Source of the DNA: Gammaproteobacteria bacterium
GTDB lineage: Bacteria > Pseudomonadota > Gammaproteobacteria > Pseudomonadales > Azotimanducaceae
DNA: 64,000 bases
NCBI GenBank assembly: GCA_026705345.1
Contig: JAPPAV010000073.1
Location: 1-64,000, forward strand
Direction: 5' to 3'
Part shown: positions 1 through 64,000 of the stretch, in pieces
How the letters are laid out: each line of letters opens with the position of its first letter
Numbering within the stretch: position 1 is the first letter of the stretch
Notes under the pieces: model-generated
What the model was told of the DNA's origin: nothing
The model's input: only the letters and a program-made list of their open reading frames with translations
Databases searched by the model: none
Made by a program: the position numbers and the translations under genes

Positions 1-186
1 TCCGGTACGGGAAAATCTCGCCAACACCGCACTGCTCATGCAATATTGCGGCTAGGAGTCGGCTACGCCGCCGCGAACCGGCTCATCGACCGCATGGTGG
101 AACTCGGTGTCCTGGCCGAGGTTACGGGCAATGCAAGAAATCGCCGGTTTGCCTGCCAACGCTACATCGCGCTGTTCGACGACTGA
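1..186 (+). CDS. Fic-family protein, C-terminal fragment (gene starts before the window)
   Basis: Frame 1 is open from the window edge to a TGA at 184-186. It ends in NRLIDRMVELGVLAEVTG followed by NARNRRF, then a hydrophobic tail ending LFDD. This matches the winged-helix module that closes many Fic-domain AMP-transferases, with a recognition helix followed by a short wing and then RNRRF or similar. The catalytic Fic motif would lie upstream and is not visible, so activity cannot be judged. The family call rests only on these last 61 residues; another winged-helix protein is possible. Confidence 0.55.
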   Translation, partial: SGTGKSRQHRTAHAILRLGVGYAAANRLIDRMVELGVLAEVTGNARNRRFACQRYIALFDD

Positions 187-209
187 CAAGGCTTGACTGG
201 AGTGGGGCA

Positions 210-1325
210 TCAGATCCTCCCCTTGCCTAGGTCCAGGCGTCCCCGTGCCAGATTCAGCCGAAGCACGTCGCTCGCGCCCTCCGCCAGACGCAGGGCCCGT
301 ACACGGCGATACAGCGCTTCCAAGGGATGGCCGCTCCGCAACGCACCGCCCCCGACCAGCTGGATTCCGGTATCGACGATGTCCCCCACGGTCTCCGTGG
401 CAAACACCTTGGCGGCGATACCCTCGTTGATGATGTTCTCCCCCGCATCGCCCAGACGCGCGGTGCGATAGACCATGCTGCGGGCGGCGTAGGCCCGGAT
501 GCGCATGTCCGCGAAGCGCAGGCGGACGCCCTCCCGACTACCCAGGGGCGCGCCGCTTCGGTGCGGACTCATGATGTGATCGGTGACGAAGTCGATGACC
601 CATCGACACAGTCCGACGCTTTCGGCCGCCAATGCCAGGCGCGTGTCGCCGATCTGGCGCATGGCGCGAGGCAAGCCCCGACCCGGTTCGCCGACGATAT
701 GCGACGCGGGCAGCCGGACATCGCGGAACTCCATGTAGGCATGGTGACTGCCGTCCACCGATCCGAACGTGCGCCGGATAAGAACGCCGGGAGCCTCGCG
801 GTCGATGACCACCATCGCCGGGCCGTGCTCCTCGATCTCCACGAGGACGTTGACGAAGTCGGCTCTCGCCCCGCCGGTCACGTACGACTTCTGCCCGTTC
901 ACCGTCAGCACGTCGCCGTCGAGGACGCCCCAGGTGGCGCGCTCCGCATCATCCGGCTCGGTGAATGCGAACGCGGCGCGTTTCTCGCCGGCGAGAAGCG
1001 GGATGAGGTACTGGCTGCGCAGCGGTTCGCCGACATCGCCCAAGACGCCGGGGCTCGGTCCGAAGATGCCGGGCAGATGGCAGACGTTGTGCGCACCGAG
1101 GGTATCCCGAACGACGGTCAACGCCAGTAGGGTCGCCCCGCCGCCGAACTCCGCCGGCTGGACCATCGGATAGATCCCGGCTTCTTTCGAGGCCGCCCGC
1201 ACCCGGTCGGTGCGCTCGGCTGGGTCCAAGTCCGCATCGTCGCGCAAAGGCACCAGCACGTCACGGGCAAGGCGTTCTGCGCGGTCCAAGAGAGCGGCGG
1301 TATCCGGTGGAAGCCGTTCGGGCAT
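210..1325 (-). CDS. acyl-CoA dehydrogenase family protein
   Basis: This 371-residue protein has the acyl-CoA dehydrogenase layout: an N-terminal helical domain, a middle beta domain (FAFTEPDDAERATWG, then NGQKSYVTGGARADF at about 140-160) and a C-terminal helical domain. It should use FAD to introduce a 2,3 double bond into an acyl-CoA and pass electrons to ETF. The C-terminal EGASDVLRLNLARG (from about residue 349) corresponds to the usual EGTSEI segment near the flavin. The exact acyl substrate is not readable. Its end lies just downstream of the Fic-like gene on the opposite strand. It begins at ATG 1325 and is followed upstream by a palindromic-element-rich intergenic stretch. Confidence 0.88.
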   Translation of the reverse strand: MPERLPPDTAALLDRAERLARDVLVPLRDDADLDPAERTDRVRAASKEAGIYPMVQPAEFGGGATLLALTVVRDTLGAHNVCHLPGIFGPSPGVLGDVGEPLRSQYLIPLLAGEKRAAFAFTEPDDAERATWGVLDGDVLTVNGQKSYVTGGARADFVNVLVEIEEHGPAMVVIDREAPGVLIRRTFGSVDGSHHAYMEFRDVRLPASHIVGEPGRGLPRAMRQIGDTRLALAAESVGLCRWVIDFVTDHIMSPHRSGAPLGSREGVRLRFADMRIRAYAARSMVYRTARLGDAGENIINEGIAAKVFATETVGDIVDTGIQLVGGGALRSGHPLEALYRRVRALRLAEGASDVLRLNLARGRLDLGKGRI

Positions 1326-1363
1326 GGGGTTACCTCAACCGACGTGCCAAGAACAACGGCACC

Positions 1364-1388
1364 GTAAGGGACGGGCTTGTCCCGTCCC
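1364..1388. repeat. dispersed palindromic element, copy a
   Basis: A GTAAG edge is followed by 8-bp arms GGGACGGG (1368-1375) and CCCGTCCC (1381-1388) around a 5-nt CTTGT loop. Near-identical hairpins occur at 12519, 29573 and 36508. It lies between the acyl-CoA dehydrogenase start and the small membrane-protein gene end. Confidence 0.8.
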
Positions 1389-1508
1389 GCGACCGAGGCG
1401 CCCGGTGCATCCGAGTCGGACGACCGCGACCCGTGACGGGCGCGTTGGGGTCGCCCGACGATCGAGATTGCGATTCCACGGGTTGCGGGGTTGTTCCATG
1501 GGTGGGCA

Positions 1509-1532
1509 GGCGACCACAAGGGTCGCCCCTAC
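1509..1532. repeat. dispersed palindromic element, copy b (overlaps a stop codon)
   Basis: Arms GGCGACC (1509-1515) and GGTCGCC (1521-1527) flank an ACAAG loop and are followed by CCTAC. Read on the minus strand it begins GTAGGGGCGACC, and the TAG is the stop codon (1531-1529) of the gene at 1529-1909. It has the same edge and loop as the GGGACGGG-type copies but different arm sequence. Confidence 0.78.
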
Positions 1533-1909
1533 AAGAGCGAAGGCACGATGATCATGGCAATCACGACGAGTATCAGGAGCCCCATCAGCATCAGGGCGTA
1601 GAAGATCCCAGACTCGCGCCGGGCGTGGCGCTGCACCAGGTCGTCGATCTCCTTGTCGCTCCGGGCCGACACCGAGGAGGCAAGCCGGTAGCGCGTGATG
1701 CCGTCGCCCCGCCCCGGCAACTTGATGAATAGCTCCGGCGTGCTCTCGAGCAGTTTGGCCGCGTCGTGGATCGGCAAGCCACTCCCCCGCGCGACCTGCA
1801 CCACCGCGAGTCCCTTGTTGGGCTCCTTGCGGAAACAGTCGACGATGGAGAGCAAACGGCCCGTCTTGCCGCGGAAGCGGAACTTCCAAGGTGCCAGGAA
1901 ATCGTTCAT
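1529..1909 (-). CDS. small membrane-anchored protein with an N-terminal helical/winged-helix-like domain
   Basis: The 126-residue product starts MNDFLAPWKF. Residues about 25-85 (KEPNKGLAVVQVARGSGLPI, later LLESTPELFIKL) look like a compact helical or winged-helix domain, and a hydrophobic C-terminal segment (FYALMLMGLLILVVIAMIIV) is a single membrane anchor. I do not recognise the family. It starts 10 bp downstream of cmoB, so it is probably co-transcribed with cmoA-cmoB. Start ATG 1909 was chosen because it follows the upstream gene directly; longer readings run into cmoB. Its TAG stop is part of a palindromic element. Confidence 0.6.
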   Translation of the reverse strand: MNDFLAPWKFRFRGKTGRLLSIVDCFRKEPNKGLAVVQVARGSGLPIHDAAKLLESTPELFIKLPGRGDGITRYRLASSVSARSDKEIDDLVQRHARRESGIFYALMLMGLLILVVIAMIIVPSLL

Positions 1910-1919
1910 GGCCAGCTCG

Positions 1920-2858
1920 TCATTTCCTTCGGGCGATGATAACGGCGCGTTTCGGCGCCGGATAGCCTTCGACGGTCCGGCCTGGATCCTCGGGATCAAG
2001 CGCGTCGGCCAGGGACTCGTAGGGCATCCACGCGGTGGTCCGCTGCTCCGCCGTCGTCGTCGGCGAGACATCGACCACGTCCGTGTCGGCGAATCCGGCC
2101 TCCGCGAGCCACGAGTGCAGCGCCGCCCGGTCCGGCACCAGCCAGACGTTGCGCATCCGCGCGTACCGGGAACGCGGCCGCAGGGGGGCACCATCCACGA
2201 TCAGGCTCTCGACTACCAACGTTGAGTCGTCGTGGACGCGACCAGCGAGTTCCCTGATGTGGTCAGCAGGGTCGCGCCGGTGATAGACGACACCCATGGA
2301 GAACACCACGTCGAACGGCACCGCCGCAGGCAACTCGTCCAGCCCCACCGGCAGAACCGTGTTCCGGGACCGGCCCCGATCCACGTAGTAGCTGATGGCG
2401 GCGTGCTGCAGCACGAAGAGCAGCGACGGATCGACCCCCACCACCGACGCGGCACCAGCCTCCAACATGCGCCAGCCGTAGTAGCCGTTGCCGGAACCGA
2501 CGTCGAGGACACGCCGACCGTCGAGGTCGAGGTGCGGGGCGATGCGGGACCACTTGAGATCGGATCGCCACTCGCTGTCGATATCGATGCCGAACAGGCG
2601 GAAGGGCCCCTTGCGCCACGGAATCAGCTCCTTGAGCGCCGCCTCAAGACGTTCGGTGCTTGCACTCGCCAAGTCGGCCGCACGGGCGCCCACCACGCGG
2701 CCCAGCGAAACGTCGTCTGGCTGGATTTCCGGTAGACGTTCCAAGGCCGCCAGCCACCGCGCCAGATCGCCGTGGGACGCTTGTTCCAGCCTGTCGATGG
2801 CCCAATCCGCCGACGCATCGCGCCATGCGGAGAACAAAGATCCGATCGCGCCCTCCAC
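1920..2858 (-). CDS. cmoB: tRNA U34 carboxymethyltransferase CmoB
   Basis: CmoB transfers a carboxymethyl group from carboxy-SAM to 5-hydroxyuridine at tRNA position 34, giving the cmo5U wobble base. The 312-residue protein carries the diagnostic ELIPWRKGPF (77-86), IDIDSEWRSDLKW (91-103) and the SAM-binding LDVGSGNGYYGWRM (118-131), followed by VVGVDPSLLF. Length is close to the usual ~320. The start is a GTG at 2858, 7 nt after the cmoA stop, so the two are translationally adjacent. Gene order cmoA then cmoB matches enteric genomes, and the pairing supports both calls. Confidence 0.94.
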   Translation of the reverse strand: MEGAIGSLFSAWRDASADWAIDRLEQASHGDLARWLAALERLPEIQPDDVSLGRVVGARAADLASASTERLEAALKELIPWRKGPFRLFGIDIDSEWRSDLKWSRIAPHLDLDGRRVLDVGSGNGYYGWRMLEAGAASVVGVDPSLLFVLQHAAISYYVDRGRSRNTVLPVGLDELPAAVPFDVVFSMGVVYHRRDPADHIRELAGRVHDDSTLVVESLIVDGAPLRPRSRYARMRNVWLVPDRAALHSWLAEAGFADTDVVDVSPTTTAEQRTTAWMPYESLADALDPEDPGRTVEGYPAPKRAVIIARRK

Positions 2859-2865
2859 GTTCGCG

Positions 2866-3621
2866 CTAACGAGGATCCCCGTCCGGCCAGGCGACGAACG
2901 ACGCCCAGTTCAGGCAGCGGAACCAGACCCGTGCGGCGCCGTAGCCGGCTTCCCGGAACCTTGCGAGGTGCGTGTCTTCGGGATCAATCCGCATGACGTT
3001 CTCGAGAGCGGCGCGCTTCTGGCTGACTCCCAGTTCGCTGTAGCCGTTGGCCCGCTTGAAATCCAGGTGAAGTCCGTCGAAGTAGTCGCCTTCGGCAAGC
3101 TTCTCGGAAACGATCAAGACCCCGCCGTCCGATAGGCCCGCACGAATCCGCCGTAACAGCGGCATCCGGTCTGCGGGAGGAAGAAACTGCAGGACGTAGT
3201 TGAGGACCACCACCTGGGCACGTTCGATTGGGATCTCCCGAACATCGGCTTCCACCCACTCGATCCGGTCGTCGAACCCCGGAACACGGCGGGCCTCATC
3301 GAGCATCGCGGCCGAACTGTCGACGGCGAGGATTTCGCACGGGGTTGTTCCCATGGCGCGCAGGACGGCAAGCGTCGACGCACCGAGGGAACAGCCGAGG
3401 TCGTAGCAGCGCCCACCTTTCTCCAAGTGCCGGGCGGCCAGAAGTCCGGTAAGGGCAACTACGGTCTCGTAACCCGGCACCGAGCGCCGGATCATGTCCG
3501 GGAACACGGCGGCCACGGTCTGGTCGAAGGCAAAGTCGACCAGTTGTCGGGGTTGGTCGAACAACCGGTCGCGCGCCGACGCCGAAGTCGACGCGGTGGT
3601 AGGCTTTTCCGATACAGGCAT
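2866..3621 (-). CDS. cmoA: carboxy-S-adenosyl-L-methionine synthase CmoA
   Basis: CmoA makes carboxy-SAM from SAM and prephenate, the donor used by CmoB next door. From MPVSEK the protein is 251 residues, the family's normal size. It shows the class I methyltransferase core CYDLGCSLGASTLAVL, the AVDSSAAMLDEAR acidic loop, and VVLNYVLQFLPP. ATG 3621 is preferred. An alternative ATG at 3633 would add MFRA and put the start only 4 bp from the divergent ppk start; neither has a clear Shine-Dalgarno. The reading frame stays open far upstream across ppk on the other strand, but that extension is antisense noise. Confidence 0.93.
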   Translation of the reverse strand: MPVSEKPTTASTSASARDRLFDQPRQLVDFAFDQTVAAVFPDMIRRSVPGYETVVALTGLLAARHLEKGGRCYDLGCSLGASTLAVLRAMGTTPCEILAVDSSAAMLDEARRVPGFDDRIEWVEADVREIPIERAQVVVLNYVLQFLPPADRMPLLRRIRAGLSDGGVLIVSEKLAEGDYFDGLHLDFKRANGYSELGVSQKRAALENVMRIDPEDTHLARFREAGYGAARVWFRCLNWASFVAWPDGDPR

Positions 3622-3636
3622 AGCGCGGAACATTGT

Positions 3637-5718
3637 ATGGCGACCAAGGTCGCAAAACCGCCCAATCTCGCCAGTGCCGACCTGTACATCAACCGGGAAC
3701 TGGCGCAGCTCGAGTTCATTCGCCGGGTGCTGGAGCAGGCGAAGCGAGACGACGTGCCGCTCCTCGAACGGCTGCGGTTCCTGTGCATCGTCGGAACCAT
3801 CCTCGACGAGTTCTTCGAGATCCGCGTCTCCGGCCTCAAGCAGCAGGAGGAGGTGGGCGCCACCCAACGCGGTCCCGACAACCTGTCGCCCACCGAGCAG
3901 CTCAAGCGCATCGCGCTCCACGCCCACGACATGGTGGACGAGCAATACCGCGTCCTGAACGACGTGCTGTTTCCGCTGCTCGACGCCGAGGGCATCCGGT
4001 TCCCGAAACGGGCCCACTGGAATCAGGCGCAGGAAGCGTGGCTGCGCGACTTCTTCCACCGCGAACTCGAGCCGATCCTGACCCCCATCGGCCTGGACCC
4101 GGCCCATCCGTTTCCGCGAATCCTGAACAAGAACCTGACTTTCATCGTGACGCTCGAGGGCAAGGATGCGTTCGGGCGGAAGAGCGGCATGGCCGTGGTC
4201 CAGGCGCCGCGCGCGCTGCCCCGCGTCGTTCGGCTCCCGGAGGACAAGGCCGACAGCCCCAATGCCTTCGTGTTCCTCTCCTCCATCATCCACGCCCACG
4301 TCGACGAACTGTTCCCCGGCATGGAGGCCGTCGGGTGCTACCAATTCCGGGTGACGCGGAACAGCGACCTGTTCGTGGACGAGGAAGCCGTGGACGACCT
4401 CTTGATCGCGCTGGAAGGCGAACTCTCGTCCCGTCGCTTCGGCGATGCAGTGCGCCTCGAACTCGCGGACGACTGTCCGAAGCACGTCGGCCAGTTCCTC
4501 GCCGACGAGTTCTCGGTGGCCGAGGAGGACGTCTACTACTGCAACGGGCCCGTCAACCTCATGCGCATCAACACGATCCCCGACCTAGTGGATCGACCCG
4601 ACCTCAAGTACCCGGGATTCACGCCCAGCATTCCCAAGCGCATCCAAACCGCACCCGACATCTTCTCGGCGATCAAGAGCGGCGACATCCTGCTGCACCA
4701 CCCGTTCCACTCGTTCGTGCCGGTGCTCGACTTCCTGCGTAGCGCGGCGGAGGACCCCAACGTGCTGTCGATCCGCCAGACGCTCTACCGGACGGGCACG
4801 GACTCCGCCGCCGTCAAGATCCTGCTCGACGCGGCCAGGCGAGGCAAGGAAGTGCTGGTGGTGATCGAGCTGCGCGCCCGTTTCGACGAGGCCGCCAATA
4901 TCGAACTCGCCAACCATCTCCAGGAAGCGGGTGCGCAGGTCGTATACGGCATCGTCGGACACAAGACCCACGCCAAGATGATCCTCGTCATCCGTCGCGA
5001 GGACGGCGAACTGCGTCGCTATGCCCATCTCGGCACCGGCAACTATCACGCCCGCACGGCACGTGGCTACACGGATTTCGGCTTGCTCACAGCCGACGAG
5101 GATCTGGCCGCCGACGTGCAGCGGATGTTCCACCAGCTAACCACCATGGGCCGCAGCGGGCGCTTGAACAAGCTGGTGCAGTCGCCGTTCACCCTCCACG
5201 AGACCATCCTCCGCCATATCGACGTCGAGATCGAAAACGCGACCGTCGGCAAGCCGGCCGGCATCACGGCGAAGATGAACCAGTTGATCGACCCGGACGT
5301 GATCAAGGCCCTGTACCGGGCTTCCCAGGCGGGCGTGCGCATACAACTCGTGGTGCGTGGCATCTGTTCGCTGAAGCCTGGAATCGAGGGTGTGTCGGAG
5401 AACATCACGGTGCGTTCCATCATCGGCCGCTTCCTGGAACACACGCGAGTCTTCCTGTTCGAGAACGGAGGCGATGCGCGCATCTACCTGTCGAGCGCGG
5501 ACTGGATGGGCCGCAACTTCTTCTCCCGGGTCGAGACTTGCTTCCCCATCGAGGCCGAGGAGAACCGGTTGGCGGTCGTCGAGCACGGCCTCGAACCCTA
5601 CCTCCGCGACAACGTGCAGGCCTGGGTCCTGCAGGCCGATGGCAGCTATGGACGTGCGGCTTGCGGGGAAGACCGTCACTGCGCCCAAGAGGAACTGCTG
5701 GAGCTCTTGACGCGCTAA
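3637..5718 (+). CDS. ppk1: polyphosphate kinase 1
   Basis: Ppk1 reversibly polymerises the gamma phosphate of ATP into polyphosphate. The 693-residue product begins with the typical YINRELAQLEFIRRVLEQA head and carries RQTLYRTGTDSAAVKIL, KTHAKMILVIRR and YAHLGTGNYHARTARGYTDF. The last contains the His of the phospholipase-D-like fold that is phosphorylated in the E. coli enzyme. The C-terminal half ends with SSADWMGRNFFSRVETCFP. ATG 3637 has a weak GGAA six nt upstream. It is divergent from cmoA with start codons only about 15 bp apart, and convergent with ppx, its functional counterpart. Confidence 0.95.
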   Translation: MATKVAKPPNLASADLYINRELAQLEFIRRVLEQAKRDDVPLLERLRFLCIVGTILDEFFEIRVSGLKQQEEVGATQRGPDNLSPTEQLKRIALHAHDMVDEQYRVLNDVLFPLLDAEGIRFPKRAHWNQAQEAWLRDFFHRELEPILTPIGLDPAHPFPRILNKNLTFIVTLEGKDAFGRKSGMAVVQAPRALPRVVRLPEDKADSPNAFVFLSSIIHAHVDELFPGMEAVGCYQFRVTRNSDLFVDEEAVDDLLIALEGELSSRRFGDAVRLELADDCPKHVGQFLADEFSVAEEDVYYCNGPVNLMRINTIPDLVDRPDLKYPGFTPSIPKRIQTAPDIFSAIKSGDILLHHPFHSFVPVLDFLRSAAEDPNVLSIRQTLYRTGTDSAAVKILLDAARRGKEVLVVIELRARFDEAANIELANHLQEAGAQVVYGIVGHKTHAKMILVIRREDGELRRYAHLGTGNYHARTARGYTDFGLLTADEDLAADVQRMFHQLTTMGRSGRLNKLVQSPFTLHETILRHIDVEIENATVGKPAGITAKMNQLIDPDVIKALYRASQAGVRIQLVVRGICSLKPGIEGVSENITVRSIIGRFLEHTRVFLFENGGDARIYLSSADWMGRNFFSRVETCFPIEAEENRLAVVEHGLEPYLRDNVQAWVLQADGSYGRAACGEDRHCAQEELLELLTR

Positions 5719-5761
5719 CGCCACAGCGGCGAGAACACGGCGGGACGTGACAACGCCGCCC

Positions 5762-7366
5762 CTAAACGGCGGCCACGCTCAGCTTCAGGGGAACGACCGA
5801 GAGGTATTCGGATTCCTGCTCCAAGTCGAGCTTGGTCAGCGGGTGCTCGGCCAGCCACTTCCGGGGAAACGTGATCCGGATCTCCCCCGCGCCGATCGGC
5901 GCAACCCAGAACGCCGGCAACGTGTTCTCGGTGCGGCCCCGGTGCAGTACCACGGCGAGGCGCAGCAGCACGCACAGCGCGATCAGGCCCGGGGATCCCT
6001 GCAGTTCCTCGATGGGAAACTTGCGCCGATGCGAACGAACGATCATCGAGAGATTGTGCTGTTCCGAACGGGAAAACCCCGGCAGGTCCATGTTGTCGAG
6101 CAGGTAGCCGCCGTGCTTGTGGTACTGGCTGTGGGCGATGTCCATGCCGATCTCGTGCAGCAGGGCCGCCCAACGCAAGAGACGTGCGGCGGCGACCCCG
6201 GAGAGGGAACCCGCCACGCCGTTGAGGCCGCCCTGGCGGGTGGGGCGTCCCAAACCGTTCGGAACACGCTTGCCGGCCAGGTTCTCCGCGAGATCCCAGG
6301 AAACCTGTTCGAGTATTCGGGCGACCGTTCCAGCGACCCGCCGCGCGTGGCGCGCATCGACGTGGTAGCGGTGCATGAGATCGGCCACCGTCGCCTCGCG
6401 GATATCCTGGGCATGGACCCGGCCCAGGAGATCGTGCAGCAACCCCTCCCGTAGCGCCCCGTCGGACACAGTCATGCTGTCGATGGTGAGCGCGTCCACA
6501 ACGGCGGCGGTGATCGCCAGACCGCCCGCGAAGACCGGTGCCCTCTCGGCATCCACGGCTTCCAATCCGACGTCGTTGATGTGGCCCTTGCCCAGCAAGT
6601 GGCCCTTCAACGTCGCGAGACCGTCATGGGTGATGCCCCGCTCGCCCGTCAACTCGAGGATGGCGTCGTGGATGGCGAGGATCGAGCCGGACGCGCCGAT
6701 GACCGTGTCCCATCCCCGCGCCCGGTAGATCTCTTCGAGCACCTCGAGTTCCTGGCGGGCCGCGTTTTCCGCGTCCCGGAACCGATGTTCCAGGAGCCTG
6801 CCGTCGCCGAAGAACGCCTCGGACATCGACACGCAGCCCATGTAGAGGCTCTCCATCAAATGGGGCTGGAACTGGCGGCCGAGGATGAGTTCCGTGCTGC
6901 CGCCGCCGATGTCCACCACCAGGCGGGTCTCGGCGCTGTCTTCGATGGGTTCGAGGGAATGGGACACGCCGAGGTAGATCAGACGCGCCTCCTCGCGACC
7001 GCTGATGATCTCGACGCGATGCCCCAGCGCCCGCTCGGCCGCCTCGATGAAGTCCTGGCTGTTGCGAGCCTTGCGCAGCGTGTTCGTGCCAACGACGCGG
7101 ACATTGCCCGGGGGAAGGTCGCGGATGCGCTGGCCCAGGCGCTTGAGGCAGGCGATGGCCCGGGCGGCAACCGACGCCGACAAGGTGTTGTCCACCTTCA
7201 GCCCTTCCGCGAGTCGCACCATCTCCTTGTGCCGGTCCACCACCTGCAAGCGGTCGCCATGGTCGTAGGCGACGATGAGGTGGAAGCTGTTGGAGCCCAG
7301 GTCCAGCGCGGCATAGGGTTGTTCGGCTTCCCTGCCTCCCGGGGCGATGTCGTAATGCTCCGCCAC
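5762..7366 (-). CDS. ppx: exopolyphosphatase (Ppx/GppA family)
   Basis: Removes terminal phosphates from polyphosphate, opposing Ppk1. The 534-residue protein has the ASKHA-type phosphate-binding loop ALDLGSNSFHLIVA near residue 20 and the second DIGGGSTELILG near 160. A C-terminal HD-like helical region follows (LLHEIGMDIAHSQYHKHGGY, about 430-450). The length and two-domain layout fit Ppx rather than the shorter GppA forms. The TAG stop reads TAGGGGCGG, resembling the edge of the palindromic elements found elsewhere in the window. Confidence 0.92.
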   Translation of the reverse strand: MAEHYDIAPGGREAEQPYAALDLGSNSFHLIVAYDHGDRLQVVDRHKEMVRLAEGLKVDNTLSASVAARAIACLKRLGQRIRDLPPGNVRVVGTNTLRKARNSQDFIEAAERALGHRVEIISGREEARLIYLGVSHSLEPIEDSAETRLVVDIGGGSTELILGRQFQPHLMESLYMGCVSMSEAFFGDGRLLEHRFRDAENAARQELEVLEEIYRARGWDTVIGASGSILAIHDAILELTGERGITHDGLATLKGHLLGKGHINDVGLEAVDAERAPVFAGGLAITAAVVDALTIDSMTVSDGALREGLLHDLLGRVHAQDIREATVADLMHRYHVDARHARRVAGTVARILEQVSWDLAENLAGKRVPNGLGRPTRQGGLNGVAGSLSGVAAARLLRWAALLHEIGMDIAHSQYHKHGGYLLDNMDLPGFSRSEQHNLSMIVRSHRRKFPIEELQGSPGLIALCVLLRLAVVLHRGRTENTLPAFWVAPIGAGEIRITFPRKWLAEHPLTKLDLEQESEYLSVVPLKLSVAAV

Positions 7367-7465
7367 CGGGGCATTCTACCGTAGCGCCCCAAAGCCAGGG
7401 CCGACGCTTCGCGGTCTTGCCTTCAAACCCGCCATAATCCGCTTTCCGCAATACGGATTGAAACG

Positions 7466-7933
7466 ATGGACGACTTCGACAGCCGCGCCTATCGCGACAC
7501 GATGGGGCAGTACTGCACGGGCGTCGTGATCGTCACGGGCAGCGAGGACGGCACCTTGGTGGGATTCGCCGCCCAGTCCTTCGTGTCGCTGTCGCTGGAT
7601 CCGCCGCTCGTCGCCGTCTGCCCCGCCAAGACCAGTACCAGTTGGCCGCGCATCCGGGCCACGGGACATTTTTGCATCAACGTGCTGGCGTACGACCAGG
7701 AAGCCGTCAGCGAAGAGTTCGCCCAGTCAGGACGCGCCGCCGACGTGCCCTGGAACACGAACGCGACGACGGCTCCCATCCTGGAGGGGGCAATCGCCTA
7801 CGTCGAATGCGCGCTCGACGCCGAACACGATGCCGGCGACCACACGGTGGCCGTGGGGCGGGTCCTAGGGTTCGAGACCCTGAGGCACGACGTCCGGCCC
7901 TTGATCTACTTCCGTGGCGAGTACGGCCTGTAG
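7466..7933 (+). CDS. flavin reductase-like domain protein
   Basis: The 155-residue protein matches the FMN-binding split-barrel flavin reductase family. It has the N-terminal FDSRAYRDTMGQYCTGVVIVTG, the GFAAQSFVSLSLDPPLVAVCP core, and a C-terminal HTVAVGRVLGFE followed by PLIYFRGEYGL. Such proteins use NAD(P)H to reduce free FMN or FAD for a partner monooxygenase, or act as stand-alone reductases. No oxygenase partner is adjacent. It is a single-gene unit reading rightward; its stop codon TAG (7931-7933) is contained in a palindromic element. Confidence 0.85.
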   Translation: MDDFDSRAYRDTMGQYCTGVVIVTGSEDGTLVGFAAQSFVSLSLDPPLVAVCPAKTSTSWPRIRATGHFCINVLAYDQEAVSEEFAQSGRAADVPWNTNATTAPILEGAIAYVECALDAEHDAGDHTVAVGRVLGFETLRHDVRPLIYFRGEYGL

Positions 7934-7954
7934 GGGACACCCTCGCGGTGTCCC
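7930..7954. repeat. dispersed palindromic element, copy c (supplies a stop codon)
   Basis: GTAGGGGACACC begins at 7930, with arms GGGACACC (7934-7941) and GGTGTCCC (7947-7954) around a 5-nt CTCGC loop. The TAG at 7931-7933 is the stop of the flavin reductase gene. Arm length and loop length match the GGGACGGG copies although the arm sequence differs. It could also act as a transcript-end hairpin. Confidence 0.72.
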
Positions 7955-8002
7955 GTCTTCGACACTCGTCGTGCCGGGACGAAACAGGCGAAGACAAACG
8001 CG

Positions 8003-8485
8003 TCAGTTGGCGGTGCGTACGAAGATGGCCTGTTCGATGCGCTCGAAGGCGTTCTGGTAGACCTCCTGGTCAAGCACCTGAACATCGCGCCGGTCGGCCT
8101 GCCCCCCCACGGACGACGTGCTTCGGACTTCCACGAAGCTAAGCCGGACGTGGGTGCTGGCACCGATTCGTTCGATGTAGGCGGTGGCCCGTGTCTGTAC
8201 CACGGTCGCGTTGTCGACAAGCAGGTCCAGGAGGTTGAATCCGCCCTGCGCGGCACTCTCCGCGCTGATCAAGCCGGTTTCCAGGTCCGCGCTGGTGGGC
8301 GTGTAGCCCAAATCCTGCAACACGGACATCACGCTGGAGAACACGATCTGCTTGTCCTCGGCGTATTCGCGCGACTGCAAGGTCTGCAATTCGAGCGGGG
8401 TCGGTTCCGGCGGCATGCTGACGCAGCCGCCGGATACCACCGCTGCTGCGAAAGCGAAGGCAGGGAGGCAGGGCATGCGGTTCAT
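8003..8485 (-). CDS. predicted outer-membrane lipoprotein, unknown function
   Basis: The 160-residue precursor has a signal peptide and a lipobox VSGGC (Cys about residue 21), followed by VSMPPEPTPLELQTLQSREY. Residue +2 after the Cys is Val, which does not signal inner-membrane retention. The mature part has an LGYTPTSADLETGLISAES segment and later beta-rich stretches. This is reminiscent of small periplasmic lipoproteins that sense or brace the envelope, but I cannot name the family. It lies 23 bp downstream of the BamE-like lipoprotein on the same strand, so the two are likely one operon. Confidence 0.72.
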   Translation of the reverse strand: MNRMPCLPAFAFAAAVVSGGCVSMPPEPTPLELQTLQSREYAEDKQIVFSSVMSVLQDLGYTPTSADLETGLISAESAAQGGFNLLDLLVDNATVVQTRATAYIERIGASTHVRLSFVEVRSTSSVGGQADRRDVQVLDQEVYQNAFERIEQAIFVRTAN

Positions 8486-8508
8486 CGGGAGTTCCTCTCG
8501 CGCGTCGC

Positions 8509-8952
8509 CTAGAACGTGGCGGCGCGGCTATTGAAGTCGGTGACCACGTCCTCCGCGTCGAACTTGATAATCAGCGTGATCATGCGCGACGCAGTTTCGA
8601 AACCGGTGGACGAGGAGGTGCCGAGAGCACCACCCGCGCCGCGCGCACCGGGGAACAGCAGGATGTTCCACAGGCCCGAACGGCTCGACGACTGGGATAC
8701 CCGCGCCGCCCGCTGGTACGACCAGACCTCATTGCCCTCGCCGTCCCGGGTGGTCACGTTCGGCGCACCGAACGTCTCGATCACGTCGGCTTTCGTGGTC
8801 TGGCCGAGGCGCAGGTTCATTTGCACGTTGCCCTGGGTGAGCGCGGCATCGCGTTCGGTCACCGGCTGGCTCTGCGGCGCCATGCAGCCCGTCAGCACCA
8901 AGCCGAAACCCAACACACCTGCGGCGCGAACAAGAGTCATCGTGATGTTCAT
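8509..8952 (-). CDS. SmpA/BamE-like outer-membrane lipoprotein
   Basis: The 147-residue product starts MNITMTLVRAAGVLGFG and has a lipobox VLTGC at about residues 20-24. The mature domain contains LRLGQTTKADVIETFGAPN, the helix-turn signature of the BamE/SmpA/OmlA fold, then the strand EVWSYQRAA. Members sit in or near the outer-membrane barrel assembly machine. A C-terminal strand TLIIKFDAEDVVTDF completes the fold. ATG 8952 is preceded by a purine-rich AGGAGAAGAGGA stretch, which argues against the longer reading upstream. Whether it is the true BamE or a paralog cannot be told from sequence alone. Confidence 0.78.
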   Translation of the reverse strand: MNITMTLVRAAGVLGFGLVLTGCMAPQSQPVTERDAALTQGNVQMNLRLGQTTKADVIETFGAPNVTTRDGEGNEVWSYQRAARVSQSSSRSGLWNILLFPGARGAGGALGTSSSTGFETASRMITLIIKFDAEDVVTDFNSRAATF

Positions 8953-9073
8953 TCCTCTTCTCCTGCTTTCCTTCGAGTTCTCTTGGCGTCGTCCCTGACT
9001 GCGGGCGACCGGAGTCGGGCAGCGACGCGGCAACCATAGCCACGCTTGCCTGAACGGAACATGAACGGGCCAC

Positions 9074-9100
9074 CTTGCGTTTAGCGCAAGAACGTCCCTA
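9074..9100. repeat. hairpin and GTAGGG edge at the SDR gene end
   Basis: Arms CTTGCG (9074-9079) and CGCAAG (9085-9090) surround a 5-nt loop. On the minus strand the hairpin is preceded by GTAGGGACG, whose TAG (9100-9098) is the stop of the SDR gene. It is a more diverged relative of the palindromic elements or a simple terminator hairpin; no T-run follows. Confidence 0.5.
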
Positions 9101-9766
9101 CGCCAACGCCTCCACCGGTATGGACGCCCCGTGCACGGAGTCGGCGGCGGACGACGCCAGGAACAGCACGACGTTGGCGATGTGTTCCGGCGGCACCCAG
9201 TTCGAGAACTTGGCCTTTGGCATGTCCGCCCGGTTGGTCGGCGTGTCGATGATGCTCGGCAGGATGCAGTTGACGTTGATGCCCTTGGCCTTGAGCTCGT
9301 CCGCCAGGGTCTCGGTCAGTCGAATGACGACGCTCTTCGACGCCACGTAGGCACCCATCGCGGCGGCACCGCGCAAGGCGCCGCGAGCGCCGATGTTGAC
9401 GACCTTGCCCGAGCCCCGGGCGACCATGCCCGGCACCACCGCGCGGGTCATGTTGAGCACCGTGCGGGCGTTCAGGTTCATCATGAAATCCCAGGTGTCG
9501 TCGGATGTCTCGGCGATGGTGTCGCCCATCGCGAAGCCGCCGGCGATGTTGGCGAGGATGTCGATCTCACCGAGCTCGGCGACCGCGCCGCGAGCACCTT
9601 CCGGATCGATGAGGTCCGCGACTAGCGTTCGGTAGGGTGCCTCGTATTCGACGATGTCGACGCCTGTGACGTCCGCTCCGGCGTCGTGGAACGCCTGGGC
9701 GACGACGCGCCCAACCGTCCCCGCCGCGCCCGTAACGACCGTGCGCTTATCCTTGAACTCGCTCAT
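9098..9766 (-). CDS. short-chain dehydrogenase/reductase
   Basis: The 222-residue SDR has the Rossmann motif VVTGAAGTVGRVVAQAF near the N-terminus and the NAG-equivalent DILANIAGGFA. The catalytic segment is VVNIGARGALRGAAAMGAYVASK: Tyr and Lys are in YVASK and the usual Ser position is occupied within the GARG/AAAMG stretch, so the Ser of the triad is not obvious. The ATG overlaps the stop of the upstream LLM gene by 4 bp (ATGA), showing translational coupling. Substrate unknown; the operon context (enoyl-CoA hydratase, LLM oxidoreductase) suggests a role in acyl or alcohol catabolism. Confidence 0.86.
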   Translation of the reverse strand: MSEFKDKRTVVTGAAGTVGRVVAQAFHDAGADVTGVDIVEYEAPYRTLVADLIDPEGARGAVAELGEIDILANIAGGFAMGDTIAETSDDTWDFMMNLNARTVLNMTRAVVPGMVARGSGKVVNIGARGALRGAAAMGAYVASKSVVIRLTETLADELKAKGINVNCILPSIIDTPTNRADMPKAKFSNWVPPEHIANVVLFLASSAADSVHGASIPVEALA

Positions 9767-10635
9767 GGTGCCAATGCCTCCAAGGTCTCCCAGTCCACTT
9801 CGCCGAACCGGCCCGCCCGGTTCACGGGTTGAATACAGACGTGGCTGGCGCCGGCTTCGAAATGCTCATCGACGCGCTGGCGTACGGTCTCGGCGTCGCC
9901 CCAGGCGAACGTGGCATCGATGAAGGCGTCGGAGCCGTCCCCCGCGATATCCCCTTCGGTGAGCCCCATGCGCAGCCAGTTGTTGCGGTAGTTGGGCAGT
10001 GCCTGGTAGGTACGGGCTGTCACCCGGGCCAATGTCCGCGCCTTGTCCGGATCGGTCTCCATGACCACCTTCTGCTCCACACAGAGCCATTTGTCGGGTC
10101 CGAGAATTTCCCGCGCCATGCGGGTGTGCGCGGGCGAGGTGAAATAGGGATGGGCGCCGTGGGTGGCATCGCGAGCCAGTTCCAGCATCTTCGGTCCGAG
10201 GGCGGCGATGATCGTCGGCGGCGCGCTGTCGGGTTCGATGCTCGTATAGGGGGAAACCGCCATCTTCTCCAGGTAGCTTCGCATCGTGGCGACCGGTTTG
10301 CCGTAGCTTAGGCCCCGCAAACCCTCGACCAGGGGCTTGTGGGAGACGCCGAGCCCGAGCAGGAAGCGATTGCCGGACTGCTCCGCCAAGGTCTTCTGCG
10401 CCTGGACGGTGACGCCGGGCTCCCGGTGGTAGATGTTGGCGATACCCGTCGCAACGACTAGCCGGTCGGTGTTCGCGAGCAGCCATGCCGCATGGGCGAA
10501 CGGGTTGCGCCCCATGGTCTCGGGAATCCACAGCGCGCCGTAGCCGAGTCCCTCGATGCGTTGCGCCGCCGCTCGGGCATCGGCGGCACTCAGGCGATCG
10601 GTGAAGAACCAAACCCCGAGTTTGGCGAGCTCCAC
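9763..10635 (-). CDS. LLM-class (luciferase-like) flavin oxidoreductase, probably F420- or FMN-dependent
   Basis: From the GTG at 10635 the protein is 290 residues. It begins with VELAKLGVWFFTDRLSA and continues GYGALWIPETMGRNPFAH, VATGIANIYHREPGVTVQAQ and FLLGLGVSHKPLVEGLRG. These are the barrel strands of the bacterial-luciferase-like superfamily, of a kind best known in F420-using actinobacteria. The longer upstream reading is out-of-frame translation of the enoyl-CoA hydratase gene and was rejected. GTG 10635 lies 1 bp after that gene's stop. Cofactor cannot be decided here; no F420 biosynthesis gene is in the window. Confidence 0.84.
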   Translation of the reverse strand: MELAKLGVWFFTDRLSAADARAAAQRIEGLGYGALWIPETMGRNPFAHAAWLLANTDRLVVATGIANIYHREPGVTVQAQKTLAEQSGNRFLLGLGVSHKPLVEGLRGLSYGKPVATMRSYLEKMAVSPYTSIEPDSAPPTIIAALGPKMLELARDATHGAHPYFTSPAHTRMAREILGPDKWLCVEQKVVMETDPDKARTLARVTARTYQALPNYRNNWLRMGLTEGDIAGDGSDAFIDATFAWGDAETVRQRVDEHFEAGASHVCIQPVNRAGRFGEVDWETLEALAP

Positions 10636-10636
10636 C

Positions 10637-11440
10637 TCAACGGCCTTTGAAGTTTCCGGGACGCCGCTCCGCCACGGCGCGAATGCCTTCCTCCGCGTCC
10701 TCCGTGGCACGAAGCCATTGCTGCTCGGCGAGCTCGTGGTCGGTCGCTCGGGCGATCTGCTCGGCAAGCCCATGGCGAACCGTGGCGCGCACGGAACCGA
10801 TGGCAAGCGGCGCGTTCTCCGCGATCTCCGCCGCCAGCGCACACGCGGCGCTGCGCACTTCGTCAAGGGGTACCAATTGATCCAACAGGCCCAGGGACAG
10901 CGCTTCCTCGCCCTTGATGCGCCGTCCGGTGAGGAACATGAGGTTGGCGGCCTGCTTGCCGATGAGGTTGGGCAGCGTCACCGTCAATCCGAAACCGGGA
11001 TGGATGCCGAGCTTGACGAAGTTGGCCGAAAACCGCGCCTCCGGGGCGCCGACCCGAAAGTCGGCGGAGAGGGCGAGTCCGAACCCGCCGCCGATGGCCG
11101 CCCCCTGCACCGCCGCTACCACCGGCGTTTTCGCGGAGAACAACCGCACGCCTTCTCGATAGAGCATGCCCGTGGTGTTCCTGAAGCCGTCCTCCGAGAA
11201 CTCCTCGTGGCCGGACCGCTCCTCGCGGCCCGAGCCGAAGTTGGCCCCGGCGCAAAACGACTTGCCGTTGGAGGCCAGCACGATGGCTCGACACGCGGGA
11301 TCGTCGTCGCATTCGGCGTAGGCATCGGCGATCTGCGAGATCAGGTAGCGATCGAAGAAGTTGTGCGGCGGCCGGTCGATCTCCACGGTGGCGATGTGAC
11401 CGTCCACGCTCACGTTGATGTCCGCAAAGTTGCCGGACAT
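10637..11440 (-). CDS. enoyl-CoA hydratase/isomerase family protein
   Basis: This 267-residue crotonase-fold protein has the CoA-binding segment IVLASNGKSFCAGANFGSG and the oxyanion loop AVQGAAIGGGFGLALSADF. ATG 11440 follows a strong AGGGGGG Shine-Dalgarno; the longer reading from 11530 enters the divergent Fpg gene and was rejected. It is first in an operon with the LLM oxidoreductase and SDR genes (gaps or overlaps of a few bases). Likely role: hydration or isomerisation of an enoyl-CoA intermediate. The catalytic Glu pair was not assigned with certainty. Confidence 0.88.
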   Translation of the reverse strand: MSGNFADINVSVDGHIATVEIDRPPHNFFDRYLISQIADAYAECDDDPACRAIVLASNGKSFCAGANFGSGREERSGHEEFSEDGFRNTTGMLYREGVRLFSAKTPVVAAVQGAAIGGGFGLALSADFRVGAPEARFSANFVKLGIHPGFGLTVTLPNLIGKQAANLMFLTGRRIKGEEALSLGLLDQLVPLDEVRSAACALAAEIAENAPLAIGSVRATVRHGLAEQIARATDHELAEQQWLRATEDAEEGIRAVAERRPGNFKGR

Positions 11441-11507
11441 GATCCCCCCCTGGTGCGAAAAAGGAGACGCATGGTAGCAGACAGACAGCTCGACAACGGA
11501 CCTCGGC

Positions 11508-12401
11508 GTGCCTGAGATTCCCGACCTCACGGTCTACGTCGAACACCTCGACGATCGCGTGGTGGGGCACCAGCTGGACGACATCCGAATCGCCAGCCCG
11601 TTCCTGTTGCGGTCGGTCTCTCCCGCCGTGGACGAGGTCGTCGGCCGAGAGGTCGTCGGGGTGCGCCGGCTTGCCAAGCAGATCGTCCTCGAACTGGCCG
11701 GCGAGATGTTCGTCGTCGTGCACCTGATGATCGCCGGGCGCCTGCGCTGGTACGACGAGGCGAAGCCGGTCCCGAAACGCAACGGCCTGGCGGCGTTCGA
11801 TTTCGACAACGGATCGCTCGTCTTCACCGAGGCGAGCCGGAAGCGACGGGCATCGCTGCGGCTGGTGCGGGGCCGGGATGCGCTTGCGGGCCTCGACCCG
11901 GGTGGGCTGGAAGTGTGCGACATCGAGTTCGAGGCGTTCTTCGAGCGTCTGCAATCGACACCCCATACCGTCAAGCGGGCCCTCACCGACCAACGCGTGT
12001 TCGCGGGCATCGGCAATGCCTACAGCGACGAGATCCTCTTCGAGGCGGGAATGTCCCCGTTCAAGCTCGGCCGGAACATGAAGGCGGAGGAAGCCCGCAA
12101 GCTGTTCGACACCTGCCGCGACGTCCTCACCCGCTGGGCGGAGACGCTGCGCAAGGAGACGCGCGGGAAGTTCCCCACCAAGGTCACCGCGTTCCATCCC
12201 CAGATGGCAGTCCACGGTAAATACCGCGAGCCCTGCATGGTTTGCGGCGCGCCCGTGCAGCGCATCCTCAAGTCGGAGAACGAATCCAACTATTGCGCCC
12301 GGTGCCAGACCGGCGGCCGGTTGCTGGCGGACCGCTCGCTGTCACGGTTGCTGAAGGACACCTACCCGAAGCGGATCGAGGACCTCGAGGAGTCACCGTA
12401 A
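11508..12401 (+). CDS. Fpg/Nei-family DNA glycosylase-lyase
   Basis: The protein (297 residues, GTG start) begins M-PEIPDLTVY. The Pro after the initiator Met and the Glu following are the catalytic pair of formamidopyrimidine-DNA glycosylases, which excise oxidised bases and nick the strand by beta/delta elimination. The helix-two-turn-helix segment is seen as GIGNAYSDEILFEAGMSPFK. The C-terminal zinc finger is complete (CMVCGAPVQ, then YCARCQTGGRLL). The LMIAGRLRW strand suggests the less-studied Fpg subgroup rather than classical MutM. It is divergent from the enoyl-CoA hydratase operon. Confidence 0.9.
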   Translation: MPEIPDLTVYVEHLDDRVVGHQLDDIRIASPFLLRSVSPAVDEVVGREVVGVRRLAKQIVLELAGEMFVVVHLMIAGRLRWYDEAKPVPKRNGLAAFDFDNGSLVFTEASRKRRASLRLVRGRDALAGLDPGGLEVCDIEFEAFFERLQSTPHTVKRALTDQRVFAGIGNAYSDEILFEAGMSPFKLGRNMKAEEARKLFDTCRDVLTRWAETLRKETRGKFPTKVTAFHPQMAVHGKYREPCMVCGAPVQRILKSENESNYCARCQTGGRLLADRSLSRLLKDTYPKRIEDLEESP

Positions 12402-12469
12402 CCCCAAGGGTCGCCCCTCGCAGGGAACAAACCCATAACCGATTGAATCACATGATGAAAATTCGTTGA

Positions 12470-12488
12470 GGCGACGCTTGTCGTCGCC
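12470..12488. repeat. dispersed palindromic element, copy d
   Basis: Arms GGCGACG (12470-12476) and CGTCGCC (12482-12488) with the CTTGT loop, the same loop as copies a and h. It lies 69 bp after the Fpg-like gene and may help end its transcript. Confidence 0.75.
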
Positions 12489-12518
12489 CGGCCCGGACAT
12501 GCCGACTAACCGAACAAC

Positions 12519-12543
12519 GGGACGGGACAAGCCCGTCCCCTAC
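12519..12543. repeat. dispersed palindromic element, copy e
   Basis: Arms GGGACGGG (12519-12526) and CCCGTCCC (12532-12539) flank ACAAG, followed by CTAC. It is the inverse orientation of copies a and h and essentially identical to copy f at 29573, including the AACAAC flank. Confidence 0.82.
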
Positions 12544-12645
12544 GATCCGTTGTTCCTTGCATGTCTGCGGCCCGCCCCGGATTGGAAACTGTCATAGAAC
12601 ATCCGACGAAGGGAGCGTCCTTCGGACGCGGTCGGGGCGGCACTC

Positions 12646-12694
12646 GGGCGCGACGGGGACACCCACCGTGGGGCGCGACGGGGACACCCACCGT
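12646..12694. repeat. 24-bp direct repeat, two copies
   Basis: Copies at 12646-12669 and 12671-12694 appear identical, each running from GGGCGCGACGGGG to ACACCCACCGT, with a single G between. No open frame spans them convincingly. Probably slippage or a short duplication in intergenic DNA. Confidence 0.75.
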
Positions 12695-12783
12695 ACTGTC
12701 CGGTTCCAAAGCCGGATATCAACGCTGGACGCGACAGTCGAGCCCTATCACACTTGGGCTAATGCGCCCGCATTGGGGGGTCC

Positions 12784-13341
12784 GTGACCACATTCCGCGT
12801 GTGTCCCATACCCAGCGTCGGCAGGAGACGAGACGGTGGCCGACCGACGACAGCCCTGCTTGGGGTGCTCGTCGCCGTCGCGCTCCTCTGCCCGGCCCGA
12901 GCCGGCGAGCAGGACTTCTACATCGTTGAGGACTACGACCCGCACCGGGACAACGTCGAACTGGTCACGAACGCGATGCAGCGCGCGGACGCCGAGGACA
13001 AACGGGTTCTGCTCATTCTGGGCGGTGACTGGTGCAGCTGGTGCAAGGTCCTTGAGAACGACATCGACGAGTCCGAGGAGTTGACCGCCTTGCTCAGTCG
13101 CCACTACGTCGTCGCCAAGGTGCATTGCGACTCGGAATCCCCCGGGATCCGATACAAGCCGCGCAAACAGCCCCAGTACGGTGCATCCTTCGTCAACATC
13201 CGCGCCAAGTCGTACCCGTACCTCGTCATCCTCGACAGCGACGGCAATCGGCTGCTTTCGCGCAACATGAGCGGACTGGTGCGGAACCGACGATACTCGG
13301 AACCGAAGCTGCTGCGGCTCCTAAACCGGCACAAGTCTTGA
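12784..13341 (+). CDS. secreted thioredoxin-fold protein with a CSWC motif
   Basis: The 185-residue reading has a positively charged start, a hydrophobic segment (ALLGVLVAVALLCPARAG, cut likely after ARAG) and then a thioredoxin-like domain. That domain has LLILGGDWCSWCKVLENDI (redox pair CSWC, about residue 79-82) and the cis-Pro loop SYPYLVILDSDG. This fits a periplasmic thiol reductase or oxidoreductase of the thioredoxin_7/DUF255 type. The GTG start at 12784 is uncertain; any start before the hydrophobic segment would do. It is convergent with the CinA-like fusion gene. Confidence 0.72.
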   Translation: MTTFRVCPIPSVGRRRDGGRPTTALLGVLVAVALLCPARAGEQDFYIVEDYDPHRDNVELVTNAMQRADAEDKRVLLILGGDWCSWCKVLENDIDESEELTALLSRHYVVAKVHCDSESPGIRYKPRKQPQYGASFVNIRAKSYPYLVILDSDGNRLLSRNMSGLVRNRRYSEPKLLRLLNRHKS

Positions 13342-13349
13342 AGTGCCGG
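13326..13349. terminator. hairpin over the stop codon between convergent genes
   Basis: Arms CCGGCAC (13326-13332) and GTGCCGG (13343-13349) with a 10-nt loop span the stop of the thioredoxin-like gene. The gene on the other strand ends at 13377. No T-run follows, so a bidirectional terminator role is only suggested. Confidence 0.4.
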
Positions 13350-13376
13350 CATAGTCTCGTGGGGTCGCCGTCGGGG

Positions 13377-14450
13377 CTAGTAGACCCCGCCTTCGGGTTG
13401 GCGCAACCCCGTGGACGACAGGTCGTTGCGGAACTCGGACTCGGGCACGCCGCTGCTGATGGCCGCAAGCGCCGGCGGCAACGTCAGGTCGGAAAGCGTC
13501 GTGAACACGCCGGCGTCGAGCCGTCCGTACACTAGGAACCGACATCCGAGCCCCGCGAGTTCGTCGATCGCGGCATCGCGCACTTCCATGCCGCCGTAGT
13601 AGCCGGGCTCGGCCACCCGCCGCATGGTGTCGGCTCCCACGACGAAAATGACACCCCCGAGGGTGCGGGCTTTGTCGATGAAGGTCGGCGCATTGGTCAG
13701 TACGAGTTCGCCGTCATCGAATTGCGTAAGCCGCGTGTTGATTTCGTGGTAGTCGAGGGGCGGTTTGTCCACGTTGGCAATGGAGAGCTCGAATCCCACC
13801 CGCCGCCCAAGGCGGCGCTCGGCATCCGCCCTCATGCGCCGGTGCCCGTCGTGAATCGGGTTGAACGCCCCGGGCAGCACTGCATCGAAGACGACGTCGC
13901 CGACGCGCCGATACCTGCCCAGCATCAGCCCGGCGAGGGCCGTGTCGCCGTGCGCGTGGGTCTCGGGGACTCTCGGCGCGCCGCCGACATCCAGCGCGTG
14001 GCCAAGGGCTTCGACGCCCACTGCGGCAAGCGTCCGTTCCTGTCCGCTGCGGTCCGCGGATCCTTCGAAGGCCAAGCGCCAGGTCCGGGTACTCAATGCA
14101 TCCTGGAAGGCAAGATGGGCTCGAAGCGCGCCGCGCTTGGGTCGAGTTGTGGACAAGGACGCGGTGACCGCGAACCCGAAGTCACCACCTAGCTCGTCGG
14201 CTCGCATGAAGGCCCGCACGGCCATGGATCTCGCGGTCTCGTCGCTACATGCCTGTGCGGGTTCCGAGCCAAGCCAATCACGCAACGACCGGGTCGCATA
14301 GGGGACGTTCGCCTCCAGAACCGTTGCCGAAGCGCCGCCCACGCCGAGCAGGCTCGACAACAAGCCCGACCCGCCGCCGGTTACCGTGAACACGCCGCTG
14401 CGTGGCGCGCGGTGGATCGCGGCAATGAGCGCGTCAAGCGCTTGCGTCAT
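13377..14450 (-). CDS. CinA-like (NMN amidohydrolase-type) domain fused to a nucleotidyltransferase domain
   Basis: The 357-residue protein has two parts. Residues about 1-160 resemble the CinA C-terminal/PncC fold: VTGGGSGLLSSLLGVGGAS matches the ESCTGG loop region, with later ETARSMAVRAFMRA and FGFAVTASLSTTRP. Residues about 188-357 are a cytidylyltransferase-like domain with GAFNPIHDGHRRM (HDGH, the HxGH nucleotide-binding motif) and FVVGADTMRRVAEP. In NAD salvage these two activities deamidate NMN and adenylylate the resulting NaMN, so a bifunctional pyridine-nucleotide enzyme is an attractive inference. ATG 14450 overlaps the upstream hydrolase gene by 17 bp. The CinA catalytic Ser loop is altered (TGGGSG), so activity is uncertain. 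Confidence 0.7.
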   Translation of the reverse strand: MTQALDALIAAIHRAPRSGVFTVTGGGSGLLSSLLGVGGASATVLEANVPYATRSLRDWLGSEPAQACSDETARSMAVRAFMRADELGGDFGFAVTASLSTTRPKRGALRAHLAFQDALSTRTWRLAFEGSADRSGQERTLAAVGVEALGHALDVGGAPRVPETHAHGDTALAGLMLGRYRRVGDVVFDAVLPGAFNPIHDGHRRMRADAERRLGRRVGFELSIANVDKPPLDYHEINTRLTQFDDGELVLTNAPTFIDKARTLGGVIFVVGADTMRRVAEPGYYGGMEVRDAAIDELAGLGCRFLVYGRLDAGVFTTLSDLTLPPALAAISSGVPESEFRNDLSSTGLRQPEGGVY

Positions 14451-15324
14451 CGTCCAGGAAGTCGCGGAGAATCGAGAGGAACTCGTCCAGGCGGTCGTGG
14501 TGAACCCAATGGCCGGCATTCTCCACGCCCACCGACCGGGCATCCCGGAAGTACTCGAGGCGACCGTCTTCCTCCGGGTCCGACGCCCAGGACTCGGCCC
14601 CGTGGACCAACAGCGTCGGACAGGTAATGCGCCGGTAGAGACCGACGGTCTGCCGAGCGGCGAGTCCCAACGGCGACCAGGCTCGCATGTAGTTGTCGAA
14701 CTTCCAACTGTACGTGCCGTCTTCGTTCTGGTTGCTGCCGTGGATGGTGAGGTGACGGGCCTGGCCCTCGGTGAGGTGCGGGTTGGCCTGGTACATCCGT
14801 TTGAATGCGTCCTCGAGAGTCGCGTAGCGCCTCGGGATGCGACCGGACAGAGCCCGCAGGTTGTCCACCCAGCCGAGCAGCCGTTCATGACCTGGCGTCG
14901 AGTCGTCCGCGGTCGCCGGCGACATGCCCATGCCCTCGATGGAGACAAGCTTCCTGACCTTCTCCGGATACAGGCCGGTGAAAGCAAGGGACACGGACCC
15001 GCCCATGGAGTGGCCGACCACCACGACGTCGTCCAGGCGAGCCTGGCGCACGAGCTGGGCGATGTCGTAGACGTAGTCGATGGTCGTATAGGCGCCGCCC
15101 ACCAGCCATTGGGAATCCCCGTGGCCGCGCAGGTCCGGCGCGATGATGTGATAGTCGGACTTCAGTTCGTGCGCCACCCAGTCCCAATTGCGGCAGTGGT
15201 CGCGCCCGCCATGCACCAGGAGCATGGCCGGGGCATCCTCGTTGCCCCAATCCACGTAATGCAGGCGCAAGCGCTGCGAGAAGTAGATGTGCGACGTGGG
15301 TCCGCCCTTCAAAACAGCGGGCAT
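14434..15324 (-). CDS. alpha/beta hydrolase
   Basis: The 296-residue protein carries the oxyanion segment LVHGGRDHCRNWDWVAHEL, the PDLRGHGDSQW loop and the nucleophile elbow VVGHSMGGSVSLAF. A C-terminal VENAGHWVHHDRLDEF supplies the catalytic His, and the Asp is probably in the strand preceding it. This is the general epoxide-hydrolase/lactonase/esterase-like fold; the substrate is not readable. It overlaps the CinA-like fusion gene by 17 bp and is the first gene of that two-gene unit. Confidence 0.87.
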   Translation of the reverse strand: MPAVLKGGPTSHIYFSQRLRLHYVDWGNEDAPAMLLVHGGRDHCRNWDWVAHELKSDYHIIAPDLRGHGDSQWLVGGAYTTIDYVYDIAQLVRQARLDDVVVVGHSMGGSVSLAFTGLYPEKVRKLVSIEGMGMSPATADDSTPGHERLLGWVDNLRALSGRIPRRYATLEDAFKRMYQANPHLTEGQARHLTIHGSNQNEDGTYSWKFDNYMRAWSPLGLAARQTVGLYRRITCPTLLVHGAESWASDPEEDGRLEYFRDARSVGVENAGHWVHHDRLDEFLSILRDFLDDDASA

Positions 15325-15373
15325 CGGGTCCTCCCATGGACGTTTCCGGACGTGTTGCGGCGAACCGAGACGC

Positions 15374-15402
15374 TTTCACAGCGGCGCTCGATCTGTTATA
15401 TG
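15374..15402 (+). promoter_or_regulatory. possible sigma-70-type promoter before the repeat lipoprotein
   Basis: TTTCAC (15374-15379), 17 bp, then TATATG (15397-15402). The match to consensus is moderate (4 of 6 at -10). It lies about 97 bp upstream of the lipoprotein start. Confidence 0.3.
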
Positions 15403-15498
15403 CTCACTGTTGCGACCATAGCAAGGCCGTCGGGGTAGCTTTCACGGCGCACCGACGAGAACCGAGCGTATGGCCGGCTTGATTAGGGAGGAGCAATT

Positions 15499-15960
15499 AT
15501 GACGCTTTCACACATGATCGACGGCACACTTTCTCGTGTAGGGGGCGCGGTTCTCGCCGGGTTCTTGGTCGTAGGGTTGGCTGGCTGCGAACAAGCAGCG
15601 GAAGAAGAGGCAATGCCCGCCACCGAGGCCGAGGACGCGGCGGTAGAAGCCACCGAACTCACCGAGGCCGAGGACGCGGCGGTAGAAGCCACCGAACTCA
15701 CCGAGGCCGAGGACGCGGCGGTAGAAGCCACCGAACTCACCGAGGCCGAGGACGCGGCGGTAGAAGCCACCGAACTCACCGAGGCCGAGGACGCGGCGGT
15801 AGAAGCCACCGAACTCACCGAGGCCGAGGACGCGGCGGTAGAAGCCACCGAACTCACCGAAGCCGAGGCTGGCGGCGAAGAAGCCGCGGACGAAGGCGGC
15901 GAAGAAGCGGCTGAAGACGGCGGCGAAGAGGCGGCCGACGACGGCGGCGAAGAGAGCTAG
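15499..15960 (+). CDS. acidic repeat lipoprotein
   Basis: The 153-residue precursor has a signal peptide and lipobox VGLAGC (Cys about residue 30). After the Cys come six identical 13-residue units, TEAEDAAVEATEL, and then an 8-residue-type run based on GGEEAADE to the C-terminus. The mature protein is extremely acidic, rich in Glu, Ala and Thr, and lacks any folded-domain signature, so it is probably an extended, disordered surface or periplasmic polymer. GGAGGAG lies 6-7 nt upstream of ATG 15499. The role is unknown; a spacer, an ion-binding or an anti-adhesive lipoprotein are options. Confidence 0.75.
   Translation: MTLSHMIDGTLSRVGGAVLAGFLVVGLAGCEQAAEEEAMPATEAEDAAVEATELTEAEDAAVEATELTEAEDAAVEATELTEAEDAAVEATELTEAEDAAVEATELTEAEDAAVEATELTEAEAGGEEAADEGGEEAAEDGGEEAADDGGEES
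15622..15855. repeat. perfect 39-bp tandem repeat, six copies
   Basis: A 39-bp unit beginning ACCGAGGCCGAGGACG is repeated six times with no base difference that I can see, in frame with the lipoprotein gene. A seventh partial unit diverges at ACCGAAGCCGAGGCT. Perfect identity at synonymous sites implies recent expansion or continuing slippage or recombination; copy number probably varies between strains. Confidence 0.92.
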
Positions 15961-16364
15961 CTCGACCATCTGACTACCCGTTCGCGGGGCTGCTGGCCAG
16001 GGTCTCGGCCAGCAGTCCGCAAGGGGTACCGCCCGAAGCCGAGACAAGGGCTGACAAGCCCCGTTCCGTCTCGCCTGAACGGCCCGCCAAGCAGCCAGCT
16101 GACCCGTGGCATTCGCCCGGCCGTTCGCCCTCGCGGTTCTCTCCGGTTGTTGCCTGCGCGAGACGAGCCTGTTCCTACGCAACACGGACGACGAGAGGAC
16201 GATCCGCGACTTCTTAACGAGAACCGGGGAGGTCTCCGACGAGATCGGTTTTCCGCAACTTCAGCGTCCAGTTCGAGGAGCGCGAACCACGTCCACCAGG
16301 TCGAGTCAGCGGCGGATACGATCCCTGTCTCGCCCCCAAGATCCAACAATCCATCGCGGAGCCG
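15961..16364. other. intergenic region with a possible degraded small lipoprotein
   Basis: A hairpin follows the lipoprotein gene (15990-16015). Beyond it, a GTG at 16106 opens a frame with a signal-like stretch and lipobox (FALAVLSGCCLRET) then NTDDERTIRDFLTRTG. It makes protein-like sense only to about 16250, and a different frame then looks more protein-like (VFRNFSVQFEERE). This could be a frameshifted remnant or chance. No other feature was seen. Confidence 0.3.
15990..16015 (+). terminator. possible terminator hairpin after the repeat lipoprotein
   Basis: Arms CTGCTGGCC (15990-15998) and GGCCAGCAG (16007-16015), a perfect 9-bp stem with an 8-nt loop, 30 bp after the stop. No T-run follows. 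Confidence 0.45.
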
Positions 16365-17753
16365 TCAGGACTTCGACTCGGGTCTGCAACCGGCTTCGCG
16401 CATTTGCGGAGCCAACGCGTCAAGCGCGGCTTGTTGGCCAATCCCGTCCCAGCACGCCCAGACCTCGACGATTCGATCAAGGCTGCGAGTGTCGCCAGTC
16501 TGAGGGCAATTCGTTGCGCTCGGCTCGGCGTTCGTCTCGGGGTTCGTATGCATGGGCCCTGCGCTAAGCAGCAGTGCTCGGTTCACCACTTCTCGGAGTT
16601 CTGCGCTTCCCTCGTCCTTCAAACCTCCTCGGAGGGATTCCCAAACCCGTCGGGCGCGTGCTTGGGCCAAGCCGCTACCATAGCCGTATTCCTTGCTCGC
16701 CTCGGGCGAAAGCTGTGTGGTGTCGATCCTCCCAACCATCATGACGTGGCGTGGGGGGTCGTACCGAAAAAGCGACTCGACGGCCGCCAGACGCTGCCGT
16801 ATCGCGTCGCCATCGGGCCCGCCGTCCGGTATGTGCTCGCCCACCGGGAACGGCCCGACGCTGCAGACCCTCTCCAAGGGTGTTCGGCACCCGCCTTCAA
16901 CCGGGTCTGTGGCGCATGGATTCGGGTCTATGCCGTTTGGCTCAGGAGCATCGAGGTTGAACGACAGCGAAGCGACGTTGGCGGTCGACACGATGAAGGC
17001 TCTCGTCCCCTCGCACTTCTCGCTGCCCGGGAGCACTTGCGTGCTCTCGAGGTCTTCGGGTTGCGTGCACTCCAGGAACAGGTGATAGCCGCTCGTCTTG
17101 CCGAGGAGGATGGTGCGACCCGGTGTCGGCACCCGAGTCTCGGGCTGCGTCGAATCGCTTAGCAACGTCAGGCGGACCAAACGCGACTTGTCGGTTAGCG
17201 CACGCGAGCTATCCCATGCCCCCAAACCCATCGTGGATGCCAAGCCGAGGAGCGATCCCACCACGATCGCGCCGATCCGGAGAATCACTGGCCTAACGCG
17301 CCAGGGCCGCTCGTCATGTGCGCTGACCTCGGCACGATGGACGTTCGACACGAAGTATTTGACACCCATTGAAGTCAACAGCACGAACGGGACAGTGCCT
17401 CCTGCCAATACGGCGAGTGGGTTGTCGAATGCACTCAACAGGAAGTCCTGGGTACCGAAGTAGTCGAAGATCTGGATGCCATGGAACTGCCAGTAGCCCA
17501 TGCTGTAGAAGATGCCAACGAGTGCGATCACCACATACCACAGCGACCCCGATCCGAAGACGCCGCCCTGCATGACCAGTTCGAAGACTCTCGATCCCGC
17601 GCCGCTTGACGCCGATTTTCTCAGCTTGTGCTGAGCCGTGCGGACTACTTTGGTGCCTACGGAGGTTACCCGCTCATTCCTCTCCTCCGCCTCCTTCAGG
17701 AGGCCCGACAGCCTCGCCGCCCGTTCGGCGGCTTCCGTGCCGGGCTCAGGCAT
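16365..17753 (-). CDS. three-TM membrane protein with an OmpA-like periplasmic domain, unknown function
   Basis: The 462-residue product has a charged, coiled-coil-prone N-terminus (about 1-55) and three membrane segments near 68-88, 112-134 and 156-178. A large extracytoplasmic C-terminal part follows, with several Cys. Within it, HVMMVGRIDTTQL, GLAQARARRVWESLRG and later DRIVEVWACW follow the beta-alpha-beta order of an OmpA/MotB-type peptidoglycan-binding domain, where the middle helix normally reads N-x-x-L-x-x-x-R-A-x-x-V. This assignment is inferred. Its start overlaps the end of the coiled-coil gene by 8 bp, so they are translationally coupled. Confidence 0.62.
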   Translation of the reverse strand: MPEPGTEAAERAARLSGLLKEAEERNERVTSVGTKVVRTAQHKLRKSASSGAGSRVFELVMQGGVFGSGSLWYVVIALVGIFYSMGYWQFHGIQIFDYFGTQDFLLSAFDNPLAVLAGGTVPFVLLTSMGVKYFVSNVHRAEVSAHDERPWRVRPVILRIGAIVVGSLLGLASTMGLGAWDSSRALTDKSRLVRLTLLSDSTQPETRVPTPGRTILLGKTSGYHLFLECTQPEDLESTQVLPGSEKCEGTRAFIVSTANVASLSFNLDAPEPNGIDPNPCATDPVEGGCRTPLERVCSVGPFPVGEHIPDGGPDGDAIRQRLAAVESLFRYDPPRHVMMVGRIDTTQLSPEASKEYGYGSGLAQARARRVWESLRGGLKDEGSAELREVVNRALLLSAGPMHTNPETNAEPSATNCPQTGDTRSLDRIVEVWACWDGIGQQAALDALAPQMREAGCRPESKS

Positions 17754-18237
17754 CGGCTTCCCAGCGCCCTAGAATCTCTTCTGCTTCCTGTGCAGCTTCC
17801 TGTGCGGCAACCGCCTGTTTCGTCGCCGCCTCGGCTCGTTTCGAAGCGTCGTCGGCAGCCACCTTGGCCGCGTCGGCCTGTCGTGCAGCTGTTGTTGCCG
17901 CGCCCTTCGCCTGTTTGGCATGGCTTAATGCGGTGTCGGCCGCGGCGTCAGCCTCGTTGGCTTGATCCGACGAGCGTTCGGCTGCTTGCCTGGCTCGATC
18001 GGCCTGTTCTGCGGCGTTCTTGGCGGCTCGCGCGGCTTCCCCTGCTTGCTCGGTGGATCGCCGCAATTGCTCCGCAGCTTCCTGCTCGTTAGCGACAGCG
18101 CTTTGGGCTTTTCGGGCAGCCTCTTCTGCCTTCGATGCGGCTGCCATCGCCTGCTCTGCCAGCCTGCGGATCGCGGCCGCCCGGTTCGCGTCCTCCTGGT
18201 GACGTTCCGACTGTGGTCTATCGTCATCCGGCATCAA
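17746..18237 (-). CDS. alanine-rich coiled-coil protein
   Basis: All 163 residues form one long heptad-like, Ala/Glu/Lys/Gln-rich helix with no signal peptide or membrane segment; examples are AEQAMAAASKAEEAARKAQ and AAEQADRARQAAERSSDQAN. It starts MMPDDDRPQSERHQEDANRA and ends EEILGRWEADA. Composition resembles LEA-like or myosin-tail-like helices. It is coupled by overlap to the downstream three-TM protein, whose N-terminus is also helical, so the two may form a cytoplasm-to-membrane assembly (inference). It begins about 150 bp after the double-glycine peptide gene on the same strand. Confidence 0.65.
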   Translation of the reverse strand: MMPDDDRPQSERHQEDANRAAAIRRLAEQAMAAASKAEEAARKAQSAVANEQEAAEQLRRSTEQAGEAARAAKNAAEQADRARQAAERSSDQANEADAAADTALSHAKQAKGAATTAARQADAAKVAADDASKRAEAATKQAVAAQEAAQEAEEILGRWEADA

Positions 18238-18387
18238 TCACCACCCCCATTGTTCTCCAAAACCAGAATCACCGCGAGTGACGGTGCCAGAGGTGGCATT
18301 CGACCATCGCCCGGAATGCACTGCCAGAGGCATTCGGTTAGGCACCTCCGCTGCACTGCGGACACAGCAGGCCTTCGACCTGCGTCG

Positions 18388-18600
18388 TCAATCGTCGTTG
18401 CCCGTTTCTTCCTCGGGCTCATCGGACTCTTCCCGCATCTCCTCGACAGCTGCTGCAATGAGCACTATGGCCGCAGCGACACCGATAAGGGGCAGGACTC
18501 CTCCCGCGACTTCGTCGACTTCCTCGGAAGTCAATTCGCGTATCTGGGTCGTCGAGGGAAGATCCCTTGGGTCAACCGGGCGTGGGTTCAAATGGTTCAC
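18388..18600 (-). CDS. double-glycine-leader peptide (bacteriocin/microcin-like precursor)
   Basis: The 70-residue product has a leader ending RELTSEEVDEVAGG, the classic pattern recognised by C39-peptidase ABC exporters (L-x-S/T-x-E-x5-V-x-GG). The 36-residue core after GG starts VLPLIGVAAAIVLIAAAVEE, a short hydrophobic membrane-active-type helix, and ends in a very acidic tail (EESDEPEEETGNDD). GTG 18600 has GGAG 8 nt upstream; a GTG at 18609 would add three residues. The layout fits a class II bacteriocin or a GG-type signalling peptide. No C39 peptidase is in the window, so maturation would need a distant exporter. Confidence 0.62.
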   Translation of the reverse strand: MNHLNPRPVDPRDLPSTTQIRELTSEEVDEVAGGVLPLIGVAAAIVLIAAAVEEMREESDEPEEETGNDD

Positions 18601-18701
18601 GTGTTTCACTCCGTTAGTGCGTTGTCCGATTCCAATCCGCGCACTCTTCCGCTTGCGGACGCAGCGCTAACGTCCACGTTCGTCGCTAACGGGTCAACGA
18701 A

Positions 18702-18728
18702 AAATCACCTCAAGTCGTGTGGTGATTT
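18702..18728 (-). terminator. minus-strand terminator-like hairpin upstream of the double-glycine peptide gene
   Basis: Arms AAATCACC (18702-18709) and GGTGATTT (18721-18728) with an 11-nt loop. Read on the minus strand the stem ends in TTTTT. It lies about 100 nt before the peptide start in the direction of its transcription, so it could be an attenuator in the leader or simply shield the gene from upstream transcription. Confidence 0.5.
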
Positions 18729-18805
18729 CCACCTGCGCGCAGCACGCACCACCCCTGCTCAACCGGAACAATGCACAAGAAGCGCGAAGAGCGCTTGCGG
18801 AACGC

Positions 18806-18843
18806 GTGTATCATCGCAACAATACACTTTTGGGTAGGTGTAT
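18806..18843. promoter_or_regulatory. operator-like inverted repeats GTGTAT / ATACAC
   Basis: GTGTAT (18806-18811), ATACAC (18822-18827) and GTGTAT (18838-18843) make two overlapping inverted repeats with equal 10-nt spacing. YtrA-type GntR regulators are known to bind GTGTA/TACAC palindromes, and a GntR remnant starts 14 bp downstream. TATCAT at 18809-18814 could be a -10 element masked by a bound repressor. Confidence 0.5.
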
Positions 18844-18856
18844 TCGCTCAAACGCC

Positions 18857-19080
18857 ATGTCGGGCACGGTTCGCGCGCTTTCAGCCGATCTCGGAATCAA
18901 TCCAATGACTGTCCCCGAGGCCTACTCCCTTCTCGAACAAGGAGGCATGGTCACGAGATGGACGGCCCCTTCGCCGAGGAAGCCACCATAACGCCCGGCG
19001 ACTATCCGCCTGAAACCCTCGCCCTTGTCGATGCGGCCCGCCGGATGCGACTAGCTCGTCAGGGTCGGCGCCCCAGTTGA
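18857..19080 (+). pseudogene. broken GntR/YtrA-type regulator remnant
   Basis: An ATG at 18857 opens a short frame (ending 18991) that carries only the recognition half of a GntR winged helix: VRALSADLGINPMTV then EAYSLLEQGGMV. The first helix and the usual PPGTRLPS loop are missing upstream. After MVTR the frame ends early, while another frame continues in a regulator-like C-terminus (ETLALVDAARRMRLARQG) to a TGA at 19080. So the gene looks both truncated and frameshifted. Intact relatives repress an adjacent ABC operon, which is exactly the position here. A very small functional DNA-binding protein is the less likely alternative. Confidence 0.6.
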
Positions 19081-19110
19081 TCTCGCTCGGAATCCGGAGA
19101 GGAAGGACAC

Positions 19111-19938
19111 GTGAACGAACCGTTAACCCTACGCAACGTCGCCGCCGGCTACCGGCGTAAGCAACCGGTCCTCGAAGAGGTCAACCTGGTCGTTCCCTCC
19201 GGGTCAATCACCGGCCTACTAGGTCGCAACGGGACCGGCAAAACGACGTTGATCCACATCGCTTTGGGTCTCCGGAAGGTTTGGCAAGGGAAGACTCTGT
19301 TGTTCGGTCACAATGCCTGGAATGCACCTGCATCCGTACGATGTCGGATCGGCTATGTGCCGCAGCGATTCGTCGACTTTCATTGGCTGACGCCGTCCAA
19401 GTGCATCGACCTTGTCGCCAACTTCCACGCCAACTGGGACCACCAACTCGTCGCGGAACTGCGCGAACGCTGGTCGTTGCCCGATGATCGTATTGGAACG
19501 CTATCCCCCGGGATGCGACAGTGTGTCGCGATACTGCTCGCAATCGGCCACCGTCCCGACCTGCTCGTACTCGACGAGCCAGTCGCCATGTTGGATCCCA
19601 GTGCTCGACGAAACCTCCTCCGTGCCATCGGGGAGCTGAGCGCCGAGACCGAGCAGACCGTGCTGTTGTCTAGCCACATCTGTAGCGATGTCGAACGTAT
19701 TTGCTCGAACGTGGCGATCCTGCACGGCGGGCGGATCGTGCTCAACACCGACATCGACGACCTCAAGGATCAGGTCCGACCGGTCTACGGCATCGACGGG
19801 GTGCCGATGGGCGCCGATGTGCTCGCGCAAGCGGAATCCCGCCTTTGGCTACGCAATTGGCGCCATCACGACCTAACCAATGCGGCGCGCGTGGGCGAAC
19901 TCAACCTCGAAGAGCTCTTTCTGGACATGACCGCATGA
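19111..19938 (+). CDS. ABC transporter ATP-binding protein (YtrB/CcmA-like)
   Basis: This 275-residue ATPase has Walker A GRNGTGKTT, the Q-loop IGYVPQRFVDFH, the signature LSPGMRQCVAILLA, Walker B DLLVLDEPVAMLDP and H-loop LLSSHICSD. The LSPGMRQ signature and short C-terminal extension are typical of ATPases of drug-resistance and cell-wall-antibiotic transporters of the Ytr/BcrA type. GTG 19111 follows AGAGGAAGGA. It overlaps the permease gene by 4 bp (ATGA). Partner of the permease; role could be export of, or immunity to, a membrane-active peptide (inference from locus context). Confidence 0.88.
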   Translation: MNEPLTLRNVAAGYRRKQPVLEEVNLVVPSGSITGLLGRNGTGKTTLIHIALGLRKVWQGKTLLFGHNAWNAPASVRCRIGYVPQRFVDFHWLTPSKCIDLVANFHANWDHQLVAELRERWSLPDDRIGTLSPGMRQCVAILLAIGHRPDLLVLDEPVAMLDPSARRNLLRAIGELSAETEQTVLLSSHICSDVERICSNVAILHGGRIVLNTDIDDLKDQVRPVYGIDGVPMGADVLAQAESRLWLRNWRHHDLTNAARVGELNLEELFLDMTA

Positions 19939-21173
19939 CTCGCGCCAAACAACTGATCGCGGTTGTGCGGGCATTCTTCCGTCCCACTTCGCCCGCGACG
20001 CTAATCGGCGCATCCACTTACATCACGTATTTGTCGTGGCTCTCGTTGAGCGAGATCGACACCATCGGTGCTACTGCCTTTGTACACCTGTCCGTGACCC
20101 TCGCCACTGCAGGTGCGTGGGTCGGGGCTTGCCTTGGGCGGGCCACAAACTGGTCCGGATCCGTGTTCGCTGAGACATTCGTCCCGATGCTGGTCATCGC
20201 CGGCGCGCTAGCGTCAACGACGGTACTCGCCATGAACGTGGTTGCCGGCTACCTCGCCGGGCTGGACGCATGGTCGCTCACCGCCCTAGGGACATTCGCC
20301 ACGGCGCTCGGCCTAGCCATCGGTCGGGTCCATCCGAGGTCGACGTTCTATCTCTTTCTAATCCTTGGAGTCCTCGTCCCGATCGGCCCGGTCATCGGCC
20401 CACTGCTGCCGTTGCCGATTCGCGGCACGACCGGTCTGGCGTTATCCGTAGCCGCCCCGGTCGCTGCAGCCGCTTTGCTGGCATGGTTCGCTTCCCGGCT
20501 CAGAAGGCCCGCTGTCTCGTCCAAGACGCGACCCGCCAACATCACGGTGGCCAGAGTCCAGCCCAGTTGGCTGTCAGAACCGTCACTACCGCGCGTCGCC
20601 ATCTGGTCCGGCATATTGGCCACCGGTTGCATGATTGCGCGGCACGCTGGGCTCGAATGGCGAGATAGCACATTGATCGCAGTAATCGGTTCGATGAGTG
20701 CACTCCTCGGTGTCACGGGCACCTCGGTGTCGCTCTCCCGTGGTCCGCTACCCGGTGCCGCATGGCTGATCTTGTGGGGCTCAGCGAGAGATCGCCGCTT
20801 CGCGGGTCGAAGAGTTCTATCGGGCATCTTCGTCAACCACGTGTTTGCCGCCGTCATATTCACGGCCGTAACCATCGCCCTGGGCACCGACTGGCACCTT
20901 GTCAAAATGATGCTGGTCGCACTGGCAGCGTGCCACGCGTATCTCGCGGCGGCGTCTCCAAACCGTTGGCTGCTATCCAGTCCCTTCAGCATGTTGGTGT
21001 CGACTCCCGTAGTGGGAGCAATCGCGTGGGCGGCTTGGACCCCCTTTCCCTGGGCACTGCCGACGGCACTCGCCGCGTTCGTGTTGAGCGGACTCGCCGC
21101 GATCTACCTCGGGGGGCTCGGAATGGGGCGCGTCAGCCTGGACTTCCCACCTCCGGCGGAGGCCGCGCCCTAG
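19935..21173 (+). CDS. ABC transporter permease, poly-topic membrane protein
   Basis: The 412-residue product is almost entirely hydrophobic, with roughly ten to twelve membrane segments, for example LVIAGALASTTVLAMNVVAG, FYLFLILGVLVPIGPVIG and FVNHVFAAVIFTAVTIAL. No soluble domain or peptidase motif is present. Start ATG 19935 overlaps the ATPase stop, so the two form one transporter. The sequence does not identify the substrate. Placement opposite a double-glycine-leader peptide gene suggests, but does not show, that it handles that peptide or a related membrane stress. Confidence 0.8.
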   Translation: MTRAKQLIAVVRAFFRPTSPATLIGASTYITYLSWLSLSEIDTIGATAFVHLSVTLATAGAWVGACLGRATNWSGSVFAETFVPMLVIAGALASTTVLAMNVVAGYLAGLDAWSLTALGTFATALGLAIGRVHPRSTFYLFLILGVLVPIGPVIGPLLPLPIRGTTGLALSVAAPVAAAALLAWFASRLRRPAVSSKTRPANITVARVQPSWLSEPSLPRVAIWSGILATGCMIARHAGLEWRDSTLIAVIGSMSALLGVTGTSVSLSRGPLPGAAWLILWGSARDRRFAGRRVLSGIFVNHVFAAVIFTAVTIALGTDWHLVKMMLVALAACHAYLAAASPNRWLLSSPFSMLVSTPVVGAIAWAAWTPFPWALPTALAAFVLSGLAAIYLGGLGMGRVSLDFPPPAEAAP

Positions 21174-21315
21174 CGGGCAGCGCGGGATGGGCCCCAGCAG
21201 CAGGCAACCAGTATCCCGTTCGCTTGGACGGGAACGACCGGGCGTCAACGACCGCTACGGGGGACGAGAGACGCCCGGAAGGGGTCCGTCGCCTTCGGAC
21301 TTCGGACTTCCCGGC

Positions 21316-21344
21316 TTGAACCAAGCCGGACGTTTTGCGATAGA
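21316..21344 (+). promoter_or_regulatory. possible promoter of the thiolase gene
   Basis: TTGAAC (21316-21321), 17 bp, GATAGA (21339-21344), about 70 bp upstream of ATG 21413. The -10 match is weak. Confidence 0.25.
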
Positions 21345-21412
21345 CTGAACGGTCTTGCGGTCCCAGTGGGCCGTGAAGGCCGACATTTACCACCTAGAGG
21401 GGAGAGATACGA

Positions 21413-22603
21413 ATGGCCGTACGAGATGTCGTTGTTGTAGACAGTGTCCGCACGGGCCTTGCCAAAGCCCACCGCGGCAGCTTCAACTTGACGCGTTCCG
21501 ATGACATGCTGGCCCACCTGATCGATTCGCTGCTGGAGCGGAATCCGAAGGTCACGCCGGAAGAGGTCGAAGACGTCGTGGTCGGCGCCGCCAACCACAC
21601 CGGCGAACAGGACGGCAACCTGGCCAGATTGGCGGTCGTGCTGTCCAAGCTGCCGATCACCACGGCGGGGATGACCATCAACCGTTTCTGCTCTTCGGGA
21701 CTTCAGTCCATCGCCATTGCATCGAACCAGATCGCCTCGGGTCAGACCGAGATCGCCATGGCCGGCGGTGTCGACTCGATCTCGATGGGCGCCCGCCAGC
21801 AGCCCGGCAAGTCGAAGCGCAACCAGCGCCTGCTCGACGAAAAGCCCGAGATCTTCATGGCCATGGGCAACACCGCGGAAGTCGTTGCCCGGCGCTACCA
21901 AGTGACCCGCGAGATGCAGGACGAGTACGCGTTGCAGAGCCAGTTGCGCTATGCCACTGCGCAATCCTCCGGCTGGATAGACGATGAAATCGTTCCCATG
22001 ACCGCGACCATGAAGAAGGTCGACAAGCAGACGGGCGAAGAGAGCTTCGAGGAGGTCACGGTCGACCGCGACGAGTGCAACCGACCCAACTCGACCATCG
22101 AGGGACTCGCCGGCCTGCCGCCAGCCTTCGAGGAGGACGGCACGGTAACCGCCGGCAACGCCTCGCAACTCTCCGACGGCGCGTCGATGACCATGCTGAT
22201 GAGCGCGGAGCGCGCCAACCAACTCGGCATCGAGCCGATGGGAATCTACCGGGGGTTCACCGTCGCGGCCTGCGAACCCGACGAGATGGGCATCGGGCCG
22301 GTCTACGCGATTCCGCGCATGCTGGAGAACGCCGGGTTGCGCAAGGACGACATCGACCTGTGGGAACTCAACGAGGCGTTCGCGTCGCAGTGCGTGTATT
22401 GCCGCAACGAGTTGGATCTCGACAACGAGAAGTACAACGTCAACGGCGGCAGCATCTCCATCGGCCACCCGTTCGGGATGACCGGTTCGCGATGCACGGG
22501 GACGATTCTGCGGGAGCTTGAGCGCCGCCAGCAGCGCTACGGCGTCGTCACCATGTGCATCGGTGGCGGCCAAGGCGCAGCAGGACTCTTCGAGCGGGCC
22601 TAG
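21413..22603 (+). CDS. acetyl-CoA acyltransferase (thiolase)
   Basis: This 396-residue thiolase catalyses thiolytic cleavage of 3-ketoacyl-CoA (or the reverse condensation). The nucleophile is in TINRFCSSGLQSIAIA, the active-site motifs WELNEAFASQ and SISIGHPFGMTGSR are intact, and the C-terminal CIGGGQGAAGLFE carries the second Cys. GAGGGGAGAG precedes ATG 21413. It stands alone with a perfect hairpin downstream, so it is probably monocistronic. Whether it is a degradative (FadA-like) or biosynthetic thiolase is not decided; long-chain beta-oxidation fits the other acyl-CoA genes around. Confidence 0.93.
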   Translation: MAVRDVVVVDSVRTGLAKAHRGSFNLTRSDDMLAHLIDSLLERNPKVTPEEVEDVVVGAANHTGEQDGNLARLAVVLSKLPITTAGMTINRFCSSGLQSIAIASNQIASGQTEIAMAGGVDSISMGARQQPGKSKRNQRLLDEKPEIFMAMGNTAEVVARRYQVTREMQDEYALQSQLRYATAQSSGWIDDEIVPMTATMKKVDKQTGEESFEEVTVDRDECNRPNSTIEGLAGLPPAFEEDGTVTAGNASQLSDGASMTMLMSAERANQLGIEPMGIYRGFTVAACEPDEMGIGPVYAIPRMLENAGLRKDDIDLWELNEAFASQCVYCRNELDLDNEKYNVNGGSISIGHPFGMTGSRCTGTILRELERRQQRYGVVTMCIGGGQGAAGLFERA

Positions 22604-22609
22604 CCTTGC

Positions 22610-22641
22610 AAGACCCGTCGTCCGGACCGGCGACGGGTCTT
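22610..22641 (+). terminator. hairpin terminator after the thiolase gene
   Basis: Perfect 11-bp arms AAGACCCGTCG (22610-22620) and CGACGGGTCTT (22631-22641) with a 10-nt loop, 7 bp after the stop. Only a short T-stretch follows, then TGCCCC. Confidence 0.7.
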
Positions 22642-22827
22642 TGCCCCCCAACATGACTCGCCACGGTACCGACCCGCGTCGGTGCCGTGCTGCGGGATTC
22701 CCCTGATTCCCCTTCTCGTCCGCGGCAGAAACCCGTTACATTTTGATACCGGCCCCGGCTTGGCCGCGCTGACGGTTTTGCGGGACACTTGCCACGAGGA
22801 CAGATTCGGTGCTGAGCATTCCGAGGT

Positions 22828-23349
22828 ATGGCCATCGGCGGCAGCAACCCATCGAGGGCGGCGCAACCGACCGTCGGGGTTGTCTGTGCGCTCGTGATCG
22901 TGATGTCCGCCGCCTCCTTGTCGTGGACGGACGAAGCTTCGCCCACGAAACCCGATCCTCCGGTCGGCAGCAGTCTCGACAACGGTGGCGTCAACCCGTA
23001 CTCGAAGCTGAGCAACGAGCAGTTGGTAACCCGGGTTGGAACCTACGGGGATCTCGATCATGACCAGCGGCGCTGGTTCCTCACCGAGCTACGCAAACGA
23101 ATGTCCGCCAAGGGCGACGCGCCCCAGATCCAGGTCGACAAGGACGACCGGTTCGGCCGGATTGTGCGCAAGGTCCGGGACGCCGATCAGGGTTCCCGCG
23201 AAACGGCGGTTGGAACCTCGCCGGCTGGCGAAGAGAGCGCCGATGCGACAAAGGTGTACGGTACCGGTCTACCGTCCCAAGGCGAGGAAACCGCAGATGT
23301 CGCGACACCGGCTCGACAGTCCGAGGATCACTCCGAACCGAGCAGGTAG
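22828..23349 (+). CDS. hypothetical secreted or anchored protein upstream of a two-component system
   Basis: The 173-residue reading has a hydrophobic N-terminal segment (TVGVVCALVIVMSAASLSW) that may be a signal peptide or anchor. A polar middle follows with KLSNEQLVTRVGTYGDLDHDQRRWFLTELRKRM, then a low-complexity acidic tail. I recognise no family. Its stop is 5 bp before the response-regulator start, so it is probably the first gene of a three-gene operon with the sensor system. The ATG chosen (22828) lacks a clear Shine-Dalgarno and the start is uncertain. Confidence 0.5.
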   Translation: MAIGGSNPSRAAQPTVGVVCALVIVMSAASLSWTDEASPTKPDPPVGSSLDNGGVNPYSKLSNEQLVTRVGTYGDLDHDQRRWFLTELRKRMSAKGDAPQIQVDKDDRFGRIVRKVRDADQGSRETAVGTSPAGEESADATKVYGTGLPSQGEETADVATPARQSEDHSEPSR

Positions 23350-23354
23350 CCCCG

Positions 23355-24059
23355 GTGAGTGACGGCGCAAAGCTGCTCGTCGTCGATGACGATCCCGAGC
23401 TTAGGGAACTGATCACAGCCTACCTGAGCAAACAGGGCTACGAGATCGTTGCCGTCGGCGACGGTGGCGCCATGGACCACGCCTTCGCGGCCGGCGGCGT
23501 CGATCTCGTGATCCTCGACTTGATGTTGCCGGGCGAAGACGGCCTCGACATCGCGAAGAGGCTGAAGCAAACCACCGACGTGCCAATCATCATCGTCTCG
23601 GCCCAGGGTGAGGAAATCGACCGAATCGTGGGCCTGGAGGTCGGGGCCGATGACTACATCGGCAAACCGTTCAACCCGCGTGAACTCCTGGCCCGGGTTC
23701 GCGCCGTGCTGCGGCGCGTTCGTGGATCCGGAACCGTCGGTCCGTTGGCGCGAGTCGTGGAGTTCGGCGACTTCAGGCTCGACCTCAACGCCCACCTGTT
23801 GACGCGGGATGGCACGACGGTGCCACTGACCTCCGGAGAGTTCGACCTGCTGGGCATCTTGGTCCGTCACCCGAACCAAGTCCTCGACCGGGACCGCATC
23901 CTGGATCTCCTGACCGGTGCCGAACGGTCTCCCTTCGACCGTAGCATCGATGTTCGGATCACGCGCCTGCGCAGCAAGATCGAGCCTGATCCCTCTTCGC
24001 CTGTATTCATCCGCACCATTTGGGGCAAAGGCTACATGTTCTGTCCGGACGTGCTTTGA
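23355..24059 (+). CDS. OmpR-family response regulator
   Basis: The 234-residue regulator has the receiver acidic pair VVDDDPEL, the phospho-acceptor Asp in LVILDLMLPGEDGLD, the conserved Thr/Ser in IIIVSAQGEE and the Lys in YIGKPFNPREL. A C-terminal winged helix (about 135-234) contains PLTSGEFDLLGILVRHPNQV and IDVRITRLRSKIEPDP, of the OmpR/PhoB type. The start is a GTG at 23355. It overlaps the downstream kinase start and is 5 bp after the hypothetical gene. The EnvZ-like partner suggests envelope or osmotic sensing, but the signal is unknown. Confidence 0.93.
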   Translation: MSDGAKLLVVDDDPELRELITAYLSKQGYEIVAVGDGGAMDHAFAAGGVDLVILDLMLPGEDGLDIAKRLKQTTDVPIIIVSAQGEEIDRIVGLEVGADDYIGKPFNPRELLARVRAVLRRVRGSGTVGPLARVVEFGDFRLDLNAHLLTRDGTTVPLTSGEFDLLGILVRHPNQVLDRDRILDLLTGAERSPFDRSIDVRITRLRSKIEPDPSSPVFIRTIWGKGYMFCPDVL

Positions 24060-25381
24060 GGGGGATCCGGGACGTTCGCTCGCGACGAAAGTCGCCATCC
24101 TCGCTGCTGGCGCGTGCCAACCTGGTCCTTGGCATCTCCGCCGCGGCAATTGCGCTGACGTCGATCGTCGCCTTGGCGGTGTTCGTCATCCTGCCGATCG
24201 AGGACCGTTCCGCCGACGACGAAGCGGGTTTGATCCTGTTGTCGGCCAAGACCTGGGTGGAACTCGATGCCGCGCGGCGACCTGCCTTCGAGATCGAGAT
24301 GCTCCAGAACCACGACCTGATCGTCTCCGGCGAGACCCGTCGCCTGCCCTACGTCGAGGAGGGCAACCGCTACTACGACCTCCTGGCCTCCAAGCTCAGC
24401 GAACGCCTCGACGGTCGCGTGAGGCTGATGGAGAGCGACGACCTCTTGTGGGCGAACGTGCCCATGGGCGGCTACGTAATGCAGGTCGGGATTTCGCCTC
24501 AACGGCAAGACATCGAACCCGTGTACGTGGGGTTCGTCATCGTGCTGTTCGGTGCCGTCATCGTGCCGATCACGTCGGGTCTCATCGTTCGCCGCGTCGC
24601 CCAACCGCTGACCCGTGCCGCCGAAGCCGTCGAGGCGTTTAGGGGTACGGAGGGGTTCCAGCCGCTCCCCGAAGAAGGTCCGGAGGAACTCGTGACCTTG
24701 GCAGCCAACTTCAATGCCATGGCCAAGAACGTCACCGAATTGTTGTCCAATCGCACCACGCTGCTGGCTGGAATCTCTCACGACCTGCGCACGCCGTTGA
24801 CCCGCATGCGTTTCGCCCTGGAGATGCTCCCCCCCAGCGTGGACGGGAAACTGGTGGAGCGCTTCGAACGGAACCTGGCAGCCATGGAGGAGCTGATCGC
24901 CGACGCCCTGCGGTTTTCGCGCGGTGCCGGCGAGGCTCCGAGCCAGGTCGATTTTGGAGCCTATCTCGAGGCCGTTCTGCGCGATATGGACGAGAACCTC
25001 GAGATCGAGTGGCGCAAGACGCCACGGCAGCCTGTCGAGATCGCGACCGGCGCCTTCCAGCGGGTCGTCGCGAACCTGATCCGGAACGCCCAGCAGCACG
25101 GGAGAGGCGCACGGTTGGCCGTGGACTACGACGGCGATCTCATATTCCAAGTGATCGACGACGGCCCCGGGATTCCGCCCGAGGACCGGGAGAAGGTCTT
25201 CCGGCCGTTTTATCGCCTAGAGGGTTCGCGTAGCCGTGCGACGGGCGGAAGCGGCTTGGGCCTCGCCATCGTGGCGCAACTGTGCGAGGCACACGGCTGG
25301 CGGATCCGGCTGGACAGTAGCGACAGCGGTGGGACCGTTGCCGAGGTCACACTACCCCTCTCCGATGACCGAGCAACGTAA
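24056..25381 (+). CDS. EnvZ-like sensor histidine kinase
   Basis: From a TTG at 24056 that overlaps the regulator stop, the protein has 441 residues. It has an N-terminal TM segment (LGISAAAIALTSIVALAVFV), a periplasmic domain, a second TM (VGFVIVLFGAVIVPITSGL) and a HAMP region (RRVAQPLTRAAEAVEAF). The DHp box follows (GISHDLRTPLTRMRFALE), then the N box NLIRNAQQHG, G1 DDGPGIPPED, F box VFRPFYRLEG and G2 GSGLGLAIV. All kinase motifs are intact. TTG 24020 is an alternative start. A strong intrinsic terminator lies 135 bp downstream and closes this operon. Confidence 0.9.
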   Translation: MRGIRDVRSRRKSPSSLLARANLVLGISAAAIALTSIVALAVFVILPIEDRSADDEAGLILLSAKTWVELDAARRPAFEIEMLQNHDLIVSGETRRLPYVEEGNRYYDLLASKLSERLDGRVRLMESDDLLWANVPMGGYVMQVGISPQRQDIEPVYVGFVIVLFGAVIVPITSGLIVRRVAQPLTRAAEAVEAFRGTEGFQPLPEEGPEELVTLAANFNAMAKNVTELLSNRTTLLAGISHDLRTPLTRMRFALEMLPPSVDGKLVERFERNLAAMEELIADALRFSRGAGEAPSQVDFGAYLEAVLRDMDENLEIEWRKTPRQPVEIATGAFQRVVANLIRNAQQHGRGARLAVDYDGDLIFQVIDDGPGIPPEDREKVFRPFYRLEGSRSRATGGSGLGLAIVAQLCEAHGWRIRLDSSDSGGTVAEVTLPLSDDRAT

Positions 25382-25515
25382 CAAAATGACACGATCCCGG
25401 ACCCTTGAGGAAATCAAACCGTAACAAGCCACGGAGTAGGGTGTCCCCGCGCATCGTCGGATAGCCGATGCGTGGGAACCATCCCGATCCCCTCTCCGGA
25501 TCTGCGTTCCAACCT

Positions 25516-25552
25516 CCCGGGGCACCTCGCCGAGGGCCCCGGGAATTTTTTT
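25516..25552 (+). terminator. strong intrinsic terminator after the two-component operon
   Basis: CCCGGGGC (25516-25523) pairs with GCCCCGGG (25536-25543), with an inner CCTC/GAGG stem, followed by AA and seven T (25546-25552). This is the clearest intrinsic terminator in the window. The 303-base gap between the kinase gene and the next enoyl-CoA hydratase (25382-25684) also holds an imperfect CGCATCG/CGATGCG hairpin at 25450-25472 and no gene. Confidence 0.9.
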
Positions 25553-25684
25553 GTCTCCTACCGGTTGAGCGCGCGCTATCCGATGCTTCCCGGCGCCTCC
25601 TCCAACAACCATCATTCGATGGGACCGGCCCTTCCGAGCCGAATCATGTCAAACTCGCCCTGCCGACCTGGAGGGATTGCCGTT

Positions 25685-26461
25685 GTGAGCTATCGCGAGA
25701 TTCGATACGAGGCCGAAGGGCCACTTGCGCTGGTGACGATCAATCGACCCGAGAAGCACAACGCCATCTCGCTCGCCACCCTACGCGAGCTACAGCAGGC
25801 CGTCGACGACGCTGCCGCGAACGACAACGTCAAGGTCATCGCAATCACCGGGGCGGGCGGGCGCTCCTTCGCATCGGGCTCGGATCTTTCGGAGGTCCTC
25901 GACCGCGACCTTCACAAGGCCCTCGAACCGATCGTTCAGGGGTTGGCGGAACAACTCGAGCGGACACCCAAGCCAACCATCGCCGCCATCGACGGCTTTT
26001 GCATGGGTGGAGGGCTGGAGGTCGCATTGGGCTGCGATCTTCGGATAGCGACCTCGAGATCCCAGTTCGCCACCCCCGAAGGCAAATTGGGCATCATTCC
26101 CGGCGGCGGAGCCACCGCGCGACTACCCAGATTGATCGGCCGGGCCTGGGCGATGGAGATGATGCTGATGGGTGAGGCAATCGACGCGAAGACGGCTTTG
26201 TCCATCGGCCTCGTAACGCGTCTCGTCGAACCCGAAGAGCTGCTTGTGCAAGTACGGCGTATGTCGGACCACCTCGCGAGTTTCGCGCCGTTCGTGCCGC
26301 GCACGATGAAGGCCATGGTGCACTTCGGAATGGAGGCGAGTATGGCCGGTGCGCTGATGTTCGAGAAGTACGCGCAAGGTGCGCTCGTGCAGACCGAGGA
26401 CAAGCACGAAGGCATCACGGCGTTTCTCGGCAAACGCAAGCCGGTGTTCAAGGGTCGTTGA
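25685..26461 (+). CDS. enoyl-CoA hydratase/isomerase family protein
   Basis: The 258-residue crotonase-fold protein starts at GTG 25685 behind GGAGGG. A longer reading from 25472 would cross the intrinsic terminator and is rejected. It shows YEAEGPLALVTINRPEKHNA, the oxyanion-hole segments AGGRSFASGSDLSEVL and IDGFCMGGGLEVALGCDLR, and TPEGKLGIIPGGGATARLPR, where the Glu after TP is the usual catalytic residue. The end overlaps the convergent FixJ-like gene by about 14 bp. Probable acyl-CoA hydratase of beta-oxidation type; no partner gene is adjacent. Confidence 0.9.
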   Translation: MSYREIRYEAEGPLALVTINRPEKHNAISLATLRELQQAVDDAAANDNVKVIAITGAGGRSFASGSDLSEVLDRDLHKALEPIVQGLAEQLERTPKPTIAAIDGFCMGGGLEVALGCDLRIATSRSQFATPEGKLGIIPGGGATARLPRLIGRAWAMEMMLMGEAIDAKTALSIGLVTRLVEPEELLVQVRRMSDHLASFAPFVPRTMKAMVHFGMEASMAGALMFEKYAQGALVQTEDKHEGITAFLGKRKPVFKGR

Positions 26462-27106
26462 CAGTATTCCACCGGGCGTCGAGCGAGACCTTCATCCGCA
26501 CGAGTTCGGCCAGATTATTCGCCTTCATCTTCTTCATGACCCGGCTTCGGTGGATCTCCACGGTGCGTTCACTGATGCCGAGGTCGATGGCGATCGCCTT
26601 GTTTGCTTGGCCGGTCGCCACCCGCTCGAAGACCTCCGACTCCCGTGGCGACAGGGTGGCGGTACGAGCACGAAGCTCCGCAAGCCGGCGGCGCCGCTCG
26701 CGCCGGGCGACGTCCGCGTCAAGCGCCGAGGCGATCCGGTCGCGCAGCACTTTGCCCTCCGCCGGCAACGAAAGGAAATCCGTCGCCCCGCTTTCATCGC
26801 GCGCACCGCCGTGGGTATGTCGCCATAGCGGGAGATGAACACGATCGGCAGATCCATGCCCCTTCGGATCAGCGCTTCCTGCAGCTCCAGCCCGTCCATT
26901 CCCGGCATCCGGATATCCAATACCAAACAGCCGCCGACGTCCCGCTCGACGTTGCCCAGCGCGTCGAGAAACGCCTGGGCGCTCGGATACGTTCGGCAGG
27001 CGATGCCGGCGTTGTGCATCAACGCGGACACCGCATCCCTCATGGCGTGATCGTCGTCCACCACGAATACCGTGGGGTCGGTGGTCTTTGTTTCGGATAC
27101 GCTCAT
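26448..27106 (-). pseudogene. fixJ: FixJ-type response regulator interrupted by a one-base frameshift
   Basis: The receiver half starts at ATG 27106 and is intact: VFVVDDDHAMRDAV, phospho-Asp in LVLDIRMPGMDGLELQ, and AVRAMKAG. At the C4 run 26786-26789 (G4 on the coding strand) the frame breaks. Adding one G restores AGATDFLSLPAEGK and leads to a full LuxR-type DNA-binding domain (LSPRESEVFERVATGQANKA, ERTVEIHRSRVMKKM) ending at 26448. Restored, it would be about 219 residues, normal for FixJ. This is either a sequencing or assembly error in a homopolymer, a recent mutation, or a programmed or phase-variable switch. It lies 7 bp downstream of fixL. Confidence 0.85.
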
Positions 27107-27113
27107 CGGTGGT

Positions 27114-28238
27114 TCAAGCCGGCAAAGTGAAAGCGAAGTTCGCGCCGATCGTCTGGCCGTCGTTGTCCACGACATTCTCGCCTTGGAGGCTGCCTCCGTG
27201 GTTGAGAACGATGGTCCGACTAATGGCCAGTCCGATGCCCAAGCTGTCCTTCTTGCTCGACTGGAACGGCTCGAAGATGTCGTCGGCGGTTTGTGCATCG
27301 ATGCCTTTGCCGCCGTCCTGCACCGCGACATGGACTGTACCGCCATCGGCCCAGGTCGCCACCCGAATCGTCCGGCCGTTCCGGCACTCGATTTCCGCCA
27401 TGGCCTCGATGGCATTGCAGAAAAGGTTCCGGAGAACCTGCTGAATCTGAACCGGATCGCAGCGCAGCGTCGGCAGATCCGCACCGGGGGAGAACTCGAT
27501 CATCACTCCCTGCGGGAACGCATCGGTACGGGCCAGCTCCACCATTTCCGAAACCAGCGTGTTCACGTCGGCCGTCTCGAAACTAAGCTCGACACCTTGG
27601 AACAGACGCCGTACCCGTTCCACCGCCAGACCCGCTCGCCGGGTCTGCTGGATGATGTTCTCCAACGCCGAGACGAGCTTCGGCCCCGTAGAACCCGCCT
27701 CCACGAGTTCCTGGGCCACCTGGGCGTACACGGCGAGGGCGGAAAGTGGCTGGTTCATTTCATGGGCGACGGCGGCCGTCATTTCCGCCATAGCACCCAA
27801 TCGTTCCGCCCGTACCAGGCGGTCGCGCAGTTCCCGAGCTTCGACTTCGGCGGATGCGTCATGCAGAACCGCCGCGAAACAGCGGCCCGCCGGCGAGTCG
27901 AACTCGTTGACAACCAAGTAGATCGGCACCAGCTCACCGTCCCGGCGACGGGCTTCCAACTCCCGACCGACACCGATGATGCGCCTGTCGCCCGTCTCGA
28001 GATAACGTTTGATATATCGCGGGTGCTGGGATCGGTGCGGTTCGGGCATCAGCAGACCGATCGGTTGGCCGAGCGCCTCGGCTTCGGAATACCCGAACAG
28101 GCGTTGTGCGGCGAGATTGAAGGATCGAATGGTGCCCCGCTCGTCGGCCACAACGATGCCGTCCAAAGCGCTATCCATGATCGCCTTGGCAATCGTCGAC
28201 GTTGGAGACTCGCCATCGTCGGTGGCTGGTTCGTTCAC
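27114..28238 (-). CDS. fixL: FixL-like oxygen-sensor histidine kinase with a heme-type PAS domain
   Basis: From GTG 28238 the protein has 374 residues. Its PAS domain (about 15-130) contains MPEPHRSQHPRYIKRY and RRIIGVGR. Aligned with rhizobial FixL, His72 falls on the proximal heme ligand, and Arg78 and Arg92 on the two arginines that contact heme propionate and bound oxygen. The kinase core follows: VAHEMNQPLSALA (phospho-His159), NLFCNAIEAM, VQDGGKGID and SLGIGLAIS. It should sense low oxygen and phosphorylate FixJ next door. No membrane segment is present. The frame is open to 28397, so a longer form is possible. Confidence 0.85.
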   Translation of the reverse strand: MNEPATDDGESPTSTIAKAIMDSALDGIVVADERGTIRSFNLAAQRLFGYSEAEALGQPIGLLMPEPHRSQHPRYIKRYLETGDRRIIGVGRELEARRRDGELVPIYLVVNEFDSPAGRCFAAVLHDASAEVEARELRDRLVRAERLGAMAEMTAAVAHEMNQPLSALAVYAQVAQELVEAGSTGPKLVSALENIIQQTRRAGLAVERVRRLFQGVELSFETADVNTLVSEMVELARTDAFPQGVMIEFSPGADLPTLRCDPVQIQQVLRNLFCNAIEAMAEIECRNGRTIRVATWADGGTVHVAVQDGGKGIDAQTADDIFEPFQSSKKDSLGIGLAISRTIVLNHGGSLQGENVVDNDGQTIGANFAFTLPA

Positions 28239-28297
28239 TTGTGTCCGGTGGTCAAAGACTCCAACAAACCGTCCACCTCGCCAGCCGGACACAAGTG
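28236..28297. promoter_or_regulatory. 13-bp inverted repeat at the 5' end of fixL
   Basis: CACTTGTGTCCGG (28236-28248) and CCGGACACAAGTG (28285-28297) are perfect inverted copies 36 bp apart. The right arm also sits in a smaller palindrome, GGACAC-AA-GTGTCC. It lies at the preferred fixL start and could be a regulator site or an mRNA hairpin. Confidence 0.5.
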
Positions 28298-28610
28298 TCC
28301 GCGTGCAGGACCGTATGGCTTCCTCGTCATTGCAGCGACGAAGCGAAGGGTTGCATATAAGGGATTCCCGAAATAGTGCACGCGCGGGTGTTCGCACAAC
28401 CCCAATACAGCGCTGATGTTTGGCGATTCAAGCGGCTGGCGTTGAACGAGGCTGCTTGTCGCCCACGACGGTCTTACCCGGAGGATGCGTCTTTGCTAAG
28501 TTAGTCCGGTGCCCAAGAGGCCGTGGGACTTGCCAAGTAGGCAGCCGGTGCTGGCTGCAGGTCGACCGGCCCGACGGGCCGGCGTGGCGGAACACATTTG
28601 AGGGGAAATA
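28239..28610. other. divergent intergenic region between fixL and the MaoC pair
   Basis: 372 bases separate the preferred fixL start from the first MaoC-like gene. Besides the inverted repeat there is a CCGGCCC-GAC-GGGCCGG hairpin at 28566-28582, 28 bp before ATG 28611. No gene beyond the possible fixL N-terminal extension is supported, and no convincing FNR/FixK box was seen. Confidence 0.5.
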
Positions 28611-29129
28611 ATGGCTGTAGAGAAATTTCCGGTGGAGGCGAGTCACATCATGATGTTCGCCCGTTCCATCGGGGACGGCAATCCGATCTACTACGACGAC
28701 GAATATGCCAAGAGCACCGAGCCTGGCGGCGTCATTGCACCGCCGACCTTCGCCCAGGCAAGCGCCCAGTTCGATCCGAACCACGGCCTTCGGCCGAAGA
28801 TCGACGGCGACGGCTGGCACGGCTCCGGCGGTGCCCCAAGCGGCGCCAAGCCGCGCGGCGAGCGCAAGGCCGGTGGCGGCGGTGGCGGTGGCGGCGGTGG
28901 CGGCGGACTGCACGCCGAGCAACGCTTCATCTATCACCGTCACATGAAACCGGGCGACATCCTCTCGTCGACGTCGAAACCCGGCAAGACGTGGGAGAAG
29001 CAAGGTCGCCGGTCCGGCAAGCTGGTTTTCAGCGAGTCGGTCACCGAATACCGGGACTCAAACGGCGAACTGGTGGTTACCGCGACCAGCGTAGGCGTCC
29101 GAACGGAACGCCCCGTGGATCAGGGTTGA
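28611..29129 (+). CDS. MaoC-like N-terminal (FAS1-type dehydratase) hot-dog protein with a polyglycine insert
   Basis: The 172-residue protein begins with FPVEASHIMMFARSIGDGNPIYYDDEYA, typical of the N-terminal hot-dog half of 3-hydroxyacyl dehydratases. It continues GGVIAPPTFAQASAQFDP and, near the end, FIYHRHMKPGDILSST. Between them is an insert of twelve consecutive glycines (near residues 88-99) preceded by basic residues, where relatives have a loop. GAGGGGAAATA precedes ATG 28611. It is followed 11 bp later by a MaoC-domain gene; the two probably form a heteromeric enoyl-CoA hydratase/dehydratase. Confidence 0.82.
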   Translation: MAVEKFPVEASHIMMFARSIGDGNPIYYDDEYAKSTEPGGVIAPPTFAQASAQFDPNHGLRPKIDGDGWHGSGGAPSGAKPRGERKAGGGGGGGGGGGGLHAEQRFIYHRHMKPGDILSSTSKPGKTWEKQGRRSGKLVFSESVTEYRDSNGELVVTATSVGVRTERPVDQG

Positions 29130-29140
29130 GAGGGCAAACG

Positions 29141-29548
29141 ATGTCATTGAAAGCAAGTGAACTCAGCGTCGGTGATACCCACGCGGAACGTCTGGTCGAA
29201 GACTTGAAGCGCACCCAAATCGTCATGTACGCGGGCGCATCCGGCGACTACAACCCCGTTCACACGGACGAGGTCTTCACCACCGAAGTGGCGGGCTACC
29301 CGAGTGTCTTCGCGCACGGCATGCTGACCATGGGCATGACCGGGAAGATGCTGACGAACTACGTCGGCGACGGACGTCTGACCGAGTACGGTGTTCGTTT
29401 TACGAACCAGGTGTTCCCCGGCGACACGCTCACCGCGACGGCCACCGTGGCAGCGGTAACCGACGGCATCGTGGCGCTCGAGGTGTCTACCGTGAATCAA
29501 GACGGGTTGGAGGTGCTCAAAGGGACGGCCAAGGCTCGCGTCGACTGA
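29141..29548 (+). CDS. MaoC-family dehydratase (hot-dog fold)
   Basis: The 135-residue protein has the hydratase-2 motif: YAGASGDYNPVHTDE contains the Asp and His of the R-specific enoyl-CoA hydratase active site, followed by SVFAHGMLTMGMTGKML. It should hydrate enoyl-CoA or dehydrate 3-hydroxyacyl-CoA together with its neighbour's non-catalytic hot-dog half. ATG 29141 is 11 bp after the upstream stop with GAGAGGG ahead of it. Length is normal for a single-domain MaoC protein. Confidence 0.9.
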   Translation: MSLKASELSVGDTHAERLVEDLKRTQIVMYAGASGDYNPVHTDEVFTTEVAGYPSVFAHGMLTMGMTGKMLTNYVGDGRLTEYGVRFTNQVFPGDTLTATATVAAVTDGIVALEVSTVNQDGLEVLKGTAKARVD

Positions 29549-29572
29549 AAGAACGTCGGCTTGCTGAACAAC

Positions 29573-29597
29573 GGGACGGGACAAGCCCGTCCCCTAC
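29573..29597. repeat. dispersed palindromic element, copy f (overlaps a stop codon)
   Basis: Arms GGGACGGG (29573-29580) and CCCGTCCC (29586-29593) flank ACAAG and are followed by CTAC. On the minus strand it starts GTAGGGG, and this TAG (29596-29594) is the stop of the HSL-type hydrolase. The element fills the space between two convergent genes. Confidence 0.82.
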
Positions 29598-30517
29598 GCA
29601 GCATTGAACGCGCCGCGCAACGCGGCACACGCATCCGACATCGCCTCGCGGGTGGCGATGATCGTGCGGGTATGTGCGAAGAAGCCGTGGATGAAACCGT
29701 CGTAACGGACGAAACGGGCGTCGACACCGGCATTTGCCAAGGCGCGCGCATAGTCCTCGCCCTCGTCCCGCAGCGGGTCGTACTCGGCGGTCATCACCAA
29801 TGCCGGCGGCAGCCTCGACAAATCGTCCGCCAATAGCGGGGACGCATAGGGATGCCGACGATCATTTCGTGTCGGCGCGTAGTGATCCCAGAACCAATGC
29901 ATCGCCTCCGCCGTCAGCAGGTAGCCCTCGGCATTGTCGCGATAGGACGCCCTGTCGAAGTTGACGCCATCCGTCACCGGGTAGACCAACAGTTGGAACG
30001 CTATCGGCGGCCCGCCGCGGTCTCTCGCCATCTGGGCGACCACGGCCGCCAGATTGCCGCCCGCGCTGTCGCCGGCCACCGCCAACGAGCCTGGATCTCC
30101 ATCGTGGACGCCCGCGTGCTCGGCCGCCCACAGCGTCGCCGAATAGCAGTCTTCCGCGGCAGCCGGGAATCGATGTTCGGGAGCAAGCCGATAGTCGACC
30201 GAAACGACGACCACGCCGGCACCCCGGCAGATCTCCCGGCTTTGGCTGTCCGCCGTTGCGAGATCGCCGATCACCCAGCCGCCGCCGTGGAACATCATGA
30301 CCACCGGAAACGGGCCGTCGCCGTCGGGACGATAGACCCGCGCGGGAACTCCGCCGGCGCTGATATCCGTCACGGCAGCCACTTCGATCTCCGGTGCTGC
30401 CACCTGCATGGCTCGGAACATTTCGCGCCCCGCTTCCACGGGAACCTCCGCCAACGACGGCCCGCCAAGGGCGGCGAGTTGACGCAGCATGTCGTCGTAG
30501 CCCGGATCGAGCGGCAT
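29594..30517 (-). CDS. alpha/beta hydrolase, hormone-sensitive-lipase family
   Basis: The 307-residue esterase has the HSL-family oxyanion motif MMFHGGGWVIGD, the SVDYRLAPEHRFPAA segment and the nucleophile elbow VAGDSAGGNLAAVV. The acid residue is in MTAEYDPLRDEGEDY and the His in YDGFIHGFFAH. These are all the hallmarks of bacterial HSL-type (family IV) carboxylesterases acting on short or medium acyl esters. ATG 30517 (MPLDPGYDD) gives the family's normal length; the upstream extension runs into the ClpP-like gene region. Its last codon and stop come from a palindromic element. Confidence 0.9.
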   Translation of the reverse strand: MPLDPGYDDMLRQLAALGGPSLAEVPVEAGREMFRAMQVAAPEIEVAAVTDISAGGVPARVYRPDGDGPFPVVMMFHGGGWVIGDLATADSQSREICRGAGVVVVSVDYRLAPEHRFPAAAEDCYSATLWAAEHAGVHDGDPGSLAVAGDSAGGNLAAVVAQMARDRGGPPIAFQLLVYPVTDGVNFDRASYRDNAEGYLLTAEAMHWFWDHYAPTRNDRRHPYASPLLADDLSRLPPALVMTAEYDPLRDEGEDYARALANAGVDARFVRYDGFIHGFFAHTRTIIATREAMSDACAALRGAFNAA

Positions 30518-30666
30518 GGTTCGAACTCCCGATGTCACAACCAACGCGACAAGCCTATCAAGGCCGGTCGATCGGCGTGCCCATCGCATGCCGATTCGGC
30601 TTGCGCCTTGATGCCCTCCACCCGATTTCCGGTAACATGGCCCGCTTTCTTGTGACAAGGACAGCC

Positions 30667-31266
30667 ATGGGCGACGACCCTGCCGACGGCGCGAAGGAAG
30701 CCGCCGAAGCGGCCCGGCAATTCGCGTTCCTCGAAAACACGCTGCTCAAGAACCGGACGCTGACGATCTTCGGCGAGATCAACAAGGACGTTGCCCAGCG
30801 TACTACGGAGAAGCTCCTCGCGCTGTCCTTCGAAAGCGAGGATCCCATCACCGTCTTCATCGGCTCGCCGGGCGGACACGTGGAGTCCGGGGACACCGTT
30901 TTCGACATGATCCGCTTCATCAAACCGACGGTCCGCACGGTGGGCACGGGCTGGGTCGGCAGCATCGCCACGCACATATACCTTGCCACGCCTCGCGAGA
31001 ACCGTTTCGCCCTTCCAAACACGCGTTTCCTGATACACCAGCCCGCCGGCGGTTTCGGTGGCGATGCCTCGGACATCGAGATCCAGGCCCGCGAGATCGT
31101 GAAGACGAGGGAGCGAATCAACCAGATCATCGCCGACGAAACCGGGCAGCCGGTGGAACGTGTCGCGAAAGACGTCGACCGCGACTACTGGATGAGCGTC
31201 GACGAGTCCGTCGACTACGGCCTGGTCGGTTCCATCATCACGTCGGCGACCGATTTGCCAGGATGA
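30667..31266 (+). CDS. ClpP-like serine protease
   Basis: The 199-residue protein follows ClpP throughout: RTLTIFGEINKDVAQRTTEK, PITVFIGSPGGHVESGDTVF, the Ser region TGWVGSIATHIYLATP, the His region FLIHQPAGGFGG, and the Asp region AKDVDRDYWMSVDESVDYGL. The Ser-His-Asp triad is present, although the classic ASMG around the Ser is VGSI. AAGGA precedes ATG 30667; an upstream ATG at 30637 is possible. It is followed with ATGA overlap by a Tex30-like hydrolase, not by clpX, so this is probably a ClpP paralog with a separate role rather than the housekeeping subunit. Confidence 0.85.
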   Translation: MGDDPADGAKEAAEAARQFAFLENTLLKNRTLTIFGEINKDVAQRTTEKLLALSFESEDPITVFIGSPGGHVESGDTVFDMIRFIKPTVRTVGTGWVGSIATHIYLATPRENRFALPNTRFLIHQPAGGFGGDASDIEIQAREIVKTRERINQIIADETGQPVERVAKDVDRDYWMSVDESVDYGLVGSIITSATDLPG

Positions 31267-31925
31267 TGCGCGAACACCGCATCGACCTTGGCGAAACCAG
31301 CGTCGGCGCGCTGCTCATGCCCGCGCGAGGTACGCATCGGGCGACGTTGACCCTGGGCCATGGCGCCGGCGCGGGAATGACCCACACCAGCATGCAGGCC
31401 ATCGCCGAGGCATTCGCCGATGCCGGCATCGCCACGCTGCGCTACAACTTCCCCTTCAAGGAACAGGGCCGCTCGCGGGTCGACGCCCAGGCCGTCTCCA
31501 CCGCAACGGTGGCCGCCGCCCTTGGGTTCGCGCGCAACGAGTCTGCGGGACCGCATCTGCTCGGCGGGCACAGCTACGGCGGACGCATGGCATCGCACGC
31601 GGTCGTTGACCACGGCCTCGATGTGGCAGGTCTCGTGTTCTGCTCTTTCCCACTGCACATGCCACGCAAGCCGGCCATCAAACGTGCCGAACACCTAGAC
31701 AGCATCGCGGCACCGATGCTGTTCCTGTCCGGCACCCGGGACGGCATGGCCCAGCCAGACTTGCTGAACGATGTGGCCAGACGCATAGGCGCCACAACGA
31801 ACTGGCTGGATACGGCCGACCACGGCTACAAGGTGCTGAAGCGCACTCGCACGCGAACCGACAGTGTGTTCGAGGAGATGGCGCACTACGCAAGTGTCTG
31901 GCTAGACGCCGTTCTGACCGCCTGA
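31263..31925 (+). CDS. alpha/beta hydrolase of the KANL3/Tex30-like family
   Basis: The 220-residue protein has TLGHGAGAGMTHTSMQAIAE, LRYNFPFKEQGRS and the nucleophile elbow LLGGHSYGGRMASH. FLSGTRDGMAQPDLL carries the acid residue and WLDTADHGYKVLKR the His. The GHGAGAGM opening is typical of the small dienelactone-hydrolase-like Tex30/KANL3 group of unknown substrate. The start overlaps the ClpP-like gene by 4 bp (ATGA), so the two are translationally coupled. The FAH-type hydrolase gene follows 22 bp later. Confidence 0.86.
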   Translation: MMREHRIDLGETSVGALLMPARGTHRATLTLGHGAGAGMTHTSMQAIAEAFADAGIATLRYNFPFKEQGRSRVDAQAVSTATVAAALGFARNESAGPHLLGGHSYGGRMASHAVVDHGLDVAGLVFCSFPLHMPRKPAIKRAEHLDSIAAPMLFLSGTRDGMAQPDLLNDVARRIGATTNWLDTADHGYKVLKRTRTRTDSVFEEMAHYASVWLDAVLTA

Positions 31926-31947
31926 CCCAGCCACACAAGGAAACCGC

Positions 31948-32823
31948 ATGAAGCTCTGCACCTTCACCCACGGCCAGCGAACGCGCATCGGCGTCGTTGT
32001 TGGCGAACTGGTGATTGATCTACCCGCCGTGGCACCTGGCCTACCCGACGACATGATCTCCTTCCTCGCCGCCGGCGACGGGGCCATGGCGGCAGCGCGT
32101 GAAGCGCAAACCAAACCCGACGTGGCGTTCCCGGTTGCCGATGTGACGCTGGAGGCGCCAGTACCGCGACCCGGGAAGATCCTCGCCATCGGTCTCAACT
32201 ACGCGGACCACATCGCCGAGACCGGTGCCGAAGCGCCCAAGGTGCAGATGTGGTTCAACAAGCAGCACAACGCCGCGAACCGGCCCTACGGATCCATCAA
32301 CAAGCCGGTGGTTTCGGACATGCTCGACTACGAGGGTGAGCTGGCATTCGTCGTCGGCAAGCGCGCCAAGCACGTCCCGAAGGATCGCGCCCACGAAATC
32401 ATCGCCGGCTACTGCTGCGGCAACGACGTGAGCGTGCGCGACTGGCAGGCGGCGGCTCGAACCATGCAGATCGGCAAGTCCTTTGACACCCACGCGCCAT
32501 TCGGCCCGTGGATCGTGACGCCGGACGAAGTCGGCGACCCGCACAATCTGGGCATCCGCACCGTCGTCAACGACGAGGTCCGGCAGGACTCGAACACCGA
32601 GCATCTGATCTTCGACTGCTTCGACCACGTCGAACACCTGACCAAGTCGTTCACCCTCGACCCCGGCGACGTCATCTTCACCGGCACCTCCTCAGGCGTC
32701 GCCGCCGCCATGAACCCGCCCCAGTGGCTCAAGGTCGGCGACGAGGTTCGCATCGAGATCGAAAACATCGGTTTCATCGAACACACGGTCGTCGAGGAGG
32801 ACGCCTCGACCGTAATCGGTTGA
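31948..32823 (+). CDS. fumarylacetoacetate hydrolase family protein
   Basis: The 291-residue enzyme has GKILAIGLNYADHIAETG, KPVVSDMLDYEGELAFVVGK with the metal-binding Glu pair, GNDVSVRDWQ, SFDTHAPFGPWIVTP, and DVIFTGTSSGVAAAM. Family members hydrolyse C-C bonds in acylpyruvates or isomerise oxo-dienoic acids of aromatic-degradation pathways, using a divalent metal. The substrate cannot be inferred here. Third gene of a ClpP-like / Tex30-like / FAH group. Palindromic-element copy g begins 6 bp after the stop. Confidence 0.91.
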   Translation: MKLCTFTHGQRTRIGVVVGELVIDLPAVAPGLPDDMISFLAAGDGAMAAAREAQTKPDVAFPVADVTLEAPVPRPGKILAIGLNYADHIAETGAEAPKVQMWFNKQHNAANRPYGSINKPVVSDMLDYEGELAFVVGKRAKHVPKDRAHEIIAGYCCGNDVSVRDWQAAARTMQIGKSFDTHAPFGPWIVTPDEVGDPHNLGIRTVVNDEVRQDSNTEHLIFDCFDHVEHLTKSFTLDPGDVIFTGTSSGVAAAMNPPQWLKVGDEVRIEIENIGFIEHTVVEEDASTVIG

Positions 32824-32828
32824 GCGCC

Positions 32829-32924
32829 GTAGGGGACGGGCCCAGGAGTCCGCGCCTGGGGCGGTGGGGGTTGGGGCCAGACGGCGAGGCACGAGCAGTC
32901 TGGCGGCGTTGTCCCGTCCCCCTA
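32829..32924. repeat. palindromic element, copy g, with arms split by about 70 bp
   Basis: GTAGGGGACGGG (32829-32840) and TTGTCCCGTCCCC (32909-32921) are the two ends of the standard element. The sequence between them includes a CCCAGG/CCTGGG hairpin. It looks like an element with an insertion in its loop, or two facing half-elements. It lies between convergent genes; the next gene's stop is TAGGGGCGG at 32947-32945. Confidence 0.65.
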
Positions 32925-32944
32925 AGCAGCCACCAAATCCGCCC

Positions 32945-33976
32945 CTAGGAGGTCCCCACCGACAGCAGGTTCTCCACGGGCTCGTATAGCTCCTCCAGGT
33001 AGTCGACGAGTTCGGCGTCCAGCGTCAACTCGCACGCCTCGACCAGTTGATCCAACTGTTCGACCCGGGACACGCCGACCACCGGCGCCTGGACTTCGGG
33101 CTTGCTAGCCAGCCAGGCCAACGAGACCTGGGCCGGCGTCTTGTCCAGTTTGCCCGCCACTGCCACCACCCGATCCGCGATCTCGAACGTCGCGGCCCCT
33201 CGATACAACCCTTCGGTCCGTACGCGATCACGGCCTTTCGAGCGATCCGTCGAACCGGATTCGAAACCGCCCTTGTAGGAGCCTGCGAGGATGCCCCGGG
33301 CCAGCGGCGACCACGGCGTCAAACCCACGCCGGTGTGCGCGCAGTAGGGATTCATCTCGCGCTCCTCCTCGCGGTAGACGAGGTTGTAGTGGTTCTGCAT
33401 CGAGACGAACTTCGTCCAGCCGTTCGCCTCGGCCGTCATCTGCAGTTCCGCGAATTGCCAGGCGAACATCGACGATGCGCCGAGGTAGAGCACCTTGCCC
33501 GCCTTCACCACGTCGTGGAGCGCCTCGAGGGACTCCTCGATGGGGGCTTGCACCTGACCGGGTATGCCGTGGGGATGCCGGTGGATCACCAACTGGTCGA
33601 CATAGTCATGGCCCAGGCGCTTGAGGCTGGCGTCGACGCCTTCCAGGATGTGCTTGCGGGACAGGCCGCCTTGGTTGGCGCCGCGCCCCATGGGCATGGA
33701 AACCTTGGTGGCGAGGACATACTCGTCCCGGGATGCCAGTTCGTTGAGCAACGCGCCGACCACCCGCTCGCAAGCGCCGATGCCGTAGACGTCCGCGCAG
33801 TCGAAATAGAAGAGACCGTGATCCAGGGCCGCGCGGAAGATCGGCCGCGCCTCGTCGGTGCCCAATGTCCAGTCTCCCTGGTGGCCGCGGCCGGGTTCAC
33901 CGAAGTTCATGGTGCCGAGGCAGAGCTCGGACACGCGCAGACCGCTGTTTCGTCCGAGTTGAACGGGGTTCAGCAT
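32945..33976 (-). CDS. aldo/keto reductase
   Basis: The 343-residue NADPH-dependent reductase begins with RNSGLRVSELCLGTMNFGEPG and has FDCADVYGIGACERVVG (Asp and Tyr of the tetrad), YVLATKVSMPMG (Lys) and VDQLVIHRHPHG (His). The C-terminal nucleotide-binding segment is SLAWLASKPEVQAPVVGVSR. All four catalytic residues are present. Length and motifs fit the YajO/YhdN-like subfamilies that reduce aldehydes and ketones of diverse origin. It is transcribed alone, with a 342-bp gap before the next gene upstream. Confidence 0.92.
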   Translation of the reverse strand: MLNPVQLGRNSGLRVSELCLGTMNFGEPGRGHQGDWTLGTDEARPIFRAALDHGLFYFDCADVYGIGACERVVGALLNELASRDEYVLATKVSMPMGRGANQGGLSRKHILEGVDASLKRLGHDYVDQLVIHRHPHGIPGQVQAPIEESLEALHDVVKAGKVLYLGASSMFAWQFAELQMTAEANGWTKFVSMQNHYNLVYREEEREMNPYCAHTGVGLTPWSPLARGILAGSYKGGFESGSTDRSKGRDRVRTEGLYRGAATFEIADRVVAVAGKLDKTPAQVSLAWLASKPEVQAPVVGVSRVEQLDQLVEACELTLDAELVDYLEELYEPVENLLSVGTS

Positions 33977-34318
33977 GGCGGGGTGATCTCCTTCGGCAAA
34001 CCGCCACTATCCGACAAACGGTAGGGCAGGGTCAAAACGGATCAGGTTGGCATCAGATCTGTCGTGGGTTGCGGCAGTACTCCCGGGCTGGACGATTTGG
34101 ATCGATCGTTTCGACCGGAGCCTGCCGAACTACGGACTCGGCGGCAGTGGATCGCCGGTGCGGCCAGGTCCCCGGCACCTCCGCCGGATCCACCAGCCCG
34201 ATCCGCCGCCAACCCGTCTCCAGCCGCCACGTCCGCGCCGCCGCCACCTCGCACCGCCGGAACCCCTGCTCCAGCCTGGCGCGGTTTCCGCATTTCGTCC
34301 GCAGCGCGTGCGGTTCGG
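33977..34318. other. gene-free region with possible coding remnants
   Basis: Several overlapping open frames are present but none has convincing protein character. The minus-strand frame through about 34060-34290 has EQGFRRCEVAAARTW followed by RLETGWRRIGLVDP, which loosely recalls a tyrosine-recombinase segment, too weakly to call. No repeat, hairpin or promoter stood out. Confidence 0.4.
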
Positions 34319-35341
34319 TCAGAACAACGCTTCGCAGCCGGTGCCTGCCAGGATGCCATCTACGTAGCCGCGATCCGTCCCGTCGAGAAGCGCGTATTCC
34401 TGCCGGACCCATTGCAGGCATTTCGCCTGGTAGGGGAACGGACGCTGAACCCAGGGCCTGCCGTCGACTACTGCTTCCACGCGCTCCAGGCCGGAATCGA
34501 TGGCCCGCGCATTAGCCACCATCACCGGCACGTAGGTCCGCCCGACTTCGACCAAGAGCGGTTTCAACGTCTCCGGCACCTCGTCGCGGCCGACCCAATC
34601 CTCCTCGCCGGGTTCCAGACCCGACAAGTCCTCGACCGACTGTACCCAGGCCACGACGCGAGGCGCGGCTTCGGCGGTGAGGTTGCGCGGGGTCGGGTCG
34701 AAGGTCGCGAGCTGCGTCAATTGCCCAAACAGGCCGAAGTCGGCGGTTGACGGACGTCCACCGAACAGAAACGGTCCGTTGCCGATGTGATCGTCGAGGA
34801 GGCTTAAGAATCGACGGTAGCTCGCCTCGATAACGCCACCGGTCACTTCGTTGCTGCCCACCACGTAGAGCCGCCCGATCTGCCGCTCCCTGACGGCTTC
34901 GGCACGGGGTGCGATCTCGCCCGCGCTCGCCGTCAAGTCGCGCCACCGGGGCAGAATCTCCCCGGCAAGCGCGACGTCCGCCTCGTACTGCCATCGGTAG
35001 TGGAACATCGCCTTGGTGAGCCATTCGTCGGCGTAGTCTTCCATTAGGTAGTCGATGAACGCCAGCGCGGGGTCGCTAGGGATCACCGAGCGACCGAGAT
35101 ACTCGTTCTCCAGGCGTCGAATGATCGGTGTCGAATCCACCACTGCCTCGACGCCCTCGCTGGAGTCGAAATAGAACGTGGGAAGCAGGTCGACCTTCGG
35201 CTTCGGCAAGTCTTCGCTTGCGGTCCAAAGCCCAACGAGGAACCGGTACGGGATGCGTCTGAAGCGCAGCACGGCGAGCATCTTGCGGGTATACGGGGAA
35301 CCGGGAGCGCCACGCAGCGCGATGGGGTCTGTTCTCGACAT
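34319..35341 (-). CDS. glutathione S-transferase-like protein
   Basis: From ATG 35341 (MSRTDPIAL) the product has 340 residues. The N-terminal thioredoxin-like half reads RGAPGSPYTRKMLAVLRFRRIPY then LLPTFYFD and VVDSTPIIRRLENEY, where the DSTPII segment binds the glutathione gamma-Glu in GSTs. The C-terminal helical domain has FLFGGRPSTADFGLFGQLTQ, the conserved GST N-capping and hydrophobic-staple region. The protein is about 100 residues longer than a typical GST, with an unfamiliar C-terminal extension. The substrate is unknown. Confidence 0.82.
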   Translation of the reverse strand: MSRTDPIALRGAPGSPYTRKMLAVLRFRRIPYRFLVGLWTASEDLPKPKVDLLPTFYFDSSEGVEAVVDSTPIIRRLENEYLGRSVIPSDPALAFIDYLMEDYADEWLTKAMFHYRWQYEADVALAGEILPRWRDLTASAGEIAPRAEAVRERQIGRLYVVGSNEVTGGVIEASYRRFLSLLDDHIGNGPFLFGGRPSTADFGLFGQLTQLATFDPTPRNLTAEAAPRVVAWVQSVEDLSGLEPGEEDWVGRDEVPETLKPLLVEVGRTYVPVMVANARAIDSGLERVEAVVDGRPWVQRPFPYQAKCLQWVRQEYALLDGTDRGYVDGILAGTGCEALF

Positions 35342-35473
35342 GTCTAGGGCAATCAATCTGACCTGAACAGCATCGTTCAAACGACGGGCGCCGGCAATGG
35401 GGGCGATTCCAGTAAACTCGCTGGATTTTCGCGTCGCGTCTCAGCCGCACGCGCCACAGCCACGGGGAGAAGC

Positions 35474-36475
35474 ATGAACATCCGGATACTCTGGCCGCGT
35501 ACGGGCCGAGACAACTCGGTGGAAGAGGAAGCGGTGGGCGAAGGAGTCATCACGGAGTTCTGCCACGGCTACGACCAAGTCACCGAAGAGCAGTGGCGCA
35601 ACTGCGACGGCCTAGTCGGCGGCGCAATCCCGGACCGGTTCCTGCCCATGCTCGACAAGTGCCGCATCGTGGTGAAGATGGCGGTGGGATTCGACGACGT
35701 GAACGTCGAGGCCTTCGGCAAACAGGGCATACCGGTCTGCAACGTGCCGGACTACGGCACCCGCGAGGTCGCCGACCACGCCATCGCCTTGATGATGACG
35801 CTGACCAAGAGCATCGCATTCCACGACGAGTGTCTCCGGGAAGAGCCGGTCAAGAACTGGCGCCCCGCGTTGAACCCGTTCGGCCGGCGCCTGGCCGACT
35901 GCACGTTCGGCGTCGTCGGTCTCGGACGGATCGGCACCACGGCCATGCGTCGGGCCCAGGCGTTCGACATGGACTGCGTGTTCTACGATCCCTACCAGCC
36001 CAGCGGACTGGAACTCGCCTTGGGGGTGCGCCGGGTCGATACGCTGCACGAGCTGATGGCACAGAGCGACATAGTTAGCGTCCACACGCCGTTGAACGAC
36101 GAGACGGAAAACCTTATCGATGCCGATGCGCTCGCGGCCGCGAAGAAAGGCACCATAGTCATCAACACGGCCCGTGGGCCGTTGATCGATCTCGACGCGC
36201 TTCACGACGCCATGAAGGACGGCACCGTGCTGGGTGCCGGCCTGGACGTGCTGCCCGACGAGCCCGCCAACCTGAACGCCCCGTTGATCGCCGCCTGGCA
36301 CCGCAACGAGGACTGGATCAAGCATCGGCTGGTCATCACGCCACACTCCGCCTTCTTCACGCCGGAAAGCGTGCGCGACATTCGGGCGTTCGCCGCCCGC
36401 ACGGCGGCCCGCTACCTGCGCGGCGGACGCTTGGTGAACTGCGTGAACGAGAAGTATCTGGGTTTCCGCCGGTAA
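35474..36475 (+). CDS. D-2-hydroxyacid dehydrogenase, CtBP-like
   Basis: The 333-residue NAD-dependent dehydrogenase has the dinucleotide motif FGVVGLGRIGTTAMRRAQAF. Catalytic Arg is in INTARGPLIDLDAL, Glu in GLDVLPDEPANL and His in LVITPHSAFFTPESV. It resembles the C-terminal-binding-protein branch of the family, which reduces 2-oxo acids to D-2-hydroxy acids. GGGGAGAAGC precedes ATG 35474. It is divergent from the GST-like gene across a 132-bp spacer, and followed by two palindromic elements. Confidence 0.92.
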   Translation: MNIRILWPRTGRDNSVEEEAVGEGVITEFCHGYDQVTEEQWRNCDGLVGGAIPDRFLPMLDKCRIVVKMAVGFDDVNVEAFGKQGIPVCNVPDYGTREVADHAIALMMTLTKSIAFHDECLREEPVKNWRPALNPFGRRLADCTFGVVGLGRIGTTAMRRAQAFDMDCVFYDPYQPSGLELALGVRRVDTLHELMAQSDIVSVHTPLNDETENLIDADALAAAKKGTIVINTARGPLIDLDALHDAMKDGTVLGAGLDVLPDEPANLNAPLIAAWHRNEDWIKHRLVITPHSAFFTPESVRDIRAFAARTAARYLRGGRLVNCVNEKYLGFRR

Positions 36476-36507
36476 GACGCGGCGTGGACGCATTGGGAAC
36501 ACGGACC

Positions 36508-36532
36508 GTAGGGGACGGGCTTGTCCCGTCCC
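36508..36532. repeat. dispersed palindromic element, copy h
   Basis: GTAG edge, then GGGACGGG (36512-36519), CTTGT, CCCGTCCC (36525-36532). Identical in arms and loop to copy a. It lies 32 bp after the dehydrogenase stop. Confidence 0.82.
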
Positions 36533-36560
36533 GTTTCCGGCGCAGCGACAACGTCACCGC

Positions 36561-36602
36561 GGGCGGGGGCGCGCCCTATCGGGCGCGATAGCCCCGCCCC
36601 TA
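36561..36602. repeat. long palindromic element, copy i (overlaps a stop codon)
   Basis: Outer arms GGGCGGGG (36561-36568) and CCCCGCCC (36592-36599) enclose an inner GCGCCC-TATC-GGGCGC hairpin. On the minus strand the edge reads GTAGGGGCGGGG, and its TAG (36602-36600) is the stop of the DUF72 gene. It is a larger variant of the same family. Confidence 0.75.
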
Positions 36603-37304
36603 CGAAACTCCCGCTAGGTCGAGGAATCGGCTAGCGAGTTTGGGTCCTGCGCCTTCGTCTTCGTGCTTGAAGAATGCGAAGCCGCGTGAAGCACCGGAAG
36701 CCGCCGCGCGGTCGGCCCAGCCGCCGAGCGCCGCGTCGTCGTAGTCCGGCTTGCGCAGTCGCAGATAGACCCAATCGGTTGTCGCGTCGAACCCGGGCAT
36801 CGGCAGTTCGCCGTCTTCCGATAGGCAGATCGCCGCGCCGTGCCGCTTGAGGGTCTCGGCCGTCTCGTCGTCGAACCATGAGTCGTGGCGGAACTCCATC
36901 GCCACCGGGAACGCCTTGGGCCAGATCGACAGGAAAGAGTCCAGCCGCTCGTCGTCCTTGCGCAGATACGGCGGCAACTGGAACAGCACGCAGCCGAGTT
37001 TGTCGCCTAACGTCTCAAGTCCCGTCGCCAGGTAGTCCACGGCTTCCTCGCAGTCCTTCAACCTCGACTGGTGGGTGATCCGCCGCGACGCCTTGATCGA
37101 GAACCGAAAATCGGCCGGTACCGAATCTCGCCACGTGGCCAGCACGCTCCGTCTCGGCATCCGGTAGAACGTGTTGTTGATCTCGACCGCCGGCAGCTTG
37201 GACGCGTAGAAGGCCAGCATGTCGCCCGCTGCGATGTCCTCCGGGTAGAAGGCGCCCTTCCACTCCTTGTAGCTGTAGCCGCTTGTTCCGGCCAACCACT
37301 GCAT
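36600..37304 (-). CDS. DUF72 (YecE-family) protein
   Basis: The 234-residue protein has the family's opening LAGTSGYSYKEWKGAFYPED, then LPAVEINNTFYRMPRRSVL, FRFSIKASRRITHQSRL and LGCVLFQLPPYLRKD, ending with WADRAAASGASRGFAFFKHEDEG. DUF72 proteins adopt a TIM-barrel related to endonuclease IV-like folds; their biochemical role is not established. Length and motif order are normal. The gene is 17 bp downstream of the MBL-fold gene on the same strand, so both may be co-transcribed. The TAG stop is supplied by palindromic copy i. Confidence 0.9.
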   Translation of the reverse strand: MQWLAGTSGYSYKEWKGAFYPEDIAAGDMLAFYASKLPAVEINNTFYRMPRRSVLATWRDSVPADFRFSIKASRRITHQSRLKDCEEAVDYLATGLETLGDKLGCVLFQLPPYLRKDDERLDSFLSIWPKAFPVAMEFRHDSWFDDETAETLKRHGAAICLSEDGELPMPGFDATTDWVYLRLRKPDYDDAALGGWADRAAASGASRGFAFFKHEDEGAGPKLASRFLDLAGVS

Positions 37305-37321
37305 ACAGAGTCCCCGTGGCG

Positions 37322-38287
37322 CTAGCCTGCCCGGCTCTTGCGAATCTTCGCCATGGCTTCGAACGCGCCCAACGGGTTCACCGGGCCCGGGGAGGCACCG
37401 AACTCCCGGTAGAGCGTCGCCACGTTGACGGCGATGCGTTCCGCATCGCCCCAGGAGTCGTAGTCGGCGAGCGAAATGTCCATGGCCGCGTCGTAGGCCG
37501 ACAAGCCCGCATCGTAGCGGGCCTTCGCTTGGTCGCGGATGTACACCAGGTAGTCCCGCACGGCCTGAACTCCATGCTTGTCGGTGATCGGCCCGTGACC
37601 GGGGACCACCACGGTGACCGGTAGGTCGAGCATATAGTCGCAGGCAGCGATCCAGTTCCCGACCGGCCCCACCCAGAGGATGGGGTGGCCTTCGATGAAC
37701 AGGATGTCGCCCGTGTAGATCAAGTCGTCTCCGGGCACGTAGGCAAGGATGTCGCCCTGTGTGTGGCAGGGCCCGACCTCCTTCAAAACGACCGTCTTGT
37801 CACCGACCCCGAGTTCGTGCTCGTCGTCGAAAGTCGTCGTGGGCAGCGTCGGCGTGATGCCCTCGAATTCGAAGTCGCTGAAGCAGTGCATGAGAAACTT
37901 GCCGGTCTCACCCATGTTCGGCGCCTGTCGCATGATGACCGCCAACCGATCCGGGGGCTCGGCGGCGAGTTCCTGCGCGGTGGCATTCGAGGCGATGATC
38001 TCCGCCTCCGACACCAGTTCGTTGCCGTTGCAGTGATCGGCGTTGGCGTGGGTATTCACCAGCTTGTCGAACGACCGGGTGGCTTCCGGCTCGGCCGCCC
38101 GCATACCGTCGAGCATCGCCCGGGTGAGCTTCAAGTCGAACAAGGTGTCGACCAGCAGACTCTCGCCGCCGTCCACGATCAACCCCGCATTGCTCCAGCC
38201 CCACCCGCCGTCCGGTTGGATCCACGCGTAGCAGTGGTCGCCAACGTCGTGAAGCCCCTGGGTGAACGGCTTGATTCCGAGTCCCAT
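37322..38287 (-). CDS. MBL-fold metallo-hydrolase (variant HxNxDH)
   Basis: The 321-residue metallo-beta-lactamase-fold protein has a signature strand SNAGLIVDGGESLLVDTLFD and the metal motif VNTHANADHCNGN. The usual HxHxDH here reads H-A-N-A-D-H, so Asn replaces the second His. The same substitution is common in one group of MBL-fold proteins with the NTHANGDH motif. Later ligands are likely in VGPCHTQGDILAYVPGDDL and VVPGHGPI. It is probably a hydrolase with a mononuclear or altered metal site. Substrate unknown. Confidence 0.88.
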   Translation of the reverse strand: MGLGIKPFTQGLHDVGDHCYAWIQPDGGWGWSNAGLIVDGGESLLVDTLFDLKLTRAMLDGMRAAEPEATRSFDKLVNTHANADHCNGNELVSEAEIIASNATAQELAAEPPDRLAVIMRQAPNMGETGKFLMHCFSDFEFEGITPTLPTTTFDDEHELGVGDKTVVLKEVGPCHTQGDILAYVPGDDLIYTGDILFIEGHPILWVGPVGNWIAACDYMLDLPVTVVVPGHGPITDKHGVQAVRDYLVYIRDQAKARYDAGLSAYDAAMDISLADYDSWGDAERIAVNVATLYREFGASPGPVNPLGAFEAMAKIRKSRAG

Positions 38288-38425
38288 TCGCGCCCCCGTC
38301 AGTCTGTCGCTGCAAGCGTGGCGCTTAGTCTAACCTGCTCACTGAAAAGGAAATCGCTTGAAGTCGTGCGGATATTTCTTTACTAATCAAACCGTTGGCT
38401 TTCAACTACGTAGTCATTCGCCGTC

Positions 38426-39553
38426 GTGGAAACGTTCGACGACATCCGTCCGTACCGGGACGACGAGGTCGGCCCCGCCATCGCTCGGCTGTGCAACGAC
38501 CGCGCTTTCATCACGTTCGCCGGCCGGTTTGCGGCACCGGGATTGTCGAACCGACTGCGTGCCCTCGCGTATCCCGCGCTGCGTGTGCTCATCCGGCGGA
38601 AAGCCAGGCGGCTCCGCTCGGTGGACGACCTGCAACACCTGATGTCGGGTTACCTAAGAGCCTTGCTCCAGCACACGTCCGACGGAATGACCGTGTGCGG
38701 ATTGGACGACCTGGATCTGACCACCCCTCACCTTTTCATCTCCAACCACCGGGACATCGCCCTGGACCCAACCCTGCTGAACTACGCCATCTGGCTGAGA
38801 GGCCACGCCACCACCCAGATTGCCATTGGAGACAACCTGCTGGGCACCGGTTTCCTCAGCCACCTGATGCGGGTCAACAAGGCGTTCCTGGTTGCACGCG
38901 ACGTGAGTGGCGCCAAGGCCCAACTCAAGGCCATGCGGCAGACGTCGGCGTACATGCGAAAGACGCTTGATGCCGGCGAGTCCGTTTGGATCGCGCAACG
39001 GGAGGGTAGATCCAAGGACGGCATGGACCGCACCGAACCCGCACTCTTGAAGATGCTTCAACTCGCGTATCGCGACGATGCCCGAGCCTTCGCTGACTGG
39101 CTGCGCCTCGTTCGACTCGTTCCCGTCTCAATCACCTACGAGATCGATCCCTGCGCGCCCAGCAAGGCGCGCGAGCTCTTCTTCACGGCCAAGGACGGTC
39201 GTTACCAGAAGCAGCCCGGAGACGACATCGAGAGCATCGAAGCCGGCATACGTGGCTTCAAGGGACGCATCCACCTGCACTTCTCGCCACCCATCGACGG
39301 GGATTTCGGCGATGCCGACGAACTGGCCCGCCACCTCGACGGCAAGATCGTCTCCAACCTCGTCGCCTACCCCACGCATCGCTATGCCCGGGAGCGACTC
39401 AACGGGTCCAACGCGACTCTGACCGAGACCAGTCCTCGTGCTCGCCAGGCATTTTTCGACGACCTGAACGCCTGTCCACCCGAGCACGCGCCTTACTTCC
39501 TGCGCCAGTACGCCAATCTTGTCGAGAACCAGCTGGCGATTCGTCCCGTCTGA
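38426..39553 (+). CDS. PlsC-like acyltransferase
   Basis: The 375-residue protein has FISNHRDIALDPTLLNYAIW, the NHRDI-LD variant of the glycerolipid acyltransferase HX4D box, followed by GDNLLGTGFLSHLMRVNKAFLV and the acceptor-binding WIAQREGRSKDGMDRT. It therefore probably esterifies glycerol-phosphate, lysophosphatidate or a related acceptor at the inner membrane. The start is a GTG at 38426 and is tentative. Its TGA is only 4 bp from the ATG of the first macroglobulin gene, so the two are one transcription unit; why is not evident. Confidence 0.82.
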   Translation: METFDDIRPYRDDEVGPAIARLCNDRAFITFAGRFAAPGLSNRLRALAYPALRVLIRRKARRLRSVDDLQHLMSGYLRALLQHTSDGMTVCGLDDLDLTTPHLFISNHRDIALDPTLLNYAIWLRGHATTQIAIGDNLLGTGFLSHLMRVNKAFLVARDVSGAKAQLKAMRQTSAYMRKTLDAGESVWIAQREGRSKDGMDRTEPALLKMLQLAYRDDARAFADWLRLVRLVPVSITYEIDPCAPSKARELFFTAKDGRYQKQPGDDIESIEAGIRGFKGRIHLHFSPPIDGDFGDADELARHLDGKIVSNLVAYPTHRYARERLNGSNATLTETSPRARQAFFDDLNACPPEHAPYFLRQYANLVENQLAIRPV

Positions 39554-39557
39554 TGTG

Positions 39558-42500
39558 ATGACAGACAACGCGCCAAAGAGCATCTTCGCGATCTTCGCGC
39601 TGGGTGCGTGGTGTGCCGGCGCGGAGCCTCGAATCGAGTCCTTCTCGCCGAGCGGCTACACGAAGGATGCAAGCCAGGTCGCGGTCCGCTTTTCCGAGCC
39701 AATGGTCGCGCTCGGCGACCCCGACACGACGGACCCGTTCGCGATGGCGTGCGATGTGCCCGGCAACGGCCGCTGGATCGACGAACGCCACTGGGTCTAC
39801 GACTTCGCCTACGACGTCCCCGGTGCGGAACGTTGCCGCTTCACGCTGCGCCGCAGGGTCCGGACGCTGGCCGGAGAACCGGTTAGCGGCGCGCGCGAGT
39901 ACTCCTTTCACACCGGGGGGCCGGGCATCATCGACGAGCCCCTGGCAAGTACCGACAGATGGCACCCGCGGATCGACGAGCGTCAAGTGTTCCTGCTGGC
40001 GCTCGATGCCGACGTCGACGCCGGCTCGATCCGCCGACACGGCTACTGCCGGACCCAGCGGGAGCGACACATCGCCGTGGATGTTGTCACCGGCGCGGAA
40101 CGCGATGCGATTCTCGACGCGCTGCCGGCAAGGTTCGTCAGCGGACTCGTGGAGTCCGCTAGTACGCATTTGCCGCGGGGCGATGGCGCGACGCTCCGGA
40201 ATCGGGCCCTACGGCGCATCGTGGCAGTCCGCTGCATGGAGACGCTGTCGGCCGGCGCCAGAGTCCGACTAGTCTGGGGTGCGGGAGTGGCCAGCCCAGA
40301 CGGCGTCGTCAATCCGACCGCCGAGAGTCACTTCTTCCGCGTCCGTCCAGCATTCACGGCGCGGCCAATCTGCTCAGCGCGCCTCGACGGCACCTGCGTA
40401 GGCTCGATCCGGGTCGCGTTCTCCGCAATGGTGGAACGCGAGGTCGCGGGGCGCGTTCGCCTCGTGGACGCCGGAGGCGTCGAATTGCCCACTGTCGTTG
40501 CGGATGCACTGCATGTCGAGCAGGTGGAATTCGAGGGGACCATCGCCGAGGCCAGTTCCTACCAAGTGAAACTTACCGGGCCATTGGTGGACATCGACGG
40601 CCGAGGGCTGGCCAACGAGGCCGACTTCCCCCTGGCTGTCGAGACCGGCACGCCTCCCACGCACGGCACGTTCGGCCACGGAATGATCATCGTGCCACCC
40701 GGTCCGGACGCCTCGGCGCCGGGCCTTTTCTACCGTCCCCCGCGAACTCTGCATGGACGTCGGCTTGCGGTTACCGACGAAAAAGACCTTAGCCGTTGGC
40801 TTCAGCAGATCGAGGACGCCCGCGAACGACAGAGTCGCTGGGGCGGCCGCGAGACGCCGCTCCTCGGGGAGGATGAGCCGGGGACGGCTCCGTTTGAATT
40901 GGCGTTCCACGAACAAGACGCTGCCTTTCAAACCGCCGACGTGCCGCTGGCCGGTCAAGGGCTGCAAATCCTGGAGCTCGTGCTGCCGCCCACGACGTCC
41001 ATACCCGAACCCCGCTACGTCCTCGGCAAGGCCATCGCCACCCGTCTCGACGTGCACTTCAAGCTCGGTCGCGAGTCGTCGCTGGTCTGGGTGACCAGTC
41101 TCGCCGACGGTCGACCGGTCGCCGACGCCGAATTGGCGATCACGGATGGCTGCACGGGAGCTTCCCTCTGGCGCGACCGCAGCGACCCGGACGGGTTGGG
41201 CCGGGTTTCCATTGCCCTACCAACCATCGAGGGCTGTTCACGCCCCCACTACCTCGCCTCGGCCCGCAAGGATGCCGACTACGGGTTCGTCGCCCTCCCG
41301 ACCGAGCATTGGCAGTACGAGGAGGGAAACCGTTCGCTCAAGGGCCACACCATCGTCGACCGCTCCCTGTTCCAGCCGGGCGAGACCGTATCCATGAAAC
41401 ACATCGTCCGATTGGCAACAGCCGACGGCTTCGCGTTGCCCGACCCCTCGATGAGATCTGGTCAATTGTCGATCCGCCACGAGACCCGGGGCGAGGTGCA
41501 TAGCAAGGCCGTCGATCTCGACGCGAACGGAACGGCCACCAGCACGTTCGAGCTACCCGAGACTGCGTCGCTTGGCCACTACGACATCGCGCTACGCGTC
41601 GCCGAAACGGACCTGACGACCGCTCGATTCCGGGTTGAACGGTTCCGCGTCGCCACGCTTCGCGCGAAAGTCACGACGCCGGTCGAGCCGATCATCGCCC
41701 CGTCGTCCATACCGCTCGACCTGGACGTACAGCATCTTTCCGGAGGCGGTGTCTCGAAACTACCCGTGACGGTGCGGACTGCCTTCCACCGATCGCACAA
41801 CGATGACTTCGGGGATCGCGGGACACCTGCGCGCAGCGAAACCCGTACCGTCAGGGAGACGTTGGACGGGTCCGGGAAGGCACGCCTGGAAGTCGGGGAC
41901 GTGCCCGAATCCCAGGATCGCGTCTCGCTGCGGGTGGAGATGGACTACCGGGACAACAACGGCCAGATTAGGACGGCATCGAACCGGATCAGCATCTGGC
42001 CAGCGGCATTTCGACTCAGAGTCAATGTCGGCGGTTTCGCGACTTCGCAAGCCGGCGACCCGGTGGCTGGATCGTCGCCGCAGCCCGTCGCCCGTATTCG
42101 GGCCCTCGACACGGCGGGATCGCCTGTCGCCGGGATTGCCGTCGAAGCCGACTTCGTGATGGGTACCAACTACTCGCTGGACGAGCGACTGCCCGGCGGC
42201 TTTCGTGATCTCCGCTCAATGAGGGACCGGCAAGTGGAAGGCACCTGTTCGGGAGTCACGGACGCCGACGGCACCTTGGCGTGCCGCATTCCCGCGCACC
42301 TGACCGAGTTCGAAGAGCACACCAGCGGCGGTTCCGTGCACGCCGTGGTACGGGCAACCGCACGCGACGAACGGGGACGCACCACTCGTACGTCGGCTCG
42401 AATCTATCCGAGGCGTCGCGATGGCATCCTCAGCGTCGAGGGCGACCGCGCGTTCGCTCCCGGCGAAACCGTACCGATCCGGCTGTCCGTTCCGTTCGGG

Positions 42501-45146
42501 CAGGCGAACGCCTTGGTGAGCGTCGAGCGTGAAGGCGTCTTGGACGCGTTCGTCGTGCAGTTGAGCGGACCGCGAACCATCAACCTGCCGGTACTCCCGA
42601 ACTACGCACCGAATATCCAGGTCTCCGCATTGGCCATCGCGACCGCGGAACCGAATACCGGGGGCGGATTGCCGAGCACACTTGAAACGATTGGCAACCG
42701 GGCGCGAGTGGACCTGGCGTCGCGGCTGCCCGACAAGGCGAGCGGCAGCATCCCGATCCGGGTGGGCAAGGCGGCAAACACGCTCCATGTCGGGGTGGAA
42801 ACCGATCGGGACTCGTACCGAACACGGGACAACGCGCGTGTCCGGGTCACCGTTGAAGACCCCGACAAACGACCGGTTCGGGACGCCGAACTCGCCCTTT
42901 ACGCCGTCGACGAGGGCCTGCTCGAGATTTGGCCCAACCGGTCCGCCAACATGCTCGACAGGATGCTCTTGCAACGCGCTATCGACGTTTCGTCACGGAG
43001 CGGTTCTGACGCGACGAGCGAGTCACTGTCGCTGCACAGCGTGGCGGAGGAGGGGCGTATCGGCCCCGGCTACTATCTGCCCCGCGGCGGGCCGGGCATT
43101 TGGTTTACTGTCTCTACGGGGGCTGGTCCCCGCCCCATCGCCAACGCATTTCGCCGGGAACACTTCGATCCGCTGCTGGTGTGGCGGGGACGACTCGCAG
43201 TGGATGACAACGGCAACGCCGAGATCGACATCCCGTTGAACGACCTCGTGACGTCCTTCCGTATCGTCGCGATCGCCACCGCCGGCGCCCACCTGTTCGG
43301 CACCGGCGAAGCCACGATCCGCACCACCCAGGATCTCGTCCTGCACGACGCCTTGCCGCCCGTCGTCCGGGAGGGAGACTCCTTCCACGCAGCTTTCACC
43401 GTGCGCAATGCGTCCGATGTCCCTCAACGCCTCGAGGTGACCGCCCAAGCCGAAGGTCTGCCCAAGCTCAGGCCACGTACGTTAACCCTTCCGGCCAACG
43501 CCTCGGACGAGGTCTCTTGGCGGGTTAGGGTACCCGCTGGCGTCGGTGGACTGGACTGGGACGTGAGCGCTCGGTCGGATTCCGCGAACGATCGCCTGGG
43601 AACGCGCCAGACCGTAGAGCCCGAAGTGTCCGTTCGCGTCCAGCAGGCAACGCTCGTGCACCTCGATCGGCAATTGGACTTCCCCGTGGCACCGCCCGCC
43701 AACGCGCTACCCGACCGGGGAGGCGTGGCCGTGTCGTTGCAGCCAAGCATCGCCGGGGGCCTCGGCACCATGCGCGAATACATGGCCGAGCTTCCCCACA
43801 CCTCCTTGGAGCGGCGCGTGTCCGCCGCCGTCGCGCTCAACGACGCCGAAAGGTGGTCGGCGGTGACTGCAAACCTCGAAACATGGATGGACGAGGACGG
43901 GTTGCTGAGGTTCTTTCCGAGCGACCGTCTGGCCGGATCGCCCGTGCTAACCGCCTACGTGCTCGCAATGGCGGATGCCAACGGTTGGACGGTGCCGGAA
44001 CATCCTCGCGCCCAACTACTCTCGGGCCTCCAACGCTACCTCGGCAACGAGATTGTCCGGCACGAACCGTTCCCGCGTGCCCCGCCGAGCTTGGCGCGAC
44101 TCAGCGCACTCGCCGCCCTTGCACGCCACGGCGGCGTCGAGCCCGACATGCTCATCGACTTCGAACCCAACCTCGAGTTGCTCCCCACCTCGTCGCTCAT
44201 GGATTGGATCGACACCCTCCAACGCGTGGTTCCCTCGCACCCGGACCTGGCCACCGCCAAGGCCATCCTGCGGTCGCGGCTGAACCTGCAGGGGACGTCG
44301 CTCGCCTTCTCCACCGAGGACCGGGACAGGCTCTGGTGGCTCATGGTGTCCACCGACGGCAACGCCGCCCGTGCCATCGCGACGCTCCTCGGGGATCCCG
44401 ATTGGCATGCCGATATGCCACGCATGATGCGGGGTCTGGTCGGACGCCAACAGCGCGGTCGTTGGGACACTACCGTGGCCAACGCCTGGGGGGCGGTGGC
44501 GACGGCCCGGTTTGCCGCAGCATTCGAGAATTCACCCGTGTCGGGTACCAGCCTGGTGGAGATGGGCGCGGAGAAGCACCGGCCGGTATGGCAGCCTACC
44601 GGCCCGCCCGCCCGGGTCGATATGCCCTGGGCCGCCGGGAATACGTTGACCCTCCGCCACGAAGGCGCCGGTGCGCCTTGGGGTTTCGTGGAGTTGCGCG
44701 CGGCCGTGCCCCTGCGCGTAGCCGTGTCGCGCGGCTACCGCATCGCGAGAACCGTGGAGGCCGAGGGGAAGAGACGCCGCGGCTGGCGGCGTGGCGACAT
44801 CGCGCATGTCGAGCTGGCAATCGATGCCGACCGCGATATGACCTGGGTCGTGGTCGAGGACGCCCTGCCGCCCGGCGCCGTCGTTCTCGGCAGCGGCCTT
44901 GGCGGCGACGCGGCCATGCTCGAGGACAGCTACCAACGGGGCGACCGGTGGCCCGTGTTCACGGAACGCGGGTTCGACAGCTACCGGGCGTATTTCCGCT
45001 ACGTTCCCAAGGGAAGAACCACCCTGCGCTACAGCGTCCGGTACAACACCGCCGGCACGTTCCGATTGCCGCCGACCCGGGTGGAAGCCATGTACGCACC
45101 GGAAGTGTACGCCGAGCAGCCGATCGCACCTCTCACCATCCGCTGA
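39558..45146 (+). CDS. bacterial alpha-2-macroglobulin family protein, paralog 1 (thioester lost)
   Basis: The 1862-residue secreted protein has a signal peptide (cut near CAGA-EPRI), no clear lipobox, and repeated MG-type beta domains from IESFSPSGYTKDASQVAVRFSE onward. A variable interval at about 1135-1205 (bait candidate) precedes the WRGRLAVDDNGNAEIDIPLND and FGTGEATIRTTQDLVL segments. A helical thioester domain and a C-terminal domain with YFRYVPKGRTTLRY follow. At the thioester site, where relatives read CxEQ, it has HTSLER: Ser1416 replaces Cys and Arg replaces Gln. It cannot form the Cys-Gln bond. It may trap proteases without covalent capture. It directly follows the acyltransferase gene. 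Confidence 0.92.
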   Translation: MTDNAPKSIFAIFALGAWCAGAEPRIESFSPSGYTKDASQVAVRFSEPMVALGDPDTTDPFAMACDVPGNGRWIDERHWVYDFAYDVPGAERCRFTLRRRVRTLAGEPVSGAREYSFHTGGPGIIDEPLASTDRWHPRIDERQVFLLALDADVDAGSIRRHGYCRTQRERHIAVDVVTGAERDAILDALPARFVSGLVESASTHLPRGDGATLRNRALRRIVAVRCMETLSAGARVRLVWGAGVASPDGVVNPTAESHFFRVRPAFTARPICSARLDGTCVGSIRVAFSAMVEREVAGRVRLVDAGGVELPTVVADALHVEQVEFEGTIAEASSYQVKLTGPLVDIDGRGLANEADFPLAVETGTPPTHGTFGHGMIIVPPGPDASAPGLFYRPPRTLHGRRLAVTDEKDLSRWLQQIEDARERQSRWGGRETPLLGEDEPGTAPFELAFHEQDAAFQTADVPLAGQGLQILELVLPPTTSIPEPRYVLGKAIATRLDVHFKLGRESSLVWVTSLADGRPVADAELAITDGCTGASLWRDRSDPDGLGRVSIALPTIEGCSRPHYLASARKDADYGFVALPTEHWQYEEGNRSLKGHTIVDRSLFQPGETVSMKHIVRLATADGFALPDPSMRSGQLSIRHETRGEVHSKAVDLDANGTATSTFELPETASLGHYDIALRVAETDLTTARFRVERFRVATLRAKVTTPVEPIIAPSSIPLDLDVQHLSGGGVSKLPVTVRTAFHRSHNDDFGDRGTPARSETRTVRETLDGSGKARLEVGDVPESQDRVSLRVEMDYRDNNGQIRTASNRISIWPAAFRLRVNVGGFATSQAGDPVAGSSPQPVARIRALDTAGSPVAGIAVEADFVMGTNYSLDERLPGGFRDLRSMRDRQVEGTCSGVTDADGTLACRIPAHLTEFEEHTSGGSVHAVVRATARDERGRTTRTSARIYPRRRDGILSVEGDRAFAPGETVPIRLSVPFGQANALVSVEREGVLDAFVVQLSGPRTINLPVLPNYAPNIQVSALAIATAEPNTGGGLPSTLETIGNRARVDLASRLPDKASGSIPIRVGKAANTLHVGVETDRDSYRTRDNARVRVTVEDPDKRPVRDAELALYAVDEGLLEIWPNRSANMLDRMLLQRAIDVSSRSGSDATSESLSLHSVAEEGRIGPGYYLPRGGPGIWFTVSTGAGPRPIANAFRREHFDPLLVWRGRLAVDDNGNAEIDIPLNDLVTSFRIVAIATAGAHLFGTGEATIRTTQDLVLHDALPPVVREGDSFHAAFTVRNASDVPQRLEVTAQAEGLPKLRPRTLTLPANASDEVSWRVRVPAGVGGLDWDVSARSDSANDRLGTRQTVEPEVSVRVQQATLVHLDRQLDFPVAPPANALPDRGGVAVSLQPSIAGGLGTMREYMAELPHTSLERRVSAAVALNDAERWSAVTANLETWMDEDGLLRFFPSDRLAGSPVLTAYVLAMADANGWTVPEHPRAQLLSGLQRYLGNEIVRHEPFPRAPPSLARLSALAALARHGGVEPDMLIDFEPNLELLPTSSLMDWIDTLQRVVPSHPDLATAKAILRSRLNLQGTSLAFSTEDRDRLWWLMVSTDGNAARAIATLLGDPDWHADMPRMMRGLVGRQQRGRWDTTVANAWGAVATARFAAAFENSPVSGTSLVEMGAEKHRPVWQPTGPPARVDMPWAAGNTLTLRHEGAGAPWGFVELRAAVPLRVAVSRGYRIARTVEAEGKRRRGWRRGDIAHVELAIDADRDMTWVVVEDALPPGAVVLGSGLGGDAAMLEDSYQRGDRWPVFTERGFDSYRAYFRYVPKGRTTLRYSVRYNTAGTFRLPPTRVEAMYAPEVYAEQPIAPLTIR

Positions 45147-45192
45147 CTGCCAACCACACGTTCAGCGATCACATCAGCTGGGGTCCTGGTGT

Positions 45193-46266
45193 CTACGAAG
45201 GCGCGCCTGTGCGTACCGCGACAGACTTGATGAGCGCCTGTACGCCAATCCCCGCTGCGAGCGCCAGTTCGTCCACCGAGCGCCGTGTGACGCGCGCAAG
45301 GAGGAACTGATCGCCGCACCGCACGCGCGCCAGCGCCGAGTCGCCCTGGTCGTCGATCGCATCGACGATGCCATCGACGCGGTTGAGGATGCTCATCCGG
45401 TCGATGGGAGTCGTCGCCAGGCTGACGTCCCGGGCCGGAATGTGGAGAAGGATGCGCGGGCCTGCGGCGGACAGATCCCCGCGCACATACAGCGAAGACG
45501 TGCCTAAAACCAGTTCAGACAGCCGATAGCGCGGATCGTAGGCCTTGAACCGGCAGCTGACCACCGCGCCTGCTTCGTCCCCCAGGGAGGGCGTCGTGAA
45601 CGACGTGGAAAACTCCCCCACCGAGTCCACCCGCGACACCTCGCCATCGACAGCCACCATGACCTGGTCGGCCATGGTCAGCACCTCTGCCAAGGTGTGG
45701 GACACGTAGATGATGGGTACGTCGTGGCGACGGCACAGGCGCGCAAGGTAGGGCGCGATTTCGCGTCTAGACGCCGAATCCAGGGCCGACATCGGCTCGT
45801 CGAACAGCCAGAGCTTGGCCGGTGACAGCAGCGTCCGTCCGAGCGCAACGCGTTGACGCTGACCGCCCGAGAGTTCCCGGGGGTATTGACCCAGAAGCGG
45901 CGCCAAGTCCAGGAAGTCCACGACCTCATCGAATCCGAGACGTACACCTGGCCGTCTGGCATGCGCCGCGAAGGTCAGGTTGCTGCGCGCGTCTAGGTGC
46001 GGAAACAACCGGGCTTCCTGGAATACCGTACCGACCGGACGACGGTGCGCGGCGAGGGTCGGGGAAGCGCCTTGCCAAGTGTCCCCATCGACCTCGACGG
46101 TCACGACCGCGTCGGGCTCGAACCCGGCGACCACACGGAGCAGCGTCGACTTGCCGGAACCGGAAACGCCCACCAGGGCCGCGACCCCATCGAGGTCCAC
46201 GTCGAGGTCCGCCCGCAACCGGAATCCGGTGTCGCGGACCAACTCGCCGTTTACCTTGAGCCTCAT
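45193..46266 (-). CDS. modC: molybdate ABC transporter ATP-binding protein ModC
   Basis: The 357-residue ATPase has Walker A GVSGSGKSTLL, Q-loop PVGTVFQEARLFPHLDA, signature ELSGGQRQRVALGRTLL, Walker B LWLFDEPMSALD and H-loop YVSHTLAEVL. A C-terminal extension of about 130 residues includes a MOP-like molybdate-binding stretch (SILNRVDGIVDAIDD, ALARVRCGDQFLLARVT). This is the standard ModC layout. ATG 46266 overlaps the modB stop by 4 bp. Longer upstream reading is modB in the wrong frame. The gene ends 46 bp from the convergent macroglobulin gene. Confidence 0.92.
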   Translation of the reverse strand: MRLKVNGELVRDTGFRLRADLDVDLDGVAALVGVSGSGKSTLLRVVAGFEPDAVVTVEVDGDTWQGASPTLAAHRRPVGTVFQEARLFPHLDARSNLTFAAHARRPGVRLGFDEVVDFLDLAPLLGQYPRELSGGQRQRVALGRTLLSPAKLWLFDEPMSALDSASRREIAPYLARLCRRHDVPIIYVSHTLAEVLTMADQVMVAVDGEVSRVDSVGEFSTSFTTPSLGDEAGAVVSCRFKAYDPRYRLSELVLGTSSLYVRGDLSAAGPRILLHIPARDVSLATTPIDRMSILNRVDGIVDAIDDQGDSALARVRCGDQFLLARVTRRSVDELALAAGIGVQALIKSVAVRTGAPS

Positions 46267-46931
46267 GGAACGCGCAGCCAACGATAGGTGAACGTCAACA
46301 CCACCAGCGAGAACACGAGCAGCGAAGCGGCGATTACATGCGCACCGACGTAGTCCAGCATCTCGACCCGGTCGAACAGCGCGATGGACAACACGCGGGT
46401 CTCGCCCGGAATGTTGCCGCCGATCATGAGCACGATGCCGAACTCGCCCACCGTGTGCGCGAATCCAAGTACGCCGGCTGCAACGAGGGCCTTCTTGTGC
46501 ATCGGGAGAACCAAGCGCAGGAACCGGGTTGCCGGGGCGACCCCTAGACTGGCGGCAGCTTCCAGCAGATGGCCGTCCGTTGTGCGGAACGCCGACGCCA
46601 AGGGTCCGGTAACGAACGGCAAGGAGTAGATGATCGAACCGATCACCAACCCGGTGAAGGTGAAGGCAAGCGGTGCACCCGCGAGGGCCTCGGCGATCGC
46701 GCCCAGAGGCCCGCTCGGCGCCATGGCAAGCAGCAGGTAGAAGCCCAACACCGTCGGCGGCAACACCAGTGGCAGCGCAACCAGGGCTTCCACCGGGGCC
46801 CGCCACTTGGAACGCGTTCGGGCAATCCACCAGGACAGCGGCGGCGAGGCGAGGAGCAGAATCGCCGTGGTGGTCGCCGCAAGCAGTCCCGTCACCCACG
46901 CCGCCTGCACGATGTCAGCAGTTGCCGCCAC
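46263..46931 (-). CDS. modB: molybdate ABC transporter permease ModB
   Basis: The 222-residue permease has five to six membrane segments and the family's LPLVLPPTVLGFYLLLAM and LPFVTGPLASAFRT segments. The cytoplasmic EAA-type loop reads LLEAAASLGVAPATRFLRLV, which docks on ModC. The start is a GTG at 46931 that shares a base with the modA stop (TAGTG). It is coupled to modC by an ATGA overlap. Uptake of molybdate for molybdoenzymes is the expected role. Confidence 0.93.
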   Translation of the reverse strand: MAATADIVQAAWVTGLLAATTTAILLLASPPLSWWIARTRSKWRAPVEALVALPLVLPPTVLGFYLLLAMAPSGPLGAIAEALAGAPLAFTFTGLVIGSIIYSLPFVTGPLASAFRTTDGHLLEAAASLGVAPATRFLRLVLPMHKKALVAAGVLGFAHTVGEFGIVLMIGGNIPGETRVLSIALFDRVEMLDYVGAHVIAASLLVFSLVVLTFTYRWLRVP

Positions 46932-47629
46932 TACCGGTAGCCGGCTTTCCGGATCAGGTGACGCGCCCGTTCGCTGCCGAGATAGTCCATGAACTCCTGG
47001 GCAGCCCGTTCATTGGGACCGGCGACGACAACCCCAACCTGCTCGATAGGCGTGTACAGATGCTCCGGAACCAGCCAATAGCGCTCGGGGGAGATGTCCT
47101 GGGCCACGACCTGGGCCATCGCCGCGAACGCGCCATCCACCGCGCCACTGGCCGCGAAGTGGAACGCCTGGGCAACGTTTAGGGCATTGACCCGTTTCGA
47201 CTCGGCACCCAGGCGGCGGATGGTCTCCAGCGCCGCACGGCCGTACGGCGCGGTCTCGGGATTGGCCAATGCCACGCGCTTGTCGGCTGCGAGCCAGTCC
47301 ACTCCAGGTTCGCCGTGGTTGACAACCAGCACCAGTCGTCCGGTCGCGTAGTTGAACGGCGAATGTGCCCTCTCTTGGTCCACCAGGGATCTAGGCCGGG
47401 CGGCGTCGGCGGACAGGAAGACGTCGAACCTGCGCCCTTGGACGAGTTGTGCATAGAGCAGGCCCGATGAGCCGTAGGTGGCCGCGACCTCGCCGGGAAA
47501 GTCCGCCTTGAGACTCGCCAGCGCGCTCTGGAAGTTCGACGCGACGGCGAGTTGCAGCGGCTCGCCGGCACCCGTCGGCGTCCACGCCATTGCGATGCCC
47601 GCGAGTATTCGAGTCAGCCAGCGTCCCAT
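46931..47629 (-). CDS. modA: molybdate-binding periplasmic protein ModA
   Basis: The 232-residue precursor has a signal peptide (WLTRILAGIAMAWTPTGAGE), then LQLAVASNFQSALASLKADF, where the Ser after ASNF-type loops binds oxyanions, and ATYGSSGLLYAQLVQG for the second loop. Further family strands are DVFLSADAARPRSLV and YATGRLVLVVNHGEPGVDW. These match ModA/WtpA-type substrate-binding proteins. ATG 47629 was preferred to the upstream ATG at 47680 because it puts a normal signal peptide first. First gene of modABC. Confidence 0.9.
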   Translation of the reverse strand: MGRWLTRILAGIAMAWTPTGAGEPLQLAVASNFQSALASLKADFPGEVAATYGSSGLLYAQLVQGRRFDVFLSADAARPRSLVDQERAHSPFNYATGRLVLVVNHGEPGVDWLAADKRVALANPETAPYGRAALETIRRLGAESKRVNALNVAQAFHFAASGAVDGAFAAMAQVVAQDISPERYWLVPEHLYTPIEQVGVVVAGPNERAAQEFMDYLGSERARHLIRKAGYR

Positions 47630-47700
47630 CCGGTGACTCTGCCAGCGCCAATCGGCTAACGCAAAAAGCCGCCAACGCAAGAGACCGGCAGCCTCCCGGG

Positions 47701-47997
47701 CTACCGCCCGCCTTGCGAGCGTTCAAGGGCGCGTTCGAAACTCACCAGGCGGCGAATCAGCGAGTTGTAGCGGGCATGGGAATCCTCGACCCCGGACCGT
47801 CCGATGGCTTCGTAGAGGGCATGTTCAGGTTCCGCGGGCCATCCAGGCGCTTCGGGCACCGACAAGCCGGCGGCGCGCAGACGGCGTGCGCCGACCGCGA
47901 CCAGAAGTGCTTCGACAGTGAACTCCCCCCGTTGCAGATCGTCGATTCCCAGTGCGACCAGTTCCGCGCCGGGGAGTTCGTCCGGAACGCGGGTCAT
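47701..47997 (-). CDS. small protein coupled to a nucleotidyltransferase-like gene
   Basis: The 98-residue soluble protein begins MTRVPDELPGAELVALGIDDL and has a helical HAL/YEAIG region and a terminal LIRRLVSFERALERSQGG. I do not recognise the family with certainty. Its ATG overlaps the stop of the nucleotidyltransferase-like gene by 4 bp, so they are co-translated. This two-gene arrangement recalls toxin-antitoxin-like nucleotidyltransferase pairs, but no toxicity motif can be assigned. modA starts 71 bp further on and may share the transcript. Confidence 0.55.
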   Translation of the reverse strand: MTRVPDELPGAELVALGIDDLQRGEFTVEALLVAVGARRLRAAGLSVPEAPGWPAEPEHALYEAIGRSGVEDSHARYNSLIRRLVSFERALERSQGGR

Positions 47998-48536
47998 CCC
48001 TGGGCCTCCCGCAACTCCGCTACCGCGGTGTGGACCCTGGCGCGGAACGTTCCGGGATCGACGGCCGGGTAGCGCAGCAAGCCCGGTTCGATGTTGGCAA
48101 GAAATCCCGGCAGGCGGTCGGGATCGATCAATCCGCGAGCGTGCATCGACGCGACATCCCGGCGGTCGAGATCGTGCCCGCGCTCGATCTTCGCCAACGC
48201 CTGGGCGTAGAAATCGTAGTGGAAGAAGTCGACCTGACCGTGGCGGACGATGTAGACGCTGCGGGCCCGCCAATCGGCCAGCGGCGGAATGAACTCGTCC
48301 GGCGCCGCCAACTCGACGTTGATGTCGAGCGCGTCCTTCGCACGGGCGATGGCTTCGAATGCACCCTGGGGCTCCGGATCCAACTTCAGGTCGACGTCCA
48401 GCGTGGTCTCGCGCCAACCGATCACCACCGCCGACGCGCCGCCCACGAGGTACACCCGCCCCGGTCCCCGGGTCTCTTCCCCGAGGCGCCGCATGAGCTG
48501 GCGCACCTTGGCGGCGTCGCTGCTTCCCCGGTGCAT
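47994..48536 (-). CDS. nucleotidyltransferase-fold protein (DUF6036-like)
   Basis: The 180-residue protein has VYLVGGASAVVIGWRETTLDVDLKL. The GG(A)S motif and the DxD-like TLDVDLKL strand are typical of the minimal nucleotidyltransferase fold, and helices follow with DALDINVELAAPDEFIP and VYIVRHGQVDFFHYDF. Related proteins occur in toxin-antitoxin or abortive-infection-like pairs and in uncharacterised two-gene cassettes. The start ATG 48536 is 188 bp from the divergent second macroglobulin gene. Whether the metal-binding acidic residues are complete should be tested structurally. Confidence 0.65.
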   Translation of the reverse strand: MHRGSSDAAKVRQLMRRLGEETRGPGRVYLVGGASAVVIGWRETTLDVDLKLDPEPQGAFEAIARAKDALDINVELAAPDEFIPPLADWRARSVYIVRHGQVDFFHYDFYAQALAKIERGHDLDRRDVASMHARGLIDPDRLPGFLANIEPGLLRYPAVDPGTFRARVHTAVAELREAQG

Positions 48537-48724
48537 GAGCGCTGGTTCGATCGATTCCGTGGTTCGAGTATGGGCGGCACCCGACCGGAGTCAAGGCACC
48601 CGGGTTCGCGGCTTTGGATGTCGGTCGAGGCCGGGTGCGTTCGCGTTTCGGAGCAGGTACTGTTCGGTGAACCCTTGCCGGTCGCGTTTCGCTAAACGGT
48701 GGGGCAGCGGATGCGGAAGTGACG

Positions 48725-51700
48725 ATGGTCAAGCCGACGGATGTGTCGCGGGCGCTGTTGTTTGCCTTGTCTTGCCTGATCGCCGGATGGGCATGGCCGG
48801 GAGCCCAAGTCGAGATGTTCTCGCCGACCGGCTACGCGAAGGATGTCCGCCAGGTCGGGGTGCGCTTCAGCGAAGCCATGGTCGCACTCGGCGACCCCGG
48901 GCGTTTGGATCCGTTCAGCGTTGATTGCGAGGTTCCCGGAAACGGCCGCTGGATCGACGAGCGCAACTGGGTCTACGACTTCGACTACGACGTTCCGGGT
49001 GCCGTGCGCTGCGGTTTCCAACTGCGCAACGACGTTCGGACATTGGCCGGGGAGCGGATCCACGCCCCGCCGGAATACGCGTTCCACTCCGGCGGGCCAG
49101 CCATTGTCGGTCGGGAACCCCATGGGGGTGCCGACGAACGGCAGGTGTTCATGCTGGCCCTCGACGCCGTGGCCGATCCCGATTCCATTCGCGAACACGT
49201 GCGCTGCCGGATCAAAGGTTCGGACGCAACCCGTCCAATCGACTTGGTTAAGGGTTCTGAGCGGTCCAAGATCCTGGACGCTTTGCAGGCGGCAGGCACC
49301 CACTATGTCGGAGAGCTCGTCGAGTCGGCCAGCCGCCATTTGCCCGCCGCCGACGAGCACGAGACGCGCATCCGCGCCCTCGAGAGAATCGAGATGGCGC
49401 GTTGCCGCAATCCCCTGCCCCCGGGTAGCGACGTCGAGTTGATCTGGGGTGCCGGTGTTGCCGCGCTAAACGGCATGGCAACGACACGGGAGCGCTCCGT
49501 GTCGTTCTCCGTACGACCCGATTTTCGCGCGCTGCTCGAGTGCACCGACAGATTCGAGGACCGCTGCGTCGGCGGCATTCACATCCGCTTCACCGCGCCT
49601 GTAAGCCGCGAACTTGCCGCCGGTATCCGACTATTGGACGAGGACGGCGCCATCGTGCCAGCCGAGATGGACGACGGACCGCACGTCGGTCGCATCGACT
49701 ACCCCAAGGCGTTCGAAGACCAAACGTCCTACCGAGCCGAACTCGTTGCGCCAATCACCGATGTAGACGGTCGTGCCCTGGCCAATGCGTCGAGTTTTCC
49801 AGCGACCCTGCAATTCGGCAGACTGCCTCCGGGGGCAAGCTTCGGCCGCGGCATTCGCGTCGTCGAGCGGGACGCGGGTGCCCTAGCGCCTGTCCTGCTG
49901 CGACGCGTCGAGGAACCTCTTAGCGGCCGGCGTCTCCGTGTCGCCGAAGATTCCGAAATCGTCGAGTGGGTGCGCCGGGTCTGGCGCATGCCCGACGCGG
50001 AGGGAGACGAGTGGGTCGGGTCGGCATCCGGGCGATCGGCATTCGAAGCCGTCGAGTCGGGAGCTGCCTTCACGTTTTCGCCGGGCAGCGCCGATCACCC
50101 GTATCGGGTTGCCGGCGTGCCGCTGGCGGGTCCGGGGTTCCATGTGGTGGAGCTCGAGTTGCCGGCTGCGGGAAGCCTTCCTCGCCGATACGTGGCGGGC
50201 TTGATCGTTGTCACCGACCTGGCGGTCCACCTTCACCGAGCCAAGGAATCGTCCGTGGTCTGGGTCACCGGACTCTCCGACGGAAAGCCGGTCGAGGGTG
50301 CCGACATCGCGATTGTCGATTCGTGCACGGGAGAGACGGTTGCACGGGCAGCGACCGATCCCGACGGGCTCGCAACGCTTCCAGGAACACTGCCCTGGAG
50401 CGAAACCTGCGGCCGCCTAGTGACCGCCCGCAAGGACGGCGAACTCGCGGTCGCATACGGGTCCCGCCGGCATCGTGAGCTGCGGCCCACGGTCGTTGCC
50501 CATGCGGTTCTCGACCGCGCCATCTTTCAGCCTGGCGAGACCGTGTCGATGAAGCTCGTTGTTCGCCTTGGCACCTCCGAAGGCTTGGTTGTACCGCCGG
50601 GACTACCCTCGAAGGTGAAGGTTTCGATCGAACAGTACTGGACGGACGAGCGGCACGAGGCGAGCGTCGACCTGGACGAAGACGGGACCGCCCAGGCTTC
50701 GTTTGACCTTCCCTCGAGCGCAAGACTCGGCTGGTACACGGTCGACCTCGAATTCAACGGGAGGAAGCACCGTGTGGGCGACATCAGGGTCGAACGGTTC
50801 CGCGTGGGGACGATGCGCGCCGCCATCCTCGGTCCCGAGGGACCTCTCGTCAACACGGGTACCGTACCGATCACGCTGTCGCTCGAACACCTCGCCGGCG
50901 GCGGAGCCGCATCGGTTCCGGTCTCGGTGAGGACAACCGTTCGCCCGTGGTTCTATCACTGGGAGCGGCGTGAGCCGCAGGAACCGCGGACAGCATCCGC
51001 GACGCTGGACTCCAGAGGCACTGCTGAGATCGACGTGCCGCTACCACGCTTGGAACGTAAAGGCCTCCTGGACCTGGAAATGGACTACCAGGACGCCAAT
51101 GGACAACGAAAAACCGCGTCGAAACGCATTGAGGTATGGCCGGCGGCCATCGACTTGACGGTACAGCAAGACGACACCCGCCTCGAGGACAGGCGAATCC
51201 TGGTGAAGGCGGTCGGGCTCGATGGCACGGCCGCCACGGGAGTGCCGGTCGAAGCGAGCATCAGGTATCCCCCGTACTACGACGATGCCCGCCTGCCCGG
51301 CGGTTTCCGCAGCTACCGACGGGATTCCGAATCGCGCTTGATCGCGACCTGTTCGGGCCACACCGACGCCTCGGGGTCGCTTGGTTGCACCGTGCCGCCG
51401 GAGGCCCCGGACGCTGTGCTCGTGGAGGCGACGGGGTGGGACGAAAACGGCAATACGACGCGTACGGCTCGGACCACGGGGTATTGGTCACACGCACCCC
51501 GCGACGAGTGGCTCGAGGTCGAAGCGGAAAGGACGTTCGCGGTGGGCGAGACCGTACCCATCACCCTGGACCTCCCGTTCGCGGAAGCGACGGTGCTGAC
51601 CACGGTACACCGGGAGGGGGTTCTCGCCGCTTTCGTCGAGCGCGTCACGGGGCCGCAAGCCGTCATCAACGTACCCGTACGACACAACTACGCGCCCAAC

Positions 51701-54259
51701 GTCGAGGTCTCCGTATTGGCCATCCGTCCCCGCGTCCAACCCGCTGTTCGGCTCGAGACGCAGCCCGTGGTGCCCGACCCGCGTCGCCCCGATTCGTGGT
51801 ACGGAACGTCGCGGTCGTCTGGGCCTCGGGATTTCACCCTGTCCACTACCGACGGGCCCGACTACCGCCTCGAGACCGTGGATGTGCGCGTGGCCCTGGA
51901 TAGGCACACCCTGTCCGTGAACGTCGAGCCCGATCGGGACGTCTACCGCACCCGGGATCGGGCCCGGGTGCGAATCACGGTCCTGGGACCTGACGGACGC
52001 CCACGCCCCGGCACCGAGGTCGCCTTGGTCGCGGTGGACGAGGGATTGTTGGAGCTCAAGGCCAACCAAACCTGGGACATCCTCAAGGCCATGATGGCCG
52101 AGCGCTATGCCTGGCTCGATACGTCGACCGGCATGCAGCGGCTGCCACGAACGTTCGATCTAGGCCCGGACACCGAGACCGTGATCGTGACCGGCTCCTA
52201 TGTGCGCAACTCCGGTTTCGATGTGGAACCCGTGGAGGACAGTCCCGCGATGCGCGAGCGTTTCGACTCGCTGCTGCTGTGGCGCGGGCGCGTGGCGATG
52301 GACGGCGAGGGCACCGCCGAGGCCGAAATCCCCTTGAACGACCTCCTGACGTCGTTCCGCATCGTCGCGGTCGCCACGGCCGGGGAAGACCTGTTCGGCA
52401 CCGGCGAGGCAACGATTCGAACCACCCAGGATCTCATCGCCCACCCCGGCCTGCCCGAAGTGGTCCGGGAGGGCGATCGGTTCGACGCGGTGTTCACCGT
52501 GCGCAACGCCTCGGAGACGGCCAGAAGGATCAGCGTGACGGCCCGGGCCGAGGGGCTTCCCAAGCTGCGAGAGAAACGTCTGAGGCTGCGGCCCGGCCAG
52601 ATGCGCGAAGTGTCCTGGCCGGTCACGGTTCCCGCCGGCGTCGACGGCATCGACTGGGAATTCGTGGCGACGGCTAGGCTCGCCGCCGACCGACTGGCCG
52701 CACGACAGACGGTTCATCCCGCCGTGCCGGTTCGGGTTCAACAGGCAACGTTGACGCAACTGGCCGCACCCCGGGAACTGCCGGTCGAAGCGCCGGACAA
52801 TGCGCTGCCGGGTCGAGGGGGCATCAGGGTCTCTCTGCTGCCAAGCCTGGCCGACAATCTCGCCTCCGTCCGCGAGGCGATGGCCCGCTACCGCTACAGT
52901 TGCGTGGAGCAGGTGGTCTCGGCCGCAGTCGTCCTGGACGACGAGGCGCGTTGGTCGGCGGCGATGGAGTCCGCCCGGGCGTCCCTGGACGACGACGGCC
53001 TGCTGCGGTTCTTTCCCAGTGCGGCACTGCAGGGCTCCCCGGTCCTGACGGCCTACGTCCTGACCATCGCCGATGCGGCAGGGAAATCCATTCCCGACGA
53101 CCTCCGGGAATCGATGGTCGAAGGTCTAGAGGGCTACCTTGCCAAGCGTGTCGTCCGCAACGGCGTGTTCCCGGCGGCAGATTCGCACGTGCGCCAATTG
53201 ACCGCGCTGGCCGCCTTGGCGCGATACGGCCCGGTCGATCACGCGATGCTCGATCAGATGGAAGTCAATGCCGAGACGCTACCCACCTCCGGGCTCCTGG
53301 ATTGGATCGACATCCTGGTCCGCGTGCTTCCCGAAGATGAACGGTTGACCGTGGCGAAGGACGTGCTGCGGATACGAATGAACCTGCAGGGAACAACCAT
53401 GGGATTCTCGACGGAGCGCCGGGACCGGCTGTGGTGGCTGATGGTCGCGCCGGACGGCAACGCCGCGCGCGCGATCCTCTCGGTGCTCGACGACCCGGAT
53501 TGGCGCCCCGAGGTGCCGCGCATGGTGCGCGGTCTGTTCGGACGCCAGGTTCGGGGGCGCTGGCAGACCACCGTCGCGAATGCCTGGGGCTCGGTCGCGG
53601 CAGGCGCCTACCGGGCGGCTTTCGAAGCCGGGCCGGTCACGGGTGCGAGCACCGTACGATTGGGCGAAGTGCACCAGCAGGCCCTCTGGCCTGGCCCCGG
53701 GGATGCCGTCGCGTTACCCGAGCCAATCGAACTGCCCTGGTCTGCGGCCCAAACCCTGGCACTGTCCCACCAGGGCACGGGAGCCCCTTGGGGCACGGTC
53801 GAACTCCGTGCCGCGGTGCCATTGACCGAACCCGCCGAACGCGGCTACCGAATCGTCCGGCACCTGAACGCCGTGGAGCGAAAGAACGCCCGCCGATGGT
53901 CACGGGGCGACGTCGCCCAAGTCGTCCTGGAGATCGATGCCGACGCCGATATGACCTGGGTGGTCGTGGAGGATCCGCTGCCGCCTGGCGCCGTCGTGCT
54001 CGGCAGCGGCCTCGGCGGCGACTCCTCGATCCTCTCGGCGACCCATGTACGCGGCGACCGCTGGCCCGTGTTCACCGAGCGCGACTTCGACAGCTACCGG
54101 GCCTACTACCGCTACGTGCCGAAAGGTCGTACGACCTTGCGCTACAACGTCCGCTACAACACGGCAGGCACCTTCCAACTGCCGCCCACCCGGATCGAGG
54201 CGATGTACGCGCCGGAGATGCATGCCGAACTGCCGATCGAGGTCGTGGCGATCCGGTGA
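48725..54259 (+). CDS. bacterial alpha-2-macroglobulin family protein, paralog 2 (intact thioester)
   Basis: The 1844-residue secreted protein has an N-terminal signal (LLFALSCLIAGWAWPGA) and the same order of MG-type domains as paralog 1, starting VEMFSPTGYAKDVRQVGVRF. The bait candidate, about residues 1120-1180, is unlike those of its neighbours and contains DTETVIVTGSYVRNS. The thioester motif is intact: YRYSCVEQVVS with Cys1393 (codon at 52901). Cleavage of the bait by a protease should expose the Cys-Gln thioester to trap the attacker covalently. No lipobox is clear, so it is probably periplasmic or secreted. It is 16 bp upstream of paralog 3. Confidence 0.94.
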   Translation: MVKPTDVSRALLFALSCLIAGWAWPGAQVEMFSPTGYAKDVRQVGVRFSEAMVALGDPGRLDPFSVDCEVPGNGRWIDERNWVYDFDYDVPGAVRCGFQLRNDVRTLAGERIHAPPEYAFHSGGPAIVGREPHGGADERQVFMLALDAVADPDSIREHVRCRIKGSDATRPIDLVKGSERSKILDALQAAGTHYVGELVESASRHLPAADEHETRIRALERIEMARCRNPLPPGSDVELIWGAGVAALNGMATTRERSVSFSVRPDFRALLECTDRFEDRCVGGIHIRFTAPVSRELAAGIRLLDEDGAIVPAEMDDGPHVGRIDYPKAFEDQTSYRAELVAPITDVDGRALANASSFPATLQFGRLPPGASFGRGIRVVERDAGALAPVLLRRVEEPLSGRRLRVAEDSEIVEWVRRVWRMPDAEGDEWVGSASGRSAFEAVESGAAFTFSPGSADHPYRVAGVPLAGPGFHVVELELPAAGSLPRRYVAGLIVVTDLAVHLHRAKESSVVWVTGLSDGKPVEGADIAIVDSCTGETVARAATDPDGLATLPGTLPWSETCGRLVTARKDGELAVAYGSRRHRELRPTVVAHAVLDRAIFQPGETVSMKLVVRLGTSEGLVVPPGLPSKVKVSIEQYWTDERHEASVDLDEDGTAQASFDLPSSARLGWYTVDLEFNGRKHRVGDIRVERFRVGTMRAAILGPEGPLVNTGTVPITLSLEHLAGGGAASVPVSVRTTVRPWFYHWERREPQEPRTASATLDSRGTAEIDVPLPRLERKGLLDLEMDYQDANGQRKTASKRIEVWPAAIDLTVQQDDTRLEDRRILVKAVGLDGTAATGVPVEASIRYPPYYDDARLPGGFRSYRRDSESRLIATCSGHTDASGSLGCTVPPEAPDAVLVEATGWDENGNTTRTARTTGYWSHAPRDEWLEVEAERTFAVGETVPITLDLPFAEATVLTTVHREGVLAAFVERVTGPQAVINVPVRHNYAPNVEVSVLAIRPRVQPAVRLETQPVVPDPRRPDSWYGTSRSSGPRDFTLSTTDGPDYRLETVDVRVALDRHTLSVNVEPDRDVYRTRDRARVRITVLGPDGRPRPGTEVALVAVDEGLLELKANQTWDILKAMMAERYAWLDTSTGMQRLPRTFDLGPDTETVIVTGSYVRNSGFDVEPVEDSPAMRERFDSLLLWRGRVAMDGEGTAEAEIPLNDLLTSFRIVAVATAGEDLFGTGEATIRTTQDLIAHPGLPEVVREGDRFDAVFTVRNASETARRISVTARAEGLPKLREKRLRLRPGQMREVSWPVTVPAGVDGIDWEFVATARLAADRLAARQTVHPAVPVRVQQATLTQLAAPRELPVEAPDNALPGRGGIRVSLLPSLADNLASVREAMARYRYSCVEQVVSAAVVLDDEARWSAAMESARASLDDDGLLRFFPSAALQGSPVLTAYVLTIADAAGKSIPDDLRESMVEGLEGYLAKRVVRNGVFPAADSHVRQLTALAALARYGPVDHAMLDQMEVNAETLPTSGLLDWIDILVRVLPEDERLTVAKDVLRIRMNLQGTTMGFSTERRDRLWWLMVAPDGNAARAILSVLDDPDWRPEVPRMVRGLFGRQVRGRWQTTVANAWGSVAAGAYRAAFEAGPVTGASTVRLGEVHQQALWPGPGDAVALPEPIELPWSAAQTLALSHQGTGAPWGTVELRAAVPLTEPAERGYRIVRHLNAVERKNARRWSRGDVAQVVLEIDADADMTWVVVEDPLPPGAVVLGSGLGGDSSILSATHVRGDRWPVFTERDFDSYRAYYRYVPKGRTTLRYNVRYNTAGTFQLPPTRIEAMYAPEMHAELPIEVVAIR

Positions 54260-54275
54260 CGGACCGGAGGGAACA

Positions 54276-57200
54276 GTGAACCGGGCCTCATCCGCCGCGC
54301 GCCCTCCGCTCCTCGCGGTGGTCGCGCTCGGTGCAAACCTGGTCGGTGCCGAAGCCCGGATCGAGTCGTTCTCGCCGACCGGCTATACGAAGGACGCAAC
54401 CCAGGTCGCGGTCCGTTTTTCCGAAGCCATGGTCGCCCTGGGCGACCCCGAGATATCGGACCCGTTCGCCATCCGGTGCGCCGTCCCGGGTACCGGGCGC
54501 TGGATCGACGAGCGGAACTGGGTGTACGACTTCGACTACGACGTGCCCGGTGCCGAATCGTGTCGCTTCACGCTGCGCCGCGGTGTCCGGTCCCTCGCCG
54601 GCGAACGTGTCGCCGGTCCACGCGAACATCGGTTCCACACCGGCGGCCCCAGCATCCTTCGCCATGCGCCGGACGCGACGATCGACGAACGGCAGGTCTT
54701 TCTGCTCGCCCTCGATGCCGACGCGGACCCCGATTCCATCCGCGATCATGTCGGCTGCCGGGTGGAGGGCCGCGGGAACGTCGGCGTCGCCTTGGTAGAG
54801 GGCGAGGCCCGGACCGAGATCCTCGATGCCTTGGCGAAGCATAGCCGTTACACCCTCGACGGGCTGATTCGCGAGGCAGGCAAGCACCTGCCGCCGGCCG
54901 AGTCAGACGCAGGGCGGACACGCGCACTACAGCGGATCGTGGCCCTGCGTTGCAGGGAGGATCTTCCCGGGGGCGCCACCGTCAATCTGATGTGGGGGTC
55001 GAACGTCGCCGCACACAACGACGTCACCGGCGAGTCGGACCAGATCCTAGCCTTCAAAGTGACCGCTTTCCGGGCGAACGTCCACTACGAATACCACGAC
55101 GGGGTCCTACCCCTGCCCATGTACATCTGGTTCAGCTCGCCGGTGGCGCGCGAGTTCGCCAATCGCTTCCGCATCGTCGATTCCGCTGGCCGAACCGTGC
55201 CCGGGCAGTTCCAAGGAGACGCCGAGATCCGGCGCATAGACTTTCCGGGACCTTTCCGCGAGGACAGCGACTACCGCCTCGAGCTGACTGGACCGATCCA
55301 CGACATCGATGGCCGGCCGCTGGCGAATGCATCGAGCTTCCCTCGGCGACTCCGAACGTCGCGTTTGCCGCCCGGGATTACCTTCGGCGGACGGCTGCGC
55401 GTCGTGGAGGCGTTGGACCCGATCGGCGTGCCGGTGCTCGTGCGGCGGCCGAGCGATCCCCGCATCGTCGTGCGGCGAATGCGGGCGGAAGACGACGCCG
55501 AGCTACTGGCCTGGCTGCGACGAATCAACGCGCACATGCGTGACCCGGCGCGCCACGCCGAGGGATGGCCCGGCGCCGATGAGTCGATATTCGAGCCCGA
55601 CGCGCCCACGGAGGGATTCGACCTACCTCTCGCCGACTTCGATGCTCCGTTCCAGATCGTCCCGGTTCCGCTACCCGGGAGCGGCTTTCACGTTGTCGAG
55701 GTGGCCCTGCCCTGGGAGCAGGATGTCCACGGGGGTCGTTACGTCTCGGCCGGCGTGCTCGCGACCGGTCTTGGCGTGCATTTCCTGCACGGACGCACAT
55801 CCTCCATCGTGTGGGTCACCAAACTCTCCGACGCTTCGCCCGTCCCCGACGCCGCGATCCGCATCACCGACCCCTGCAGCGGCCGACGGCTGTGGCTCGG
55901 CCGCACCAACGCGAGCGGCATCGCCACGGTTGCCCAATCGCTGCCCGCGGACGAGGACTGTCCCGACTTCCGGGGCGCATTCCTGGTCTCGGCACGGACG
56001 CCGACCGACTTCGGCTACGTGATCGGCGACGGTCGGCGCTACGACGGTGCGACGGCGTTGCGGGTGCACACGATCCTCGACCGCTCGCTGTTCCAACCCG
56101 GCCAGACGGTCTCCATGAAGCATGTCCTTAGGCAGGCAACGCCCGATGGACTCGCCCTGCCTCCCGGCCTCCCGGCGGCGATGGAAGTCGCGATCGAGCA
56201 TGCCGGCACCGGCGAGACCCATTCCGAGACCATCGACGTGGACGAGACGGGGACGGCGCTCGGCACCTTCCAGTTGCCGAAGGAAGCCTCGCTGGGCTAC
56301 TACACGATCGAAGTTCGGCTCGGCGAACAACGGCGGCCGAGCGGCCAGTTCCGTGTCGAGAACTTCAAGGCCCAGACGATGCGGGCAACCGTCGACGGAC
56401 CCACCAGGCCACTTGTCCGACCCGCGTCGGTACCCCTCACGCTGTCGGTGAAGCACCTCGCGGGCGGCGGCGCCGCCCTCCAGGAGATCGACGTTCGTGT
56501 CCACCGATACGCCCCCGGGCACCCGGGGGAACCAGTGACGCAGGTCGCAGCGGTCACCTTGGACGAGAACGGCGAAACCGCCTTTGTCGTCGAAGACCTT
56601 GGACGGCCGGACACGCACACGATCTTTGTCGTGGAGTTCGACTACGCCGACGCCAACGGCCAGATCGCCACCGCATCGGGACATTTCGAGCTTTGGCCGG
56701 CAGCGCTCCGGCTTCGGATCGAAGGCGTGACAAACGCGCCATCAGGCGCTCGTGCTCTGCGCATCGCGGCCTTGGACCTCGACGGCCAGCCCCTCGGCGG
56801 TCAAGAGGTGCAGGCAAGCCTGTTCTCCCTCGTCGAGGAACGTCACCAGAAGCGCCTGCCCGGGGGATTCCGCGCCTCGTCCTACGTGAGTGATCGGAAA
56901 CACGAGGCCGATTGCTCCGGTAGAACCGACACAGACGGCATTCTCGAATGCGCAATACCGCCGCATCTCGACGGGACCGTCGAGGTGGAAGCCGTCGCCC
57001 TCGACGAGGATGGCAACGCCGCCAAGGCAAAGGACTGGATCTTGCCCGACAGCGACTTCCTCGAAACGGATGAATACAAGCTCCACCTGCCAGGCGAGCG
57101 TGCAACCATTGCCCTCGATTCGCCCTTCGCCAACGCGACGGCCCTGGTGTCCGTCCATGGCCACGGCGTGCTCGATGCATTCGTGACCGAACTCGACGGA

Positions 57201-59849
57201 CCCCGGGCCGTGGTCGAGATTCCGATCCGGCACGGCTACGCGTCGGAAGTCACCGTGTCGGTACTCGCCGTCCGGGGACGGGCGGCCGGGACCAAGCCGC
57301 CGTGGTCGCGTCCCGGCGGCGAGGTATTCACCGAAGTGCACGGCAAACTGGCGTCCTACCATTCCCTCGGTCCCGGTGGACCGGACGCCCGGCACGGCAT
57401 CGTCTCGATTCGAATCGCCAACGACACCCACCGCCTGACCGTCAACGTCGAGCCCGAACGGGCCACCTACGCCATCCGTGAAGACGTGCGCGTGGGCATC
57501 CGCGTAATGGACCCCGCCGGCGTTCCGGCGTCGAACGCCGAAGTCGCCCTCGTCGCGATCAACGAAGGCCTGGCCGATCTCTGGCCCAACCGGTCATGGG
57601 ACATCCTGGACAAGATCCTGCGCCAGCCGTACTACGACGAATTGGTGACTACGAACGGACTCCGCGAACTCAGGCAGGCTTTGGCCGTGCGGTCCCTCGC
57701 CGGTGGAAGCGACCTCGGGGACTACCCGGCAGTACCTGAGCTACCTGACGATCTTGGCGATATGATCTTCGATCAAACCTTCCAGGTTGGCGTCAACGCC
57801 GAAGCCGCCCCTGACTCTGCGCCGGAGACGAATCTCCGCCATCGCCTGGAGGATCTCCTGCTCTGGCGCGGCCGCGTCGCCTTGGACAAGGACGGCGCGA
57901 CCGAGGTGGTCATACCTCTCAACGACCTGGTGACGTCGTTCCGCATCGTCGCGATCGCCACGGCAGGCGCCGATCTCTTCGGGACCGGCGAAGCGACGAT
58001 CCGCACCACGCGCGATCTCGTGCTCCAAGCCGGACTGCCGCCGAGGGTGCGCGAAGGGGACCGCTTCGACGCCACGTTCTCGGTGCGAAACGCCACCGGG
58101 GCCGAGCAAACGGTGGATGTCGTCGCCAAAGCCGAGGGCCTGCCGAAGCTCAGGCGACAATCGGTAGTGTTGCCCGCAGGCGTGTCCAAGGACGTGACTT
58201 GGCCCGTAGTCGTGCCAGCCGACGTCGATCACCTGGCGTGGGATGTGACCGCCGTCTCCGAAGCCGCCAGCGATCGTCTCGCCGCCCGACAGATGGTCGT
58301 TCCGCTCGTACCCGTCCGGGTTCAGCAAGCGACCCTCGGCCAACTCGGCTCGCCGTTGCAGTGGTCCGTCAAACCACCCCGGCGGGCGGAGCGAGGTCGG
58401 GGAGGCGCATCCGTATCGTTTCGCCCAACCATCCTCGGCGGCCTGGATACGATGCGGGAGGTGATGGCGCGCTACCGGTTTACCTGCCTGGAGCAGAAAG
58501 TCTCCGTCGCGGTCGCGCTGGGCGATCCAGCACGGTGGTCGGCGCTTATGGCCACCCTCGCGAACTCGATGGACCGAGACGGACTCTTGAGATTCTTTCC
58601 AACCGACCGACTTTACGGTTCGCCCGTCTTGACTGCCTATGTCCTCGCCATTGCCGACGCTTCCGGCAGGAGCCTACCCGAGGCGTATCGCGGGCGGATG
58701 ATCCGAGGTCTCGCCCGCTACCTCGAAGACGAGATCAAGCGCGACAACGATTTCCCCGGCACTACAGGGATCCTGGTCCGGCTCAGCGTACTCGCCGCGC
58801 TCGCGCGCCATGGCGCTGCCGACGCGGAACTGCTCGACGGCTTCGATCTCGACCTCGAACTGCTACCCACCTCGGCGCTGCTCGACTGGATCGACATCCT
58901 GGACCGGGTGGCGCCGGAACGGGCGCAACTGACCACGGCGAAGCGCCTGCTCCGGTCCCGTCTGAACCTTCAGGGCACGACCCTCGGCTTCTCGACCGAA
59001 CACCGGGACCGGCTCTGGTGGCTGATGGTCTCAACCGACGTCAACGCCGCCCGCGCCGTCGCGACATTCGTCGACGAGGACGATTGGCGCCCCGACATGC
59101 CACGCATGGTGCGGGGCTTGTTCGGACGTCAGGTTTACGGCCGCTGGGAGACCACCGTGGCGAACGCCTGGGGCGCCGTGGCCACGGCACGGTTCGCCGA
59201 CGTGTTCGAGGCGGATCCGGTATCGGGGACGACCGTGGTGAACGCCGGTCAAGCGCAACACCGCTTTCAGTGGCCCGACGGCGATGCCGGAACCATCGGC
59301 GGCCTCCCTTCGCCAATCGAGATTCCCTGGTCCGGGGCGGAAACACTCGCGCTACGCCACGAAGGCAAGGGCGCGCCCTGGGCACTCGTTGAACTGCGTG
59401 CGGCCGTTCCCGTTCGCCGCGCCGTTCGTCGCGGCTACCGCATCACGCGAACCGTGAATCCGGTGGTGAACGAGGCGCCGCGCGGGTGGCATCGGGGCGA
59501 ACTTGCCGAGGTGATTGTCGAGGTCGATGCCGATGCCGACATGACCTGGGTCGTCATCGAAGACCCGCTTCCGCCCGGTGCCGTTGTCCTCGGCAGCGGT
59601 CTCGGCACCGACTCGTCGATCCTTGCCTCACGGATTCGTTGGAACGACCGTTGGCCCGTGTTCACGGAACGAGGCTTCGACAGCTACCGGGCCTACTACC
59701 GCTACGTACCCAAGGGCACCTTCACGCTGCGCTACAACGTCCGCTACAACACGGCAGGCACTTTCCAGCTGCCGCCCGCCCGCGTCGAGGCGATGTACGC
59801 GCCGGAGATGCATGCGCAACTGCCGGTCAAGCCCGTCACGATTCGCTAG
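54276..59849 (+). CDS. bacterial alpha-2-macroglobulin family protein, paralog 3 (intact thioester)
   Basis: The 1857-residue product starts at a GTG (54276) seven bases after GGAGGG. The signal peptide spans LLAVVALGANLVGAEA, followed by RIESFSPTGYTKDATQVAVR as in paralog 1. The bait candidate is near residues 1110-1191 and is rich in Asp, Pro and Leu (VPELPDDLGDMIFDQ). The thioester motif reads YRFTCLEQKVS, Cys1404 (codon 58485). The C-terminal domain ends in YRYVPKGTFTLRYNVRYNTA and YAPEMHAQLP. It is co-transcribed with paralog 2 (16-bp gap) and ends 4 bp from the convergent comF-like gene. Confidence 0.94.
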   Translation: MNRASSAARPPLLAVVALGANLVGAEARIESFSPTGYTKDATQVAVRFSEAMVALGDPEISDPFAIRCAVPGTGRWIDERNWVYDFDYDVPGAESCRFTLRRGVRSLAGERVAGPREHRFHTGGPSILRHAPDATIDERQVFLLALDADADPDSIRDHVGCRVEGRGNVGVALVEGEARTEILDALAKHSRYTLDGLIREAGKHLPPAESDAGRTRALQRIVALRCREDLPGGATVNLMWGSNVAAHNDVTGESDQILAFKVTAFRANVHYEYHDGVLPLPMYIWFSSPVAREFANRFRIVDSAGRTVPGQFQGDAEIRRIDFPGPFREDSDYRLELTGPIHDIDGRPLANASSFPRRLRTSRLPPGITFGGRLRVVEALDPIGVPVLVRRPSDPRIVVRRMRAEDDAELLAWLRRINAHMRDPARHAEGWPGADESIFEPDAPTEGFDLPLADFDAPFQIVPVPLPGSGFHVVEVALPWEQDVHGGRYVSAGVLATGLGVHFLHGRTSSIVWVTKLSDASPVPDAAIRITDPCSGRRLWLGRTNASGIATVAQSLPADEDCPDFRGAFLVSARTPTDFGYVIGDGRRYDGATALRVHTILDRSLFQPGQTVSMKHVLRQATPDGLALPPGLPAAMEVAIEHAGTGETHSETIDVDETGTALGTFQLPKEASLGYYTIEVRLGEQRRPSGQFRVENFKAQTMRATVDGPTRPLVRPASVPLTLSVKHLAGGGAALQEIDVRVHRYAPGHPGEPVTQVAAVTLDENGETAFVVEDLGRPDTHTIFVVEFDYADANGQIATASGHFELWPAALRLRIEGVTNAPSGARALRIAALDLDGQPLGGQEVQASLFSLVEERHQKRLPGGFRASSYVSDRKHEADCSGRTDTDGILECAIPPHLDGTVEVEAVALDEDGNAAKAKDWILPDSDFLETDEYKLHLPGERATIALDSPFANATALVSVHGHGVLDAFVTELDGPRAVVEIPIRHGYASEVTVSVLAVRGRAAGTKPPWSRPGGEVFTEVHGKLASYHSLGPGGPDARHGIVSIRIANDTHRLTVNVEPERATYAIREDVRVGIRVMDPAGVPASNAEVALVAINEGLADLWPNRSWDILDKILRQPYYDELVTTNGLRELRQALAVRSLAGGSDLGDYPAVPELPDDLGDMIFDQTFQVGVNAEAAPDSAPETNLRHRLEDLLLWRGRVALDKDGATEVVIPLNDLVTSFRIVAIATAGADLFGTGEATIRTTRDLVLQAGLPPRVREGDRFDATFSVRNATGAEQTVDVVAKAEGLPKLRRQSVVLPAGVSKDVTWPVVVPADVDHLAWDVTAVSEAASDRLAARQMVVPLVPVRVQQATLGQLGSPLQWSVKPPRRAERGRGGASVSFRPTILGGLDTMREVMARYRFTCLEQKVSVAVALGDPARWSALMATLANSMDRDGLLRFFPTDRLYGSPVLTAYVLAIADASGRSLPEAYRGRMIRGLARYLEDEIKRDNDFPGTTGILVRLSVLAALARHGAADAELLDGFDLDLELLPTSALLDWIDILDRVAPERAQLTTAKRLLRSRLNLQGTTLGFSTEHRDRLWWLMVSTDVNAARAVATFVDEDDWRPDMPRMVRGLFGRQVYGRWETTVANAWGAVATARFADVFEADPVSGTTVVNAGQAQHRFQWPDGDAGTIGGLPSPIEIPWSGAETLALRHEGKGAPWALVELRAAVPVRRAVRRGYRITRTVNPVVNEAPRGWHRGELAEVIVEVDADADMTWVVIEDPLPPGAVVLGSGLGTDSSILASRIRWNDRWPVFTERGFDSYRAYYRYVPKGTFTLRYNVRYNTAGTFQLPPARVEAMYAPEMHAQLPVKPVTIR

Positions 59850-59853
59850 CCAT

Positions 59854-60609
59854 TCACGCGACAAATCGGCCGTCGCGCACTGGCCCAGTCTTGGCGGCGA
59901 CCCAGACATGGACTTCCTCGACGCCCGCGGCGCGCAACGTCTCGCTCGCAGCCCGCACCGTGGCACCGGTCGTCGTCACGTCGTCTACGAGCGCAACCCG
60001 CTTCGGCATGGTTTCAGCCGTCCTTGCGAAGACGCGCTCCCGCACCGTTCGGCGGACGTCAAACGCGCCACGCACGTTGCGCAAACGCGCGCTTCGCGGC
60101 AGCGTGCGCTGAGGCGGGCTATGGCGCGTGCGTACCAGCTTGCCCTTGAGCACCGGCCTATCGACCACTCGACCAACCACGGACGCCAGCAACTCCGCCT
60201 GGTTGTAGCCCCGCTGGCGGCGGCGGCGGCGCGTCAAGGGCATGGCGATCAACGCGTCCGGCAAGACATCGCGGCGATAGCGCGTCCGTATCGCCGGCCC
60301 CAGCAGGCCGCCGAGGATACGCGCTTCGCGCAGTCCGTTGCCGGATTTCAGCCCCTCGACCACGCGGCTGAGCGGCGCACCGTAGATGAACGGCGCCACA
60401 GTGATCGTCCACGGCGGCGGCGACACGATGCAGGCACCGCAGATCTCCGGCGATGCCGATCCCGGTGTAGCCGGCTCGGCGCACACCGGACAGGCTCGTT
60501 CGTTGTGTTCAAACGCGGCCTCGCATTCGGGGCAGAGATCCACGTCGCATCGAGAGCGGCGTCGACACAGCACGCAGATGCCCGGGAAAAACCCCGCGAG
60601 GACATTCAT
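59854..60609 (-). CDS. ComF-family phosphoribosyltransferase-like protein
   Basis: The 251-residue protein has an N-terminal zinc-ribbon set of Cys pairs (GICVLCRRRSRCDVDLCPEC, then ACPVCAEPA and ICGACI). A C-terminal phosphoribosyltransferase-like domain follows, with RRRRQRGYNQAELLA and the PRPP-binding RVALVDDVTTTGATVRA. ComF proteins act in natural transformation as an accessory to DNA handling across the inner membrane, although many relatives are found in non-competent bacteria. ATG 60609 overlaps the envC stop by 4 bp (ATGA), so the three leftward genes gpmI, envC and comF form one operon. Confidence 0.88.
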   Translation of the reverse strand: MNVLAGFFPGICVLCRRRSRCDVDLCPECEAAFEHNERACPVCAEPATPGSASPEICGACIVSPPPWTITVAPFIYGAPLSRVVEGLKSGNGLREARILGGLLGPAIRTRYRRDVLPDALIAMPLTRRRRRQRGYNQAELLASVVGRVVDRPVLKGKLVRTRHSPPQRTLPRSARLRNVRGAFDVRRTVRERVFARTAETMPKRVALVDDVTTTGATVRAASETLRAAGVEEVHVWVAAKTGPVRDGRFVA

Positions 60610-61796
60610 CGGCCTGTGTCCTTGCGCGCGTCGGATCGAAGCCAAGTCAACGGGTCTTTCGGCTCCTCCTTGTAGCGCATCTCGAAGTACAGCCCGACCT
60701 CCGTTTCGCCACCGCTCTGGCCCACTGTCGCGATGACTTCATTCAACTCGACCGGATCCCCGCGGCGCTTGTAGATGGCGTCGACCGAACCGTAGAGCGA
60801 CATCCAGCCGTCGCCGTGGTCGATGATCGCCAACATCCCGAAGCCGCGCAGCCAATCCGCAAGGACGACGACCCCTGGAGCGACGGCCCGAACGTCGCTT
60901 CCCGCCGCCGCTTCGAACATCACGCCCTCCCAGCGCAGTCGCCCCCCGGCGCGGGGTTCCCCGAACCGTCGAACAAGCCGCCCCTGCACAGGCCAGGCCA
61001 AGCCGTCCCCTCGTGCGGCAACGTCGAGCCCGCCTTGGGCCCGACGGCTAGCACGAGCGAGTTCGGCAACTAACGATTCGAGGCGGTTGCGGTCGCGCGT
61101 CAGCCGATCCCGCTCTTCGGTTCTCTTGGCAAGTTCCGCGTTCAGGTCGCTGATGAGGCCCTGGCGCTTGCCGCGATCGCTGATCAACCGAGCCCGGTCG
61201 GCATTGACCGACTCGCGCGACGATTCCAGCGAGACCCGCTGCCTGTCCTGTTCGCGTTGGTTCCGCTCAAGTTCCTCGAGGGTCTGGCGCAACTCGTCCA
61301 CCTGGACGGTACGTGCCTTCGCGAAGGCGGCGTGATAGCGGACCATTCGGTCGTGCGCCCGGGGTTCCTCCAAGTTGAGCAGGGTCTGCAACGGATCGCG
61401 TTCCTTGAAACGCCACGCGTCGCGCAGGTGATCCGCAACCTTCCCGGCCTGTCGACGACGGGCTTGTTCCAGTCGTTCCCGTTCGATGCCGAGGTTTCGA
61501 AGTCCGGCACGGCCGTCTTCGATTCGCTCGTCCAGTTCGCGGATTCGCGACTTGGCAGCCGCGACGCGACGATCCGCTGCGGCGACTTCGCGCTGACCCT
61601 TGGCGATACGTTCACCGGCTTCGTCGAGCCACGCGTCGAGCGCGTTCAGACGCGTGAGTACTTGGTCCAACTCGCGCTCGGCATCCGTCGCGCCAGGCGA
61701 CGGACCTTCGCCAGCATCGGCGAGGCCAGCGCCGAGAACCATTAGGCTTGCGAACGCCACGCGGCGATCCACCACCAGTCGCACCACACTTCCCAT
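60606..61796 (-). CDS. envC: murein hydrolase activator EnvC
   Basis: EnvC activates the amidases AmiA and AmiB for daughter-cell separation. The 396-residue precursor has a signal peptide (FASLMVLGAGLADAGEGP) and a long coiled coil (about 40-240). A degenerate LytM domain follows with LAWPVQGRLVRRFGEPRAGG, LRWEGVMFEAAAGSDVRAVA and MLAIIDHGDGWMSLYGS. The canonical zinc-binding His positions are substituted in the same way as in E. coli EnvC, which is expected for a regulatory, non-hydrolytic domain. It overlaps comF and is 1-2 bp from gpmI, matching the gpmI-envC order of enteric genomes. Confidence 0.92.
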   Translation of the reverse strand: MGSVVRLVVDRRVAFASLMVLGAGLADAGEGPSPGATDAERELDQVLTRLNALDAWLDEAGERIAKGQREVAAADRRVAAAKSRIRELDERIEDGRAGLRNLGIERERLEQARRRQAGKVADHLRDAWRFKERDPLQTLLNLEEPRAHDRMVRYHAAFAKARTVQVDELRQTLEELERNQREQDRQRVSLESSRESVNADRARLISDRGKRQGLISDLNAELAKRTEERDRLTRDRNRLESLVAELARASRRAQGGLDVAARGDGLAWPVQGRLVRRFGEPRAGGRLRWEGVMFEAAAGSDVRAVAPGVVVLADWLRGFGMLAIIDHGDGWMSLYGSVDAIYKRRGDPVELNEVIATVGQSGGETEVGLYFEMRYKEEPKDPLTWLRSDARKDTGR

Positions 61797-61797
61797 C

Positions 61798-63360
61798 TCA
61801 CCTTACCGCGGCGACCGCGCTGTCGAGGGTCGCATCAACCAAGGAACGCCCCGTCATTGCCGCCGGGCACCGCTTGTCCATCAGCTCAAGCAGAGTGGGT
61901 GCGACATCCGCCAGCGTACCCCCGTCGACGAAGCGAAGGGTGCGTGGACCGGCGTAGACGAGCGGGACCGGTCCCGACGTATGAGCGGTATGGGGCTGAT
62001 TCGTGTCCCGATCGAGTAGACGTTCGACGTTGCCGTGATCGGCGGTGACGAGACACTGCGAGGCCGTTCGCTGAATCGCTTCGAGGATCCTTGCCAAGCA
62101 TTCGTCGATTACCTCGACGGCGGCTACCGCTGCATCGAAGACGCCCGTGTGTCCGACCATGTCGCCGTTGGCGAAGTTGCAGACGATGGCGTCGTAGCGC
62201 CCGCTATCGATGGCATCCACCAGCCGGTCGGTGACCTCCCGGGCGCTCATCGCGGGTGCCAGGTCGTAGGTTGCCACTTTCGGCGAGGGAACGAGTATCC
62301 GGTCCTCGCCGGGAAAGGGCTGCTCCCGTCCGCCGGAGAAGAAATAGGTCACATGGGCGTACTTTTCGGTCTCGGCAATGCGCAATTGGGACAAGCCGGC
62401 CACCGCCCAACATTCGCCCACGGTGTCGTTCAAGTCGACGGGCGCGAATGCCACGGGCAGTTCGATGTCTTCCGCATAGCGCGTCAGGGTTGCGAACAGG
62501 GCGAACGCCGGTCTTCCCGGGCGCTCGAATTCGTCGAAGTCGTCGGCCGTCAATGCGCGGACGAGTTGCCTGGCGCGGTCGGCACGGAAGTTCATGAACA
62601 TCCCGACATCCCCGTCCTCGATCCGCAATGGCGGCGCGTCGGCGGCACGAATCGCGGTGGGTTGCACGAATTCGTCGGTTTCGCCCCGGGCGTAGGCCGC
62701 CTCGAGGGCCTCAGTGGGCGACACGAAACGATAGGGGGCGTCGCCCTTCGCCACGAGGTCGTAGGCGCGTTCCGTGCGTTCCCAACGGGCGTCCCGATCC
62801 ATGCCGAAGTAGCGTCCCGTGATCGACGCCACCAGGCCGGGGAAGCGTTCCTCGAAGCTCGCGAGCGTCGTCATCGCGCTCTTGGGCGGTACGTCGCGAC
62901 CGTCGAGAAAGGCGTGCAGGCGGGTCCTAGCACCACGCTTGCGCGACAGGTCGACGACGCGAGCGAGGTGATGCTCGTGGCTGTGCACGCCGCCCGGCGA
63001 CAACAAGCCGAATACGTGCAGGGTGCTGCCGTACTCCACCGTCGCCGCTATCGCGTCCTTGATGACGGGATTGTCGGCGAAAGAGCCATCGGCGATGGTT
63101 CGGTCGATACGCGTCAAGTCCTGGTAGACGGTACGGCCCGCACCGAGGTGCATGTGACCGACTTCCGAGTTGCCCATCTGGCCGTCGGGCAAACCGACCG
63201 ATGATCCCGATGCGGACAGCGTCGTTCTTGGCCCTTTCCCCCAAAGCCGGTCCCAAGTGGGCGTACGGGCACGATGGATCGCGTCGTCCTCGCGGCCGCT
63301 ACTCACCCCCCAGCCATCGAGCACGACCAGCAGTGTGGTTGGCGGGTTCGACATTGCCAT
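61798..63360 (-). CDS. gpmI: cofactor-independent phosphoglycerate mutase
   Basis: The 520-residue mutase interconverts 3- and 2-phosphoglycerate through a phospho-Ser intermediate and Mn ions. The N-terminal LLVVLDGWGVSSGREDDAIH carries the first metal-binding Asp and SVGLPDGQMGNSEVGHMHLGAG the active Ser. The C-terminal VTADHGNVERLLDRDTNQPHTAHTSG carries the remaining metal ligands. Length is normal (about 510). ATG 63360 or the second Met two residues later may be the start. It is the first gene of the gpmI-envC-comF operon and is divergent from the rhodanese gene. Confidence 0.96.
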   Translation of the reverse strand: MAMSNPPTTLLVVLDGWGVSSGREDDAIHRARTPTWDRLWGKGPRTTLSASGSSVGLPDGQMGNSEVGHMHLGAGRTVYQDLTRIDRTIADGSFADNPVIKDAIAATVEYGSTLHVFGLLSPGGVHSHEHHLARVVDLSRKRGARTRLHAFLDGRDVPPKSAMTTLASFEERFPGLVASITGRYFGMDRDARWERTERAYDLVAKGDAPYRFVSPTEALEAAYARGETDEFVQPTAIRAADAPPLRIEDGDVGMFMNFRADRARQLVRALTADDFDEFERPGRPAFALFATLTRYAEDIELPVAFAPVDLNDTVGECWAVAGLSQLRIAETEKYAHVTYFFSGGREQPFPGEDRILVPSPKVATYDLAPAMSAREVTDRLVDAIDSGRYDAIVCNFANGDMVGHTGVFDAAVAAVEVIDECLARILEAIQRTASQCLVTADHGNVERLLDRDTNQPHTAHTSGPVPLVYAGPRTLRFVDGGTLADVAPTLLELMDKRCPAAMTGRSLVDATLDSAVAAVR

Positions 63361-63463
63361 CCTTGAATTGGGGATCCTTGCGCTGCGTAGGCGATTCTAG
63401 CCGACGCGGACCGGCCCATGAATAAAACACGAGCCACGCAAGTGAGCGCGGACCCGGAGCGGC

Positions 63464-63469
63464 TATAAT
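63464..63469 (+). promoter_or_regulatory. perfect -10 box (TATAAT) close to the rhodanese start
   Basis: TATAAT ends 9 bp before ATG 63479. The expected transcription start would fall only 2-3 nt before the ATG, and no Shine-Dalgarno is seen, so a leaderless transcript is possible. The -35 region has no good match. Confidence 0.4.
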
Positions 63470-63478
63470 CCATGGTGC

Positions 63479-63895
63479 ATGGACCAACTGTTCGAATTCA
63501 TCGTCAACCGCTGGTACCTGGTCGGTGGATTTCTCATCGTCCTCATCCTCTTCGTGCGCAACGAAGTGGCCCGGGGTGGGCGTTCCGTCTCACCCCAGGA
63601 ACTCGTCAACCTGGTCAACCGGGACCGAGCCGTCGTGATCGACGTGCGCGACGCCAACGAGTATTCCCAAGGCCATATCGTCGACGCGGTGAACGTCCCC
63701 CACACGTCCCTGTCAACGCGGCTCTCCGAACTGGAGAAGTACAAGTCGAGACCCATCGTGGTGGCCTGCAAGATGGGCCAACACGCCGGTGCGGCGGGGA
63801 CTACCCTGCGCAAGGCCGGTTTCGACAACGTCTCCCGATTGAAAGGCGGGGTCACGGAGTGGCTGAACCAGAACCTTCCGATGGTCAAAGGCTGA
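63479..63895 (+). CDS. membrane-anchored rhodanese-like protein (YibN-type)
   Basis: The 138-residue protein has an N-terminal membrane segment (WYLVGGFLIVLILFV, about 12-26) and a rhodanese domain with VVIDVRDANEYSQGHIVDAVN. The active-site loop is VVACKMGQHAG, with the Cys in CKMGQH. This is the layout of E. coli YibN, found in the same neighbourhood (gpm, envC, secB). It may transfer sulfur or act in envelope or protein-translocation physiology. The stop overlaps the secB start (TGATG), indicating translational coupling. Confidence 0.88.
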   Translation: MDQLFEFIVNRWYLVGGFLIVLILFVRNEVARGGRSVSPQELVNLVNRDRAVVIDVRDANEYSQGHIVDAVNVPHTSLSTRLSELEKYKSRPIVVACKMGQHAGAAGTTLRKAGFDNVSRLKGGVTEWLNQNLPMVKG

Positions 63896-64000
63896 TGTCC
63901 GACGAGCAATCCGGTCCCCATCTCGCCATCGAGCGCATCTACCTGCGCGATGCGTCCTTCGAGTCGCCCGGGGCGCCCGCCGTATTCGACTTGACGTGGA
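63895..64000 (+). CDS. secB: SecB preprotein-export chaperone, N-terminal part (continues past the window)
   Basis: The frame opens at ATG 63895, overlapping the rhodanese stop, and runs to the window end. It gives MSDEQSGPHLAIERIYLRD then ASFESPGAPAVFDLTW. SecB proteins begin with the same IQRIYLKDLSFEAPNAP-type strand, so the match over 34 residues is clear. SecB is a tetrameric chaperone that holds secretory proteins unfolded for SecA. E. coli has grxC between yibN and secB; it is absent here. Confidence 0.9.
   Translation, partial: MSDEQSGPHLAIERIYLRDASFESPGAPAVFDLTW

What the first reader, a model, noticed from the sequence alone, without database searches (positions are those of the whole stretch)
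39558..59849. Three-copy alpha-2-macroglobulin array in which one member has lost its thioester
Paralogs 2 and 3 keep CVEQ (Cys1393) and CLEQ (Cys1404), while paralog 1 reads S-L-E-R at the same place, losing both Cys and Gln. All three share domain order and C-terminal sequence. Bacterial macroglobulins usually occur once beside pbpC or in a yfaS-type locus; here there is no PBP1C in the window and three near-full-length copies lie within 20 kb. A division of labour between covalent and non-covalent protease traps is a reasonable inference, as is a regulatory or scaffold role for the thioester-less copy.
Basis: partly seen in the sequence, partly recalled or inferred. Interest (0 to 1): 0.75.

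Follow-up and report, generated by a model that had tools for sequence, protein, structure and literature searches.

The report
Thioester-less member of macroglobulin gene set
A bacterium related to sponge-associated bacteria carries several big protease-trap genes, and one of them has lost the chemical hook that locks onto proteases while the rest of the protein seems to have stayed under selection, which makes it a probable non-covalent trap of a broadly known kind.

Summary
Three intact alpha-2-macroglobulin genes (MG-A, MG-B, MG-C) lie at 39558-59849; MG-A reads SLER where MG-B and MG-C read CVEQ and CLEQ. It is not one array: a reverse-strand modABC operon separates MG-A from the MG-B/MG-C pair, and MG-A's nearest kin is a fourth copy on contig C99 (CFEQ). 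A fifth, pbpC-linked copy (CAEQ) lies on C21.

CxEQ was read in 34 of 34 other related copies; SLER only in MG-A and its orthologue in one congener, G002. The loss is focused on the thioester block (3 of 4 otherwise invariant residues against 12 of 220 elsewhere). MG-A's dN/dS against G002 (0.29) lies between MG-C (0.27) and MG-B (0.38); its frame is open.

Against broad maintenance: G002's MG-A is broken by deletions, as are its MG-B and MG-C; two congeners have no gene at that site.

Best reading: a Type-I-derived thioester-less macroglobulin, probably a non-covalent trap working like MagD (Type II), apparently of separate descent. New variant of a known kind.

The parts
39558..45146 (+). 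MG-A: alpha-2-macroglobulin, 1862 aa, thioester-less
43803..43814 (+). S1416-L-E-R1419 in place of CxEQ; the tyrosine at -4 (1412) is Leu
42636..42776 (+). MG-A presumed bait loop, residues 1027-1073 (limits set by me from the alignment)
48725..54259 (+). MG-B: alpha-2-macroglobulin, 1844 aa, CVEQ
52901..52912 (+). CVEQ thioester motif of MG-B
51725..51904 (+). MG-B presumed bait loop, residues 1001-1060 (limits set by me), fast-evolving
54276..59849 (+). MG-C: alpha-2-macroglobulin, 1857 aa, CLEQ; 16 bases between the MG-B stop and its start
58485..58496 (+). CLEQ thioester motif of MG-C
38426..39553 (+). acyltransferase (PF01553), 4 bases between its stop and MG-A; likely co-transcribed (inferred)
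45193..46257 (-). modC-like ABC ATPase with TOBE domain, between MG-A and MG-B
46263..46931 (-). modB-like permease
46931..47641 (-). modA-like binding protein (SBP_bac_11)
47994..48536 (-). DUF6036 nucleotidyltransferase-like gene

Best explanation
MG-A is a maintained, exported (periplasmic) macroglobulin derived from thioester-bearing (Type I) ancestors that lost its covalent hook before the lines of G000 and G002 split. It most likely still works as a bait-triggered trap: a protease cuts the bait loop, the MG ring and TED domain rearrange, and the protease is held or hindered without a covalent bond, as reported for MagD. The CxEQ copies MG-B, MG-C, C99 and C21 would do the covalent trapping. 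Shown here: the sequence loss, its sharing with G002, change focused on the thioester block, a pattern of purifying selection, a helical TED in the model, and an open frame. Inferred: export, bait cutting, non-covalent holding and division of labour.
For: SLER is shared with G002. CxEQ was read in 34 of 34 other related copies, among them four Burkholderiales copies that I take as outgroup, so the loss is derived. Leave-one-out test: in MG-A 3 of the 4 otherwise invariant residues of the thioester block 1411-1420 (Y1412L, C1416S, Q1419R; E1418 kept) changed, against 12 of 220 elsewhere (tail probability about 0.0009, my arithmetic; block chosen by me because of the claim). dN/dS against G002: MG-A 0.29 (640 of 1862 codons), MG-B 0.38 (894 of 1844), MG-C 0.27 (215 of 1857). 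Changes polarised with C99: own branch 32 synonymous and 31 nonsynonymous, G002 branch 30 and 32, 70 unresolved. 0 of 2400 simulated neutral runs over six settings stayed free of stops. The TED is modelled as a helical domain (10-residue blocks mostly 80-96 pLDDT, dips to 60; whole model mean 75.7, pTM 0.59), and the top five PDB matches are E. coli and Salmonella A2M (TM-scores by query length 0.34-0.43, rmsd 15-18, so domain placement does not agree). MagD without CxEQ retains a protease non-covalently (PMC5764988).
Against: The only other orthologue found (G002) is broken by large deletions, and G003 and G009 have no gene between acyltransferase and modC, so maintenance rests on one lineage and on comparison with a broken gene over a third of its codons. 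Outside the thioester block MG-A still changes 12 of 220 otherwise invariant residues, more than six of the seven other rows tested, MG-C alone being higher. MG-A's dN/dS is at the upper edge of the neighbours' range (0.08-0.28). Monomeric human A2ML1 is said to depend on covalent binding (opening of the abstract of PMC9156758, listing), so losing the thioester could mean losing inhibition. Three Pfam families that I recall as mag partners are absent from this genome. Expression, export and bait cleavage were not tested.
Confidence: 0.5

Rival explanations
1. MG-A is maintained but no longer a trap: it has become a non-inhibitory scaffold, decoy or partner of the CxEQ copies, as C5 and Mcr did among animal relatives.
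For: The thioester block is altered as a unit (tyrosine at -4, the usual aromatic at -2, Cys, Gln) while most of the scaffold stays constrained. MG-A's presumed bait loop is not accelerated against G002 (dN 0.061 versus 0.079 elsewhere), whereas MG-B's is in three comparisons (0.158 v 0.088, 0.225 v 0.092, 0.624 v 0.203), which would fit a changed role. Mcr and C5 lack the thioester and act otherwise (PMC12254109, passages).
Against: The MG-A bait comparison is one pair with 6 nonsynonymous changes in 47 codons and low local dS (0.17). The MG-A bait-region Pfam domain still scores over cut-off. No partner was identified.
Confidence: 0.25
2. MG-A is at an early stage of decay: the thioester went first and the gene is on the way out, as the macroglobulins of G002 and G003 already are.
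For: G002's MG-A lacks stretches of about 760 and 500 bases, and its MG-B and MG-C are cut too. G003's MG-B has a large frame-breaking deletion. Outside the thioester block MG-A has more changes at otherwise invariant sites than six of the seven other rows.
Against: MG-A's dN/dS lies between those of MG-C and MG-B and its two branches look alike; the 1862-codon frame is intact. MG-C, with its thioester, has more changes at otherwise invariant sites (23 of 230 against 15 of 224). In G002 the orthologues of the CxEQ copies decay too, so decay is not tied to thioester loss.
Confidence: 0.2
3. MG-A still bonds covalently by another route, for example through Ser1416.
For: Serine is a nucleophile at the Cys position (sequence).
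Against: No acyl donor: Gln is Arg, and the tyrosine at -4 is lost. I know of no chemistry of this kind (recalled).
Confidence: 0.03

Closest known systems
Type I bacterial A2M (E. coli ECAM/YfhM, Salmonella SaA2M)
   Same: Domain families bMG3, MG2, A2M, bMG10, and the bait domain in MG-A and MG-B; the profile of the CUB-TED-C-terminal region aligns to SaA2M with the motif at the same place; top fold matches
   Different: MG-A lacks CxEQ and the tyrosine at -4; none of the three is beside pbpC; no clear lipobox by eye
Type II bacterial A2M (P. aeruginosa MagD; E. coli YfaS, the latter recalled)
   Same: No CxEQ; MagD still traps a protease non-covalently (PMC5764988)
   Different: MG-A's nearest kin in the tree are CxEQ proteins, it is not in a mag operon, and three families recalled as mag partners are missing from the genome
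Complement C5 and Drosophila Mcr
   Same: Thioester-less members of families in which other members keep the thioester (PMC12254109, passages)
   Different: Animal proteins with signalling or lytic roles; no such role is known to me in bacteria

Membership tests
Bacterial alpha-2-macroglobulin superfamily | bMG3, MG2, bait-region, A2M and bMG10 domains in order | tested here: met
   for MG-A and MG-B; the bait-region model is not reported for MG-C
Bacterial alpha-2-macroglobulin superfamily | Helical TED between CUB and C-terminal MG domains | tested here: met
   predicted for MG-A only
Type I (thioester) A2M | CxEQ motif | tested here: not met
   MG-A has SLER; MG-B and MG-C meet it
Type I (thioester) A2M | Adjacent pbpC (frequent, not universal) | tested here: not met
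   neighbours; met by the C21 copy
Type II A2M (MagD/YfaS) | Absence of CxEQ | tested here: met
Type II A2M (MagD/YfaS) | mag operon partners (DUF2300, DUF1175, DUF2135; their assignment to mag/yfa genes is recalled) | tested here: not met
   no match in the own genome for any of the three; E. coli control positive each time
Type II A2M (MagD/YfaS) | Common descent with MagD/YfaS | tested here: inconclusive
   the tree puts MG-A among CxEQ proteins, but no MagD or YfaS sequence was included
Type II A2M (MagD/YfaS) | Non-covalent protease trapping | not testable with these tools
   needs bench work

The most novel reading that the evidence does not exclude
A thioester-less macroglobulin arose in bacteria from Type I ancestors, independently of Type II, and was kept as a specialised partner or non-covalent trap beside four copies with the thioester motif, giving one cell a mixed set much as animals have C3 and A2M beside C5, or TEPs beside Mcr.
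Probability: 0.35. Interest if true: 0.6.

Novelty: new variant of a known kind. Interest (0 to 1): 0.45.

Why it matters
Bacterial macroglobulins are sorted into a covalent and a non-covalent type. A focused loss of the thioester in a gene whose close kin keep it offers a natural comparison of what the thioester is needed for in a bacterial macroglobulin, in a lineage whose relatives come from sponge metagenomes (inferred from record names), that is, from animals with proteases of their own.

Tried and rejected
Sequencing error: rejected, since G002's separate assembly has the same motif. Three-copy tandem duplication: rejected by the intervening mod operon and the tree. MG-A as a mag-type locus: partner families not found. 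Assembly artefact for the G002 deletions: not excluded. L077 and L078 hold no N, neighbouring genes in these contigs show no long deletion, and the junctions overlap by 0-3 bases (one has 2 extra bases); but another G002 contig (C460 = L079/L048) bears a coverage of only 6.3 in its title. NCBIfam gave no match for five proteins. The motif scan was mis-set and found nothing; one search repeated it. The first motif pattern printed nothing useful; one search replaced it.

Rows dropped or unread. The 'G003 MGC' line is MG-B cross-mapping and is not used; acyltransferase and MBL had no coverage in G002 there. G002's MG-B and MG-C thioester stretches are deleted and C460 has none, so G002 contributes one reading. 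Loci L046, L047 and L084 do not reach the site. The class rows L106, L107, L112, L113 and one of two L095 pieces have no reading; L095 is counted by its other piece. The distant copies of G004, G006, G007, G008, G012, G013 and of the other bMG10 carriers were not read at the site. The G002 TED piece was left out of the tree, and G001's C225 entered with its C-terminal piece only.

Literature. Six paper searches. Opened: PMC5764988 (parts 1 and 2 of 6), PMC4498604, PMC3328433, PMC6697440, PMC12254109 and PMC8163846 (passages only). PMC9156758 was seen as a listing with the opening of its abstract. No title or abstract opening listed concerned a thioester-less paralogue within a Type I bacterial set; PMC6697440 does mention an A2M-repeat protein in a sponge-associated thaumarchaeon. 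This library lacks most subscription papers, so absence is weak evidence.

Full report
What is there. The + strand carries three intact macroglobulin genes: MG-A (39558-45146), MG-B (48725-54259) and MG-C (54276-59849). All three have Pfam bMG3, MG2, A2M and bMG10 over cut-off in the same order; the bait-region model is over cut-off in MG-A and MG-B and is not reported for MG-C. The thioester site is SLER in MG-A (S1416), CVEQ in MG-B (C1393) and CLEQ in MG-C (C1404).

Layout. Four bases part the stop of an acyltransferase gene from the MG-A start. Between MG-A and MG-B lie modC-, modB- and modA-like genes on the - strand and a DUF6036 gene. MG-B and MG-C are a true tandem pair, 16 bases apart. 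The genome (G000, 151 contigs) holds five A2M-domain matches: these three, one on C99 with a hemA-like and an ammonium-transporter gene nearby, and one on C21 followed directly by pbpC. The C99 copy reads CFEQ and the C21 copy CAEQ (its translation).

Where the family occurs. With P0001, 8 of 38 genomes (own included) matched at E<=0.001: the own genome, 6 of 15 congeners, and one weak match (2.2e-5) elsewhere in the order. With a seven-row alignment, 12 of 16 genus genomes (own included) matched; 7 of them hold a close copy, and in the other 5 only a distant copy matched, presumably the pbpC type (not checked). The scan of named genomes gave 10 loci: MAGs RHO1_bin_53, SB0662_bin_58, 277c_34 (two loci) and COS4_bin_45, and the Burkholderiales Cupriavidus gilardii, two Lampropedia, Janthinobacterium and one MAG. 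RHO and COS would fit Rhopaloeides odorabile and Coscinoderma matthewsi, two sponges of a large MAG study (PMC8163846, passages); that the window's organism is a sponge symbiont is my inference.

Evolution of the locus. In G003 and G009 the acyltransferase is followed directly by modC (gaps of about 30 and 155 bases). Macroglobulins sit between mod and comF in G003, G009 and G011, and next to comF in G001. Tree of the C-terminal part, 15 rows, 761 columns, midpoint root, 10 of 12 inner branches well supported: MG-B with G003 and G011; MG-A sister to C99 plus G001_C1 (98/97); MG-C next to these three (97/97). MG-A's branch (0.37) is like those leading to C99 (0.17+0.17) and MG-C (0.44). So MG-A is not a tandem duplicate of MG-B. 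Whether it was inserted beside the acyltransferase in the G000/G002 line or lost elsewhere was not resolved.

How unusual is the loss. CxEQ was read in 34 of 34 other related copies: own MG-B, MG-C and C99; G011, G009 twice, G001 twice, G003 and G008; Cupriavidus, Janthinobacterium and two Lampropedia; and 20 loci from a sample of 369 class genomes (7 of this subfamily, 13 of a CWEQ group). SLER was found only in MG-A and its G002 orthologue. Copies that could not be read are listed under Tried and rejected.

Is MG-A maintained. Leave-one-out comparison at otherwise invariant positions: MG-A 15 of 224 changed; MG-C 23 of 230; G008 10 of 185; MG-B 8 of 217; G009_2 7 of 215; C99 6 of 215; G011 6 of 215; G009_1 5 of 214. 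MG-A is thus second highest of eight. Rows with an orthologue in the set (MG-B, C99, G011, the G009 pair) are counted low, because changes that they share are not scored; MG-C and G008 are the fairer yardsticks, and MG-A lies between or near them. In the thioester block 3 of 4 changed, elsewhere 12 of 220; over the whole TED MG-A has 4 of 51, as many as G009_2. SaA2M has the same tyrosine in the aligned motif YPYGCLEQ, and PDB 4u4j is its Y1175G mutant. dN/dS against G002 was 0.29 for MG-A, 0.38 for MG-B, 0.27 for MG-C, and 0.08-0.28 for six neighbours. Polarised counts were alike on both branches. In simulations of neutral change at 0.06-0.13 changes per site, 0 of 2400 runs stayed free of stops. 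The comparison covers only 640 of 1862 codons, and its partner is a broken gene.

Results against maintenance. G002 keeps the locus order, but all three genes are cut there. MG-A pieces match window 41946-42953, 43456-43977 and 44742-45146, the alignment ending 96 bases before the contig end. MG-B and MG-C lack 48640-49231 (with the MG-B start), 50040-50704, 51955-53620, 54396-58556 and 58862-59621. The mod, comF and M23 genes show no long deletion, though DUF6036 has one stop. The mapped macroglobulin codons hold no stop, while one C565 match and two C460 matches run across one. G003's MG-B has a frame-breaking deletion. So macroglobulins are dispensable in some congeners, thioester or not. 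Low coverage of at least one G002 contig leaves some doubt about its assembly.

Bait loops. With limits that I set from the alignment, MG-B's loop changes faster than the rest in three comparisons (dN 0.158 v 0.088 with G002; 0.225 v 0.092 with G003; 0.624 v 0.203 with G011), MG-A's does not (0.061 v 0.079 with G002). MG-A rests on one pair with 6 nonsynonymous changes. dS in the loop is also raised for MG-B with G002 (0.36 v 0.23) and G011 (1.10 v 0.73) and lowered for MG-A (0.17 v 0.29), and dS varies strongly along these genes, so local recombination may confound this.

Structure. AlphaFold2 on MG-A residues 1200-1862 with 14 rows gave mean pLDDT 75.7 and pTM 0.59, with a helical TED of good confidence. 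Foldseek's top five matches are E. coli and Salmonella A2M, followed by C3, C5, A2ML1 and other members of the superfamily. Domain placement is not reliable.

Mechanism. MagD, a thioester-less macroglobulin, is cut in its bait and keeps the protease non-covalently (PMC5764988, parts 1 and 2 of 6). The best reading is that MG-A works like that, beside covalent paralogues. I do not file it as Type II: its nearest kin are CxEQ proteins and the families recalled as mag partners were not found, though no MagD or YfaS sequence was in the tree. Against: A2ML1, a monomer, is said to depend on covalent binding (abstract opening). A non-inhibitory role as in C5 or Mcr (PMC12254109, passages) remains a serious rival.

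Novelty. Thioester-less macroglobulins are known in bacteria and animals. What seems new, as far as the listings show, is a focused loss within a Type-I-derived bacterial set of five copies. New variant of a known kind, interest 0.45.

Noticed in passing
L077, L078 (G002 contigs C161, C565): All three macroglobulin genes of the syntenic locus are cut by long deletions while the neighbouring mod, comF and M23 genes are not; mapped codons carry no stops, so the decay looks recent, if it is not an assembly artefact.
   Followed up: partly
L081:7048-10693 (G003): MG-B orthologue with a deletion of about 630 codons that breaks the frame.
   Followed up: partly
51725-51904: The presumed bait loop of MG-B has 1.8 to 3 times the dN of the rest of the protein in three comparisons, as if in an arms race with proteases.
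   Followed up: partly
L009:1460-9846 (G000 contig C21): A2M with CAEQ followed at once by pbpC in the same genome.
   Followed up: yes
39558-54259: dS against G002 varies from 0.03 to 0.53 along MG-A and MG-B, lowest at the 3' ends, which hints at recombination or gene conversion.
   Followed up: no
L041:4341-15256 (G009): Tandem pair of CxEQ macroglobulins between mod and comF; the two are each other's nearest in the tree.
   Followed up: partly
10863-12215, 16365-17753, 19701-21173, 21245-22654: Long open frames with no Pfam match at E<=0.001; some may not be genes.
   Followed up: no
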